Assembly (NCBI GenBank): GCA_023053545.1
Contig: JAKZAN010000005.1
Coordinates: 12,648,001 to 12,712,000 of the forward strand
DNA length: 64,000 nucleotides
Direction: 5' to 3'
Source of the DNA: Lepidurus packardi
Lineage: Eukaryota; Arthropoda; Branchiopoda; Notostraca; Triopsidae
Part shown: positions 1 through 64,000 of the stretch, in pieces
Layout: each line of letters opens with the position of its first letter
How positions within the stretch are numbered: the first letter of the stretch is position 1
Translations under genes and position numbers: made by a program
Notes under the pieces: model-generated
The model's database searches: none
What the model saw: only the letters and a program-made list of their open reading frames with translations
Told to the model about the DNA's origin: nothing

Positions 1-636
1 CGGGTAAACGTTCGATTTTATAGCCAGTTCTGACAAGAAACACCATCTAGGGATAAACCTCGGTAGCTTATACCACGCGCGAGGCGTGCTCTGGGCTGCG
101 TCCTATGCGCCTAAAGGGTGGAGTGTTACCTTGGATTAGCAGACATACACACAGCAGACGGTCCTGTGTTTTGATTTTTGTTGTGCTACCGTGTCGGGCT
201 CTTGGCACCCTGTGCTAATTCCGAGTCTTTCTCAAATGGCGTAACATGAAGCAAAACTGTGCCGAACTTCCTTAGAAGAGCCTAAGAATCTGAAAGTCCT
301 TTTAAAACTTCTCTACCTTTTATGTGAACCCTAAAATCCAGTCACGCCACGTCAGTATTTGAAACAAAACGTTGTGTTTGCCTCGTGTAATCTCTCACTC
401 AAGTCTCTCTTAAGTTATACCTTGCTTTCTGGTATGGTTTAATTGGCTCGAGCCCGAAATAAATTCGTGGAAATTATTTGGTAAATTGCCAAGGCCGTCT
501 TTCCAGCGTTGTCAAGGTAAACATCAGTGATCTTGGCTTCAGGTACAATCTAAAACCATTTACTTACCTTCATTTCGTGTACCTTGACTTAGGCATCTGC
601 TTTTGCCCCACCTGGCAGGCTTCAAGTCTTGATAAA
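1..636. other. Upstream region of the PP2C-like gene
   Basis: No convincing coding exon is visible here. An open frame runs into the first coding exon from about position 478, but the first ATG giving the family-like N-terminus (MPSIRKKV) is at 637, so this stretch probably holds the promoter and 5' UTR. No clear TATA box or upstream splice acceptor could be fixed. Confidence 0.4.
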
Positions 637-3600
637 ATGCCTTCCATTCGCAAAAAAGTGGCTGGTTTCATTCGCCAATTGTCCAATCCTGGCACCAATG
701 AGGGAGAAAGCCCTGATTTGGTGATTCCCAAGTCACCTGGTCCTGAATCAGGTTGTTTTATCCAACGCTATTTAAGTGGGTAAGCATGGCGTTCCTTAAT
801 TACAGAATTATCCTTTAAAAATTGGTTTAAAACCGAGTCGTAGAAGGCTTTGAGCTCTTCCTTTCTTTGTTTAGTTTTGAGCCGTCACATGCGAACTCAA
901 AAAGGAGATAGGGAGTTGTCCCCAGTCCGTTTACTCGTGGGTGTGACTCATCAACTTTCTTTTTTTGGCTCGTTTAAGTATTGATTTCCTGACATGCTAA
1001 CGCGTTTCGCACCGTAACTCCCATTCATGACTGTCTCAACTCGCATGCTTTGAATGCGTGATACTTACGTGGGATTTGAGAGCTTCCCAACATTCAGGAC
1101 GTCAGAAATCTTTTTTTTATTCGACTCGTTTGGATACTTTCATCAAACATTGAGTTATTATCAAACCTTGAGTTATTTCAGCAAACTAGTGACAAGCTTT
1201 GGAAATTCAAGGGCTATACTCAATCAATTCAATTACACTTTGTAATTAAAGCCCGATTAAAGCCAGTCAAGGACCAAAACCAACTGTTAATCGTACCGGA
1301 GAAATGTCATTAATTTCTCAGAAATTAATTAAGAGTTAATAATTCTTAAGAGCGATAAGTAATGAATTAAGAGCGATTCATTACGGTCGTTAGTTTGAGT
1401 AAGTTCTAACTTTTGTGAATAGTAGGAATGAAATAAGAAAATAAGACCGAAGTTAATGCAGTATTACTTGTAATTTTAACGAAAGTAAATTTAGTTAATT
1501 GTGAAAAGAAAATGAGTTAATGAATGTTTAATTTTAACGGAATTTGTAGAAAGAGGCAAGGGTCGTATTTTAAAGTGTTTTTCAAACGTTGTTTTGTAGG
1601 GACATTCAACGGTCGCAACCGGAAATTCTACACGGAAGAACCGGACAGGATTTACCGTGTTTACGATTGATGCGGTTCCGTCCGGAGATTATGGCCGCGT
1701 GCACAGGACCCGATGGGGGTTTACTCACCGTCAATGTGCGGCAGCGCCATGTGTCCATTGACGACCCGGATGTGGGCTTTATTGACAGCGACGAGGAAAG
1801 TTTAGCGACGACGACGCGGAATCGCCGGAGTCGCATGCTGGATCCCGATCTGCCAGGTGAGTCAATCCTTTTCTCTCCCTTGAATCATTTCCTATCACTC
1901 TTTGTCTTTCATCTACCGAGTCCGGTCATAAATTTCTCCGTGTCGAGTCCCACAAAATAAAAAAAAATTGAATGAATAGGTTCCAAATTTCACTGTGTCG
2001 AGTCCCACAAAATAAAAAAAAAAATCAGAAAAAATAAAATGAAAAGGTTCCAAATTTCACTCTGTCGAGTCCCACAAAAATAAAAAAAAATAGAATGAAA
2101 AGGTTCCCAATTTCACTGCGTCGAATCTCACAAAATACAATAAAATTCCCCAAATAAAATTCTCAAAAAACAGAAGATTGAAAGCTTCGAAAAATTTACA
2201 TTCCATCGAGTCCCACAAAATAAATAAAATTCTTAGAAAAATTCTTAGATTCAAATTGCACTGTGTCGTGCCCCACAAAATGAAAAAAAAATGAAAAAAT
2301 GATTTTTTCATTTTTCAAAAAATGACGTCATCAGGGCCCAGAAGGTTGTTAAACTCGGCGACGATGACGATCCGCGCGATGGGCAATACGTATTACGTGC
2401 CGGTACCGCGCGAAATCCCGAAAGCCCTTAAAGACACTAAAGAGACTAAAGCCCCGCCCCTTAATCCTCGCCCCACCTCCCTGATGATCGAAACGCCCCT
2501 TACCGCTCTAGCCACGCCCCCGCATTCCATAGCCACTCGCACCCATTCCAACCCCGTCACCGACGACGATTTAGCCGCCTTAGCCACCCTTCCGACTATC
2601 ACGGAAGTGGAATCCCCCCCGGCGCATGCTTTCTCCCCCGTTTCTCCGCCATCTGGCGAGGACCAGCAGTACCACGAGTTCCTCGCGCAAATCGAAGCGC
2701 ACAGTCTCTCCATCCATGTGACGGATCCACGGCGATCCGTCACCAAAATGGATTCCCCGGACTCGGATGATACCGTGTGCAGTAGCATCAATGGGTCCGA
2801 GGAAGCCACGCCTTCCACGGAAGCGCGCACCCCATTGGGTGTCGAGATCATCCCCGAAGAGAATGAGACGATTTGTAAGTCTTTTAACCTTTACTTGTTT
2901 GGTTATTATTGACTTATTCCCCCGTTCTTTCTGTTTAGAAAAAAAGCTGAGTTTTGGATCCCCGCTTTTAGTACTCGCACGGCTTATTTATTGACTGCCC
3001 TGGAATCTTTTTAGCGTGATTTTCTCTTTTATTTTTCATTTATTTTGCCCTTTTCAGTTTTTTTGGAATGTTCATTTTGCGATTTTTTATTTTCCGTTTA
3101 TTTTTTCTGTTTGAAATTTTAGTTTGCGTTTTTTTTTTTTTTTATGTTCCAGTTATTTTTCTCTTTCAAATTTCTGGGTTTTTTATTTTGCGCTTTCTTA
3201 TTTTCCAAGGATTTTTTTTTATTTTGGGATTTTTTTTACTTCAATTTTTTGAAATTTTCAATTTATTTGTCTCTAAAAGGTTTGATTTTTTAATGAGGTT
3301 TGAAAGGGAAGAAATTTAATTTGGTTCAATTTTTTTTTAAAGGTGATAATGGAAATATTGAAAGGAAAACGGAGGAATCTTGTGACGTCACGAACGCGAA
3401 TCTCGTGGAATGTGTCGAGTCGCGGAATCGACTCGACCCAAAAGAGGAGAAATCCGCCAAACAGGAGAAAGAAGAGAAGAATCTCAGTCTGGTAGCTCCG
3501 CCTGCTCCCCAGGCCGATACTGTGTCCAAGGAAGGGAAAGGCGTGAATTCCGCGACGGAATCTCAAGCCCCAGTCGTGGTCGTATTACGTCGAGCGGCGA

Positions 3601-6600
3601 AGAAAGCCAAAGAGCCCGAAAAAGAGATAGAAATCGAACCAGAAGACGAGGAAGATGATGAGGAAAACAGTGCCGTAGCCGGCGTCATAGACTGGGCGTG
3701 TCCCCATACCCGTGCGTATGGTTCTGCGACGTCCTTGTACGAAATGAACCCCGTTTCGGGGGAAAGAGCCGGGAATCCGATTGCGGATGCGTGGGCCGTG
3801 GTGGCGCGCCAAAATGCGGCCTTGCTGGTACTCGCCGATGGAGTCAATTGGGGGGCCAAAGCTGCCACAGCCGCCCGAAGTGCCGTCCATGGTTGTGTGG
3901 AGTACCTCAACAAAGCGGTGTTCGCCACGCCCAATAAGCGCCTTACCACAGCTGTAAGTCTTTTCAGGCCTGATACTTTTTCGATTTTTTTTTTTTTTTT
4001 TTCTTTGCATTTGCATTTGGTAGGATGTCAGGTGTAAGTGTATCCCGATTCAATCCTCAAAATGTCTCGCATTTTTTTCAAATTTTTGTCGATTTTATTG
4101 GGATTTTTTTTAGATTTTTTTGGATTTTTTTACTTTTATTTTTTCGCATTTACTTCCGATTGGATGTCGAGCTGTAAGCGTCTTCAATCCCATTTCAATC
4201 CTCAAAACTTCTCGCATTTGTTTGTATTTATTTTTAAAAATTTTCTATTATTAGTAATTTTTTGAATTCTATGATTTGTATTTACTTTTTCATATACTTT
4301 TGGCAAGATGTCGAGCTGTAAATGTCATCAATCCCATTTCAATCCTCAAAATTTTTCGCATTTGTTTGTATTTATTTTTAAAAAATTTTCTATTATTAGT
4401 ATTTTTTTTTATTCTATTAATTTGTATTTACTTTTTCGTATACTTTTGGTAGGATGTCGAGCTGTAAATGTCATCAATCCCATTTCAATCCTCAAAATTT
4501 TTCGCATTTGTTTATATTTATTTTTAAAAAAATTTCTATTATTAGTATTTTTTTTATTCTATTAATTTGTATTTACTTTTTCGTATACTTTTGGTAGGAT
4601 GTCGAGCTGTAAATGTCATCAATCCCATTTCAATCCTCAAAATTTCTCGAATTTGTTTGTATTTATTTTTAAAAATTTTTCTATTATTAGTAATTTTTTT
4701 AATTCTATGATTTGTATTTACTTTTTCGTATACTTTCGGCAAGATGTCGAGCTGTAAGTGCGGTCAATCCCATTTCAATCCTCAAAATTTCTCGAATTAT
4801 TTGTATTTATTTTTGAAAAATTTTTCTATTATTAGTAATTTTTTTAATTCTATGATTTGTATGTACTTTTTCGTATACTTTCGGCAAGATGTCGAGCTGT
4901 AAGTGCGGTCAATCCCATTTCAATCCTCAAAATTTCTCGAATTATTTGTATTTATTTTTGGAAAATTTTTCTATTATTAATTTTTTTAATTCTATGATTT
5001 GTATTTACTTTTTCGTATACTGTTGGTAGGATGTCGAGCTGTAAGTGTCGTCAATCCCATTTCAATCCTCAAAATTTCTCGAACTATTTGTATTTAATTT
5101 TTGGAAAATTTTTCTATTATTAGTATTTTTTTTTTATTCTATGATTTGTATTTACTTTTTGATAGACTTTCGGTAGGATGTCTAGCTGTTGAGTGTTGCC
5201 AGTCCTCAAAATTTTACGAATTTTTTTTTTGCGTTTACTTTCCGTAGGATGTCTTTATCTCGTTGCTCAGGTCGTTCCACGCTGCCCATAGTATGATTCT
5301 GCAGGAAGATGGATTACTAACCACGTTAACAGCAGCCATTGTGGTACCGGTCGACACGAGCGCTCCAGTCAATCCAAATAATCGTCCTAATACAGGAAAA
5401 TTTGCCGTTTGTGTCTGCAATGTCGGAGATAGTTTGGCGTACGTATATAGTCCCATCCATGGCGTGCGAGAAGTCACTCAAGGTAAGCAATTGAACCCAA
5501 GACAACTCAAAGAATACGGTACAAAAATCTTGAAAATTTACGAAACAAGAGGCCACTTGTTCGGTTCTCCCCCACTTTCCAAACAGTAACCCACGACTCT
5601 AAAGCATGAATCTCCATGTCAATCGTAGTGCAGAGGCTTTCGTGGCTGACTCTTTAGAATGCACGCTTTAGAGGATTAGGTTAGGTTTTATTAGGTCGCA
5701 ACGCGACACAAGGACGCCAGGTCCATATCTTTGAAGGGACCAATAGAATTTCGAGTTTAAAAAGTCTCTGCTCATTGGTTAAGCGCCAACGAGATTGGAA
5801 AGTGCGTAAGTCATATTAAGAAAATACGTCACAAGAACTCCGGACCCTGACAGAAGGACGCCTAACCTAACCTAGCATAACTTAGCCTAACCTAACCTAA
5901 CCAAATCTATTGGTCCCTTAAAAGATTACGGACCTGGCGTCCTTCTATCGGGGCCGAGCGTCCTTATGTCGGGGTCCAGCGTCCTTATGTCGTGCCCCAG
6001 CGTCCTTATGTCGGGTACACGGAGTCACTTTGTCAAATCGTCCTTATGTCACGTTGCCATAAATAATAGTGCATAGGCATAAACTCACCAATAACAAAGG
6101 AGAATTCAGTTAAGAATTAATCGATTACAGTGGATAATCGATTTCACTGGATTTGATATCAAATCTTGGAAATGAATTAAAAGCAATTCCTTTTTCCTAA
6201 TGCAAAAACCATTCTTAATTAACTAACAAACAAGAATACTAATTATCACAAGTCCATTCATAAGGAAATTTAAGAAAACTTCTAGACTTGAGAAATTTTG
6301 TGCGAATTACAAAAAAAAAAATTCTTCACAGGTTCTCACGATATTCATTCCATGCGCGACATGCGAGACGCGTTGGGCGCATTAGGACCGGTGGACGGCC
6401 AGAACCCTGAACTGCACAACTTAACCTGCTCCTTAACCTTAATAGATCCCGGCGACATCGTTTTCCTCACTTCGGATGGGGTTTCGGACAACTTCGACCC
6501 GGTGGTCGGCAAATTCGTGGCTCCCAAGAAGTCCGAGACCCAAAAGTCCTCCCGTCCGCCAGGTGCCGCCACGGTCGCCGCCGCCGCCCTGTCCGCCACC

Positions 6601-7173
6601 TCGAACAAACGCGCTGGTACCCATTCCCGTGACGCCAGAGATCATTCCACGTCTCCCATGTTCGCCTTACCCACCGTCGAAGCTTACCAACGCCACGAAC
6701 TCAGCTTGCTGCGCATGGAAGACCTGTTACGGCACGGCGTGAACGGTTGCGACGGGCCATGCAACTCGGCGCAAGGCTTGTGCGAAGATATGATCGACTT
6801 TGCCACCCGTTTAACCGCCGCCAAACGCAGATTACTCGAAGATCCCGATCTGTACAGCGGCGATGACGGGAACCTCTTAGACAAAGCCGAGCAGCGGAAC
6901 CGGCGGCGTAGGATGTGCGATAGACTGGCCTTGATTCCGGGCAAATTGGATCACGCCTCGGTGGTCGCCTACCAAGCGGGTACTTGGCCGACTCCGCATG
7001 TCAATGTCGGAACCACACCCGCGGGGGTGAATTCGGGCACGTTCAGAGTGGGCTTACGAGCGCCCGCCGCCACAGAAGAGAATTCGTCTTCTTCAACTTC
7101 GTCGTCGTCTTCTGCGTCAACGACCACAGCGCCCACCGCTGCTGTTCCGTACTTGATTGAATCGGTAGTCTGA
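637..7173 (+). CDS. PP2C-like domain protein (CG9801-type), six exons, 875 aa
   Basis: Coding exons: 637-779, 1600-1856, 2335-2874, 3343-3953, 5248-5482 and 6332-7173. All junctions are GT-AG, the phases close, and the sum is 876 codons including the stop. The PP2C fold is split over the last three exons. ADGVNWG (about residues 478-484) stands where active phosphatases have DGHGG, CNVGDS is at about 574-579, and FLTSDGVSDN at about 641-650 matches the metal-binding DG motif. The metal-binding aspartates seem kept but the DGHGG glycines are changed, as is known for the CG9801 family, so activity is uncertain. A long low-complexity stretch of proline/threonine-rich and then lysine/glutamate-rich sequence separates the N-terminus (MPSIRKKVAGFIRQLSN) from the domain. 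The C-terminus carries a serine/threonine run. The start at 637 was chosen because it opens the conserved N-terminus. Substrate and location cannot be read from the sequence. Introns 2, 4 and 5 carry repeats described separately. Confidence 0.85.
780..1599 (+). other. Intron 1 of the PP2C-like gene
   Basis: An 820-bp intron bounded by GTAAGC and TTTTGTAG. It is AT-rich in the second half (1240-1560), with many TTAAT words. I see no exon, RNA gene or mobile element in it. Confidence 0.6.
1941..2290 (+). repeat. Degenerate tandem repeat in intron 2 of the PP2C-like gene
   Basis: About six imperfect copies of a block reading TGTCGAGTCCCACAAAATAA followed by an A-rich stretch begin near 1941, 1996, 2063, 2117, 2205 and 2264. 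Spacing is roughly 55-85 bp. Later copies are more diverged. The repeat fills most of the 478-bp intron (1857-2334). Confidence 0.75.
2875..3342 (+). other. Intron 3 of the PP2C-like gene, T-rich
   Basis: A 468-bp intron dominated by TTTT runs with interspersed GGA/GCG words between 3000 and 3290, ending in the acceptor TTTTTAAAG. Apart from low complexity nothing is recognisable. Confidence 0.6.
4023..5190 (+). repeat. Minisatellite of about 145 bp units in intron 4, carrying copied splice sites
   Basis: Units marked by GATGTCGAGCTGTAA occur at about 4163, 4317, 4453, 4598, 4743, 4888 and 5030, with diverged edge units near 4024 and 5177. The period is close to 145 bp. Each unit has AG just before GATGTC and GTAA right after GAGCT. 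This mimics the real exon-5 acceptor (GTAG then GATGTC, 5248) and the real exon-4 donor (CAGCT then GTAAGTC, 3954). Confidence 0.85.
5676..6056. mobile_element. Foldback/MITE-like element in intron 5 of the PP2C-like gene
   Basis: The arm at about 5705-5752 (AAGGACGCCAGGTCC, then GGGACCAATAGA) returns as its reverse complement at about 5903-5950. TTAGG words flank the left arm (5676-5685) and CCTAA words run up to the right arm (5861-5902). A 21-bp subrepeat around GCGTCCTTATGTCGGG is present about four times at 5942-6050. No transposase frame is present, so it would be non-autonomous. Exact ends and target duplication could not be fixed. Confidence 0.6.
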
Positions 7174-9747
7174 AAGGGGGAAGTGCTCCTTGACTTTAGT
7201 TTAACTTTTAGCACTAGATGGCGTTGTTTGGAAAGACATTGCCACTTTTACCACTAGATGGCGTTGTGTGTAAGGTTTGGACCGTGCGGATTTTTGGCTC
7301 TGTTTTGAAAGGGTAATTGCGCAACGTGATGGTTTCTCCGCCTGTTTTGAATTTTAAGATTTTTGTTCATAGATTGGAATCTTTTTTAACGCTTTTTTTT
7401 TTTTCAAAAACCCGCAACACGTCCAATGATCCCAGTCAATTATTCTAGGCGATTGCCTACAGATGTCTGACACCTTTTGGGGATTTCTGACAGTTTTTGA
7501 TAGATCTGATTGTGTTCGAAGGCTTTTTATTTTTAAAACTAGCCAATTTTGGTTGCTCATACTTTGATTGCCTTTTCTTTTGGATTGGTAGATTTGTTTC
7601 TCAAGTTGCTTGACACGCTCATTTCTCAGATCTTTTAATCAAGGAGAGACGAAACGAATGGGTAAGATTATTTTCTAGGTTTTCACATTTTCACATCTGA
7701 TCAACGCCTTTTTGGGAGAAAATTTCAAGAGAAAGCGAATCTACGAATTTACGGATTTTTTTTCGTATTATTTTATATTTTTGGGAGATTTTAAGAAATT
7801 GAATTTAAAGGATTTTTAAAAATGGAATGGATTCTTGCCCCGGATTTCACTGTTTTGTTTATGTTTTCGGCCCGCGTCCTAGCTCTTGCAAAAAATTGAA
7901 AATAACAAAAAATATAACGCGTCTATATATAAACCCAAACAACGCGAAATAAAATAGTTGCGAACCAATATTTCTGTGCGGTATTAGTAGCAATGGGGAA
8001 AGGGGCTGGAAAAGGTGGAAACCTGTTAAGTGTCCAATCTGAGTGAGTGAGGTTCCTTGTTGTCGTAGTTTGACCTACCCGCCCCCCCTACACCCCCCAA
8101 TCAATAAATCTCAATCAGAATGGGATCTACATGGAGGCAATTTGGCTTCCTTAAGCAATATTTCTGCGTACTTCTGAGCGTCATTTCCGAGAATTTAAAA
8201 ATGGAAGTTCCGCTTGTATGGAAGTTTGGGTAGTTGCGAGATTTTGTTTGAAAACTGGGAATTTGGATGTTGGAAGCCGGAAAGTTTGGGACATGGGGTT
8301 TCAGAACTTCTCCACTGTTTAATTTCAAATTGTATTTCAGAGAAAGAATCGGAATAGGGAATCTGTCGACGATTCATTAAGGCCGGGTTATTAAAAGAAA
8401 CAGTAGCAAATCAATTATTAATTAAAACTTGTTGTCATGTTGATCAGCTTAACAGCCAATCCCAGCTCCCCATTGAGATTGACTTCCTTTCTTAGGATTT
8501 GTTTACGTTTCCTAGCGTTGGTCCACAACAGTGAATATCAGCAATATAGCCAAATAAAATATATAAATAATATATAAATATATATATAAATAATATAAAT
8601 AAATATAAATAATATAATATAAATAAAATAATAATATAATATAATAATAAAATAATATAAATATAAATAATATAAAAATATATAGCAATATATCGTCCCA
8701 GCTCACCATTGAGTTCCTTTCTTAGGTTTTGTTTACGTTTTCTAGAGTTGGTCCACAACAGTGAATATCAGCAAATATCGAAGCTTGGTTTAAGCTCAGA
8801 TTACTGATGAATTAGCTCATATTGGGTACTTTATCATCTACCTCGGGGATTTTTTCTTGGGAGCATTAGGAGCACTTCCATTATTTACCTTTTCCTTCCG
8901 CTGCGCTGGTCATCAAGTTTTCATTATTGCTACATAGATGACATCACTTAAACCCACAGGACTCGGATTGGCCGGGTTTCCTATCTGTTATGTAAACCGT
9001 TGTAGGTTGTGGGTAGCGAGTGTCTTTGAGTGCTTGTACTGCAAACAATCGGCTTTGCTTTGTGGAGCAATCTCTTTTTTTATTTCTTCTAACGCGAGAA
9101 CAGTTTTGCAATTCTGTTTGGGTTTGAAAGTAGTTGGGCCTGATAAGTACGAGGAAGGATTTATTTCGGCCCTGTCTGTTTTTGTTTTTCTTTTCTTTTG
9201 TTTCTTCATTTCGGTCACGACCAACCAATAACGTAAATGTAGGAGTGAGAGAAATGAAGTTGACCCGACACGCTAGGGCCATCACGCAGATCTGCCGAGT
9301 CCCGCTGCGAGGATCGTGGGTGACGAGCTACAAAGGGCTGACGAGGAACGCGGGATCGTACAGTTTTCCGGCGTCCTTCGACTCCGCGAGTTGGGGGGTA
9401 GACCTTGGGCGCTCCTTTGAGCCAAAAGAGCGAGAGAGAGGGAATTGTGTGGAGGACGGCTGGTTCGGGCTGCGTCGTTAGTTGATTAGTTCCCCAGCAG
9501 TTAGAAGCCGCTCCGTTGTCTCAGTGTCACTTAAGGACGCGGTGGAGCGCGTGGAGACAAGAGGGCGCTCTTTTTAAGGGAGGGGGGTCGTTTGGTATAG
9601 AGAGGGAAACAACATGTTGACTCGTGCGGGAGAGAAGCTGAAGCCTTATCTATTTTGGGGGGTTTAGTTTGAGTTCCACATTAGCTCAGTGACTTGGGGG
9701 AAATGCGTTGCTAAAGACAAGAGTCTTACGGGGAACTAATCAGTACA
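7174..9747. other. Intergenic region between the PP2C-like gene and the secreted-protein gene
   Basis: No supported gene. It contains a 40-bp tandem duplication around CACTAGATGGCGTTGT (7204-7268), a TATATATAAA box near 7925 followed by a short frame from an ATG near 7993 (MGKGAGKGG...), the AT-rich block at 8540-8695, and a more GC-rich stretch at 9240-9600 just before the next gene that may hold its promoter and 5' UTR. The polyadenylation site of the PP2C-like gene was not fixed. Confidence 0.4.
8436..8775. repeat. Duplicated block of about 80 bp flanking an AT-only tract
   Basis: The sequence around CAGCTC..CATTGAG..GTTTACGTTT..GTTGGTCCACAACAGTGAATA occurs at about 8462-8537 and again at 8698-8774 in direct orientation. 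Between them, 8545-8695 is almost pure A/T with ATAATATAAATA words. Confidence 0.7.
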
Positions 9748-12700
9748 ATGTATAACATGGCCTTGGCAGATTTAGTTTTGGCAGCGGGTAAGACATTCCT
9801 ATGACTAGTGTGCTTAGAATGCAGAATTGCGCAATTCTGCACCTTTCAGAATTGTTAAAATTCCCAACCTTTCAAACTCGTTATAATAATCGTATTTTAC
9901 TTCTTTTTGGGTTATCTGTGGTTGAATCCATTGTATTGCCGTGATTCGAGGAGTAGTAATAATAGGAGTAAGACTAGCTATAAATCTTCTTACTATTAGT
10001 ACTTATTTCCAGTAATGAAACCAGTAATATTTCTTCGTATTTATTATTATTATTATATTATTATTTATTTGGGATATTATCTGTTATTATATTTATTAAT
10101 ATTAATATTAGTATCAGCCATAATTGTTGTAGTACTATTACTTCGTAATTTTTTCCATTATTTATTTTTTGAATTATCTATTATTATATTTAACAGTATA
10201 TTGATAGTATATATTTATTAATATTAGTATTCGTATCAGCCATAATTGTTGTAGTACTATTATTTCGTGATTTTTTCCATTATTTATTTATTATATTATA
10301 TTATTTATTTTTTGAATTATCTATTATTATATTTAACAGTATATTGATATTATTTAACAGTATAGAGTATTAATATTATATGATGAGTTAGCCTTTTATG
10401 GTTCATTATTCTTATTATTTCTAGGAAATAAAAATGTGAGTTCAGATTGTTTGTGTTTGAAAGATTGCTATTCAAAAATTCAATTGGAAGGCAAAGTGAA
10501 GTGGTTCTAAATCCTGGGGGGGGGAATAAAAGTGACAACTTGAAATTCCGTATCTTTATATTACGTTGAAAAAATAGAACTGAGAAGCTCATAGAAATGT
10601 CATGACAGAAATGGTAAACAAACCTGTACTGTACCACTTGGCGCTTTCCCCGGGAATCGGCGGCACGTGAACCTTTCAACACAAGAAAAAGAGAGTACAT
10701 AAGAGTCTGGAGTGAAAGCACAGCAGGTGACAGGATTTGGGATTAGACTTTCAGATAGAACTGTCACTGCTATTACTCCGGTTGGATTGGGATGTATGGG
10801 TTGGGTGTTGGTGACGTAAGCAAAGGATTGTCTCCTTTACGTTAGATATAAAAATGCGCCCCAAAATGTGATTCCTAAGCAACCCCTTGACCTTGTCTTT
10901 TTCCTCTCTGTCTTTGCACCCTCTGAAAACTGTTCGGAAAGCTGCAGCATTTCTTTGTAGCGCCGGCAGAATTTGATGGGCTGCGAAGGGAATCAGTTTA
11001 TCTCGTCGTTCCCATTCCTGCACGCGTCACCCGTTTTTTACTTTTTTTTCTCCTCACAGCGATACCTTTTCCTTGTCCCTTCGCCCCTTTCCATAGCTTA
11101 AATTTGGGGGAGGGGGTTGTATAACTCATTATTCAATCAAGATGATGACAAGAGCCCTTCACTTGGCGCTATGCATGCTATGCATCACTTGGCGAATACA
11201 CCAAAAAGCTGTGCGGGATTAGGAATGTAAAACAGGAAGGGATAAAGGAACTGTCGAAGTCTTGAGCGAGTGACTTGCACATCAATTGGATCATTTTGTG
11301 TTGCACGCAGGCTGCCTATTGATGTGGGGGATGGCGCTGGCGGTAGGGAGCACGGCCCACGTGGTGCTGGACGCGAACAATTCTTCTTCATCCTGTAACA
11401 AAACTCAGTTAGACCTGTGTCTGGAATCCGTGAGTCCCTTATTAGAAAGCCCGTTATTGAAAGGAATTCCGGATAGTCAAGAAGCAGTCCTTGCCTCGTG
11501 CACGTAAGTTTAGTCTTCTTCATAGTCTTATCTCGTGATTCAAATGCATTTTCAAACGGCCGCCATCTTGTTTACCGTTACAACTTGCTTGTTGGGAAGC
11601 GCGCCAGATTTGAAAATGCTCTAAAAGAAATGTGTGAAATGCTGTCCTTAGCATGCACGTAAGTTTTAGTCTTCTTCGCAGTCCATCTCTAGGGCCAAAT
11701 TCAAATGCATTTTCAAATGGCCGCCATTTTGTTGACCGTTAAACTTATTTGAACGGGGAAGCGCGCCAGATTTGAAAATGCTCTAAAATAGATGAGTGAA
11801 ATGCTGTCCTTAGCATGTACGTAAGTTTTCGTCTTCTTCCTATTCCATCTCTAGTGCCAAATTCAAATGCCTTTTCAAATGGCCGCCATTTTGTTGACCG
11901 TTAAACTTATTTGAACGGGGAAGCGCGCCAGATTTGAAAACGCTCTAAAATTCATGTTTCAATTTACTACTAACTACTATTGCTTGCAAGACTTGAATGT
12001 TTAAGTCTTACTAGAAACGAAAAGCTGCCGTTTTGGGCTTCGGGTTAGCTTAGTAAGAGTCTGTTTATTTGACTTTGGACTGTGACTCATCTTTCGTTGC
12101 TTTGTTTATTTTTTATTTATTTTCTCAAAGGGCATTTAAGCGTGGAATGCACTGTGTGGATACATATGCCCAGAATTGTTGGACCACCAAGCAGAAAATG
12201 CTCTTGGAGAAGCACGTGGCAGGGGCTCGACATACGTACGCTTTTCTCTGCGACGATCCAGTTTTCCAGTCGGGTAAAAAAAAAAAAAAAAAAAAAATCC
12301 ACAAAGCATAAAAAAAATAGAAAAAAGCTAAAAAGCAGAAGCAATAATGCGATTTAATCTTTCTCAACATCTACACGTCAAATAAACAAAGATATATATT
12401 AAAAAATAGAAGAGATTACGCTATAAATCGATAACTAATTCCACTCTGGATATTGCAGAGTTTCTACAACATCAGGCTTGCTACCGAGGCACGTCCAAGG
12501 ACTGGATTTATTGTGCCAAATACTTCCAAAACTTGGTAGCACAGGAATACGCGGCGCAGAACGTATCCCGGGAGCAACACACCCTAGGACTTTGCTGGTT
12601 AGTTTTTTTTTTTTTAAATCTTTCTCCCAAAACAAGCCAAGCGATTCTCTCCAGAATTAATCCTTGTAGTTTATATATACCAAGGAGGATTTCCATTGCC

Positions 12701-13147
12701 TAATACCTTTGGGATTCTTTGAGTCAATACTTGTGTGTTCTCTTGTTTGTGGACCTTTTCTTGAGTATTCCAAGCAAAAAAAAAAAGAAAATCAGGGTTC
12801 TGAATGTCGAGAGGTTTTAATATTGCATTGGCTCGTGTAAGGTAATTTCAAGTTCTTATTTCTTCATTTAAAAACAATGTAGTGCCAAGTACGGGTTCTT
12901 ACGCTGCGTCTACCATGCCAGCCAGTACAAGTGCCAGAAGGACGCAGCATTATTCCTGATGAAAGTGGCGCAGACATTATCCGAAGTGCAAGTGCACGAA
13001 GCCACGTGTAAGAAAGTGAATTTAGACATTTGCACAGGACAATCCCGGAGTACCAGCAGCCAGATGTGGCAATCACAGCCTCTCCATTGGATCGTGGTGC
13101 TCCTTCTCGTCTTGTCAGGTCCTTTTTTCGCCTTCCAAACCTCCTGA
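9748..13147 (+). CDS. Secreted cysteine-rich protein with probable GPI anchor, five exons, 259 aa
   Basis: Coding exons: 9748-9787, 11311-11503, 12131-12273, 12459-12597 and 12883-13147. All splice sites are GT-AG and the sum is 260 codons including the stop. Exon 1 (MYNMALADLVLAA) joins exon 2 in phase to complete a hydrophobic leader ending near GSTAHV, a good signal peptide. The body is cysteine-rich with regular spacing (CNKTQLDLCLESV, MHCVDTYAQNCW, LCDDPVF, ACYRGTSKDWIYC, CCAKYGFLRC, ATCKK). This resembles the arthropod 27-kDa haemolymph glycoprotein (DUF1397-like) type of extracellular protein; that assignment is from memory of the pattern and is tentative. The C-terminus is a serine-rich linker followed by a terminal hydrophobic segment (LHWIVVLLLVLSG), typical of a GPI-anchor signal. 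NNSS and NVS are possible N-glycosylation sites. Function unknown. Confidence 0.78.
9788..11310 (+). other. Intron 1 of the secreted-protein gene
   Basis: A 1.5-kb intron between a 40-nt first coding exon and exon 2. It holds an AT-rich block at 10020-10380 with repeated ATTATTATATTA and TTAATATTAGTAT words, including a partial direct duplication around ATCAGCCATAATTGTTGTAG at 10116 and 10236. No other gene is evident. Frames on either strand lack family features. Confidence 0.5.
11498..11960 (+). repeat. Three-unit tandem repeat starting at the exon-2 splice donor
   Basis: The exon-2 end and donor (GCACGTAAGTTTAGTCTTCTT, junction 11503/11504) begin unit 1. Units 2 and 3 restart at about 11656 and 11818 with near-identical CACGTAAG / TACGTAAG. 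Each unit holds ATTTTCAAA..GGCCGCCAT..TTGT and GCGCGCCAGATTTGAAAATG, which form an imperfect inverted pair. The period is 155-162 bp. Confidence 0.8.
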
Positions 13148-13207
13148 GAGCACTTTTGCATTGCTTTTGCGTTGCTTTTGCGTTGCTTTTCCGTAAAAAG
13201 ATAAAAA

Positions 13208-13345
13208 AATAAAGCAAGGAAAAAATAGAAAAAAAAAATAGCCAAGCACTCCCCATATTACTGTCGCGTTTCCTACCTCGAATCGGACGTTTCGGTGGGG
13301 ACATTCTAAGCTGCCGCCAAACTCAATTTCTGCGGTTACAATAAA
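13208..13345 (+). terminator. Polyadenylation signals of the secreted-protein gene
   Basis: AATAAA occurs at 13208-13213, 61 nt after the stop codon, and again at 13340-13345. Either could define the 3' end. No downstream element was evaluated. Confidence 0.45.
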
Positions 13346-15281
13346 ACAAGGAATTTCTCTTTCACCCTTTCCTTTTTTATTTCTTAGTTTTTTGTATCCT
13401 CACCTTGATGGCAATTCCAATTCCGTTGGGAAAACGATCAGCCTTCCTCTTTCATAAATCCTATTTTTACTTTTTTTTATTGTGCTGCGATGAGGGTTAA
13501 GGTGGCTATCATGGCCCTGTCTTTGGAGGAAATGGAGAGTGAAATTGGGATTACTGCCAGAGTGTCGTGGCGGGACTGAGCACCGTCCATTTTAAGCCAT
13601 AAAAAGGACACACTGGTTTATTTGATAGCCCGAGTTCAGTGGAGTGCGCTATTAAAAGTGTTGGTCGGAACTGAACTGAACTGAATGTCTCTGTTAGCAC
13701 AACAATGCTTTCGAGTGTGGTCTACTGTAACCATAGTCTGTGACAGACAATCCATAGTGAAGTATATAACATGGTTCTTTAAAAAGCCTTTGGGGTCAAA
13801 CACGGTTTCATTCGTTTCATTGTTGAGAAGAGCTGTCGTAGTTGGTCATGAGGGGGGATGGACCTTCCCTCTCAATAAGCGAATTTTGATTGTTGCTTAA
13901 GAGTGTAGTCAGTGACGTGGTTTGGGAACGCATGGGTGCTATACAAAGGTTTTCATTGTTGAACTGGTCTCTCCATAAGAGAATTTGCGTTGTTTTTCTA
14001 CAAAGGTGACGTGGGAAGTTTTCTGGAACGTAAGCCGCATTCCTTTTAGACTAGCCAAACTTCCTTGACTTACGCTTATCAGCGCTCGTTTTACCTAAGC
14101 TTTGAAAGTTTACGGAAGTCGACTTGGAAAAGCTTGAGTCCCAAAACGAACGGTTCTAAGCATAAGTTTACAATGGCTCCACCCATGGGGCGGTGCTTGT
14201 CGAAAGTAAACAATCTACGAATTGTTCGTTTTGTGGAAATGGAATTCAATTCGTTTCAAATCGTTGATTGTCAATTAGAATAATTAAAAGCCAATGAAAG
14301 TATACTAAAAGTAGCGTATTCATGAAAAGCACAGTCTCTCGGCATGAGCCTAATAAACAAAGGGCATACATAAACAAGGGGGCGGGGTTAAACTTAAGTT
14401 GAGCACATGAGTACTCCTTATAGATTTGCCTAACTTGAGACCCAAACTAAAACTCTACCTTAAGTCTAAGTCGACTAGCTGAATACTATGCTGAGAAGCC
14501 CGAAGTTTACCCATCTCGAACGCTTAGAAGCGCAAATCTTGGCAGACTTCCAAGTCGACTTTCGTCAAAGTTCGACTTCGACGAACGACTTTCACTGTTG
14601 CTGAAAGACATCGTTTCGTCACCGCGGCACACCCAATTTCATGGTTGTTCATTGGATTAAACTAACCTAGGTAACCTTTTGTCGTCGTTTTGTTACGCCC
14701 AATGGTTTCATTGTTGCGCTCCACACGGTATGTCCTATTTCATTGGTACCGGCCCAAGTTACGCAACATGCTTCAACGGACGTTGCCGGCCATTTTTCTC
14801 TAGAATTTCAATTGCTGTGCCAGGGTCTTCTCACTTCATCAGGGTCTTCTCACTTCTTCATTGGTCATCACACTTTCAGACGAATCGCGAAAAGAAAAAA
14901 AAGACGTTGGCTTTATAAAAAACGAAGTCATTTTAATACACTAGACAATTTTAAAGGTATACAATCCCTATAAGGAGTTCTGACAACAATCACTCCCAAA
15001 AGTTCCAGAACTTTTGAAGACGGTGAATGGGTGTATACATAAACAAACTTAAAAGGAAAAAAAAAATGTTGCGATGGGGATGAGATGTAGAGTCGTTAAC
15101 AGAAATGTTTTGGCACCAAGCGTCGTCACCGCGTGGTTTCTTTTATATTTCTTTTTTTTTGCCCTGTGTGCTTGTGTTCACACCGGAAATGAGATGTGAT
15201 ACCTAAAGTATGACTGGAGATGATTGCTACCCTATTTATATCATCCGTCAAGTCCCCTTTTTTGCAGCCCTCCAGCTTTTT
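13346..15281. other. Intergenic region between convergent genes
   Basis: The secreted-protein gene (plus) and the lipase gene (minus) face each other across this stretch. I see no coding exon with family signals. A short tandem duplication of GGGTCTTCTCACTTC lies at about 14822-14855. The rest is unremarkable unique-looking sequence. Confidence 0.45.
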
Positions 15282-18200
15282 TTATCCTAACCATGAAAAG
15301 GTGCTCGATAAACTTCGCCAAGGAAGTTTGCCGCCACTCCGTCGTCGGAGTCCATTGCCTTTCGTCATAAATTCCGTGGAAGAAACGGCCGCGACCCCAT
15401 CCAAATTCTCTGGCGGCACTTCCGAGACTAGGTCCCCTTCAGGCGCCACGTCTTGGAGTCGACAGTTGCTGTCAGTCCGCAGCCACTGTCCAACCGCGGA
15501 TTCCAGAGCCGCGTCAAACCCGCACAGCGTTTGCCTGGAATTCAAAATTTTGTCCGTTAGAAAGCACACGTGTTACTAACCGTTAACGTCGAGTTTTATG
15601 TTAAGAGAGGGATCCATAAATTGTCAAGGGGAGGTTAAGGAGATGAACTGGGTTTTGAAGTCGATTTTAACTCACGCGAGTCCAGTTTCCAAACTATTAA
15701 TTTGGACATGGTTGACGTAGAGCAACGGAGAACCTAACCAGCGCCATGTCCAGGGATTGAAGAAACTACTGGCGTAATGCCATTCCAGAAATAAACTCTC
15801 GATTTGGCCCAACCAAGGCGCGGCTAGGATGAAAGAGTAACTTTTCCCTGGCTCGAGCATTCTTGCTCTGAAATGAGGTAAACGTTCGAAGAATTTCACA
15901 AAAATTAAAAACTAATTTTGTCTTTTAAAAGAAAATACGTTAAGCAATTAAGGCTCCCGAATACCTACTTAGCTCGGTATAGGTTAGCATGGGGAATTCG
16001 CATGTTGCAGAACAACTCTCTAAAACGAGCACATTTCATAAAATATTCTTTGACAGTAAGCTTGGGCATGCTAACAGCTAGTGAACAGTCAATCCACCTT
16101 TTTTTGGCAAGGAATAGTAAACTAGTGACGTGGAAATGAAGTTAGCAGTACGTTTCGTAGAAACAATAACAAACATCAGCGCCATCTGTGACTGTTCCGC
16201 ATCCCTAAGCTAAGGTATACGGGAACCTTAAAGAGCTAATATTCTTGTTCATGAATACACTGGTATTACTGTACTTGGTGAACAATCAATCCACCTTTTT
16301 TGGCAAGGAATAGTAAATTAGTGACGTGCAAATGAAGTTAGCAGTACGTTTCGTAGAAACAATAACAAACATCAGCGCCATCTGTGACCGTTCCGCAACC
16401 CTAAGCTAAGGTATACGGGAGCCTAAAAGAGCTAATATTCTTGTTCATGAATACACTGGTATTACTGTACTTGGTGAACAATCAATCCACCTTTTTTTTA
16501 CAGTGAATAGTAAATTAGTAACGTGCAAATGAAGTTAGCAGTACGTTTCGTAGAAACAATAACAAACATCAGCGCCATCTGTGACTGTTCCGCATCCCTA
16601 AGCTAAGGTATACGGGAGCCTTAAAGAGCTAATATTCTTGTTCATGAGTACACTGGTATTACTGTACTTGGTGAACAATCAATCCACCTTTTTTTTAACA
16701 ATGAATAGTAAATTAGTGACGTGCAAATGAAGTTAGCCGTACGTTTTGTAGAAACAATAACAAACATCAGCGCCATCTGTGACTGTTCCGCAACCCTAAC
16801 TAAGGTATACGGGAGCCTTAAAGAGCTAATATTCTTGTTCATGAATACACTGGTATTACTGTACTTGATACTGGTAATAACTGCACTTGATACTGGTAAT
16901 AACTGCACTTGATACTGGTAATAACTACACTTGATATTGGTCAAGTTCACTGGTACTTACTCGGAATTAAGGAATGTGAGATCAGTGGTATCGTTTTCTG
17001 TTTTGATTTGAATAGCCAGTTTCCCTCGGTTACTGCCATGCTTGGTACTGGCCGGAGTGTCGGATAGCACTGCAGCAACTTGGTAATGGTATCCTGTGCA
17101 AAATTAAAGAAAAGAATCTGAATTATAAAAGAAAAAAATATTATAAAAGAAAAGTTCTGAATTATATAACTCTCGTTGAAAGTTACGAGGGAAAGGAAGG
17201 AATGTGGTTTATTGAAAAGAAGACGCTGGTTCCTTTGGAGGAAACCAATACTCACGACAATAAGGTGACTCGGATCCGGTAATTAAATACGCTTGGATGG
17301 GTGAGGCTTCCGAGTCTGGTAATTGAAGACGCCATGACTCCTCTGCTTTGTAGCCCATGGTGAAGCACTTTGTCCCATTGCCCACACACTGTCCACATTG
17401 TCCCATCCTATTTCCAAAAAGTTGTTCAGCAAAGCTTTGGGTGGAACGAGCAGGAAAAATGAGTTATAGAATTGGAAAAAAAAATTACAGGAAATCTTCC
17501 CAAGAGGAGCATTGTACTGCCAAGAACGGACATTGGGAATTGAAAGTCTCGGCGAAGATTTCATAAGCTCGCAGATGATTGCAACCGAGAAACCTTCGGA
17601 TGCCTATGTTCAGAATGAGAGGAAATGAAACCTTTTATGGTTATTTTATTTTTTATTTTTTGGGGGAGTTATTTAATACCGTAAACGAGGCTTCCGTCTT
17701 CTTTTTCAATAGATTCGCGGACATTGACTCCACAACCAGGCTGTCGGACACCCCCATTCGGGTAAAAGTCCACGTGACCGGATGGCTGCATTAACCCGAG
17801 ACCTTTTGGGAAGAGAAGATGAAAAGTAAGTAATGTTTGGCAAAATTATGAGGAGTTTATCTGACCTCCTGATAAAATTGGACCCGCGTCCGTATGGATT
17901 ACGTCAACGAATAACGCGTCAGTGGGATCAAGACGAATTAGAGGCTCGGTGTTCTCAAAGTAAGGCTCTGCAGGATCCAAACCTAGAATGGAGATTGAGA
18001 GTAAAGTTAATTTAGTGATCATTCGTCAATTCCTAGGAACTTAAGAGATTAACTGACACAATAACAAAAAAATACTACGACAGATACAAAAGTGTCTAAA
18101 GCATCAATTTTACTATTAATTAATTGATATCAATGTCAATTTTAATATTAATCGTGAGATTACACAAATATCAATAGCAATTTATGTTTTTCTTACCAAT

Positions 18201-19911
18201 TTCATAATTTTACTATTAATTAATTGATATCAATGTCAATTTTAATATAAACCGTGAGATTACACAAATATCAATAGCAATTTATGTTTTTCTTACCAAT
18301 TTCGTAATTTTACTATTAATTAATTGATATCAATGTCAATTTTAATATTAACCGTGAGATTACACAAATATCAGTAGCAATTTATGTTTTTCTTATCAAT
18401 TTCATACTAGAAACTTGATTATTTTTTATATACTAATATAGTAATATGGTAGTTTATAATATTATGCGAGTTGGTATTTCTAGTTAGTGTCAGAAATGGA
18501 ATCTGTGGAATCCGTAACGTGCAATTTACCTGTAATGCGTCCTAAATAAAGCCCAAACTCCTGTAACCGAGTACCAGTATACCCCGCTAGATGGGAGCCT
18601 AAACTGTGTCCCACAATGTGGCAATCTTCTGTCCTCATTTTGGTTTCTTTCTAATTTCCCGTAGAAAAAATGAAAGAATAAATAACAAATCATTTAGCAA
18701 AAAAATTTGTCTAAGAAAGGTAATTATTTCGAATATTTTAAGGGCAGTTTACGTGTAAGAACATGATGAAATGGGCGACAATGACCCCAATTAGTCTAAT
18801 ATTGGCGACGGCTTGAGTGTAGGGCGGTCCAGATCCTCCTGCCCAGTCAATCACAATAACATTCAGGTCTGCGAATCGCAAAGCCTCTTGAACCGTATCC
18901 TGAGGGTTCAAAGTTTCCACATTTGGAGGAACCGAAAAGAAAGTGATCGTGAAAGAAAGAAACAAAAAGAGAAAAGCCACGTAAGATTGATGCTCCAGAT
19001 ACTTTTACCAGAGAAAGCAATTAAAAAGGAGCGAAAGAAAGTGAAACCTTGATCCATCTCTTATGGCCGTTTTCCAAGTAACCATGGGTGAGGAACAACA
19101 CCTTAGATTGGGCTTGGAAGGGACTTTTGCGTAGGGCCAACATATCCCCAATGCGTAACGCCTAGAAACCAAAACGGTTCCAACGGTTTCATTAAACGAT
19201 CAAAGGAAAGGGCATTAAAAACATAACGACTCCAAATTTCAAAGAGAGGTAGAATATGTGTTACAATGTACTGGCTTGGATTCTGGCGCGTATACAGGTA
19301 AAACCGGGGCGTGGTGATTTCCGGCGACTCCGGAAATAGATTGATGGGTCGTGCAGAGGAAATCCATGGCCTCGCAATACTGAAGCACCCATACAAAAGA
19401 CCATAACAACGCACAAACACTATATAAACAGGAACACTATTGTTACTCAATTCTTAAGAGAAAATCTTATTTCTATTTCTTATTTCTATTTTTTAATCTA
19501 TTTATTTCTATTTTTAATCTATTTGTTTCTATTTTTAATCTATTTGTTAATACTTGTTTTTATGTAAATTTTTAAATCTTACAGTCGGGATCATCGCGTA
19601 CGCTGCGTTGACTCCGTTCATGTCCTTGTAGCTGGAAAGAAAATGAAATTTAAATTTAAATGAATTAAGAGCTTGTCAAAATTAAAAGGCATTGAATGGG
19701 AATCCAACTAGTTGGTTTTGGAGTTGTAGTTAAATCATCATAAGAGTCTTACCGAGGTCTTTGAACTAGTCTGGTTGAAGTGCCTGGCTAGGGTGTCAGC
19801 AGGTTCCAGCAACAAAATTGCAAATATGCAAACGAGGACGCCCAAGTTGTTATAACGGTTATGTCGGATGGGAAACGGGTTCAGTAACGGGAGATTTATG
19901 TTGACAGGCAT
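15282..19911 (-). CDS. Pancreatic-type lipase, thirteen coding exons, 609 aa
   Basis: Exons, 5' to 3': 19911-19753, 19631-19583, 19419-19265, 19161-19048, 18899-18753, 18650-18530, 17982-17866, 17802-17680, 17603-17489, 17407-17256, 17093-16961, 15867-15676 and 15534-15282. All are GT-AG and sum to 610 codons including the stop. The N-terminus has a hydrophobic segment ([12 protein letters not shown]), a signal peptide or anchor. [10 protein letters not shown] and the segment ending [12 protein letters not shown] match the lipase entry region. [11 protein letters not shown] precedes the nucleophile motif GHSLG (Ser224). LDPAEPYF supplies Asp251 and CNHLRAYE supplies His338. The Ser-to-Asp and Asp-to-His gaps (27 and 87) are close to those of pancreatic lipase (24 and 87). 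From YHYQV (residue 419) on, the sequence looks like a C-terminal PLAT-like beta domain. Likely a secreted or membrane-tethered lipase or phospholipase; the substrate is not determined. The start is the first in-frame ATG after an upstream stop; a non-coding 5' exon is possible. Confidence 0.9.
16089..16867. repeat. Tandem repeat of about 197 bp, four units, in a lipase intron
   Basis: AATCCACCTTT recurs at 16091, 16288, 16484 and 16681, a period of 196-197 bp. Each unit contains AACATCAGCGCCATCTGTGA and a segment TAAGGTATACGGGAGCC. Units are about 90-95% alike by eye. They lie in the intron between exons 17093-16961 and 15867-15676. Confidence 0.88.
16868..16940. repeat. 22-bp tandem repeat at the edge of the 197-bp array
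   Basis: ATACTGGTAATAACTGCACT plus TG is repeated at 16868, 16890 and 16912 (the last with one base change), followed by a partial unit ATATTGG. It ends 20 bp before the donor of the neighbouring lipase exon. Confidence 0.85.
18108..18410. repeat. Three-unit satellite with an exact 100-bp period in a lipase intron
   Basis: TTTTACTATTAATTAATTGA starts at 18108, 18208 and 18308. The units continue through GATATCAATGTCAATTTTAAT and CACAAATATCA with only a few substitutions. It fills most of the intron at 17983-18529. Confidence 0.9.
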
Positions 19912-20895
19912 GGCCGTGATCGTGAAAGCCAACGCGTGAGCATAGCCCCTCTAGTTACCGCAAACCTGGGGAAAGTTACGAGACAAGGGAGTAAGAATTT
20001 AAATTACGACCATAGATTGTAAACAGGTAATGTGGAGAAAACTAGCTGGACTGGCCTTGCAGGCGAAAGGGAAAGTTGTTTATTGACCAATGAATGCCAG
20101 GCTTTCAACGCACGATGAGGCAACACACCCTGTAAGGGTGCTGTCAGCTTGCTTTCTCTTGCGTAATTTACGCGCCAATTTCGAGCCGACCACGTGTCAC
20201 CGCATGGCTTGGGCGCCATGGTTCCCCATATCAGGAAGGCCAAACAGATAACGCAGTGAAACTGGTATGGCTGGGTTTTGTAACCTTTCTGATTGTAAAG
20301 TCTTGATGTAAAGATCGTAAAGGTTCTATTTCAATGGGGATTCTGGGGCGGTTTGAGTAAGTTCTAGCAATAGTTTGAGGTTAGGTAGCGGAGCCGTTTC
20401 CTGTTGTGAAGAAGAGCGATGTCTTTGGTTAGTTATTCAGGGGAGAAAATGGCAGTGGTTTGTGGGGGTATAAAACGACTGACGACTCAGCTTTCTATAC
20501 CGTAACATGTTATGTGGTAGAAAGTGAAGCCTGAAAAATGGTGTATGGGTTAGGATCAATTAAAGCTCGTTGAAGTACAAGCTGCTTGGGAGAGAGCCAG
20601 CGAGATGGAACGATACAAATCCTGTTTAACATCATGGTTTTTTGTTTAGGAAGGCAAAAGTAGTCAAGTCGAAGGTTAGTTTGGCTTACGGACAAGGAGG
20701 ATTGGGAATGTGTTATGTCAAAGTGGCTTTCTCCGGTTTCTCCTTGGGCTTTTTTAACGTTTGGGGGGTTTCCGAGCCGCGTTAACCTTGACCGATCGGA
20801 AGAATAAAACCGGAAATTCTGCCCCAAAATTAATTACCTGTCTAGTCGGCTTTGAATATTATGTGAATATCCAAGTAAGCTGAATCGTCTGGTGT

Positions 20896-21197
20896 CTGGA
20901 TATTCAAAAAGTCCGGATCTTTAGGGGTGGAAGATTCTTGATCTTCGAGTTAAGGTTCTAGTTAAGGATCTTCCACACAGACTAACTGGTTTTCACAGAT
21001 CACTTTCTTAAGAACTAATTGTTTACAAGAATTGGATTTGAAATGTCTGGATATTCAAAAAGTCCGGATCTTTAGGGGTGGAAGATTCTTGATCTTCGAG
21101 TTAAGGTTCTAGTTAAGGATCTTCCACACAGACTAACTGGTTTTCACAGATTATGTTCTTAAGAACTAATTGTTTACAAGAATTGGATTTGAAATAT
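20896..21197. repeat. 151-bp tandem duplication
   Basis: The block starting CTGGATATTCAAAAAGTCCG at 20896 starts again at 21047. The two copies are nearly identical over 151 bp. Each copy holds an internal inverted pair, GTGGAAGAT and ATCTTCCAC, so it can fold into a hairpin. Confidence 0.85.
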
Positions 21198-21574
21198 CGG
21201 CGCAGAGCTGCGGAGGATCTGGTAGGGATCACTGTTATGATGTGCGGATTGCGTGTAACTGAAGTGGCATGAGAGAGCAAACAGGACCCTAGGCAAAGAG
21301 CCAAATGTAAACTTCCCGAAACCTACGGCTCTGCCTTGGAAGAGAGGCCGCTCCTGGATGCCATTTACATGAGAGCCAAGAGACAAAAACCGCTCGGCAA
21401 AAAAGGTCGAGTTTTTTAGAAAAAAGGTAGAGACTGTGACTTTCCTTGTCTTCCTGCATAAAACATCTGCGTTTCTTATATTGGAGGGTTTCGTGGTTAG
21501 GAAGAAATTGATTTTAATGATCTCTTCCTTTGGTTTTCTCTTCCGGTATGTATTGAATCGGCTTCGGTTGTTTA

Positions 21575-21990
21575 TTATTTATATGACATGTATTCTCATT
21601 ATTTTATTATTACTATTATTACTATTACTATTATTAGCAGTAGCCTGTTGCGAAGTTTATTATTAAAAGTATTATTTTATTAGTATTTATTAGTATTATT
21701 AATAATTATTTATTGGTTTAGATTTATTTATTATTTTATTTTTTTGATTTATTTTAGATTTATTAGATTTGTTTATGTTATTTATGGACGCATAGCAACA
21801 AAATGTTTGGTAAATGTTTTCTTCGATTTTTTATTATTTATATTACATGTATTCTCAGTATTTTTATTATTACTATTATTACTACGACTATTAGTAGTAG
21901 TAGCCTGTTGCGAAGTTTATTATTAAAAGTATTATTTTATTAGTATTTATTAGTATTATTAGATTTGTTTATGTTTTATTTCTGGGCGCA
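21575..21990. repeat. Direct duplication of an AT-rich block rich in ATTATT triplets
   Basis: ACATGTATTCTCA, a run of TATTACTATT triplets, then GTAGCCTGTTGCGAAGTTTA and TATTAGTATTTATTAG occurs at about 21586-21705 and again at 21845-21965, 259 bp apart. Confidence 0.75.
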
Positions 21991-22154
21991 TAGCAACAAA
22001 ATTCTTGGTAAATCCCGGTTTCATCGGAATGATTTATGATCCTTCTGGTTTAGTTTCCTGACCCTCGAGTCCTACTTTTAGTGCTATGGTTCATGTTTTT
22101 TACGGTCTAACAGATGGATTTGACCTTTGTTGTTAATTTTAGTTTCTTTTAGAC

Positions 22155-22600
22155 ACCTAGATGGCGTTGTACGCTACAACTGGGGAATACCCGCTGCAGG
22201 AACTAGGCCGTGGAAGTGCCTCTTGTTGTCAAGTTTTGTTATGGTGGTAAAGAAGCTGTGCAAGGAGTAAAACAACAAGGTAAGCGATGTTTTGCCTTAC
22301 AAAGACTCTGTTATTCTTTTCCCTGAAACTGTAGTCTCTGGCCTGTTTTTAGAAGTCAAATGAGGCACATTGTTGTTGTGCTTGATTGGGATTCAGGAGA
22401 AACTACTCGTTCTGAATAACAAATTAGGACTCCCAAGTTCAAATTTGCGTTGGAATTACTCCACACAAAGTTCATATATTCCCTCCCACTTCACCTGCAA
22501 CGCGACTTGCAAATTTGAACACACAGGATCCTTCTAGATCAAGTTACTTCTTTGGCAGTTATCCGTATTTCTTACCCTAGTGTAGTAAACTTTAATGTTT
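22155..22600 (+). repeat. Spacer element S, copy 3' of channel gene A
   Basis: This element occurs 3' of six array genes. It begins CCTAGATGGCGTTGTACG, contains TTGTTGTCAAGTTTT and AAAACAACAAG followed by GTAAGC (junction 22279/22280), and continues through ACTTGCAAATTTGAACACAC to about 22600. The strong splice donor lies on the plus strand, opposite to the channel genes. No coding frame is conserved. Confidence 0.7.
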
Positions 22601-23310
22601 CAGAATTTGTTTTACCCTAGCAGTAAATATACTTGTATTAAAATATTAATTCATGGTATGTCAGTGTTTTTTTTTAATTAGCTCTTTAATTTGTGGAGCT
22701 GTAGATTTGGTATTAGTAATAGTATTATTAGGTGGGTTGTATTGAATCCTTGAGAGTAAGTTGTGTTTAGTTTAACTTAGAGAATCTAGTATGGGACTCT
22801 AGAAGTCTTCAGCGTCTTTAGCGTTTTTAGCACGCGAATGGCATCGAAGTGAGCTTTGTAAGCAGGAAAGTTCCAGACGTCAAGTTCAAAAGTAGTTTGT
22901 AAGGACGCTTTTGGCAGAAACTCTTAAAACTTGGGATTTTTTTGCCATGTGTGCAAATTGTTGACTTGTGAGGTCAATTCATTCAGGTAAAAGTGTGCCA
23001 TTTCCTCATGGAGTGCGCTTTAGGACTTTTTTAAATTAGCCATGGCTTATTTTTTGGTAATTGATTCTTTATATCACACTTCTATGATGCCAATAAGAAA
23101 GTATGTTGTGCTAGAACCATGTGTGTTTCTTTTGGAAGCTTATTTTAGAGATCGAGTTGATTGAGGAAAGTTAAAAGTCCCGAGTGTGGATTACTTAACG
23201 TGTATTAACTCGTAATTCTCGTTAGGTCCATGGGCGTGCGTACCAATGATGGAACTTAGGGGCTAGTGCAAAGAATGAGAAGCTGTGAAGCTGTGTTTGA
23301 GAAGGAGAAG
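22601..23310. other. 3' flank of channel gene A
   Basis: Follows the S element and leads to the stop codon of gene A (plus-strand coordinates rising). It resembles the flank at 26700-27524, including TCCCGAGTGTGGATTACTTA and AACTCGTAATTCTCGTTAGG just beyond the stop. This is probably the 3' UTR and terminator of the gene, but no clear AATAAA was fixed. Confidence 0.5.
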
Positions 23311-25776
23311 CTAAGTTGAGAAACATTTGATGCAGCAACGGAAAAACAGAGCCAAGATTTCGAGGATCGAAATGAGGCTAGCTCCCAGAAAAAGTCCCAA
23401 GTTGCCTCCCACTTCCCCTAATTTGGATTTTAATAAATTATAAAAGGAATTTTTAGAAATTTCATTGATTGTTTTTCATTAATTTCGTTACCGAGCCATT
23501 TAAGATAAGTATTGGTGTGACTGATGCGCGCTTGGTAGTGAAACGAGGGATAGAAGAAGTGCAGTACGACTGGATTATGTCTATGTAAATCCGTTTTTGG
23601 ATTTTTTCTGCAAGTTTTGGATGAATTGAGACAAGTAGAAGAATTTTACCTTAATACTTTCCAATAACTATATTGTTTGAGTAAGTCCATGTTAAACTCA
23701 GCATAACTAGGCGATAAGTCGTAAGTTTCTTGAACGCACTGTATGGGACATATTCTGGGATCTTCAGGAAGAAAAAAGGAATTCGCTAGTATTTTAGTTA
23801 TAGTATAGATTTACATTATTTATATTATTTAGTATAGATTTACTGTTCGAAAGATCGGTTAAGTTGAAATCCATAATGTGTTGAGGTTCACATAACGGTG
23901 TCGTGTCTAAAAGCCGAAAGGGAGTTAATAGATTTAGTGCTTAATTGTTTAAAGTGTGTTTCTGGCTCCCGTATAGCTTAGCTTCTCATAATAGCATGGG
24001 TTATAGACAAGCAAACTTGCGTTAAATCCACAAAAAGTTTTTTAAAACTCTTGGCAGTAATTTAGGGCACATCAACACAGATGGCATGGCAGTGGTACCG
24101 TTTGGATTTTTTACTTTCACTAATTTAACAAAGGCAAAAGCCGTTTCTAACTTAAAAGCCAAAATATATACACACCGCAGTGCTGCGCGCCACCTCGCGC
24201 TAGCTTGGGACAACAAGCTGTAAGCTATACAGGAGCCTTTAACGCATTTTAACCGAATTGAGATTCATTATTGGTATTAGAATGACCAGAATTCGGTCTC
24301 TTACTCCCGTATTTGTAATGTACCGCTGAACAGTTGCCATATTTCTGGTATTCTCGCTGGCTCTGGGTTAATAAACAGTTTCGCTTGCTGTAATAATCGT
24401 AATCAGGCGTCAATAATTGAATATTGATCGAATCCTTTGTGTCTATGCAAGTGTAAGGAGCTAGGGCGTTGTTCTTTAATTCACTACTGTCAATCTAAGG
24501 TTGGGAGAGGTAGAATGCATTGTCAGTCATCTTTCTAATGCGTTTTGGACGAATTTTGATAGGTTTACCACCGACTTGGTGATGGGCAAGGACACCCACG
24601 AAAAAGGCGCTGCATAGCGACCATTTGTATGTAAAATAGATCCGATATGTATAGACGGACTGGAAACTGCGTAGTACAAACCTTTCCGTAGCACGTACTC
24701 GGGTTTAATAAGCTCTATTTGAAAATCTGAAATTACAAAGATAATTAAAAATCTATTTTAAAAAAACGAATATAGGATACTTATGATTTGAATTGTGTTA
24801 GGCAGGACATAGACTAAGAAACCAGCATCCCTTGACTGGTATTTTTGCCGGATAGTTTTCCCGTGTGTGGTAATACAACTGCCAAAGATACTCACGTACG
24901 GTACAGGGTCGAAGAATTCCTTGCAGCAGTTTCGTTTACGGTAGAAGGCTCCTGCATGACTGCAGCCCAAGACCATATCATCACATCTGTTAAGTTTTTT
25001 GGTTAAAAGAAGATAGTAACACAGATTAAATGAAGGATTTAAGGCTCAGTATAACTTGATGGCTGCGTTTTCTATCACTGCTTTTAAGGTCCATGGACCC
25101 TTGGCCAGGATTGTATCAAATTCCGTTTTCAAAGCTTCTTGCTTCTTTGTATCCTTAATGAATATTGGATTGGCTGCATTTTCCGAAGTCGCGAGGGTCA
25201 AGTACGTGGCCGTTATATTATCCAGACCCATAGCTATGTACGTACCATTTTTCAAACATTTAGAAAGAATCATTTCACAGGGAAACTGTTGTAACAGAAG
25301 TAATACTGTCTCTCGCTATAGTAATATTTCTGGTAATCTTAAAAAATTATAAGGCTGGTAGACTTATAGGTATCAACAGTAATAGGAAGAGGAGATTCTT
25401 AGAAAGACTTACCTGCAAGTCGAGTCATGTTGAAGATTGAAGCGTCACAGATATGAATGTCAGGCAGAATTACACCCTGTTCCTGCTCGTCGGATCGCTC
25501 GATGAATTCAGTTGTTAGGGTTTGGCTAACTAAATTGCTCACGCTCAACTGAATGAGCAGGATGGCCACAACAGCGAAAGCCGCAATCACTGCGGCCCAA
25601 AGCCATCGGCAACAGAAGATTTCATTCTGGTTCACTACGTGCGCGAAGCCGTGGTTACCCGTGGTACGGCAGAAGTAGACCATTGTTCCGCAATCCCACT
25701 TGCATTGGCTGCAAGCAACGGCAGTCTTAGGTTCTTTGAGAAATTCTTTGACTGGATGTAATTCTGGACGGTACAT
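23311..25776 (-). CDS. DEG/ENaC (pickpocket-like) sodium channel subunit, copy A, 484 aa
   Basis: Exons E1-E9: 25776-25413, 25337-25287, 25233-25056, 24986-24781, 24726-24569, 24494-24305, 23761-23650, 23580-23492 and 23417-23311. Phases close (485 codons with stop). E1 carries FCRTTGNHGFAHVV with the gating HG motif (residues 42-43), TM1 (RWLWAAVIAAFAVVAILLI) and the post-TM1 motif LPDIHICDASIFN. E4 has the cysteine-rich NCCKEFFDPVPY and FGSCITTHG, like the family's G-x-CytFN motif. E6 and E7 hold further paired cysteines (CPIQC and SPSYAEF match the family's pre-TM2 C-x-x-x-C and S-x-A signature). E9 holds GGNLGLFLGASLISILEILA: the GAS selectivity filter and TM2. Predicted trimeric amiloride-type cation channel of the plasma membrane; the stimulus is unknown. 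The E2/E3 junction (donor GTTTCC) is weak but is the only in-phase choice. The TATA position upstream reads ATACAAGG. Confidence 0.9.
23964..24237. mobile_element. Inverted-repeat element in intron 6 of copy A
   Basis: Opens GGCTCCCGTATAGCTTA and closes TAAGCTATACAGGAGCC, imperfect terminal inverted repeats of about 17 bp. The interior includes CACAGATGGCATGGCAGT and CGCAGTGCTGCGCGCCACCT. There is no coding capacity, so it is MITE-like. Confidence 0.6.
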
Positions 25777-25847
25777 CCTTTAGCTGACCAGGTCTTGACG
25801 ACAGCCAGGTTTTCAAAGGACTAACAACACATGTCTTGCATCCTGGA

Positions 25848-25855
25848 CCTTGTAT
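25848..25855 (-). promoter_or_regulatory. Degraded TATA position of copy A
   Basis: On the minus strand this reads ATACAAGG where copies C, D, E, G and H have ATATAAGG. It sits 72 bp upstream of the ATG, as in the other copies. The surrounding promoter block (AGGTCC, then AGTCCTTTGAAAACC) is conserved. Confidence 0.5.
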
Positions 25856-26269
25856 TGACTATATAATTACCAAATCTACCAAAAAGATCTATATGAACTT
25901 TCTTGGAAGTCAAGGCAAGTCCGTGAATTCGACCACTCCTATGGACCTTAGTACTGACACATCCCCTTGAGACCGAGAAAGGCGGTGCCCACAAACTTTG
26001 CATTGGAAGATGTTCTTGTTTTCCTACTGTGTAAAGCTACATTCTGGGTTGTTGTTGGTCTGTTTTTATTCAAAACTGTGCCATCTAACGGGCACATTAT
26101 CGACTATTTCTGACCATTTAATATTTCTGATTTGTTAATTTTTTGGAAAAAGGTTATTATTATTTTGAAACAAACTTTCTATTGATCTTATTATTGGTAG
26201 AGAAAAGGAAAAAGGAAAGGCTAGATTCTGTAGTTTGATCTTTGTGGTTCATGCTAGTTTATTTTCAGA

Positions 26270-26700
26270 CGCCTAGATGGCGTTGTACGTTATAACAGGG
26301 GAAACATCTGGTGGCAGGAACGGTAGTTCGTCGTGGACGCGACTCGTGTTGTTGTCAAGTTTTGTTAAGGTGATAAAGAAGCTGTTCAAGGAGTAAAACA
26401 ACAAGGTAAGCCATGTTTTTCTTTAGAAAGACTGACTCCGCTGTCTGATTAGTTATAGTCAGTGAAATTAGTTTTCGGAAACTATATTCTTGGGCGAGTT
26501 TTTAGAAGTCAAATGAGACATTGTTGTTCTTGATTGGTATTCAAGAGAAACCACTCATTCTGAATAACAAACTAGGACTCTAGGACCAGTTAAACTAGGA
26601 CCAGTTAAACATTTTTGTAGGAGTTACTCCATTAGAAGTTAATCTGTTCACTCCCACCTTCTCCTGCAACATGACGTAAATTGGAACACACCTGGATCCT
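26270..26700 (+). repeat. Spacer element S, copy 3' of channel gene B
   Basis: GCCTAGATGGCGTTGTACG near 26271, TTGTTGTCAAGTTTTGTTAA, then AAAACAACAAG with the plus-strand donor GTAAGC at 26406. It is followed by a shared tail that ends near CACACCTGGATCC. Confidence 0.7.
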
Positions 26701-27524
26701 TCCAGAAGTTACAAAAAAGTTTTTTTACAAAGAAGTTTTTACAAGTTACTTCCTTGCAATTTTCCATATTTCATACACGAGTCGTGACCGTAATGTAGTG
26801 AACATAGACTTTTCATTAGCATACCACTAGATATAAGTGTATTAGTGTAATAATTCACAGTATATTAGTTATTTAAGTAGCTCTTTATTGTCTGGAGCTG
26901 TAGATTTATTACTATTATTATTAATAGGTTGTATTGTATCTTCCAGATTTAAGGTTAGGTTTAGGATTACTTTGAGAAGTAAAAGGGCTACTTTAGAAGT
27001 CTTTACAAGTCTTTAGCGACTTTAGCACGCGAAGGGCAGTTGAAGTGGACTTTTTACACTGGAAAGTTCTAGCATCAAGTTCAAAAGTAGTTTGTAAGGA
27101 AGCTTTTGGCAGAAACTCATGAAACTCTTGGGATTTTTTCCTTGTATGCAAATTGTCGACTTCTGAGGTCAAGGACCTGAGGGGAGGAGTGTAATTTCCT
27201 CTTTTAGTGCGGTTCTTTTTTAGTTCTCTTTTAGTTCTTTTAGAACTTAGATCGGCTTATTTTTCGGGTAGTTTTTCCTTTATATACACTTTATAAAAAG
27301 AATATATTGTGCTGGAACCACGCCTATTCTCTTAGAATCTTCTTTTCTTTATGCTCAAGTGGATTGATGAAAGTTAAATAACAGAAAAAAGTCCCGAGTG
27401 TGGATTACTTAAAGTGTATTAACTCGTAATTCTCGTTAGGTCCATGGGCGTGCGTAGCAATGATGAAACTTAGGAGCTAGTGCAAAGAATGAGAAGCTGT
27501 GAAGCTGTCTTTGAGAAGGAGAAG
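26701..27524. other. 3' flank of channel gene B
   Basis: Homologous to 22601-23310. It contains AGTCCCGAGTGTGGATTACT and the CGTTAGGTCCATGGGCGTGC block directly downstream of the gene B stop. No gene of its own is supported. Confidence 0.5.
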
Positions 27525-30082
27525 CTAAGTTGAGAAACATTTGATGCAGCAACGGAAAAACAGAGCCAAGATTTCGAGGATCGAAATGAGGCTTGCTCCC
27601 AGAAAAAGCCCCAAGTTGCCTCCCACTTCCCCTAAATTTGGATTATTATCAAAATAATTTGAGAAATTTCTATTTTTTTTTTACCGAGCCATTTAAGATA
27701 AGTATTGGTGTGACTTATGCGCGCTTGGTAGTAAAACGAGGGATAGAAGAAGTGCAGTACGACTGGATCGGATCTGTGTAGATTCAGATTTTTTTATTTG
27801 CAAGTTTGGATGAATTGAGACAAGTAAAGTCATTTTACCTTAATTCGTTTCTGTAATATTTTTGATTCAGTAATTTGGTATTAAAGTCAGCATAACTAGG
27901 CGATAAGTTGTAAGTTTCTTGAACGCACTCTTTGGGACATTTTTCAGGATCTTCAAAGAAAAAGAAAATTCATTAGTATTGTATGGCTCTTGTTGTTTTT
28001 ACAAGCATTTACTATTCGCAAGAACGCTCAAGTTAAAATCCATAAAGTGCTGAGGTTCACAGAACAGTGTCGAGTCTAAAAGTCGAAAGGAAGTTAATAC
28101 ATTTAGTGTGTAATGGTTTAGAATGTGTTTAAGGCTCCCGTATAGCTCAGGTTTTTACAGAAGAGTAGCATGGGTAATAGAGAAGCAAACTTATGCATGG
28201 ACACACAATTGTTTCGGAAATTCTTGACAGTAATGTAGGTAATATAAACACAGATGGCGTGACAGTTGTAACCCTTTCATTTTTGCTTTCATTAATTTCA
28301 CAAATGCAAATTCATTTCTGACTCGGGCGATACATAGCAAAGTGGAGAATTTGGGGACTGTCATGCCCTATAGTTATTTATTTTAATATACTTTTAACCA
28401 AAAATCCATGTAATTTGGTTCTAAACTTATCCCGTTTGCCGTTTTATGCGCAGACGCAATACGCGTTCTCATATACACTGTGCTGTGCGCCTCCTCGCGG
28501 CAGCTTGGGTGTAACAAGCTTTAAGCTATACGGGAGCCGTTACTTTATTTAACCGAATTGAGATTCAATATCGTCATTAGATTGACTAGCATTCGGTCCC
28601 TTACTCCCGTAGTTGTGGAATATCAATGAACAGTTGCTATATTTCCGGTATAGACCCTGCCAATACGTTAAGCCACAGTTTTTCTGGCTGTAGTACTCGT
28701 AATCAGGAGTCAACAATTGAATATTGATCGAATCCTTTGTGTCTATGCAAGTGTAAGGAGCCAGGGCGTTGTTCTTTAATTCACTGTTTTCAATCTAAGG
28801 GCGGAAGAGGTAGAAATTGTCAGTCATCTTTCCGATCTTTCTCATGCTTTTGGACGAATTTCGATATGTTTACCACCGTCTTGGTGATGGGCAAGGACAC
28901 CCATGAAAAAGGCGCTGCATAGCGACCATTTGTGTGTAAAACAGATCCGATATGATCAGCCGGACTGGAAACTGTGTAGAACAACCCTTTCTGTAGAACG
29001 TACTCGGGTTTTAGAAGATCAATGTCAAAATCTGGGATTACAAAGCGAGTTAAGTAATCTATTTTGGGGAAGAAACGTATATAGGATACCTATAATGTGA
29101 AGGGTATTAAGCAAAACATAGACTACGAAACCAGCATCCCTTGACTGGTATTTTTGCGGAATAGCTTTCCCGTGTGTGGTAATACAACTGCCAAAGATAC
29201 TCACGTACGGTACAGGGTCGAAGAATTCTTTGCAGCAGTTTTGTTTATGGTAGTAGGCTCCTGCGTGACTGCAGCCCACGACCATATCGTCACATCTGTT
29301 TCATTTTTATTTAAAAAAAATTGATATTTTAACACAGTATTAAGTTAATGATGTTATCACTTGATGGCTGAGTTTTCTATCATTGATTTTAAGGTCCATG
29401 GACCCTTGGCCAGAATTCTATCAAATTCCTTTTTCAAAGCTTCTTGATTCTTTGTATCATTAATTAATATTGGATTGGCTGCATCATCCGAAGTCGCTAG
29501 GATCAAGTACGTTGCCGTTGTGCTATTCAAACCCATAGCTATACATTTAACATTTTTTAATATTTATAAAGAATTACTCCACAGTGAAACTATTGTAACA
29601 GGAGTTATATTGCCTCTCGCTACAGTAAGAATTCTGGTAATCTTAAAAAATATGATCTTATAGAATTAGAAGCATTAAATAGTAATAGTAGACGTAGTAG
29701 CAGTTGTTTTGGAAAGAGACTAACCTGCAAGTCGAGTCATGTTGAGGATAGAAGTGTCACAGATATGAATGTCAGGTAGAATTGCAGGAGTGCTGTCGGA
29801 TCGTCCGACGAATTCAGTCGTTAAGGTTTGGCTAACTAAATTGGTCACGCTAGAGTGAATGAGCATGATGGCCACGCCAGTGGAAACAGCAATCACCGCC
29901 GCCCAAAGCCACCGCCAACAGAAGATTTCGTTGTTGTCCACTACATGGGCGAAGCCGTGGTTAGCCGTGGTACGGCAGAAGTAGACCACTGTTCCACATT
30001 CATTGTTGCATTGGCTGCAAACAACGGCAGGCTTAGGGTCGTTGAGAAACTCTTTGACTGGTTGTACTTCTGGAGGGTACAT
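27525..30082 (-). CDS. DEG/ENaC channel subunit, copy B, 482 aa
   Basis: Exons: 30082-29725, 29641-29591, 29538-29361, 29295-29090, 29031-28874, 28794-28605, 27950-27839, 27773-27685 and 27631-27525. All nine are in phase (483 codons with stop) with no internal stop, so the copy looks functional. E1 begins MYPPEVQPVKEFLNDPK, with TM1 WLWAAVIAVSTGVAIMLI, which is more diverged than in its neighbours. The E1 donor is GTTAGT instead of GTAAGT. E9 keeps the GAS filter. The HG motif is intact (ANHGFAHV). The promoter TATA position reads ATAACAGG (30154-30161), so transcription may differ from the TATA-bearing copies. Confidence 0.9.
28133..28538. mobile_element. Inverted-repeat element in intron 6 of copy B
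   Basis: Opens GGCTCCCGTATAGCTCAG and closes TTAAGCTATACGGGAGCC. At about 406 bp it is longer than the copy in A because of extra sequence around TGCGCAGACGCAATACGCGT. Non-coding. Confidence 0.6.
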
Positions 30083-30309
30083 CTTTTACCTGACCAGGTC
30101 TTGACGATAACCTGGTTTTGAAAGGACTAAAAACACATGTCTTGCGTCCTGGACCTGTTATTGACTGTTTAACGTTTTCTTCAATCATAAAACTTCTCAT
30201 CTAGACTAATGGCTTGTGTTTTATGCAACATACCGTGACGTTTTCGGGCTTGGACCAACTTTGTGTACTTTCTTAAATGACTAAATGGATTCCGAAGCCC
30301 TTTTTCCAG

Positions 30310-30350
30310 TTCGTCGCAGTCCATTTCGTCCTATAGAGCTAATTGGACCT
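30310..30350 (-). promoter_or_regulatory. Conserved upstream block of copy B
   Basis: Plus-strand text TTCGTCGCAGTCCATTTCGT continuing into CTATAGAGCTAATTGGACC. The same block lies upstream of C, D, E, G and H, at 224-248 bp from the ATG. A candidate shared regulatory element; the binding factor is unknown. Confidence 0.5.
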
Positions 30351-30472
30351 GACTCTCTTGGTCGACGAGCCAATTATGTTAGTAAAGACTAGTAATTAGT
30401 TAATTTTGTAAGTAAATACTTGGCAATACATTTGCCTGTTGTTTCCTTTGTTCCTTTTACTTTATTCCGTGA

Positions 30473-30860
30473 TTCCTAGATGGCGTTTTATGTTCACGTC
30501 TTGCAGAACACCCGCTATTAAGAACGTTAGTTGGTCGTGAACGTGTTCATGTTGTTGTCAAGTTTTCTTTTGGTGATAAAGAAGCTTTACTAACAAGGAG
30601 TAAAATAACCAGGTAAGCCATATTTTTCCTTACAAAGACTCGTCTGCATAATGTATAAAGTTGTCTGCTTAGTTAAAAAAAGCGAGATTCTTTTACTGAA
30701 ACTAGATTTGAAAGAGTTTTTCGAAGTCAAGAGAGGCGCATTGTTTGTTCTTGTTTGGTAGTCAGGAGAAACCACTCGTTCTGAAGAACGAATTAGGCCT
30801 CCCTAGTTAGACGTTTCTATAGGAATTACTACCCAGAAAAGTTATACGTCCCCTCCCACT
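30473..30860 (+). repeat. Spacer element S, copy 3' of channel gene C
   Basis: CCTAGATGGCGTTTTATG, TTGTTGTCAAGTTTTCTTTT, then AAATAACCAG followed by GTAAGCC (donor at 30613, plus strand). It is cut short near 30860 by a promoter-and-exon-1 stub. Confidence 0.7.
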
Positions 30861-30864
30861 TTAC

Positions 30865-31190
30865 CTAGGTTCTTTGATAAACTCTATGACTGGATGTACT
30901 TCTGGATGGTACATCCTGTAGCTGACTAGCGGTAGCTGTAGCTAACTAGGTCTTGAGCTGTAGCTGTAGCTGACTTGTAGCTGAGTCCGGTAGCTGACTA
31001 GGTCTTGACGACAACCAGGTTTTCAAAGGACTAACAAAACTGTCTTGAGTTCTGTACCTTATATTGATTATATATCTATCAATGATGTACATGAATGTTC
31101 TTCGACCACTCCTATGGACCTTAGTACTGACACTTCATCTTGAGACCGAGAGAGGCGGTACCCACAACCTTTGCATTGGAAGATAGATAC
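30865..31190 (-). pseudogene. Orphan promoter plus exon-1 stub of a channel gene
   Basis: Reading on the minus strand, promoter-flank sequence matching 25800-26010 of copy A leads to an ATG and about 17 codons (MYHPEVHPVIEFIKEPR), then stops.  Around 30925-31000 a TAGCTGACTAGG-like word is expanded into several imperfect copies, moving the promoter away from the ATG. It cannot encode a channel. Confidence 0.7.
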
Positions 31191-31720
31191 CCGAGTTAGG
31201 TTTAGGATTACTTGGAGAAGTAAAAGGGGTACTTTAGAAGTCTTTAGCGACTTTAGCACGCGAAGGGCAGTTGAAGTGGACTTTTTACGCTGGAAAGTTC
31301 TAGAAATCAAGTTCAAAAGTAGTTCGTAAGGAAGCTTTTGGCAGAAACTCATGAAACTCTTGGGATTTCTTCCTTATAGGCAGATTGTCGACTTCTGAGG
31401 TCAAGTCCCTGAGGGGAGGAGTGTAATTTCTTTTTTAGTGCGCTTTATGGCTTTTTTACGGCTAGTTTTGGTTATGGCTAGTTTTACCTTTATGGTACAC
31501 TTATATGATAGTGAGAAGTATATTGTGCTGGAACCACATTTATTCTCTTGGAATCTTATTTTCTTTATGCTCAAGTGGATTGACGAAAGTCAAATTACAG
31601 AAAAAAGTCCCGAGTGATAGATTTTGCAGTGTATTTAACTCGTAATTCTGATTTAGATCTATGCGTGGTGCGTAGAAAAGGATGAAATTGAAGGGGTAAT
31701 ACATAATCGGGAATAAGATG

Positions 31721-34137
31721 CTAAATTGAAAAGCATTTGACGCAGCAACGGAAAAATAGAGCCAAGATTTCGAGGATTGAAATGAGACTAGCTCCCAGAA
31801 AAAGGCCCAAGTTGCCTCCCACTTCCCCTAAATTTGGATTATTATCAGAATAATTTGAGAAATTTCTATTTTTTTTACCGAGCCATTTAAGATAAGTATT
31901 GGTGTGACTGATGCTCATTTGGTATTGAAACGAAGAATAGAAGAAATGCAGTACGACAAGATCTTCTCTACGTAAATCCGTTTTTTGATTTTTTCCGCAA
32001 GTTTCGGATGAATTGAGACAAGTAGCCGAATTTGAACTTGTTGCTATCCAATCATCATATTGTTTGAGTAAGTCGATGTTAAGTTGAGCATAACTAGGCG
32101 ACAAGTAGTAAGTTTCTGCAACGCACTGTCTGGGACATTTTCCGGGATCTTCAAAAAGAAAAAAAGGAATTCGCTAGTATTTTAGTCGTAGATTTACTGT
32201 TTGAAAGAACAATGGAGTTAACATCCAGAATATGTTGAGGTTCACATAACGGTGTCGAGTCTAAAAGTCGAAAGGGAATTAATAGATTTAGTGTTTAATT
32301 GTTTAAAATGTGTTTCTGGCTCCCGTATAGCTTAGCTTCCCATTAGAGAATAGCATGGGTTATAGAAAAGCAAAGTCGTGTTAATTACACGAAAAAATTT
32401 AAAAACTCTTGGCAGTAATTTAGGGCACATCAATACAGATGGCATGATAGTGGTACCGTTTCGATTTTTTACCTTCACTAATTTAACAAATGCAAAACCG
32501 TTTCTAATTTAAAAGCCAAAATATATACACGCCGCAGTGCTGCGCGCCTCCTCGCGCTAGCTTGGGACAACAAGCTGTAAGCTATACAGGAGCCTTTAAC
32601 GCATTTTATCCGAATTGAGATTCATTAGTGGTATTAGAATGACCAGAATTCGGTCTCTTACTCCCGTATTTGTAATGCACCGCTGAACAGTTGCCATATT
32701 TCTGGAATTTTCGCTGGCTCTGGGTTAATAAACAGTTTCGCTTGCTGTAGTAATCGTAATCAGGAGTCAATAATTGAATATTGATCGAATCCTTTGAGTC
32801 TATGCAAGTGTAAGGAGCTAGGGCATTGTTCCTTAATTCGCTCTCGTCATTCTAAGGTTGGGAGAGGTGGGATTGTCAGTAATTTTTCTGGCCTTTTTAG
32901 ATTTTTGGGGCGAATTTCGATATTTTTACCACGGACTTTGTGATGGGCAAGGACACCCATGAAAACGGCGCTGCATATCGACCATGCGTGTGTAAAACAG
33001 ATCCGATATGTGTAGACCGACTGGAAACTGCGTAGTACAACCCTTTCTGTATAACGTACTCGGGTTTAATAAGCTTTATCTGAAAATCTGAGGATACAAA
33101 GATAATTAAACATCTATTTTCAAACACGAATATAGGATACTTATGATGTCAAGTGTGTTGGGCAGGACATAGACTACGAAACCAGCATCCCTTGAAAGAA
33201 AAGCTTGGCGAATAGTTTTCCCGTGTGTGCTGATACAACTGCCAAAGATACTCACGTACGGTACAGGGTCGAAGAATTCCTTGCAGCATTTGTGTTTATG
33301 GTAGTAGGCTCCTGCGTGACTGCAGCCCACGACCATATCGTCACATCTGTTGCAGATTTTGGTTAAAAGAAGGTCGTACCACAGATTAAATGAAGGATTT
33401 AAGGCTCAGTATAACTTGATGGCTGCGTTTTCTATCACTGCTTTTAAGGTCCATGGGCCCTTGGCCAGAATTGTATCAAATTCTGTTTTCAAAGCTTCTT
33501 GCTTCTTTGTATCCTTAATGAATATTGGATTGGCAGCATTTTCCGAAGTCGCGAGGGTCAAGTACGTGGCCGTTATTTTATCCAGACCCATAGCTATATA
33601 TGTAACATTTTTTCAAATATTTAGAAAGAATTATTTCACAATGAAACTGTTGTAACAGAAGTAATACTGTCTCTCGCTATAGTAATATTTCTGGTAATCT
33701 TAAAAAATTATAAGGCTGGTAGACTTATAGGTATAAGCAGTAATAGGAAGAGGAGATTCTTAGAAAGACTTACCTGCAAGTCGAGTCATGTTGAAGATTG
33801 AAGCGTCACAGATATGAATGTCAGGCAGAATTACACCATATCCCTGCTCGTCGGATCGCTCGACGAATTCAGTTGTTAGGGTTTGGCTAACTAAATTGCT
33901 CACACTCAGCTGAATGAGCATGATGGCCACAACAGCGCAAGCCGCAATCACCGCCGCCCAAAGCCATCGCCAACAGAAGGTTTCACTGTTGTCGACTACG
34001 TGCGCGAAGCCGTGGTTAGCCGTGGTACGGCAGAAGTAGACCACTGCTCCACATTCATTGTTGCATTGGCTGCAAACGACTGCAGACCTAGGTTCTTTGA
34101 GAAATTCTTTGACTGGTTGTACTTCTGGACGGTACAT
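31721..34137 (-). CDS. DEG/ENaC channel subunit, copy C, about 484 aa, with a damaged splice donor
   Basis: Exons: 34137-33774, 33698-33648, 33593-33416, 33346-33141, 33087-32930, 32851-32662, 32148-32037, 31967-31879 and 31827-31721. Every exon is open, and TM1, the HG motif, the cysteine motifs and the GAS filter are intact. At the end of E7, where all other standard copies read AAG then GTAAAA, this copy reads AAG then TTCAAA, so the normal donor is gone. A GT one base earlier (donor GTTCAA, exon end 32038) joined to an acceptor two bases later in E8 (after GTAGAG, exon start 31965) would restore the frame with one substitution. Either the gene uses that pair or it is a very young pseudogene. 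Upstream it has a perfect ATATAAGG box. Confidence 0.82.
32318..32594. mobile_element. Inverted-repeat element in intron 6 of copy C
   Basis: GGCTCCCGTATAGCTTAG at the left end and TAAGCTATACAGGAGCC at the right. It is very similar to the copies in A and E. Confidence 0.6.
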
Positions 34138-34208
34138 CCTTTAGCTGACCAGGTCTTGACGATAACTAGGTTTTCAAAGGACTAAAAACACATGTCTTGC
34201 GTCCTGGA

Positions 34209-34216
34209 CCTTATAT
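34209..34216 (-). promoter_or_regulatory. TATA box of copy C
   Basis: ATATAAGG on the minus strand, 72 bp upstream of the ATG. An initiator-like TTAGTCC lies about 31-33 bp downstream of the TATA, giving a predicted 5' UTR of roughly 45 nt. Confidence 0.6.
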
Positions 34217-34360
34217 TGACCATAGTTATCGAACGATCTAGATGAACCTATTTCTTCGGTCAGAAAACTTATGTTTTATGAGATATACCTTGACGTTATC
34301 GGGCCTGGACCAGCCTACTTTGCATCCTTTTTTAAAAATTACTAAAAGCCCTTTTGTCAG

Positions 34361-34406
34361 TTCGTCGCAGTTAATTTCGTCGTATAGAGCTAATTGGACC
34401 CGCCCC
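34361..34406 (-). promoter_or_regulatory. Conserved upstream block of copy C
   Basis: Plus-strand TTCGTCGCAGTTAATTTCGT and then CGTATAGAGCTAATTGGACC, 224 bp upstream of the ATG. Confidence 0.5.
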
Positions 34407-34879
34407 TTCCTGCATGAGACTTTTTCTTTCCTCAAGAAACTTGTCATTTACACTAATGGGTTATGGTTTATGCAACCTACTTTACGCTTATAGGTCGGAT
34501 CACCTATTTTCAGTTCTTTTTTTTAAATTAGTAATGGAATCCGAAGCCCTTTTTGCCAGTTGGTCGATGCCCATATCCCCCTGTAGAGCTAGTTGTTCCC
34601 GTCCCGGCTGATCCAAGAGCCAATGCTACTCATAGAGACTATAATAGTTGCTGGTGTTAGTATTTACTTGAAGTGGTAGAGTTCGTGGAACCCTGCGTAA
34701 GTTTATTGCCTGCATTTGTATTTGACGTTTGCCTAAGAGGACGTACCAAGGGACGTACTAGGGTACAGTTATTTTTCTATCGTAATTGTTCTATTTAACT
34801 CGTAATTCCCGTTTATTTCTTTGTGCGGTGCGTACAGTTGATGAAATTCAAGGGATAATGTAAAATTGGGAATGAGAAG

Positions 34880-37607
34880 CTAAGTTGAAAAGTGTTTGAC
34901 GCAGCAGCGGAAAAATAGAGCCAAGATTTCGAGGATAGAAATAAGACTGGCTCCTAGAAATAGTCCCAAGTTGCCTCCCACTTCCCCTAATTCGTTCTTT
35001 TAGTACTGGCAACAGGAATTTTAGAAAGTTGTAACTCATTTTTTTTACCGAGCCATTTAAGATAAGTATTGGTGTGACTTATGCGCGTTTGGTATTGAAA
35101 CGAAGAATAGAAGAACTGGAGTGCGACAAGATCTTTTCTATGTAAATCCGTTTTTTTAAAAATCTGAAGTGAGACAAATAGAATCATTTTACCTTGGTAC
35201 GTTTTCGTGGTATTTCCGAGCGAGTGACTCCATATTTAAGTTTGCATAACTAGGCCATAACTGATAAGTTTCTTCAACGCACGCTATGGGACATCCTTTG
35301 ACATCTTTAAGAAGAGAAAAAGAGAATTTCTTAGTGTTTTACCGTTTTTTTGTAAAACTATTTACAATCTGGAACAAGCGTGAAGTTAAAATCCAAAATG
35401 TCCTTAGGTTCACATAACAGTGTCGAGTCTAAAAAGTCAAAAGGGAGTTAATAGATTTAGTGTTTACTAGTTTAAGGTGCTTAAGGCTCACGTATAGCTT
35501 AGTTTGATACAGTTCAGTATGATAGCATGAGGAATGTATACGCAAACTTAGGTTAAGTACCCAAGATTTGTACAAAACCGTCTTGACAGTAATGTAGGGA
35601 ATAGTAACACAGGTGGCATGGCAGATATTTTACCTTTTTGGCCTTCACTACTTTGGCAAAAGCAAATTAAGTTCAAACTTAAAAGCGCACCTTGCGAATT
35701 TGGGAAACTGTCATGCCTTAAGACACTTATTTTTAGTATTTTCAAAAAGATTGGAGTAGGAATTGATTGCATGGGTTTGAAGTTAGCCTGCTTGCCGTTT
35801 TATGCGCAGAAGCAATGCGCGTTCGCATGTAGCGTGCTACCGTGCAGCGTGCTACCGTGCTACCCCATCTCGTGCTAGCTTGGGTGTATTACAAGCAGTA
35901 AGCTATACGGGAGCTTTAAACGTATTTAACCGAGTTGAGATTCTTATTGTAATTCAAATGACTAAAATTTGGTTCCCTTACTCATGTATTTGTAGAATGC
36001 CATTGAACAGTTGATATGTTCTTGGTATTTACTTTGCCAATAACTTATGTAACAGTTTTCCGGGCTGTAATAATCGTAATCAGGAGTAAATAATTGGATT
36101 TTGATCGAATCGTTTGAATCTATGCAAGTGTAAGGAGCTAGGGCGTTATTCTTTAACTCACTATTGTCAATCTAAAGGGTGGGGGGGAGGTAGAATGATC
36201 AGTCGTCTTTCTGTTCTTTCTAAAGTTTTTTGGACGAATTTTCTAAATACGCTTACCACCGACTTGGTGATGGGCAAAGACACCCATGAAGAAGGCGTTG
36301 CGAAGCGGCCAGATTTGTGTAAAACCATTGCGATATGGACAGCCGGACTCGAAATTGCGTAGTACAACCCTTGTTGTAGAATGTACTCGGGTTTAATTAG
36401 CTCAGCATCGAAATCTGAAGTTACAAAGTTAGTTAAGAAATCTGTTGGAAAAAAGTGTAGAAAGGAATCTTCAGTTCGGATACTTATGTTGTGAAGAGCG
36501 TTAGACAGAATGTAGACTACGAAGCCAGCTTCCCTTGACGGGTACTTTTGGTGAATAGTTTTCCCGTGTGTGCTGATACAACTGCCAAAGATACTCACGT
36601 ACGGTACAGGGTCGAAGAATTCCTTGCAGCAGTTGTGTTTATCGTAGTGTTTTCCTGCGTGACTGCAGTTCAAGACCATATCGTCACATCTGTTACGGTT
36701 TACAGTTTTGTTTAAAAAGTAGGTATGACGTTAAATGAATGATTAAATGATTAAATGAATGATGTTATCACTTGATGGCTGCATTTTCAATCACTGATTT
36801 GAAGGTCCGTGGACCTTTGGCCAAAATGGTATCAAATTCCCTTTTCAGAGCGTGTTTCTTCTTTGAGTCATCCTTGAAGCTTTGATCGTATGCAATATCC
36901 GAAAACGCGAGGGTCAAGTACGTGGCCATTGTATTATCCAAACCCATAGCTATACATTGAAATTTTTTTTTAAATATTTAAAAGAATGATTCCGCAGGAG
37001 TTCGACTATATTATTGTAATAATTGCCTGTTAACGCTTTAAATAGTTACTTACACTATTCATTCATTGTCTGTCGTAGTTATAATTCTTGTAGGTTTTTA
37101 AAAAAAATCGTGTACTTTTATTGTAACCGGAGTTGTAATGTTGCTAGAGTAATAATTCTTGTAATCTTCAAAAATGACACATCTTAGGTACTTTCAGGTA
37201 CTTGTAAAGGCATTACAAGTAATAGGAAAAGATTTTTAGAAAGACAAACCTGCAAGTCGAGTCATGTTGAAGATAGACGTGTCACAGATATGAATATCAG
37301 GTAGAATTGCAGTCTCGCCCTCGGTTCGTGCGACGAATTCCGTCGTTAGGGATTGGCTGACTAAATTGGTCACGCTAGAGTGAATGAGCAGGATGGCCAG
37401 AACAGCGAAAGCCGCAATCACCGCCGCCCAAAGCCATCGCCAACAGAAGATTTCATTGTTGTCCACTACGTGCGCGAAGCCGTGGTTAGCCGTGGTACGG
37501 CAGAAGTAGACTACTGCGCCACATTCATTGTTGCATTGGCTGCAAACAACGGCAGGCCTAGGATCTTTGAGAAACTCTTTGACTGGATGTACTTCTGGAC
37601 GGTACAT
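34880..37607 (-). CDS. DEG/ENaC channel subunit, copy D, about 465 aa without exon 2
   Basis: Exons: 37607-37250, 36949-36772, 36689-36484, 36414-36257, 36171-35982, 35304-35193, 35137-35049 and 34986-34880. The 51-nt exon E2 of other copies is decayed here: its relic at about 37165 down to 37115 has a 4-nt loss and no donor, and a second similar relic lies at about 37060-37100. Because E2 is flanked by phase-1 introns, joining E1 straight to E3 keeps the frame, giving 466 codons with stop. HG motif, TM1, cysteine motifs and GAS filter are intact. E3 is more diverged than in the other copies (FSDIAYDQSFKDD). The E1 donor is GTTTGT. TATA box at 37679-37686. Confidence 0.82.
35485..35915. mobile_element. 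Inverted-repeat element in intron 6 of copy D
   Basis: Left end GGCTCACGTATAGCTTAG, right end TAAGCTATACGGGAGC. A short tandem of CGTGCTACCGTGCAG-like words lies near 35838-35865 inside it. Confidence 0.55.
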
Positions 37608-37678
37608 CCTCTAGCTGATCAGGTCTTGACAACAACCAGGTGTTCAAAGGACTAACAGAACATGTCTTGCGTCCTGGA

Positions 37679-37686
37679 CCTTATAT
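37679..37686 (-). promoter_or_regulatory. TATA box of copy D
   Basis: ATATAAGG on the minus strand, 72 bp upstream of the ATG. The conserved upstream block follows at about 37851-37890. Confidence 0.6.
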
Positions 37687-37850
37687 GGACGTTAGGTATC
37701 GAACGATCTATATTAAAACCTTTTCTTTTGTAGAAAGACTTGCCATTTCAACTTATGGCTTATGATTTATACCTTGACGTTATTGACGCCTGAGCCAGGC
37801 TACTTTACTTCTCATGAATTACTTAATGGATTCTGAAGCACTTTCACTAA

Positions 37851-37890
37851 TTCGTCGCAGTCAGTTTCGTCGTATAGAGCTAATTGAACC
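37851..37890 (-). promoter_or_regulatory. Conserved upstream block of copy D
   Basis: TTCGTCGCAGTCAGTTTCGT then CGTATAGAGCTAATTGAACC on the plus strand, 244 bp from the ATG. Confidence 0.5.
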
Positions 37891-38107
37891 CGACCCTTTT
37901 GATACAAGAGCCAATACTATTAAATCAAGACTAATAGTGAGCTAGCTGTGTTAGTAAGTACGTTAAATGGCAATGCTCATGGAACACTGCGGAAGATTAT
38001 TGTGTATGTTCCGTTCGCCTATTGGAATGGGAAAGAATTAGGCTACAGTGTCATGTGATGCAGTGATGGTGAAGTTTGAAGAAGCTGATGAGAACTGATG
38101 AGAAAGG

Positions 38108-38683
38108 TTATAATCTGCGTTTTGCACAAGTGGATTGGACACAGCAGCGGAAAAAGAGAGCCGCAATCTCTAGGATTGAAATGAGACTAGCGCCCAGAAA
38201 GAGACCCAGGTTTCCTCCCACTTCACCTGTATTTAGCCATAATTTAGAGTGTTATAATAGGCTTAAATAGTTTAGGAACTTATTCCAAGTTTTCTGGTAC
38301 CTAGCCATTTCACATACGTCGTAGTGTGACTTCTCCGCATTTGGTATCTGAACGTGGTGTAGAAGAAATAAAACACGATTGGCTTGGAACTATGGACCAG
38401 AAATGCGGATTTTCTCGAGATTTGATTTGAGAGTCTTATCAAGGGACATATTGCAAGGGCTTACTTAGCATTGTTGAAATCGTATTCATCAGCTAGAACC
38501 CCATTGTGTAGATACGAAGAACTAGGCGATATGACATAGGATTCCTCAACGCACTCCACCGGACACTGGTCTTCCAGAGCTTTAAAAAAATTGTTAGAAC
38601 GTAGTGGGTATTTTAATTTTAGTTTTAATTAAATATTAAATTACCGTATGTTTGCTTCTCTACGTTAGATTCCATGATTCCAT
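38108..38683 (-). pseudogene. 3' fragment of an F-type channel gene (E7-E9)
   Basis: Three open exons in correct phase: 38579-38465 (ECVEESYVISPSS), 38389-38301 (SHTTTYVKWLG) and 38226-38108 (GGNLGLFLGASLISILEIAA, ending CAKRRL and stop). They are closely similar to copy F at 43267-42798. Homology continues to about 38683 and then breaks into promoter sequence of the standard type. E1-E6 are missing, so no channel can be made. Confidence 0.8.
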
Positions 38684-39112
38684 TCTACGTACATCCTTTA
38701 GCTGACCAGGTCTTGACGACAACCAGGTTTTCAAAGGACTAACTTAGATTACTGTCGTCCTGGACCTTGTTGATTCTATTGATCGAATGATCATTTATCA
38801 TGATTTTCTTCCCCCATGTTTGCTAATACAACTGCCAAAGATAGTCACGTACGGTACATTGTTGAAGAATTTCTTGTAGCAGGCTCGTTTATCTAAAGTG
38901 CCAAATTGCGTTAAAAAACTTGTCATTTTAGACCAATGGCAAACGTTTGTTAAGTTCACCTTAGTTTGGTTGGTAGCGTATTGATTTATTGAGTAGATAA
39001 AGACACACAAATGAACAAAGACACAAAAACAAACGAAACACGGGTAGTTTTTCCTGTCCACTACATTATTCTTTGAGAAATTCTTTGACTGGATGTACTT
39101 CTGGACGGTACA
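38684..39112 (-). pseudogene. Scrambled channel-gene pieces
   Basis: Minus strand. A promoter stub (38693-38770) is followed by unrelated-looking sequence that embeds a piece of E4 near 38815-38890 (NNVPYVTIFGSCISKHGG). The segment 39068-39112 holds an ATG and 15 codons (MYRPEVHPVKEFLKE), then a stop. These are rearrangement debris at duplication breakpoints. Confidence 0.7.
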
Positions 39113-39850
39113 TCTTTTAGCTGAAAAGGTCTTGACGACAACCAGGTTTTCAAAAGACTAAAAACACATGTCTTGCGTCCTGGACCTTATATTGACCATA
39201 GTTATCGAACGATCTAGATGAACCTATTTCTTCGGTCAGAAAACTTATGTTTTATGAGATATACCTTGACGTTATCTAGCCTACTTTGCATACTTTTTTT
39301 AAAATTACTAAAAGCCCTTTTGTAAGTTCGTCGCAGTTAATTTACTCGTATAGAGCTAATTGGACCCGCCCCTACTTGCATGAGCCTTTTTCTTTGCGCA
39401 AGAAACTTGTCATTTACACTAATGGGTTATGGTTTATGCAACCTACTTTACGCTTATCGGTCGGATCAGCCTATTTTCAGTTCTTTTTTTAAAAAAATTA
39501 GTAATGGAATCGGAAGCCCTTTTTACCAGTTGGTCGATGCCCATATCCCCTGTAGAGCTAGTTGTTCCCGTCCCGGCTGATCCAAGAGCCAATGCTACTC
39601 ATAGAGACTATAATAGTTGCTGGTGTTAGTATATACTTTAAGTGGTAGAGTTCATGGAACCCTGCGTAAGCTTATTGCCTGCATTTGTATTTGACGTTTG
39701 CCTAAGAGGACGTACCAAGTGACGTACTAGGGTACAGTTATTTTTCTATCGTAATTGTTCTATTTAACTCGTAATTCCCGTTTATTTCTTTGTGCGGTGC
39801 GTACAGTTGATGAAATTCAAGGGATAATGTAAAATTGGGAATGAGAAGCT
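39068..39850. repeat. Duplicated segment, copy 2
   Basis: Nearly identical to 34093-34880, including an orphan ATATAAGG promoter near 39185 and the TATAGAGCTAATTGGACCCG block near 39347. It ends inside E9 of copy E. Confidence 0.75.
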
Positions 39851-42278
39851 AAGTTGAAAAGTGTTTGACGCAGCAACGGAAAAATAGAGCCAAGATTTCG
39901 AGGATTGAAATGAGACTAGCTCCCAGAAAAAGGCCCAAGTTGCCTCCCACTTCCCCTAAATTTGGATTATTATCAAAATAATTTGAGAAATTTTATATTT
40001 TTTTTACCGAGCCATTTAAGATAAGTATTGGTGTGACTTATGCGCGCTTGGTAGTGAAATGAGGGATAGAAGAAGTGTAGTACGATTGGATCTTCTCTAT
40101 GTAAATCCGTTTATTTGATGTTTTCTGCAAGTTTTGAATGAATTGAGACAAGTGGACGAATTTTACCTTGTTGCTTTCCGATAACCATATTGTCTGAGTA
40201 ATTCGGTGTCAAAGCCAGCATAACTAGGCGACAAGTCGAAAGTTTCTTTAACGCACTGTATGGAACATGTTTCGGGATCTTCAAAAAGACAAAAAAAAAG
40301 GAATTCGCTGTGTTTAAGTCATAGATTTACTGTTTAGAAGAGCGCTGTAGTTAAAATCCAGAAGTTGTTGAGGTTTACATAACGGTGTCGAGTCTAAAAG
40401 TCGAAAGGGAATTAATAGATTTAGTGTTTAATGGTTTAAAATGTGTTTCTGGCTCCCGTATAGCTTAGCTTCTCATAATAGCATGGGTTATAGACAAGCA
40501 AACTTGCGTTGAATCCACAAAAAATTTTCGAAAACTCTTGGCAGTAATTTAGGGCACATCAACACAGATGGCATGACAGTGGTACCGTTTGGATTTTTTA
40601 CTTTCACTAATTTAACAAATGCAAAACCGTTTCTAATTTAAAAGCCAAAATATGTACACGCCGCAGTGCTGCGCGCCACCTCGCGCTAACTTGGGACAAC
40701 AAGCTGTAAGCTATACAGGAGCCTTTAACGCATTTTATCCGAATTGAGATTCATTATTGGTATTAGAACGACCAGAATTCGGTCTCTTACTCCCGTATTT
40801 GTAGTATACCGCTGAACAGTTGCTTTGTTCCTGGAATTGACGCTGCCAGTTAGCTAAGAAACAGCTTGTCTGGCTGTAATAATCGTAATCGGGAGTCAAC
40901 AATTGAATATGGATCGAATCCTTTGAGTCTATGCAAGTGTAAGGAGCTAGGGCGTTGTTCTTTAACTCACTATTGTCAATCTAAGGGCGGGAGAGGTAGA
41001 ATTGTCAGTCATCTTTCTGATCTTTCTCATGCTTTTGGACGAATTTCGATATGTTTACCACCGACTTGGTGATGGGCAAGGACACCCATGAAAAAGGCGC
41101 TGCATAGCGACCATGAATGTGTAAAACAGATCCGCTATGTTGAGCCGGACTTGAAACTGCGTAGTACAAGCCTTTCCGTAGCACGTACTCGGGTTTAATA
41201 AGCTCTATTTGAAAATCTGAAATTCCAAAGATAATTAAAAATCTATTCTCAAAAAACGAATATAGGATACTTATGATGTGAAGTGTGTTAGGCAGGACAT
41301 AGACTAAGAAACCAGCATCCCTTGACTGGTATTTTTGCGGAATAGTTTTCCCGTGTGTGGTAATACAACTGCCAAAGATACTCACGTACGGTACAGGGTC
41401 GAAGAATTCCTTGCAGCAGTTTTCTTTATGGTAGTAGGCTCCTGCGTGACTGCAGCCCACGACCATATCGTCACATCTGTTGCAGATTTTGGTTAAAAGA
41501 AGCTCGTACCACAGATTAAATTAAGGATTCAAGGCTCAGTATAACTTGATGGCTGCGTTTTCTATCACTGCTTTTAAGGTCCATGGACCCTTGGCCAGGA
41601 TTGTATCAAATTCCGCTTTCAAAGCTTCTTGCTTCTTTGTATCGTTAATGAGTATTGGATTGGCTGCATTATCCGAAGTCGCGAGAGTCAAGTACGTTGC
41701 CATTATATTATCCAGACCCATAGCTATACACGTACCATGTTTTCAAATATTTAGAAAGAATTACTTCACAGTGAAACTGTTGTCACAGAAGTTATACCAT
41801 CTCTCGCTATAGTAATAATTCTGGTAATCTTTAAAAAATTTCAATCTTTTAAATTTTTCAAAAATTTAAAAGAGTTATAGGCATCCACAGTAATAGGAAG
41901 AGATTCTAAGAAAGACTTACCTGCAAGTCGAGTCATGTTGAAGATAGAAGTGTCACAGATATGAATGTCAGGTAGAATGGCAGGAACGCTGTCGGATCGA
42001 TCGACGAATTCAGTCGTTAAGGATTGGCTGACTAAATTGGTCACGCTAGAATGAATCAGCATGATGGCCACACCAGCGCAAGCCGCAATCACCGCCGCCC
42101 AAAGCCATCGCCAACAGAAGATTTCATTGTTGTCCACTACGTGCGCGAAGCCGTGGTTAGCCGTGGTACGGCAGAAGTAGACCACTGTTCCACATTCATT
42201 ACTGCATTGGCTGCAAACAACGGCAGGCCTAGGGTCGTTGAGAAACTCTTTGACTGGTTGTACTTCTGGAGGGTACAT
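39849..42278 (-). CDS. DEG/ENaC channel subunit, copy E, 482 aa
   Basis: Exons: 42278-41921, 41828-41778, 41723-41546, 41476-41271, 41216-41059, 40980-40791, 40278-40167, 40096-40008 and 39955-39849. Nine exons, 483 codons with stop, no defects. E1 is close to copy B (MYPPEVQPVKEFLNDP), while E3-E6 are closest to copies A and C, which hints at gene conversion or unequal exchange between copies. E2 reads DYQNYYYSERWYNFCDN. HG motif, TM1 and GAS filter are intact. It lies directly downstream of copy F, and the pair F-E is the only place where both gene types are complete. Confidence 0.9.
40451..40723. mobile_element. Inverted-repeat element in intron 6 of copy E
   Basis: GGCTCCCGTATAGCTTAG on the left and TAAGCTATACAGGAGCC on the right, about 273 bp, nearly identical to the copies in A and C. 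Confidence 0.6.
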
Positions 42279-42349
42279 CTTTTACCTGACCAGGTCTTGA
42301 CGATAACCTGGTTTTGAAAGGACTAAAAACCCATATCTTGCGTCCTAGA

Positions 42350-42357
42350 CCTTATAT
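42350..42357 (-). promoter_or_regulatory. TATA box of copy E
   Basis: ATATAAGG on the minus strand, 72 bp upstream of the ATG. The conserved upstream block is at 42521-42566. Confidence 0.6.
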
Positions 42358-42520
42358 TACCATAATTATCGAACGGTCTGTATGAACCTTTTTCTTCTGT
42401 CAAAAAACGTGCCATTTAAACTAATGGCTTATGTTTTATGAGATATACCTTGACGTTATCAGGCCTGGATCAGCCTACTTCTTTTATATTACTAAATGGA
42501 TTCTGAAGCCCATCTATCAG

Positions 42521-42566
42521 TTCGTCGCAGTCCATTTCGTCGTATAGAGCTAATTGGACCCGCCCC
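42521..42566 (-). promoter_or_regulatory. Conserved upstream block of copy E
   Basis: TTCGTCGCAGTCCATTTCGT then CGTATAGAGCTAATTGGACC on the plus strand, 243 bp from the ATG. Confidence 0.5.
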
Positions 42567-42797
42567 TTTTGACCCAAGAGCCAATACTATTATATCGAGA
42601 ATAATAATGAGCTAGCTGTGTTAATAAATACTTTAAGTGACAGTGCCCATGTAACACTGCGGAAGTTTATTGCCGAAGTTTATTGCTTGTGTATTTTCCG
42701 TTCGCCTACTGGAATGGGACAGAATTAGGCTACAGTGTCATGTGTTGCAGTTTCAAATGATGGTGAAGTTTGAAGGGGCTGATGAGAACTCGAAAGG

Positions 42798-44853
42798 TTA
42801 TAATTTGCGTTTTGCACAAGTGGATTGGACACAGCAGCGGAAAAAGAGAGCCGCAATCTCTAGGATTGAAATGAGACTAGCGCCCAGAAAGAGACCCAGG
42901 TTTCCTCCCACTTCACCTGTATTTAACCATAATTTAGAGTGTTATAATAGGCTTAAATAGTTTAGGAACTTATTCCAAGCTTTCTGGTACCTAGCCATTT
43001 CACATACGTCGCAGTGTGACTTCTCCGCACTTGGTACTTGAACGTGGTGTAGAAGAAATGAAACACGATGGGCTGGGAACTATGGACCAGAAATGCGAAT
43101 TTTCTCTTTAAGACTTGAGAGTCTTATCAAGGGACAGATTGCAAGGGCTTACTTAGCATTGTTGAAATCGTATTCATCAGCTAGAACCCCATTGTGTAGA
43201 TACGAAGAACTAGGCGATATGACATAGGATTCCTCAACGCACTCCACCGGACACTGGTCTTCCAGAGCTTTAAAAAAATGTTAGAACGTAGTGGGTATGT
43301 TAATTCTAGTTGTAATTAAATACTGAATTACCGTATGTTTGCTTCTCTACGTTAGATTCCATGAGGTCGTCGGGGGCACATATCTCAGTAGAATCTAAGA
43401 TTCAATAAAAAGAAAAAGAATTTCGAATGAAAGTTAATTGGATTTTTTGAATCAACTGAGTTCTCACTTCCATAGGCGTAGAAGACAACGGAGCAATTGA
43501 AGTCTTGCCGGTACAAGTTCTGTTTATAGGACATGAAGCAGTTTTCTTGACTGTAGAAAAGATGTTCGGGAGTCCTGAGTGCTTTATAGCTAGAGTCGTC
43601 AACGTCCACACAGGTATAGGGAGCCAGGGCGTTACCTTTCAGTTCACTGTGGTCGACCTGTATACGGGTAGGGTGTGTACTTCTTGCCATTTTGTAATGT
43701 CTACCATCTTACTATTGATTTAGTAATAGGCACCGAAACCCATGAATCAGGTGCCGCGTAGTATCCATCGGTATGTAAAACAGTATCAGTTTGCTCAGCT
43801 GCACTCGAAACTGCGTAGTACATCCCTTTTTGCAGAACGTATTCCGGTTTCACGATCTTCCCTTCAAACCCTAAATCCACCCAGCTTAGACTACGACTGC
43901 AAGTCAATCCTATTCCATTACGGGGAATTTCTAGTATACCTATGGTATCGTCATTGTTGGGGGTAGTGAATACTATGAATCCATCGTCTCGGGAGTTGTA
44001 CTCTTGCTTAATAGCTTTCCCGTAGGTGCCGATACAGCTGCCAAAGATGGTTACAACCGGTTTAGGATTAAAGAATGTATCACAGCAGCTTTGTTTGGGG
44101 TAGAAATGCCCTGCTTTGCTGCAGCCGAAAACTATATCTGTACATCTGTTTAAGAGGAAAAGCAATTGCAGGTCCGATAGGTGGTATGAAGAGGGAGGTT
44201 ACGTGAGTGCTGCTTTCTCGATGACGTCTTTGACGGTCAAGGAGCCTTCCTCTAAAATGCGTTCAAAATCTTCTTTAAGATCCTCTTTGTAGGCCTGGTT
44301 CCTAACAAACATGGGGTGAGCGGCATTAGGAGATGTCGCCAACGTTAAATATAGAGCCGTAGTTTTGTCGAAACCCATTCCTAAGTATTCAACGCAGTGT
44401 TTGTAGGATTTAAAACAATCAGATTGTTAAGTGGCGTTGGTCTAAGAGCGAGGATTAGTTGTGCTGACCTTCAAGACGAGTTTTGCTGAAGATTGAAGTG
44501 TCGCAGATGTGGATGTCTGGTAAGGTAACGTTAAATGTATCTTCGAGAGGCTCTTCCAAGAACTCGGTAGTTAAACTTCGACTTAACAAAGTGACAATAC
44601 TCATGTAGACGAAATAGGTTATAAAGGCCGTTAAAGCGGCAATGACGAGAGCCCAGAAGACTCGCAGCCAGTACATTTCGTCGTTGTCGACAACATGGGC
44701 GTAGGCGTGATTAGCTGTTGTACGGCAGAAATACCCCACTTGTTCAATGAGGAAAAACTTCGGTTTCGGTGGTTTTCCAGTTCGCTGAAGTGTGTAGGGG
44801 TGTTTGGCTTCTTCGAGGAACTGCTTCACGGGTACTCCGTGTGGGCGATACAT
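42798..44853 (-). CDS. DEG/ENaC channel subunit, divergent copy F, 479 aa
   Basis: Exons: 44853-44469, 44380-44203, 44145-43940, 43870-43713, 43657-43468, 43267-43153, 43079-42991 and 42916-42798. In phase, 480 codons with stop. It is the second gene type of the array. E2 is absent and E1 joins E3 directly (RLEG-MGFDK). The N-terminus is longer (MYRPHGVPVKQFLEEAKHPY). The usual gating motif HG is changed to HA (TTANHAYAHVV). The TM1 sequence differs (FWALVIAALTAFITYFV), E7 is one codon longer and E9 has a longer tail (CCVQSTCAKRKL). The selectivity motif GAS and the cysteine patterns are kept, so a channel fold is expected. Its promoter lacks the TATA block of the standard type, and intron 6 lacks the inverted-repeat element. 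The first ATG of the homologous N-terminus was taken as the start. Confidence 0.88.
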
Positions 44854-45540
44854 TGCTGGTAACAAGACTAAGCGTACAATAGTTTTGAAAGTCAAAATAT
44901 CCTAGCTACAATTTTCCTATATTCTCTAAAGAGTGAGTGGTACATTGCGTGTTATCAAATTAGCGCATTAATGTCGAGTCGTTTTTTCTTATCCAGTCAG
45001 TCTTAAAAGTAATTGTCTTGAATCGATCTGCTTGTTAGTGGGAACTATTACTACCACTTATGGCCATTGGTGTGTTGGTCTACGATACTGGCACATCGTG
45101 ACACCGAACGTCACGCCTCCTAATGAAATGTCCTGCCGGGCCGAGAGCCTTTTGAGAACGTTTTGGGTCGGCTTCGCAGTCGAGAGCTCTTTCCCACTGG
45201 GACCGCAAGAGGCGGCTCCGACTATGCGGGAAACGCTTGCTGCATGGCGGGCAGGGGAGCCCGCAAGTCGCGGCGCGAACAAAAAGTCTTTTTTTGTTAT
45301 TTTTAGTAAATAAATTTTAGCAGTTATTTTTAGCAAATAATTTTTTGAATTGCCATGTTAGTTGTTTACGTGGCTATAAACTTATCCTACTTGCCGCTTT
45401 ATGCGCATGCGCAGTACGCGTTCTCGTACGTGTACACCCACGCACAGTGTGTGTAACAAGCTTTAATCAGCACGGGAGCCTTTAACGTATTTTAACCGAC
45501 TTGACATTCAGTAGTGTTATTAAAATGTACTAAAATTCCA
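44854..45540. other. Upstream region of copy F with a GC-rich insertion
   Basis: Positions 45030-45285 are clearly richer in G+C than the surroundings (GGGCCGAGAGCC, GGCGGCTCCGACTATGCGGG). They match nothing else in the window. Open frames of about 90 codons exist on both strands here without recognisable motifs. From about 45340 the sequence returns to channel intron-6 type (TTATGCGCATGCGCAGTACG). Confidence 0.45.
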
Positions 45541-45548
45541 TTTCCTTA

Positions 45549-46152
45549 CTCCTGTGTTGAATGAATACCACGGAACAGTTGCTTAGTGTCTGGTAGCGAC
45601 TCTGATAATAAGCTAGGAAACAGTTTTTCTTGCTGTAATAATCCTAAGGAGTCAACAAGTGAATATTGATCTATGCAAGTGTAAGGAGCTAGGGCGCTGT
45701 TCTTCAATTCACTGTTGTCAACCTAAGGGCGGGAGAAGAACAATTGTCAGTCCTTTTTCTGGCCTTTTTAATACTTTTTTTTTATTAATTTCGTTGTGTG
45801 TACCACAGACTTGGTGATGGGCAACGACACCCATGGAAAAGGCGCTGCTAAGCGGCCAGTGTCGTGTAAAATCACTACGCCATCTACAGACGGACTCGAA
45901 AACTGCGTAGTACAACCCATTCCGTAGAACGTACTCGGATTTAATAAGATCAAGGTCAAAATTTGAGGAGAGTAAAGCAATCTTTTGGAAAAAAAAGTTG
46001 GTAAAGGAATCTTCAATTCGGGTACTTATGATGTGAAGAGTGTTAGGCAGAATATAGACTACGAAGCCAGCATCCCTTGACTGATATTCTTGCTGAATAA
46101 CTTTCTCGTGTGTGGTAATACAACTGCCAAAGGTACTCACGTACGGTACAGA
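45549..46152 (-). pseudogene. Internal fragment of a standard channel gene (E4 part, E5, E6)
   Basis: The E4 remnant (46152-46026, VPYVSTFGSCITTHE) is cut at its 5' side and fused to spacer element S. E5 (about 45961-45804) has lost its acceptor (CAG changed to CAA). E6 (about 45723-45549) carries two deletions that remove the GAATCC.. codons and shift the frame. E1-E3 and E7-E9 are missing. A dead copy. Confidence 0.8.
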
Positions 46153-46560
46153 CACCCGCTATTAGGAACGTTCGTTGGACGTGAACGTGTCTCATGTTGT
46201 TGTCAAGTTTTCTTTTGGTGATCAAGATGCCTTTTCCTACAAGGGGTTAAATAACCAGGTAAGTAATCTTTTTCCTTATAAAGACTCAGTTGTCTGCCTA
46301 GTTAAAAAAGCGAGATTCTTTTACTGAAACTAGATTTCAAAGAGTTTTTGATGTCAAGAGAGGCGCATTGTTTGTTCTTGTTTGATAGTCAGGAGAAACC
46401 ACTCATTCTGAAGAACGAATTAGGCCTCCCTAGATAGATCTTTCTATAGGAATTACTACCCAGGAAATCTATACGTTCCCTCCCACTTTACCTGCAACAT
46501 GACTTGCAAATTTAAACCCATCTGGATCTTTCGAGAAGGTCAACTTACAATTACCTTTAT
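46152..46560 (+). repeat. Spacer element S, copy 3' of channel gene G
   Basis: It starts inside the element at ACACCCGCTATTAGGAACGT, fused to the E4 remnant. TTGTTGTCAAGTTTTCTTTT is followed by AAATAACCAG and the donor GTAAGT at 46259 (plus strand). Confidence 0.7.
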
Positions 46561-46767
46561 TTCGGATTCTCGAGTGTTAAACTTAAATGTTTTACACTTT
46601 ACATTACCATGGCTTTAGATATACGTGTATTAGTGTATTAATTCAGAACATATTAATGTTTTTTAAGTCCATAGCTCTTTATTGTGTGGCGTTAAAGATA
46701 TCGTTAGTATTATTATTAGGTTGTATTGATGAAATTCAAGGAATAATACAAAATTGGGAGTGAGAAG

Positions 46768-49127
46768 CTAAGTTGAAAAGCGTTTGACACTGCAACGGAA
46801 AAATAGAGCCAAGATTTCGAGGATTGAAATGAGGCTAGCTCCCAGAAAAAGGCCCAAGTTGCCCCCCACTTCCCCTAATTTGGATTTTAATAAATTATAA
46901 AGAAACTTTTAGAAATATCATTGATTGTTTTTCATTAATTTCATTACCGAGCCATTTAAGATAAGTATTGGTGTGACTTATGCGCGCTTGGTATTGAAAT
47001 GAGGGATAGAAGAAGTGTAGTACGATTGGATCTTCTCTATGTGAATCCAAACTTTTTTTTTCTGCAAGTTTGTTTGAAATGAAACAAATTTTACCTTGAT
47101 ACGTTCTCGTAATATTTTCGATCAAGTAACCCGGTATTCAAGTTAGAATAACTAGGCGATAAGTCGTAAATTTCTTCTACGCACGCTATGGGACAGTGTT
47201 CAGGATCTTTTTTTTAAAAAAAAATAGAGATTCATTAGTATTTTATATTGTCTTTTTTTATTAATACTATTTGGAACAAGGTTGTAGTTAAAATCCAAAA
47301 GCTGTTGAGGTTCACATAACGGTGTCAAGTCTAAAAGCCCAAAAGAGCCAAGTGTCAATAGATTTTACTGTGGAATAATTTTAGGTTTTTCGTTTATGAA
47401 ATTCCTATCAGAAATTGCATATAGCGTAGGATCAAATGGGTCTACCATTATTGCCATCTTTTGACAAGAGTGATCAACTACTGTCTGCGCAGGCGCATTG
47501 CGCGTTTTCATATACACCCATGCGCAGTAAATATGTACCAAGCTATTAGCTATACGGGAGCTTTTAACGTATTTTAACCGAATTGACATTCATTATGGTT
47601 ATTAAAATGACTGAAATTAGATTCCATTACTCCCGTGTTTGTAGAATACAGCGGAACAATTGCTTAGGTTCTGGTAATTATGCTGCCAATACGTTAAGAA
47701 ACAGTTTTGCTTGCTGTAATAATCGTAATCAGGAGTTAACAATGGAATATTCCTCTGTGATCGAATTGAAGGATTTTTTATCCAATCCTTTCTGTCTATG
47801 CAAGTGTAAGGAGCTAGGGCGTTGTTCTTTAATTCGCTGTTATCAACCTAAGGGTGGGAGAGGATAGAATGATCAGTCGTCTTTCTGAACTTTTTCATGC
47901 TTTTGGACGAATTTCGATATGTTTACCACCGACTTGGTAATGGGCAAGGACACCCATGAAAAAGGCGCTGCAAAGCGACCAGCTGTGTGTAAAACATATC
48001 CGATATGTACTGCCGGACTGGAAACTGCGTAGTACAACCCTTTCCGTAGAACGTACTCGGATTTAATAAGATCAAGGTCAAAATCTGAGGTTACAAAGAG
48101 AGGTGTATAAAGTGTATAAAGGAATCTGCAATTCGGGTACTTGTGGTGTGAAGCGTGTTAGGCAGAATGTAGACTACGAAACCAGCATCCCTTGACTGGT
48201 ATTCTTGCTCAATGGTTTTCCCGTGTGTGGTAATACAACTGCCAAAGGTACTCACGTGCGGTACAGGGTCGAAGAATTCCTTGCAGCAGTTGTGTGCATG
48301 GTAGTAGTTTCCTGCCTTAGTGCAGCCCAAGATCATGTCTATACATCTTTTTAAGGTTTGGGTTAAAAATGAGATATTATAACTCAGTATTAAGTATTAC
48401 TGGATGGCTGCGTTTTCTATCACTGATTTTAAGGTCCATGGACCCTTGGCCATAATTGTATCAAATTCCATTTTCAAAGCTTCTTGCTTTTTTTTATCAT
48501 TATTGAATCTTGGATTGGCTGCATTATCCGAAGTCGCCAGGGTCAGATACGTTGCCGTTGTGCTATTGAAACCCATAGCTACACGTTTAAAATTTTTTAA
48601 TATTTAGAAAGAATTATTTCACAGTGAAACTATTGTAGCAGGAGTTATATTGTCTCTCGCCATAGTAAGAATTCTGGTAATCTTGAAAAGAATGTGATCT
48701 TATAGAAATAGAAGCATTAAATAGTAATAGTAGACGTAGTAGGAGTTGTTTGGGAAAGAGACTTACCTGCAAGTCGAGTCATGTTGAAGATAGAAGTGTC
48801 ACAGATATGAATGTCGGGCAGAATTGCATCCTTTACGCCGTCGGATCGTTCGACGAATTCTGTCGTTAAGGATTGGCTGACTAAACTGGTTACGCTCGAG
48901 TGAATGAGCATGATGGCCACAACAGCGAAAGCCGCAATCACTGCGGCCCAAAGCCATCGCCAACAGAAGATTTCACTGTTGTCCACTACGTGCGCGAAGC
49001 CGTGGTTAGCCGTGGTACGGCAGAAGTAGACTACTGCTCCACATTCATTGTTGCATTGGCTGCAAACTACGGCAGGCTTAGGGTCTTTGAGAAACTCTTT
49101 GACTGGTTGTACTTTTGGACGGTGCAT
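46768..49127 (-). CDS. DEG/ENaC channel subunit, copy G, 492 aa
   Basis: Exons: 49127-48767, 48681-48631, 48578-48401, 48346-48141, 48084-47927, 47847-47631, 47206-47095, 47036-46948 and 46874-46768. In phase, 493 codons with stop. E1 begins MHRPKVQPVKEF, with a Tyr-to-His change at residue 2. E6 is 27 nt longer than in the other copies. The extra nine codons (within DWIKNPSIRSQRNIPLL) contain an inverted repeat of AAGGATT and AATCCTT and keep the frame, lengthening the cysteine-rich loop. E4 has TKAGNYYHAHNCC instead of SHAG. The TM1, HG and GAS motifs are intact. Intron 6 has lost the left end of the inverted-repeat element. Confidence 0.9.
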
Positions 49128-49197
49128 CCTTTAGCTGACCAGGTCTTGACGACAACCAGGTTTTGAAAGGACTAACTAACTTTACAGTCGTCCTGGA

Positions 49198-49205
49198 CCT
49201 TATAT
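49198..49205 (-). promoter_or_regulatory. TATA box of copy G
   Basis: ATATAAGG on the minus strand, 71 bp upstream of the ATG. The conserved upstream block follows at 49374-49416. Confidence 0.6.
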
Positions 49206-49373
49206 TGATGTTAGGTATCGAGCGATCTATATACAAACCTTTTCCTATCTAAAAAGACTTGCCCTGGTCATGTCAACAAATGGCTTATGTTTTATAACTT
49301 GACGTTATTGGGCCTGGACCAACCTACTTTACTTCTTCTGCATTACTTAATGGATTCTGAAGCCCTTTCACTA

Positions 49374-49416
49374 ATTCGTTGCAGTCAATTTCGTCCTGTA
49401 GAGCTAAATGGACCCA
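49374..49416 (-). promoter_or_regulatory. Conserved upstream block of copy G
   Basis: TTCGTTGCAGTCAATTTCGT then CCTGTAGAGCTAAATGGACC on the plus strand, 247 bp from the ATG. Confidence 0.5.
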
Positions 49417-49496
49417 CCCCTTTTGACCTAAGAGCCAATACTATTAAATCGAGAATAATAATGAGCTAGCTGTGTTAATAATTACTTTAAATGACA

Positions 49497-50215
49497 AAGC
49501 AATGTTGGAATCGTATTCTTCAGCTAGAACCCCATTGTGCAGATACGAAGAACTAGGCGATATGACATAGGATTCCACAACGCACTCCACCGGACACTGG
49601 TCTTCCGAAGCTTTAAAAAAATTTTAAAACGTGGTGGGGATTTGAGTTTTCATTGTAATTAAGTATTAAATTACGGTTTTTTAGGTCATCTGCCCCAGAT
49701 ACCATGACGTCGCCAGGAGCACATATCTCCGTAGAATTCAAGATTCAATTAAAAAAAGATTAACTTGGAATGAAAGTCAACTGGATCTATACAATCCATT
49801 TCTTACTTCCATAGGCGTAGAAGACAACGGAGCAATTGACTTCACGCCGGTACGAGTTCTGTTTATGGGACATGTAACAGTTTTCTCGACTGTAGAAAAG
49901 GTGTTCGGGAGTGCTGAGTGCTTTATAGATAGGGTCATCAACGTCCACACAGGTATAGGGACCAGGGTGTTACCTTTCAGTTCACTGTAGTCGACCTGTA
50001 GTAAATGGGTAGGGGGTGTACTTCTTCCTATTTTGTCAGGACTCTAATCTCACTATTGATTTAGTAATAGGCACCGAAACTCATGAATTAGGTGCCGCGT
50101 AGTATCCATCGGTATGTAAAACAGTTTCAGTTTGCTCAGTTGCACAACTGCGTAGTACATCCCTTTTCGCAGAACGTATTCCGCTTTCACGATCTTCCCT
50201 TCAAACACTAAATCC
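49497..50215 (-). pseudogene. Fragment of an F-type channel gene (E5-E7)
   Basis: E7-like sequence lies at about 49610-49497 (CVVESYVISPSS), E6-like at about 49995-49803 and E5-like at about 50215-50050. E6 has a 1-nt deletion near GGTATAGGGACCAGG. E5 has lost about four bases (GTTGCACAACTGCG). The E7 donor, E8, E9 and E1-E4 are missing. The same fragment with the same ends occurs upstream of copy H. Confidence 0.78.
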
Positions 50216-50272
50216 GAAATAGATTGAAAAGGAGTTGCATAGAAGGAAGGGGTTGCATATTCCTTCTATATA

Positions 50273-50370
50273 CAGTGGTACCTCGACATACGAGTGCCCC
50301 AACAACAGTTGTGGTGAGTTTACAGGATTAGTAAACACAGGTTTTGGCTGTGGTGAATCTTCTAGTCCCC
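50273..50370. mobile_element. Possible short transposon remnant
   Basis: About 100 bp starting CAGTGGTACCTCGACATACG interrupts sequence that is otherwise shared with the spacer at 62180. The opening resembles terminal repeats of pogo/Tigger-like DNA transposons, by general memory only. No second inverted end was identified. Confidence 0.3.
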
Positions 50371-50375
50371 CCCTC

Positions 50376-50676
50376 ATGTTGTTGTCAAGTTTTTTTTTGG
50401 TGATAAAGTTTCTTTATCTACAAGGAGTAAAATAACCAGGTAAGCCATATTTTTCCTTATAAAGACTCGTCTGCCTAATGTATAAAGTTGTCTGCCTAGT
50501 TAAAAAACGAGATTCTTTTACTGAAACTAGATTTGAAAGAGTTTTTCGATGTCAAGAGAGGCGCATTGTTTGTTCTTGTTTGATAGTCAGGAGAAACCAC
50601 TCATTCTAAAGAACGAATTAGGACTTCCTAGTTAGACCTTTGTATAGGAACTACTACCCAGAAAATGTATAGGTTC
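50376..50676 (+). repeat. Spacer element S, copy 3' of channel gene H, interrupted
   Basis: TTGTTGTCAAGTTTTTTTTT and AAATAACCAG with the plus-strand donor GTAAGCC at 50440. The element is cut at 50676 by the BEL/Pao insertion and continues at 57482-57600 (CCCTCCCACTTTACCTGCAA). Confidence 0.7.
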
Positions 50677-51005
50677 TGTACGCAACACTAAAGAGACTGT
50701 CACGATGTTCGCACATATAGTTCAATTTATTGTGGAATCACTATTACAAGCAACTTGATAAAACGAGGTAAAAACAATTCGGATAAAAGACCGGCACGTC
50801 CGTTTGTCAGTGCAGCTGTATATCGTCTCCCTATATCCTTGAGGGTCAACTCAGGTTGAGCGTCAGTCAAACGTTAAAGGTTATCGATCGGTAAAAGGAT
50901 AAAAATTCTACTGTCGCGAACCTTGGGCATGAATCCGCCAAGGTCGCCTAGTCGGAGTCATTTCGAGTCTCACGTTCGTACCTTCTGGACTCACTGTCCA
51001 GAACA
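50677..51005 (-). repeat. 3' LTR of the BEL/Pao element
   Basis: 329 bp, the same as 57148-57476. The polyprotein stop codon (50991-50993) lies 15 bp inside this LTR. Confidence 0.92.
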
Positions 51006-54000
51006 TCGCCGGCCCTGTTTCCGGTCGGAAACATCTAATCCTCCAGTTGGGTTTTCATCTGAGGCCTCTTCCAGTAGACATAGCTTCGCGACCGGTCGGA
51101 TGAATACGCCGCTCGTAGTTTTAACTCGCGCCACTCTAACAACACCGTCGGACCCGGGAAAGGGTTCTAGGACTCGGCCAAGCGGCCAATGACCGCGAGG
51201 GGTTGTCGGGTCTACAATCAAGACGACATCACCGGTCTTTAAATTTCGGCGGTCCTGTAACCACTTACGGCGCTCTATGAGTGTTGGGACATACTCTCGA
51301 AGCCATCTTCGCCAGAAGAGTTCGGTGATCGCTTGCGAGCATCTCCACCGTTTTCGCGAATCCATTTCGCTCTCTTCGAAAATGTCTACCGGAGTGTTAG
51401 GGTTCGCCCTCCCGAGCAGGAAATGATTTGGTGTAAGGGGTTGTAAGTCGGACGGATCCAGGCTAACGTGGGTTAGTGGCCGTCCATTAATCAAGGACTC
51501 TACTTCTGCCATCACAGTAAGAAGAACCTCGTCGGTAACCGTGCGGTTCTTCAACGTAGCCCGCAACGCTGTCTTCGCCGAACCCACCAACCGCTCCCAC
51601 GCTCCTCCGAAATGGGGCGCGGCTGGCGGAGAAAAACACCATTTTATTCCACGTCGAACGGCTTCTTCGCCTACACGCACGTGATCCATACGACCGAGAC
51701 AATCCCGTAGCTCTTTCTCGGCTGCAACTAAGTTCGTCCCGTTATCACTAAAACATGTTGCAGGGCAGCCTCGTTTGCTAATAAAACGTCTGAGAGCCAT
51801 GATAAACGAATCCGTATCCAATGTGTGGGCTATTTCGATGTGTACCGCTCTTGTAACCAAGCAAGTAAACAAACACCCATAACGTTTGTGGCTCCTACGA
51901 TGAATGACTACGTACAACGGGCCAAAAAAGTCTACTCCGGTGTTATGGAACGGGGGTTTAAAGGCTTCCAAACGTTCGCGCGGAAGTGCTGCCATAATCG
52001 GGGTCTGGGGTTGCACCCTCAACCTACGGCAGACGGGACAACTCCGAATAAACTTCCGTACTGTGGATCTGCCTCGTAGGATCCAGTAATTCTGCTGAAT
52101 CTCCGCTAAAGTACGCTCGATGGAGGCATGGAGGGTCCGTTCATGGGCGTCGCTGATTACATGTCTGGTAAATGGATCTTGAGGGCACAACATAATCGGG
52201 TTTCTCACGTTCGGGTCGAGTTCGGCGTGACGTATACGTCCATCGGCTCGGATAACCCCATCTTTGTCGAGGTAGGGCTTAAGTTTAAGCAGTCGCGAGG
52301 TAGATTTCGTCGGTTTCCCCGCTTCCAACGCTTCGATTTCTTCCTTGAAGGCGTTCAACTGGGCTGCTTTCAAACAAGCATGGGAAGCTTTCTTTACCTC
52401 GTCTACTTGTAATGGTCCGATCGTACGCGATCCCTTTTCAGTACGGCAGTTACGGCCGAAACGAAGTACGCAAGCGATCACCCTTTTAAGTCTGCCAAGA
52501 TTCTTACAACGCGCGAAAAGGTCGTGTACGGGTTTGGCCACTTGAGTCAATAATCCCACCCATTTCGAAGGCAGGATCTCAGGATCATCGGGTTCAGGTT
52601 CGTTTCCATTATCAGTCATTGGCCAACGATCCGGTGGTAATATCAAGAACTCGGGACCATGGAACCACTCCCGACAATTAACCAAATCGGTAGTAGCTAC
52701 CCCCCTACTGCACATGTCTGCGGGGTTGGTTTCACCCGGAACGTGTCTCCATTGGCGCCAGTTGGTCGACTCTAAGACCTCGCCGACCCGGTTGGCCACG
52801 AAGGTCGTGAATCGGCAAGTCTTAGAGTTTATCCACTTAAGTACGGTCGTTGAGTCCGTCCACAGAAAAACCTGTTCCGGTTTGGCTCTCAGTTCGTTGA
52901 TTACCGTTAAGGTAAGCCTGGCGGCTATCACGGCACCGAGGAGCTCAAGCCTTGGGATCGTAAGTTGTTTAACTGGGGCTACGCGAGTCTTTGCAGCGAC
53001 GAGGGAAACCGAGACCGGGCTAGAGGGGTAGTCAAATCGTAGATAGATGACCGCACCGTAACCGGCTTCGGAGGCGTCGCAGAAAGTATGGATTTGAAAG
53101 GAGGACGGGTAGGCCTGAACGGTTCGTAGGCATCGAGGAATCGTTAGCGTTTCCAGGGCTGTAAGCTCGGACGCCCAGGTATTCCATGCTCCTTGAAGCC
53201 GCTCCGGTAGTTCATCGTCCCAATCCAGACGCTGACGCCAAATTTCTTGCAAAAGGACCTTAGCAACTAAGATTACCGGTGCTATAAATCCTAGAGGGTC
53301 GAAGATACTAGCGACCGCCCGAAGGACTCCTCTTTTAGTGGAAACGGACTTAGCGACGACCACTCGAAATAAGAACGCGTCCCTTTCTGCGTTCCACAAA
53401 ACGCCCAAAGTACGTTCGACAGGGAGGTCGTCTAGGTCAATATTGAGGCTCGGAATTAGGCGTTCACCTGCCGGTAAAGCCGCCATGACTTCACGAGATC
53501 CTGAAAGCCATTTCGTCAATCGGAAACCCCCTCGGGCCAACAGGCTAGTCAAGGCGCCACAGGTTTCCGTGGCCTCCTTTTCGGTATCCAGCGAATCCAA
53601 GAAATTGTCCACGTAGAACTGGGTTTTAACCTTGTTCACTAAATCCGGTCGATCGCACCCGAAGTCTTCAGCCGTCCGCTGGAGGGCATACATACAAACA
53701 GACGGCGACGAAACCGCGCCGAAAATCTGTACGGTCATTCTATAGGTATGGGGGGCTGACTGGGATCCAGGGCGTCTCCACAGAAATCTAAGAGCATCTT
53801 GGTCTTCCGGTTTCACGCGCACCTGATGAAACATCTTTTCCACGTCTGAGGAGACAGCGACTGGACGTTCTCGAAAACGGATCAGGAGGCCAACGAGATT
53901 GACCATCAAGTCGGGACCTTGAAGCAGGTTGGAATTGAGCGATGATCCACCGAAGACGCTAGAAGCGTCAAAGACTACTCTGACCTTCCCAGGTTTATTC

Positions 54001-57000
54001 GGGTTAATCACGCCATGGTGGGGTAAATACCAAATTCGGCCTGGAGATCCTCGGAGCTCTTCGAGACTAAGCTTCCTGGCGTGCCCCAAGGATATATACT
54101 CCTCGATAACCGCGTTGTATTTCCCAGCGTAATCAGGATCGCGACGAAATCTGCGTTCGACGGTAAAAAGTCGCTTAAGGGCGGAGCTTCGGTTGTCAGG
54201 TAGCATGGTTGACGAGAACTTCCACGGGAGCCCGATCTCATACCGTTCTCCGTCATGACGAGTGGAAGTTTCGAACGTTTGCATCGCTTGACGATCCGCT
54301 TCACTCACCGGATTCTTCGAGGCAACCATTCCCAACGATTCTACGGTCCAGAATCGCTCGAGGGTTTCGTTAAGCTCCTCAAGTTCCTTAAGGGGTCGTG
54401 TGCTGACGAGGTGACACCGGGGGTACGATGCAATTTGCTTCGTCGAAAGTCCACCTACTGCGCACCAGCCAAAAGGCATCCTGAAAGCTACAGGGGCTGC
54501 GTCGTCGTACTCAGACTCGCGGTAGTCCAGCTGTCTGTGTATTTTCGGTACATCCATTCCGATCAGGACGGTCACATCGTTGGAGTCCACGAGTGGGAGA
54601 TCTAAATCCGCCAAGTGTTCCCATTCCTTCTTCAAATTCGGCCAGTCTACAACTCTTCTTGAAACGCATATCTTCGGTACCGCAAGTGCCTCGGAGACGT
54701 TGAATGAAACGGTTTCCTCACGAGATTTGATCTTGAAACCCACCTGCATGGTTTTGGAGATTGGGTCATTCCCATGGTACGTACCAATTCGCATGCGTAG
54801 GCTCCTTCCCTTCAAACCAAGTTTAGATGCCGCGTCTTGACGGATAAGGGAGGTCTCACTTCCACCATCCAGCAAGGCAAAGGTATCGATGAACGTATCC
54901 TCCGAGTAGAGTCGGACAGGTACGACCAACAGAAGAATTTGTCTTGTCGACCCGTCAGCAGAGACAGCGTTGACGTACGGACCTTCTTCGGATTCGCGAC
55001 TTTGACCGTTTGGTTCTCGACTGCGTCTTGCGCTATTGTTACCAAGCTTGGCCTTCCGATCGAAGGCGCGTGGGGCGTCGTGTAGTAAGCGATGATGAAG
55101 ACGTTTACATCCTTCAAGGCCGCATTCTGCATCTCTTTGGCATTGTCGACTAACGTGTCCTTTGCAGAGGCATCTGAAGCAGTAGCCATTGTTCTTGACC
55201 AGATCGATTTTATCGGGTGGGGAAAGGGATGCAAATTTGTCGCAGTTGGACAACGGATGCGTTCGTCCACATGCGGGACATTTCGTGCTCCCACTGGGTT
55301 CTTCGGTGTCCACGTGCGTTGCAAAGACAGTTGGTGTATAGGAATTCGGTTTCCCCTTATTAGACTTAGGGTACTTCTTCGCTGTGGTCGTAGATTCGGA
55401 GTTTGGACCTTTAGCAGTACCAAGGGGTCGTACCTTTCCTTCAGCCCTCACAAGGTTCTTGAGCCAGCCATCGAAATCGGACAATGTCGGGAGCTGCGGC
55501 TCCATATTTAGTACATGGCGCCCCCACTTGCTTCGAAGTCCGCTGGGGAGTTTGTCTATCAGTTGCTCGAGCGTAGCTGCTGAGGACAACTCATGCCCAT
55601 AACCACAGTGAATAAGGGTAGTTACAAACCCATGGAGTTTACGCGAGAAGTCTCGTAGGGACTCATATTGCTGATTCTTTAGGGCTGGCATTTCAAGTAA
55701 ACTCTTGATATAGCACCTCGCGATCAGTTGCGGATCCCCATACATCTCTTGCAGCTCTTTGAGGGCTTCTTCGTACAATCCCGGACTGAGGAGAGTTTGC
55801 GCAATGCTTTCACGGATGTCGGGACTCAACATTTCCCTTAGCATTGCAATTCGTTGCGCGTCGCAATGTAGGGTATCGTGGACTAGGCTCTTGAATGTGG
55901 CTATAAAAAGGGGCCAATCTTGCGGATTACCATCGAACGGCTTAAGTTCTACCTTCGGCATTACCCCAGAGAACCATGGCGAACACGCGGTCGTCGAGGG
56001 AAAAAACGTACTTGGATTGACCTGTTGGTTCAGTTGGCTTATCCAGGCATCTGGCGGTGTACCTTGAGGCGCTTGGACAGCCGGCCCGTTTAAAGGCCAC
56101 GCGGAGCATTGGGGAGGAGCAGGAGTATTTATAAAACTACTTACAGTTGATCGCTTATTCATAGACAGCTGGTCCATGGCTGTAGAGCGAATAGCAGTAC
56201 TCACCGGGTTTGAAAACCGGACGTCTGCAACGAGCGAGTCAGCTCCACGACCTTGAAGTATCCCAGCTGCCGGAGGGGGAAATCTGATGTCAGGAACTGA
56301 GCGCTGCTGCGATGTTAAAGGGGGAAGTGCGTTTCGCGGGGAATAGCCCCTGTCGTGGTGGATTCGTGGACTGGCGGTCGTTAACTCCCTTGTAATCGCG
56401 AGCGAAGATATCAATTCCTCGTCGACTTCGCGGGCCGCATTTTCTTCTTCATCCACCTCCCGACGTAACTGGACCACCTGCAAGGCTTCTCGTTCCAGCT
56501 GATTCGAAAGATCTCGCCGCCTTTGCTGCTGCTGTATCCTCAATCGCCTTTCTTCGGTTTCCGCTTCTAAAGCCTTCAGAGCCCGTATGTCTTCGACGTG
56601 TTCTTCTACTTCTCGCTGAGATTGATGTAAACGGAGTTCCGTGTCGCGCCTTTGCCTCTCGGCTTCTTGGAGACTGCTGCGTCGCGCGGACGTCACTGTG
56701 CTTCTAGAGTACGTCGACGAGGCATCATTGGCACGAGATTTTACATAATCATCGATTCGAACGTAGGCATTGTTAGTGTCTTCATCCAACTGGCGAATCC
56801 AAGCTTCACTTTTCGCAACTGTCGCTTGTCCGCTTAACTGTGCGACGTAATCCGAATGCGCTTGCATACACTCTTCATACACTTCAGTTAAATTAGCACG
56901 GTGTGCACGTAGCTCAGTCCTACTGCCTCTATCGATGATATGGTTTTCGATTCGATGGATTATTCTTGTTAGCTTGCTTCGGGCGTTTTTTCGAACTTTG

Positions 57001-57080
57001 AGCAAAACTTCAACCACTGACTGAGCCTCCTTCACGGGGCCTTCAACGTTGGCTTCAGGGGGAGGACTCTTCGAGGCCAT
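50991..57080 (-). CDS. BEL/Pao Gag-Pol polyprotein, 2029 aa
   Basis: One frame. The start is the ATG at 57080 (MASKSPPPEA), the first after the primer site. In order: a charged coiled coil (about 10-235), a Gag-like DUF1759 region (about 375-545, KPFDGNPQDWPLF), zinc-knuckle cysteines (about 600-665, CFRCLCKGHVSRQC), an aspartic protease motif LLDGGSETS (about 736-744), reverse transcriptase (about 985-1190, with VVFDASS, SSDVEKMFHQ and the catalytic box FYVDNFLD near 1155), RNase H (about 1330-1470, FCDASEAGYG, WTDSTTVLKW, HVPGETNPAD), integrase with an HHCC finger (about 1646-1685) and a DDE core (GVDFFGP near 1715, CFSDNGTNL near 1775, then a downstream Glu), and a C-terminal DUF5641-like domain (about 1905-2005). 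The RT box reads YVDN rather than YVDD and the protease DGGS rather than DSGS. No frameshift or stop interrupts it. Confidence 0.95.
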   Translation of the reverse strand: MASKSPPPEANVEGPVKEAQSVVEVLLKVRKNARSKLTRIIHRIENHIIDRGSRTELRAHRANLTEVYEECMQAHSDYVAQLSGQATVAKSEAWIRQLDEDTNNAYVRIDDYVKSRANDASSTYSRSTVTSARRSSLQEAERQRRDTELRLHQSQREVEEHVEDIRALKALEAETEERRLRIQQQQRRRDLSNQLEREALQVVQLRREVDEEENAAREVDEELISSLAITRELTTASPRIHHDRGYSPRNALPPLTSQQRSVPDIRFPPPAAGILQGRGADSLVADVRFSNPVSTAIRSTAMDQLSMNKRSTVSSFINTPAPPQCSAWPLNGPAVQAPQGTPPDAWISQLNQQVNPSTFFPSTTACSPWFSGVMPKVELKPFDGNPQDWPLFIATFKSLVHDTLHCDAQRIAMLREMLSPDIRESIAQTLLSPGLYEEALKELQEMYGDPQLIARCYIKSLLEMPALKNQQYESLRDFSRKLHGFVTTLIHCGYGHELSSAATLEQLIDKLPSGLRSKWGRHVLNMEPQLPTLSDFDGWLKNLVRAEGKVRPLGTAKGPNSESTTTAKKYPKSNKGKPNSYTPTVFATHVDTEEPSGSTKCPACGRTHPLSNCDKFASLSPPDKIDLVKNNGYCFRCLCKGHVSRQCQRDAECGLEGCKRLHHRLLHDAPRAFDRKAKLGNNSARRSREPNGQSRESEEGPYVNAVSADGSTRQILLLVVPVRLYSEDTFIDTFALLDGGSETSLIRQDAASKLGLKGRSLRMRIGTYHGNDPISKTMQVGFKIKSREETVSFNVSEALAVPKICVSRRVVDWPNLKKEWEHLADLDLPLVDSNDVTVLIGMDVPKIHRQLDYRESEYDDAAPVAFRMPFGWCAVGGLSTKQIASYPRCHLVSTRPLKELEELNETLERFWTVESLGMVASKNPVSEADRQAMQTFETSTRHDGERYEIGLPWKFSSTMLPDNRSSALKRLFTVERRFRRDPDYAGKYNAVIEEYISLGHARKLSLEELRGSPGRIWYLPHHGVINPNKPGKVRVVFDASSVFGGSSLNSNLLQGPDLMVNLVGLLIRFRERPVAVSSDVEKMFHQVRVKPEDQDALRFLWRRPGSQSAPHTYRMTVQIFGAVSSPSVCMYALQRTAEDFGCDRPDLVNKVKTQFYVDNFLDSLDTEKEATETCGALTSLLARGGFRLTKWLSGSREVMAALPAGERLIPSLNIDLDDLPVERTLGVLWNAERDAFLFRVVVAKSVSTKRGVLRAVASIFDPLGFIAPVILVAKVLLQEIWRQRLDWDDELPERLQGAWNTWASELTALETLTIPRCLRTVQAYPSSFQIHTFCDASEAGYGAVIYLRFDYPSSPVSVSLVAAKTRVAPVKQLTIPRLELLGAVIAARLTLTVINELRAKPEQVFLWTDSTTVLKWINSKTCRFTTFVANRVGEVLESTNWRQWRHVPGETNPADMCSRGVATTDLVNCREWFHGPEFLILPPDRWPMTDNGNEPEPDDPEILPSKWVGLLTQVAKPVHDLFARCKNLGRLKRVIACVLRFGRNCRTEKGSRTIGPLQVDEVKKASHACLKAAQLNAFKEEIEALEAGKPTKSTSRLLKLKPYLDKDGVIRADGRIRHAELDPNVRNPIMLCPQDPFTRHVISDAHERTLHASIERTLAEIQQNYWILRGRSTVRKFIRSCPVCRRLRVQPQTPIMAALPRERLEAFKPPFHNTGVDFFGPLYVVIHRRSHKRYGCLFTCLVTRAVHIEIAHTLDTDSFIMALRRFISKRGCPATCFSDNGTNLVAAEKELRDCLGRMDHVRVGEEAVRRGIKWCFSPPAAPHFGGAWERLVGSAKTALRATLKNRTVTDEVLLTVMAEVESLINGRPLTHVSLDPSDLQPLTPNHFLLGRANPNTPVDIFEESEMDSRKRWRCSQAITELFWRRWLREYVPTLIERRKWLQDRRNLKTGDVVLIVDPTTPRGHWPLGRVLEPFPGSDGVVRVARVKTTSGVFIRPVAKLCLLEEASDENPTGGLDVSDRKQGRRCSGQ

Positions 57081-57122
57081 GGCAAAGGTTTTCACAGAAC
57101 GAGTTCGGAATAAACTTAGGAC

Positions 57123-57140
57123 TCCCGGGTTTCGGCACCA
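57123..57140 (-). other. Primer-binding site of the BEL/Pao element
   Basis: On the minus strand TGGTGCCGAAACCCGGGA starts 7 nt after the 5' LTR. It begins with TGG as expected for pairing to a tRNA 3' CCA end. The tRNA species was not assigned. Confidence 0.75.
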
Positions 57141-57147
57141 GAATTTA

Positions 57148-57476
57148 TGTACGCAACACTAAAGAGACTGTCACGATGTTCGCACATATAGTTCAATTTA
57201 TTGTGGAATCACTATTACAAGCAACTTGATAAAACGAGGTAAAAACAATTCGGATAAAAGACCGGCACGTCCGTTTGTCAGTGCAGCTGTATATCGTCTC
57301 CCTATATCCTTGAGGGTCAACTCAGGTTGAGCGTCAGTCAAACGTTAAAGGTTATCGATCGGTAAAAGGATAAAAATTCTACTGTCGCGAACCTTGGGCA
57401 TGAATCCGCCAAGGTCGCCTAGTCGGAGTCATTTCGAGTCTCACGTTCGTACCTTCTGGACTCACTGTCCAGAACA
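57148..57476 (-). repeat. 5' LTR of the BEL/Pao element
   Basis: 329 bp. On the minus strand it starts TGTTCTGGACAGTGAGTCCA and ends GTTGCGTACA. No difference from the 3' LTR was seen. Confidence 0.92.
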
Positions 57477-57770
57477 GGTTCCCTCCCACTTTACCTGCAA
57501 CATGACTTGAAAATTTAAACCCACCTGGATCTTTCGAGAAGGTCAACTTGCAATTACCTTTATTTCGAATTCTCGAGTATTAAACTTAAATGTTTTACAC
57601 TTTACATTACCATGGCTTTAGGTATACGTGTATTAGTGTATTAATTCAGAACATATTAGTGTTTTTTAAGGCCATAGCTCTTTATTGTGTGGCGTTGAAG
57701 ATATCGTTAGTATTATTATTAGGTTGTATTGATGAAATTCAAGGAATAATACAAAATTGGGAGTGAGAAG

Positions 57771-60700
57771 CTAAGTTGAAAAGCGTTTGACACAGCAACG
57801 GAAAAATAGAGCCAAGATTTCGAGAATAGAAATGAGGCTAGCTCCCAGAAAAAGCCCCAAGTTGCCTCCCACTTCCCCTAAGTTTGTATTTTAGTTATTA
57901 TTAAAATTATTTTAGAAATTTATATATTTTTCTTACCGAGCCATTTAAGATAAGTATTGGTGTGACTTATGCGCGCTTGGTATTGGAACGATTGATAGAA
58001 GAAGTGCAGTACGATTGGATCGTATCTATGTGAATCCAAACTTTTTTTTTCCTACAAGTTTGTTTGAAATGAGACAAATTTTACCTTGATACGTTCTCGT
58101 AATATTGTCGATCAAGTACTTCGGTATTCAAGTTAGAATAACTAGGTGATAAGTCGTACATTTCTTCTACGCACACTATGGGACAGTTTTCAGGATCTTT
58201 TTTATTTATTTTTATTTTTTTAAAAGAAATTCATTAGTATTTTATATTGTTTTTTTTATGAATACTATTTGGGACAATGGTGTAGTTAAAATCCAGAATC
58301 TGTTGAGGTACACATAACGGTGTCGAGTCTAAAAGCCAAAAGGAGCCAAGTGTCAATAGATTTTATGTGGAATAGTTTCACGTGTTCAAGGCTCCCGTGG
58401 AGCCTAAGCTCTTTTTACAGTACGATAGCATGGGTAAACTTACGGAAATAAATCCAAATTTTTATAACGCTTCTTGACAGTCGTGTAACTATACTAACAC
58501 AGATAGCAAAACAGTTGTACCTTTTTTATTTTTGCCTTTCACCAATTTGGCAAATGCAAATTAATTTCTAATTTAAAAGCAAAACTTTTGAAGTTCCGAA
58601 CTGTGATGCCCTATAGACCCGTTTCCAAATTCACCCGCGATATCTAGCGAAGCCCTTGGGAACTAGAGCTCCGCCATCACAACCCCTTCGGTGTATATAT
58701 GAAACTCCCGTATGCCACAGTAAAATTAGTGAACATGAAACCCAAAAGTGGTCAAAATCGTTCTTTTTAACCAAGTTTGCCGTTTGGGACTTGCACAAAG
58801 GAAATAACACACTGCCTTATGACAAGTGCCAGAGAGTAGGGTTGTAATGGCGGATGCAACACTCTTTCTCAATAGATGGCGTATTTTGCAAACAACTCTA
58901 TAGACAAGTTATTTTTAGTATAATTTGTATTTTAAATGCTATGCGAGTTGTTAACGTGTTGATTTAAAGAGTTGTTAACGAGTTATTAACTTATCGTACT
59001 TACTGTTTAAGACCACGGTATACTCTTATGGCGCTACAGCGTGGCAAACTTTAATTAAAAATTCGAATTCTGTGTTCATTGTAATGTAATTATATTGTGA
59101 CAGTAATGCGTGGCAGGTTTAAATCTAGGGAAATGTCGTCCTCTTTTTTAATATCTTTTTCTGCACATTTTAATCTGTTACTCTGTGTTCAAAGTTTTGA
59201 AATTGTGAATTAAATCCCCTATAAAAACAAATCGACGACGATTCCATAGGTTTTATTATTAAGATATTTCTTAAAAAATAGTTTTTGAATGATCTCTTTC
59301 TGTTTTCTGTTTTCGATAATTTTAGGTTTTTCCTTAATGAAATTCCGATCAGAAATTGCATATAGCATAGGATCAAGTGGGTCTACCATCATTGCCATCT
59401 TTTGACAAGAATGATCAACTACTGCCTGCGCAGGCGCAGTGAGCGTTTTCATTTACACCCATGCGCAGTAAATATGTACCAAGCTACGAGCTATACGGGA
59501 GCCTTTAACGTATTTTAACCGAATTGACATTCATTATGGTTATTAAAATGACTGAAATTAGGATCCCTTACTCCCGTGTTTGTAGAATACCGCGGAACAA
59601 TTGCTTTGGCTCTGGTAATTATGCTGCCAATACGATAAAAAACAGTTTGTCTTGCTGTAATAATCGTAATCAGGCGTCAATAATTGAATATTGATCGAAT
59701 CCTCTGTGTCTATGCAAGTGTAAGGAGCCAGGGCGTTGTTCCTTAATTCGCTGTTATCAACCTAAGGGCGGGAGAAGGTAGAATGATCAGTTGTCTTTCC
59801 GGACTTTCTCATGCTTTTGGACGAATTTCGATATGTTTACCACCGACTTGGTAATGGGCAAGGAAACACATGAAAAAGGCGCTGCATAGCGACCATTATT
59901 GTGTAAAACAGATCCGATATGTTGAGCCGGACTGGAAACTGCGTAGTACAAGCCTTTCCGTAGCACGTACTCGGATTTAATAAGATCAAGGTCAAATTCT
60001 GAGGTTACAAAGCGAGATGTATAAAGTGTATAAAGGAATCTGCAATTCGGGTACTTATGATGTGAAGAGTGTTAGGCAGAATGTAGACTACGAAACCAGC
60101 ATCCCTTGACTGGTAAGCTTGCCGAATGGTTTTCCCGTGCGTGGTAATACAACTGCCAAAGGTACACACGTACGGTACAGGGTCGAAGAATTCCTTGCAG
60201 CAGTTTTGTGCATGGTAGTAGGCTCCTGCAAGACTGCAGCCCACGACCATGTCTTCACATCTTTTTAAGGTTTGGGTTAAAAATTAGATGTTGTAACACA
60301 GTATTCAGTTAGTGATATCACTTGATGGCTGCGTTTTCTATCACTGATTTTAAGGTCCATGGACCCTTGGCCAACATTGTATCCAATTCCATTTTCAAAG
60401 CTTCTTGCTTCTTTCTATCATTAATGAATCTTGGATTGGCTGCAGTATCCGAAGTCGCCAGGATCAGATACGTTGCCGTTGTGCTATTGAAGCCCATAGC
60501 TAGACATTTGAAATTTTTAATATTTAGAAAGAATTATTCCACAGTGAAACTATTGTAACAGGAGTTATATTGTCCCTCGCCATAGTAAGAATTCTGGTAA
60601 TCTTGAAAAGAATGTGATCTTATAGAAATTGAAGCATTAAATAGTAATAGTAGACGTAGTAGGAGTTGTTTTGGAAGAGACTAACCTGCAAGTCGAGTCA

Positions 60701-61043
60701 TGTTGAAGATAGAAGTGTCACAGATATGAATGTCAGGTAGAATTGCAGGAGTGCTGTCGGATTGTTCGACGAATTCAGTCGTTAAGGATTGGCTGACTAA
60801 ACTGGTTACGCTAGAGTGAATGAGCATGATGGCCACAACAGCGAAAGCCGCAATCACCGCCGCCCAAAGCCATCGAAAACAGAAGATTTCATTGTTGTCC
60901 ACTACGTGCGCGAAGCCGTGGTTAGCCGTGGTACGGCAGAAGTAGACTACTGCTCCACATTCATTGTTGCATTTGCTGCAAACGACAGCAGGCTCAGGTT
61001 CTTTGAGAAACTCTTTGACTGGTTGTACTTCTGGACGGTACAT
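57771..61043 (-). CDS. DEG/ENaC channel subunit, copy H, 482 aa
   Basis: Exons: 61043-60686, 60601-60551, 60499-60322, 60260-60055, 59998-59841, 59761-59572, 58196-58085, 58025-57937 and 57877-57771. In phase, 483 codons with stop, no defect. It is closest to copy G in E2-E4 and lacks G's 27-nt insertion. E5 has a Trp-to-Cys change (FSCVSLP instead of FSWVSLP), which adds an unpaired cysteine in the extracellular loop. E1 has CFRWLW before TM1 where other copies have CWRWLW. Intron 6 is about 0.8-0.9 kb longer than in the other copies. The E1 donor is GTTAGT. The BEL/Pao element lies only 295 bp beyond the stop codon and may alter its 3' end. Confidence 0.9.
58390..59503. mobile_element. Expanded inverted-repeat element in intron 6 of copy H
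   Basis: Left end GGCTCCCGTGGAGCCTAAG, right end GAGCTATACGGGAGCC. At 1.1 kb it is much longer than the 270-430 bp of other copies. The extra sequence (about 58640-59400) includes AATAGATGGCGTATTTTG and has no coding frame of note. Confidence 0.5.
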
Positions 61044-61113
61044 CCTCTAGCTGATCAGGTCTTGACAACAACCAGGTTTTCAAAGGACTAACTAACTTTA
61101 CAGTCGTCCTGGA

Positions 61114-61121
61114 CCTTATAT
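61114..61121 (-). promoter_or_regulatory. TATA box of copy H
   Basis: ATATAAGG on the minus strand, 71 bp upstream of the ATG. The conserved upstream block follows at 61291-61330. Confidence 0.6.
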
Positions 61122-61290
61122 TGACGTTAGGTATCGAGCGATCTATATACAAACCTTTTCCTATCTAAAAAGACTTGCCCTGGTCATGTCAACGAATGGC
61201 TTATGTTTTATAACTTGACGTTATTGGGCCTGGACCAACCTACTTTACTTCTTTTGCATTACTTAATGGATTCCGAAGCCCTTTCACTAA

Positions 61291-61330
61291 TTCGTCGCAG
61301 TCAATTTCGTCCTGTAGAGCTAATTGGTTC
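61291..61330 (-). promoter_or_regulatory. Conserved upstream block of copy H
   Basis: TTCGTCGCAGTCAATTTCGT then CCTGTAGAGCTAATTGGTTC on the plus strand, 248 bp from the ATG. Confidence 0.5.
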
Positions 61331-61417
61331 CGCCCCTTTTGACCTCAGAGCCAATACTATTAAATCGAGAATAGTAATGAGCTAGCTGTGTTAATAAATA
61401 CTTTGTAAGTGACAAAG

Positions 61418-62150
61418 CAATGTTGGAGTCGTATTCTTCAGCTAGGACCCCGTTGAGCAGATACGAAGAACTAGGCGATATGACGTAAGATTCCACAACG
61501 CACTCCAGCGGACAGTGGTCTTCCGAAGCTTTCAAAAAATGTTAAAACGTAGTGGGGATTTGAGTATTCATTATAATTAAGTATTAAATTACGGTTTTTT
61601 AGGTCATCTGCCCCAGATACCATGACGTCGTCAGTAGCACATATCTTCCTAGAATCTAAGATTCAATTAAAAGAAGATTAACTTGGAATGAAAGTCAACT
61701 GGATCTATAGAATCCATGTAGTTCTTACTGCCATAGGCGTAGAAGACAACGGAGCAATTGACTTCACGCCGGTACGCGTTCTGTTTATAAGACATGTAAC
61801 AGTTTTCTCGGCTGTAGAAAAGGTGTTCGGGAGTCCTGAGTGCTTTATAGGTAGAGACGTCAACGCCCACACAGGTATAGGGAGCCAGGGCGTTACCTTT
61901 CAGTTCACTTTGGTCGACCTGTAGTAAACGGGTAGGGTGTTTACTCCTTCTCATTCTATAAGGTCTCTAATCTTACTATGGATTTAGTAATAGGCACCGA
62001 AACTCATGAATCGGGTGCCGCGTAGTATCCATCGGTATGTAAAACAGTTTCAGTTTGCTCAGTTGCACAACTGCGTAGTACATCCCTGTTTGCAGAACGA
62101 ATTCCGCTTTGACGATCTTCCCTTCAAACTCTAAATCCGAAATAGATTAA
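61418..62150 (-). pseudogene. Fragment of an F-type channel gene (E5-E7), second occurrence
   Basis: E7-like sequence at about 61532-61420 (CVVESYVISPSS), E6-like at about 61918-61727 (open: NALAPYTCVGVDV, ENCYMSYKQNA), E5-like at about 62150-61985 with the same four-base loss as the fragment at 49497-50215. Both ends match that fragment, so the truncation came before the block was duplicated. Confidence 0.78.
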
Positions 62151-62401
62151 AAAGGAGTTGCATAGAAGGAAAGGGTTGCATATTCCCTCTCTATATCTTT
62201 ACTCTATGAGGTAACCTAGACACTGGTTTGACCGTCGTTGTTCATTTTAGTTTATTCCGTTTATTCCGCTAATTGGATCCGACTCTCTTGGTCGAAGAGC
62301 CAGTTGTGTTAGTAGAGGCTAGTAATTAGTTAATTTTGTGAGTAAATACTTGGCAATACGTTTGCCTGTTGTTTCCTTTGTTCATTTTAGTTTATTCCGT
62401 G

Positions 62402-62870
62402 ATACCTAGATGGCGTTTTATGTTCACGTCTCGCAGAGACATCCGCTATTAGGAACGTTGTTTGGTCAAGAACGTGTCTCATGTTGTTGTCAAGTTTTCT
62501 TTTGGTGATAGAGAAGCTTTACTAACAAGGAGTTAAATAACCAGGTAAGCCATATTTTTCCTTATAAAGGCTCAGTTATCTGCCTAGTTAAGAAAAGCGA
62601 GATTCTTTTACTGAAACTAGATTTGAACGAGTTTTTCGAAGTCAAAAGAGGCGCATTGTTTGTTCTTGTTTGGTAGTCAGGAGAAACCACTCATTCTAAA
62701 GAACGAATTAGGACTTCCTAGTTAGACCTTTGTATACGAATTACTACCCAGAAAATGTTTACGTTCCCTCACACTACTTGCAACATGACTTGCAAATTTA
62801 AACCCACCTGGACCTTTCGAGAAGGTCAACTTGCAATTACCGTTATTTCGAATTCTCGAGTATTAAACTT
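62402..62870 (+). repeat. Spacer element S, copy 3' of channel gene I
   Basis: CCTAGATGGCGTTTTATG, TTGTTGTCAAGTTTTCTTTT, AAATAACCAG and the plus-strand donor GTAAGCC at 62545. The tail reads ACTTGCAAATTTAAACCCAC. Confidence 0.7.
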
Positions 62871-63053
62871 AATTGTTTTACACTTTACATTACCATAGCT
62901 TTGGATGTACGTGTATTAGAGGATTAATTCGGAATATTTTAGTGTTTTTGAAGTCCATAGCTCTCTATTGTGTTTAGTTGAAGAAATCGTTAGTATTATT
63001 GTTAGGTTGTATTGATGAAATTCAAGGAATAATGCAAAATTGGGAATGAGAAG

Positions 63054-64000
63054 CTAAGTTGAGAAACATTTGATGCAGCAACGGAAAAATAGAGCCAAGA
63101 TTTCGAGGATAGAAATGAGGCTAGCTCCCAGAAAAAGGCCCAAGTTGCCTCCCACTTCCCCTAATTTGGATTTTAATAAATTATAAAAGAAATTTTTAGA
63201 AATTTCATTGATTGTTTTTCATTAATTTTGTTACCGAGCCATTTAAGATAAGTATTGGTGTGACTTATGCGCGCTTGGTAATGGAACGATTGATAGAAGA
63301 AATGCAGTACGATTGGATCGTATCTATGTGAATCCAAACTTTTTTCCTACGAGTTTCTTTGAAATGAGACAAATTTTACCTTGATATGTTCTCGTAATAT
63401 TGTCGATCAAGTAACTCGCTATTCAAGTTAGAATAACTAGGCGATAAGTCGTAAATTTCTTCTACGCACTCTATGGGACAGTGTTCAGGATCTTTTTTTT
63501 TTTTTTTAAAAAAATAGAGATTCATTAGTATTTTATAATGTCTTTTTTTATGAATACTATTTGGAGCAAGGTCGTAGTTAAAATCCAGAAGCTGTTGAGG
63601 TTCACATAACGGTGTCGAGTCTAAAAGCCCAAAAGAGCCAAGTGTCAATAGATTTACTGTGGAATAGTTTTTGGTTTTTCGTTTATGAAATTCCGATAAG
63701 AAATTGCATATAGCATAGGATATAGCATAAGACCAAATGGGTCTATCACCATTGCCATCTTTTGACAAGAATGATCAACTTCTGGCTGCGCAGACGCAAG
63801 GCGCGTTTTCATATACACACATGCGCAGTAAATATGTACCAAGCTATAAGCTATACTGGAGCTTTTAACGTATTTTAACCGAATTGGCATTCATTATGGT
63901 TATTAAAATGACTGAAATTAGGTTTCCTTACTCCCGTGTTTGTAGAATACCGCGGAACAATTGCTTTGGTTCTGGTAATTATGCTGCCAATAAGTTAAGT
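63054..64000 (-). CDS. DEG/ENaC channel subunit, copy I, 3' part only
   Basis: Exons in the window: E9 63160-63054, E8 63323-63235, E7 63491-63380 and part of E6 from 63932 to the window edge. Frames and splice sites match copies G and H, and the GAS filter and TM2 are present. E7 reads CVEEIYDLSPSYSNLNSELL. The remaining exons lie beyond the window. Intron 6 lacks the left inverted-repeat end, as in copy G. Confidence 0.85.

Follow-up and report, generated by a model that had tools for sequence, protein, structure and literature searches.

A tandem array of 16 DEG/ENaC channel genes in Lepidurus packardi, with mosaic copies and decayed relics

The Lepidurus packardi DNA analysed here (64,000 nucleotides in all, the window) carries a large part of a tandem array of 16 DEG/ENaC genes, which extends over about 67.5 kb, from 12.671 to 12.739 Mb of C4, and, as traced by spliced models, runs beyond the window end. 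We consider it probable that this is a pickpocket-like array in which older genes stand beside a recent amplification of the standard type, with mosaic copies and decayed passengers among them. Inside the window the spliced models, which without exception lie on the minus strand, give eight full genes (A–H) and, for a ninth (I), its 3′ part, as an earlier note on this DNA had described; its count of at least nine genes holds, and the total becomes 16 once the array is followed past the window edge. A tblastn search with protein A over a 104-kb stretch (the window plus 40 kb) returned 107 matches at E ≤ 1e-3, every one on the minus strand, and none of 20 shuffled controls (6-base blocks) gave a match. 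All 16 spliced models have open frames and GT-AG introns, with the exception of one GC donor in K, and 14 are free of lesions; those in C and D could be spared by alternative splicing. At array position 79982 the aligner had joined a C-terminal scrap to gene N, and we rejected this fusion. The array is real and well preserved; as the expansion of a channel gene family it is of an ordinary sort and does not constitute a novel type of system.

The DEG/ENaC identity proposed in the earlier note is borne out by the Pfam ASC profile, the cysteines and the pore motif. Specifically, the full ASC scan (PF00858), run on two of the 16 genes as spliced models, matched A at 138.3 bits (profile positions 1–453 of 455) and F at 143.5 bits (1–453), with a cut-off of 23.6. 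Outside the array six further subfamily members were modelled, four of them forming another cluster and two standing singly; in all 22 modelled members, 82 alignment columns, including 12 ectodomain cysteines, are invariant, and a GxS pore motif stands at TM2 (GAS in 20, GGS in K and GVS in O). TM segments were assigned by eye and by alignment to ASIC. Comparison of two stretches near C4:3.55 Mb with M yielded nothing at E 1e-4. As markers of an arthropod, probably branchiopod, host we noted elsewhere in the genome at least 150 matches to the cuticle family Chitin_bind_4, which led us to drop a nematode origin, and on C3 a series of globin domains arranged in pairs; the 7tm_6 profile, for insect Ors, gave 0 matches, and its positive control was silent too.

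Gene structures and relics

The standard type comprises eight copies, A–E and G–I. Gene A has exons of 364, 51, 178, 206, 158, 190, 63, 112, 89 and 107 nt; exon 1, 358–364 nt long in the standard copies, was omitted from the earlier note, and the 63-nt exon 7 was missed. The lengths which that note did list (51, 178, 206, 158, 190, 112, 89, 107 nt) hold to the nucleotide for A, B, E and H but not for C, D, F, G and I. G and I have 217 nt in place of 190, C has 111/84 in place of 112/89, and D fits the list apart from a 4-bp deletion that shifts the frame in its 51-nt exon 2; this gene, the most diverged of the standard copies, is open when exon 2 is skipped. In C, the intron 8 donor reads GTTCAAA where A has GGTAAAA, and the frame survives only with the donor moved by 1 nt and the acceptor by 5 nt. 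Gene I is intact over its whole length, its 5′ end lying beyond the window at C4:12713439.

The 51-nt exon is found in the standard copies only and is open in seven of the eight. Among those seven, with D left out, its pN/pS is 0.36 and its divergence 0.123, compared with 0.261 and 0.151 in the flanking introns. Judged from these sequence comparisons, the exon, which preserves phase, could be constant coding sequence or alternatively a cassette or an unused stretch.

Table 1. Positions of channel genes, relics and the retrotransposon (window coordinates unless given as C4)
Feature	Position	Strand	Basis
Gene A, standard, intact, 505 aa	23311..25776	-	splice models, Pfam ASC
Gene B, standard, intact, 503 aa	27525..30082	-	splice models
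Gene C, standard, intron 8 donor altered	31721..34137	-	splice models
Gene D, standard, frameshifted 51-nt exon 2	34880..37607	-	splice models, dS
F-type relic upstream of D (fD), 3′ exons only (about 7–10)	38135..38705	-	sequence comparison
Two standard-like scraps: exon 1 start (39113-39069), exon 4 part (38890-38813)	38813..39113	-	sequence comparison
Gene E, standard, intact, 503 aa	39849..42278	-	splice models
Gene F, F-type, intact, 9 exons, without the 51-nt exon	42798..44853	-	splice models, Pfam ASC
Standard-type relic, exons 4–6 with stop, between F and G	45566..46149	-	sequence comparison
Gene G, standard, intact, 513 aa, exon 6 27 nt longer (217 nt)	46768..49127	-	splice models
F-type relic upstream of G (fG), exons 5–8	49474..50226	-	sequence comparison
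BEL/Pao LTR retrotransposon between G module and H	50677..57476	-	LTRs, target duplication
Gene H, standard, intact, 503 aa, intron 6 enlarged to about 1.2 kb	57771..61043	-	splice models
F-type relic upstream of H (fH), exons 5–8; DNA block 61416-62138	61410..62215	-	sequence comparison
Gene I, standard, 3′ part (partial exon 6, exons 7–10)	63054..64000	-	splice models
Gene J, F-type, intact, upstream of I	C4:12713945-12716002, just outside window		spliced model

In gene F, exon 1 is best placed at 44853-44469, and the model has exons of 71 and 101 nt ahead of the 89-nt exon; an apparent frameshift in this gene was an artefact of alignment with the 51-nt exon and disappears without it. The array holds at least five relic fragments. 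The F-type fragments that the earlier note placed near 38.1–38.7, 49.5–50.2 and 61.4–62.1 kb are all present, and in sequence they side with F and J instead of with unrelated channels: across 658 aligned sites, fD and F show 95.7% identity, and fG and fH are nearer J. The latter two start and stop at the same points and carry one and the same 4-bp deletion and TGG-to-TGA nonsense change, and because of this we count them as one death event. An F-type member that died three times and survived once, as had been suggested, thus gives way to two deaths (fG/fH together, and fD) and two survivors (F and J). The BEL/Pao insertion, which lies outside the channel genes, is very young; it has identical 329-bp LTRs (50677-51005 and 57148-57476), a 5-bp target duplication (GGTTC) and a single 2055-codon open frame, its exact ends having been set by eye.

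Mosaic copies and the growth of the array

Pairwise dS in the standard block ranges from 0.12 to 0.35. F-type and standard proteins are 50–54% identical, which brings them no nearer to each other than the standard type is to subfamily genes elsewhere in the genome (49–59%), and the distal genes K–P are 47–59% identical to the standard type. The description of the array as young therefore suits the standard block but neither the F-type genes nor K–P. In the tree, which leaves aside the two C4:3.55 Mb stretches and the L021–L023 relatives (single stretches, 22–55% identity), three groupings receive 100%: the standard clade, H joined to (G,I), and the pair F and J; the deep branches are weak, so that a single origin of the entire array is no more than a possibility.

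Nearest neighbours switch along the standard genes. Gene A is a mosaic in which intron 9 is nearest I, exon 1 nearest C and exon 4 nearest E. Long shared runs occur in 5 of 28 pairs after correction, with p values that are approximate since the run test takes divergence to be uniform over a gene, and the switching of nearest neighbours is the firmer sign of mosaicism.

The earlier note took the amplified unit to be a pair of genes, and the strict form of this idea is that a clean module of one F-type and one standard gene was copied whole repeatedly, with the F-type member then lost from most copies. An F-type gene or relic does lie directly upstream of five of the eight standard genes (D, E, G, H and I), the relic groups roughly fit their partners, and the G and H modules, gene and relic together, are 91.6% identical (88–98% along their length except in the last window), both partners being of one age in G and H. 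The spacers upstream of A, B and C (A–B, B–C and C–D) contain no F-type match, which counts against such a module, but the B–C spacer retains sequence from either side of the H relic while what lay between is gone, the pattern expected from a full deletion (30087-30421 resembles 61048-61403, and 30338-30860 resembles 62268-62775 at 88.8%). Because both flanks remain, a complete F-type deletion is possible there, which makes the clean module slightly more likely than it would otherwise be, and the empty spacers at A, B and C are no proof that an F-type gene was originally absent. The ages of partners are more telling: fD is nearly identical to F, whereas D and E differ by a dS of 0.29 with jumps in identity along their comparison, so that D and its relic are not of one age and whole-module copying is refuted for the D copy. 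Likewise, F and J are separated by a dS of 0.133 but their neighbours E and I by 0.211, and the lesions common to fG and fH argue against separate losses. The closeness of fD to F, set against D as the most diverged copy, and the switching of neighbours within genes indicate that the module was not carried along as one clean block; repeated clean copying is possible as a general account, yet we think it rather unlikely. What stands of the two-gene unit is the frequent upstream F-type partner, and overall the array that had been noticed is confirmed while the proposed history, a young pair module with three deaths, is only partly supported.

Our preferred reading, an amplification with mosaic copies and passengers, would proceed as follows. 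Diverged older genes (F-type and K–P) would have stood beside a single lineage, the standard type (A–E, G–I), that was amplified locally and recently. Unequal crossing-over may have copied stretches of DNA, often with the upstream F-type gene included, and recombination or gene conversion would afterwards have mixed segments among the copies, with some of the passengers decaying.

Predicted products and selection

DEG/ENaC proteins are sensory and ion-transport channels. The products of the array most likely form amiloride-type cation channels, presumably trimeric, in which the pore is conserved and the thumb region changes fast, and they may act as sensory or ion-uptake channel subunits, a sensory role being one that the earlier note put forward as chemo-, osmo- or mechanosensation. 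Epithelial salt uptake or osmotic balance, in place of sensation, is a tentative option that we do not favour; sensory families more usually show many diverse tandem copies. The family includes ENaC, and a review states that work with inhibitors pointed to an epithelial Na+ channel in Daphnia magna neonates, but adds that there is no clear evidence of such channels (PMC9644288).

Omega among the eight standard copies is 0.607, and pN is below pS in all nine chosen pairs (one-sided p<0.02), so that the purifying selection anticipated for intact copies is found, though in relaxed form. Pooled by exon, pN/pS is 0.89 and 0.85 in exons 7–8 and 0.11 in the TM2/pore exon. Positive selection in exons 7–8 was sought with pooled pN/pS and 40 sliding windows and was not found; only two of the 40 windows exceed 1 (codons 193 and 205), both with few synonymous changes behind them. 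For a channel gene this omega is high, and with exons 7–8 near 0.9 some copies may therefore drift. That most copies are drifting to pseudogenes, in a block of little function, would agree with these values, with the relic fragments and with the lesions in C and D, but is improbable in view of the lesion-free majority of genes, the uniform pN deficit and the constrained pore exon. Somewhat more doubtful still is that F-type and standard subunits are obligate partners of a mixed channel, in which the F-type would be regulatory (HG changed to HA) and the standards would be a diversifying set, bearing a newly acquired segment of 17 residues behind the first ectodomain strand and a thumb that changes fast; if true, channel combinations could be tuned to differing cues. 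An array swollen by haplotypes or mis-joined copies is very hard to credit, for although it is known from one assembly, there is no near-identical pair among the eight standard copies (lowest dS 0.123), and spacers, relics and the inserted retrotransposon vary between copies.

Relation to known DEG/ENaC systems

Compared with PDB sequences, M is closest to ASIC5 (E 2.6e-10) and also matches ASIC2, ASIC1, ENaC beta and PDPNaC1 (9e-4), with weaker matches, at E > 0.04, to BRTNaC1 (0.05) and PPK26 (0.42). Like vertebrate ASIC and ENaC, the array proteins have HG and GAS motifs and two TM segments, and the ASIC/ENaC matches, in the stretches listed, are confined to the surroundings of TM1 and to the palm/TM2 end. 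Centipede PDPNaC1 and BRTNaC1 are arthropod DEG/ENaC channels with solved structures, and PDPNaC1 is reported to be without the canonical HG motif (PMC12714832), whereas the present subfamily keeps the N-terminal HG in 20 of 22 members, with HA in both F-type genes (F and J).

No branchiopod DEG/ENaC array appears in the titles or abstract openings among the literature matches listed. In the russet mite, four DEG/ENaC genes are reported, in a study that treats DEG/ENaCs as arthropod chemoreceptor candidates (PMC7738191). The dense array described here, with its intact genes, relics with common lesions and mosaics, offers a natural series on subunit diversification under a fixed pore. As in the Drosophila pickpocket family, arthropod DEG/ENaC genes are here clustered through local duplication, but in D. 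melanogaster 9 of 31 genes sit in clusters, which have 2, 3 and 4 members (Zelle et al. 2013, PMC3583452), whereas the present array has 16 in one row and M resembles PPK26 only distantly. The local expansion of pickpocket class V in Gryllus bimaculatus, where 9 of 15 genes lie within 900 kb (PMC8203789), is similar, although the present array is far denser (16 genes in 67.5 kb) and has its relics and mosaics resolved. Clustered pickpocket expansions are thus already known from flies and crickets, and the present array is of the same kind.

Extent and family of the array

The genome comprises 108.6 Mb in 344 contigs, and the array was examined over the window, C4:12648001-12712000, joined to the next 40 kb as a single 104-kb stretch in which positions above 64000 fall beyond the window. 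The first exons of genes A and F (tblastn) located 16 first exons in one row, all on the minus strand, together with scraps, and a custom splice-aware protein aligner was used to build one model per first exon. Each standard gene (A-E and G-I) consists of ten exons of about 360, 51, 178, 206, 158, 190 or 217, 63, 112, 89 and 107 nt, lengths from which C and D depart; F-type genes F and J and distal genes K, L and M have nine, all lacking the 51-nt exon, and the distal genes N, O and P, in which exons 8 and 9 are fused, have eight. All introns of the 16 models are GT-AG, with the sole exception of a GC donor in K, and 14 of the 16 models are free of lesions; a 4-bp deletion lies inside the 51-nt exon of D, and in C the donor of intron 8 has moved. 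All 107 protein A matches at E<=1e-3 fall on the same strand and none of 20 shuffled controls yields any, so the array matches exceed chance.

For genes A and F, the match to Pfam ASC spans the whole profile. Among channels of solved structure, M is closest in sequence to ASIC5, ASIC2 and ASIC1, followed lower down by ENaC beta, centipede PDPNaC1 and BRTNaC1, and then PPK26 at E 0.42. Across a 22-member subfamily set (the 16 array genes, four at C4:11.445-11.467 Mb, and one each at C4:13.078 and C2:3.716), 82 alignment columns are invariant, including 12 ectodomain cysteines. The GxS pore motif is present in all 22 members and the HG motif in 20, with HA instead in F and J; the GAS belt is described as interacting with HG in other family members (PMC12714832).

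Age, selection and mosaicism

Among the eight standard copies, dS ranges from 0.123 (G-I) to 0.346 (C-D), and protein identity to these copies is 50–54% for F-type genes and 47–59% for K-P, so the standard genes form a recent block next to more distant genes. In the protein tree, support is 100% for the standard clade, for (G,I) with H, for F with J, and for N, O and P, but branches mixing K-M with F-type and other-site genes mostly receive 24–80%, so the whole array may or may not share a single origin.

The expectation of the earlier note that the intact copies are under purifying selection was borne out: omega is 0.607 across the eight standard copies (GY codon model; pairwise dN/dS 0.31–0.72), and pN/pS is 0.32–0.67 over nine chosen pairs (one-sided p 0.018 to 2e-13), of which those with a gene in common are not independent. 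Broken down by exon, the ratio is 0.11 for TM2/pore, 0.89 for exon 7 and 0.85 for exon 8; on an ASIC-like layout, exons 7 and 8 would encode the thumb.

The nearest neighbour of a standard copy shifts along the gene. For A it is C in exon 1 (91%) and intron 1 (97%), E in exon 4 (95%) and I in intron 9 (97%); for B it is I in intron 1 (92%) and E in intron 5 (94%). After correction, a run test with 2000 permutations is significant for five of the 28 pairs. In 150-site windows, the D and E modules are 94–97% identical in the F-type part, 79–89% in the spacer, 91–92% in most of exon 1 and 66–83% beyond, in contrast to the G and H modules, which keep 88–98% along gene and relic. Exchange between copies, by recombination and conversion, accounts for the changing neighbours and the D/E identity jumps, whereas simple block copying does not.

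F-type relics and an inserted retrotransposon

Coordinates of the F-type relics and the inserted element (window positions)
Feature	Position	Strand	Location	Remark
F-type relic fD	38705-38135	minus	upstream of D	
F-type relic fG	50226-49474	minus	upstream of G	
F-type relic fH	62215-61410	minus	upstream of H	
BEL/Pao LTR retrotransposon	50677-57476		between G module and H	ends placed by eye

Across 2.1 kb, F and the intact F-type gene J, which lies upstream of I, share 91.5% identity. Relic fD is 95.7% identical to F, whereas fG is closer to J (92.6%) than to F (87.4%), as is fH (91.9% and 85.8%), and fG and fH are 92.5% identical to each other. A 4-bp deletion and a TGG-to-TGA change are common to the two, and their matches to F have the same two ends, so they descend from one dead copy. 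This argument rests on the common lesions, as trees pair the two poorly (50% in one block) or not at all (a short five-way block). Counting the fD relic and intact F and J, F-type copies have died at least twice and survived twice, rather than dying three times and surviving once as previously proposed. No F-type match was found in spacers A-B, B-C or C-D; the B-C spacer may have undergone full deletion of an F-type copy, because it holds both flanks of the H relic with the relic itself absent.

The BEL/Pao element matches Peptidase_A17, DUF1759, integrase zinc-binding and DUF5641 domains and interrupts no channel gene. It is a very recent insertion, with identical 329-bp LTRs, a GGTTC target duplication and a single long open frame.

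Other loci and known counterparts

Elsewhere in the window, a 145-bp unit is repeated seven times in tandem (4162-5189), a 197-bp unit four times (16081-16867) and a 100-bp unit three times (18106-18406), and an open frame (3300-4034) gives a weak protein phosphatase 2C match (21.1 bits, below the cut-off of 24). A second subfamily cluster, at C4:11.440-11.470 Mb, has four plus-strand genes, two of them in 3.7-kb blocks 97% identical and 13 kb apart. Two more dense groups of ASC-domain matches lie at C5:3.556-3.572 Mb and C3:11.077-11.092 Mb, and DEG/ENaC clusters are therefore common in this genome. Matches to Chitin_bind_4, a cuticle family typical of arthropods, number at least 150, with a very large group at C3:0.42-2.8 Mb, and indicate an arthropod host. 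Three paired globin-domain genes stand in a row at C3:8.691-8.698 Mb, with intervals of about 3 kb, with a fourth pair at 8.583 Mb; the row is consistent with branchiopods, whose haemoglobins are two-domain. Haemoglobin is described as used in Daphnia and Triops (PMC7457136). A genome search for insect odorant-receptor matches, run without a positive control, found none; Ors are reported absent in Daphnia (PMC2680840).

None of the papers listed by the literature searches points, in its title or abstract opening, to a branchiopod DEG/ENaC array. Pickpocket genes are reported as likewise clustered in Drosophila (PMC3583452) and crickets (PMC8203789), so clustering as such is already known, and the array adds a further, pickpocket-like case.
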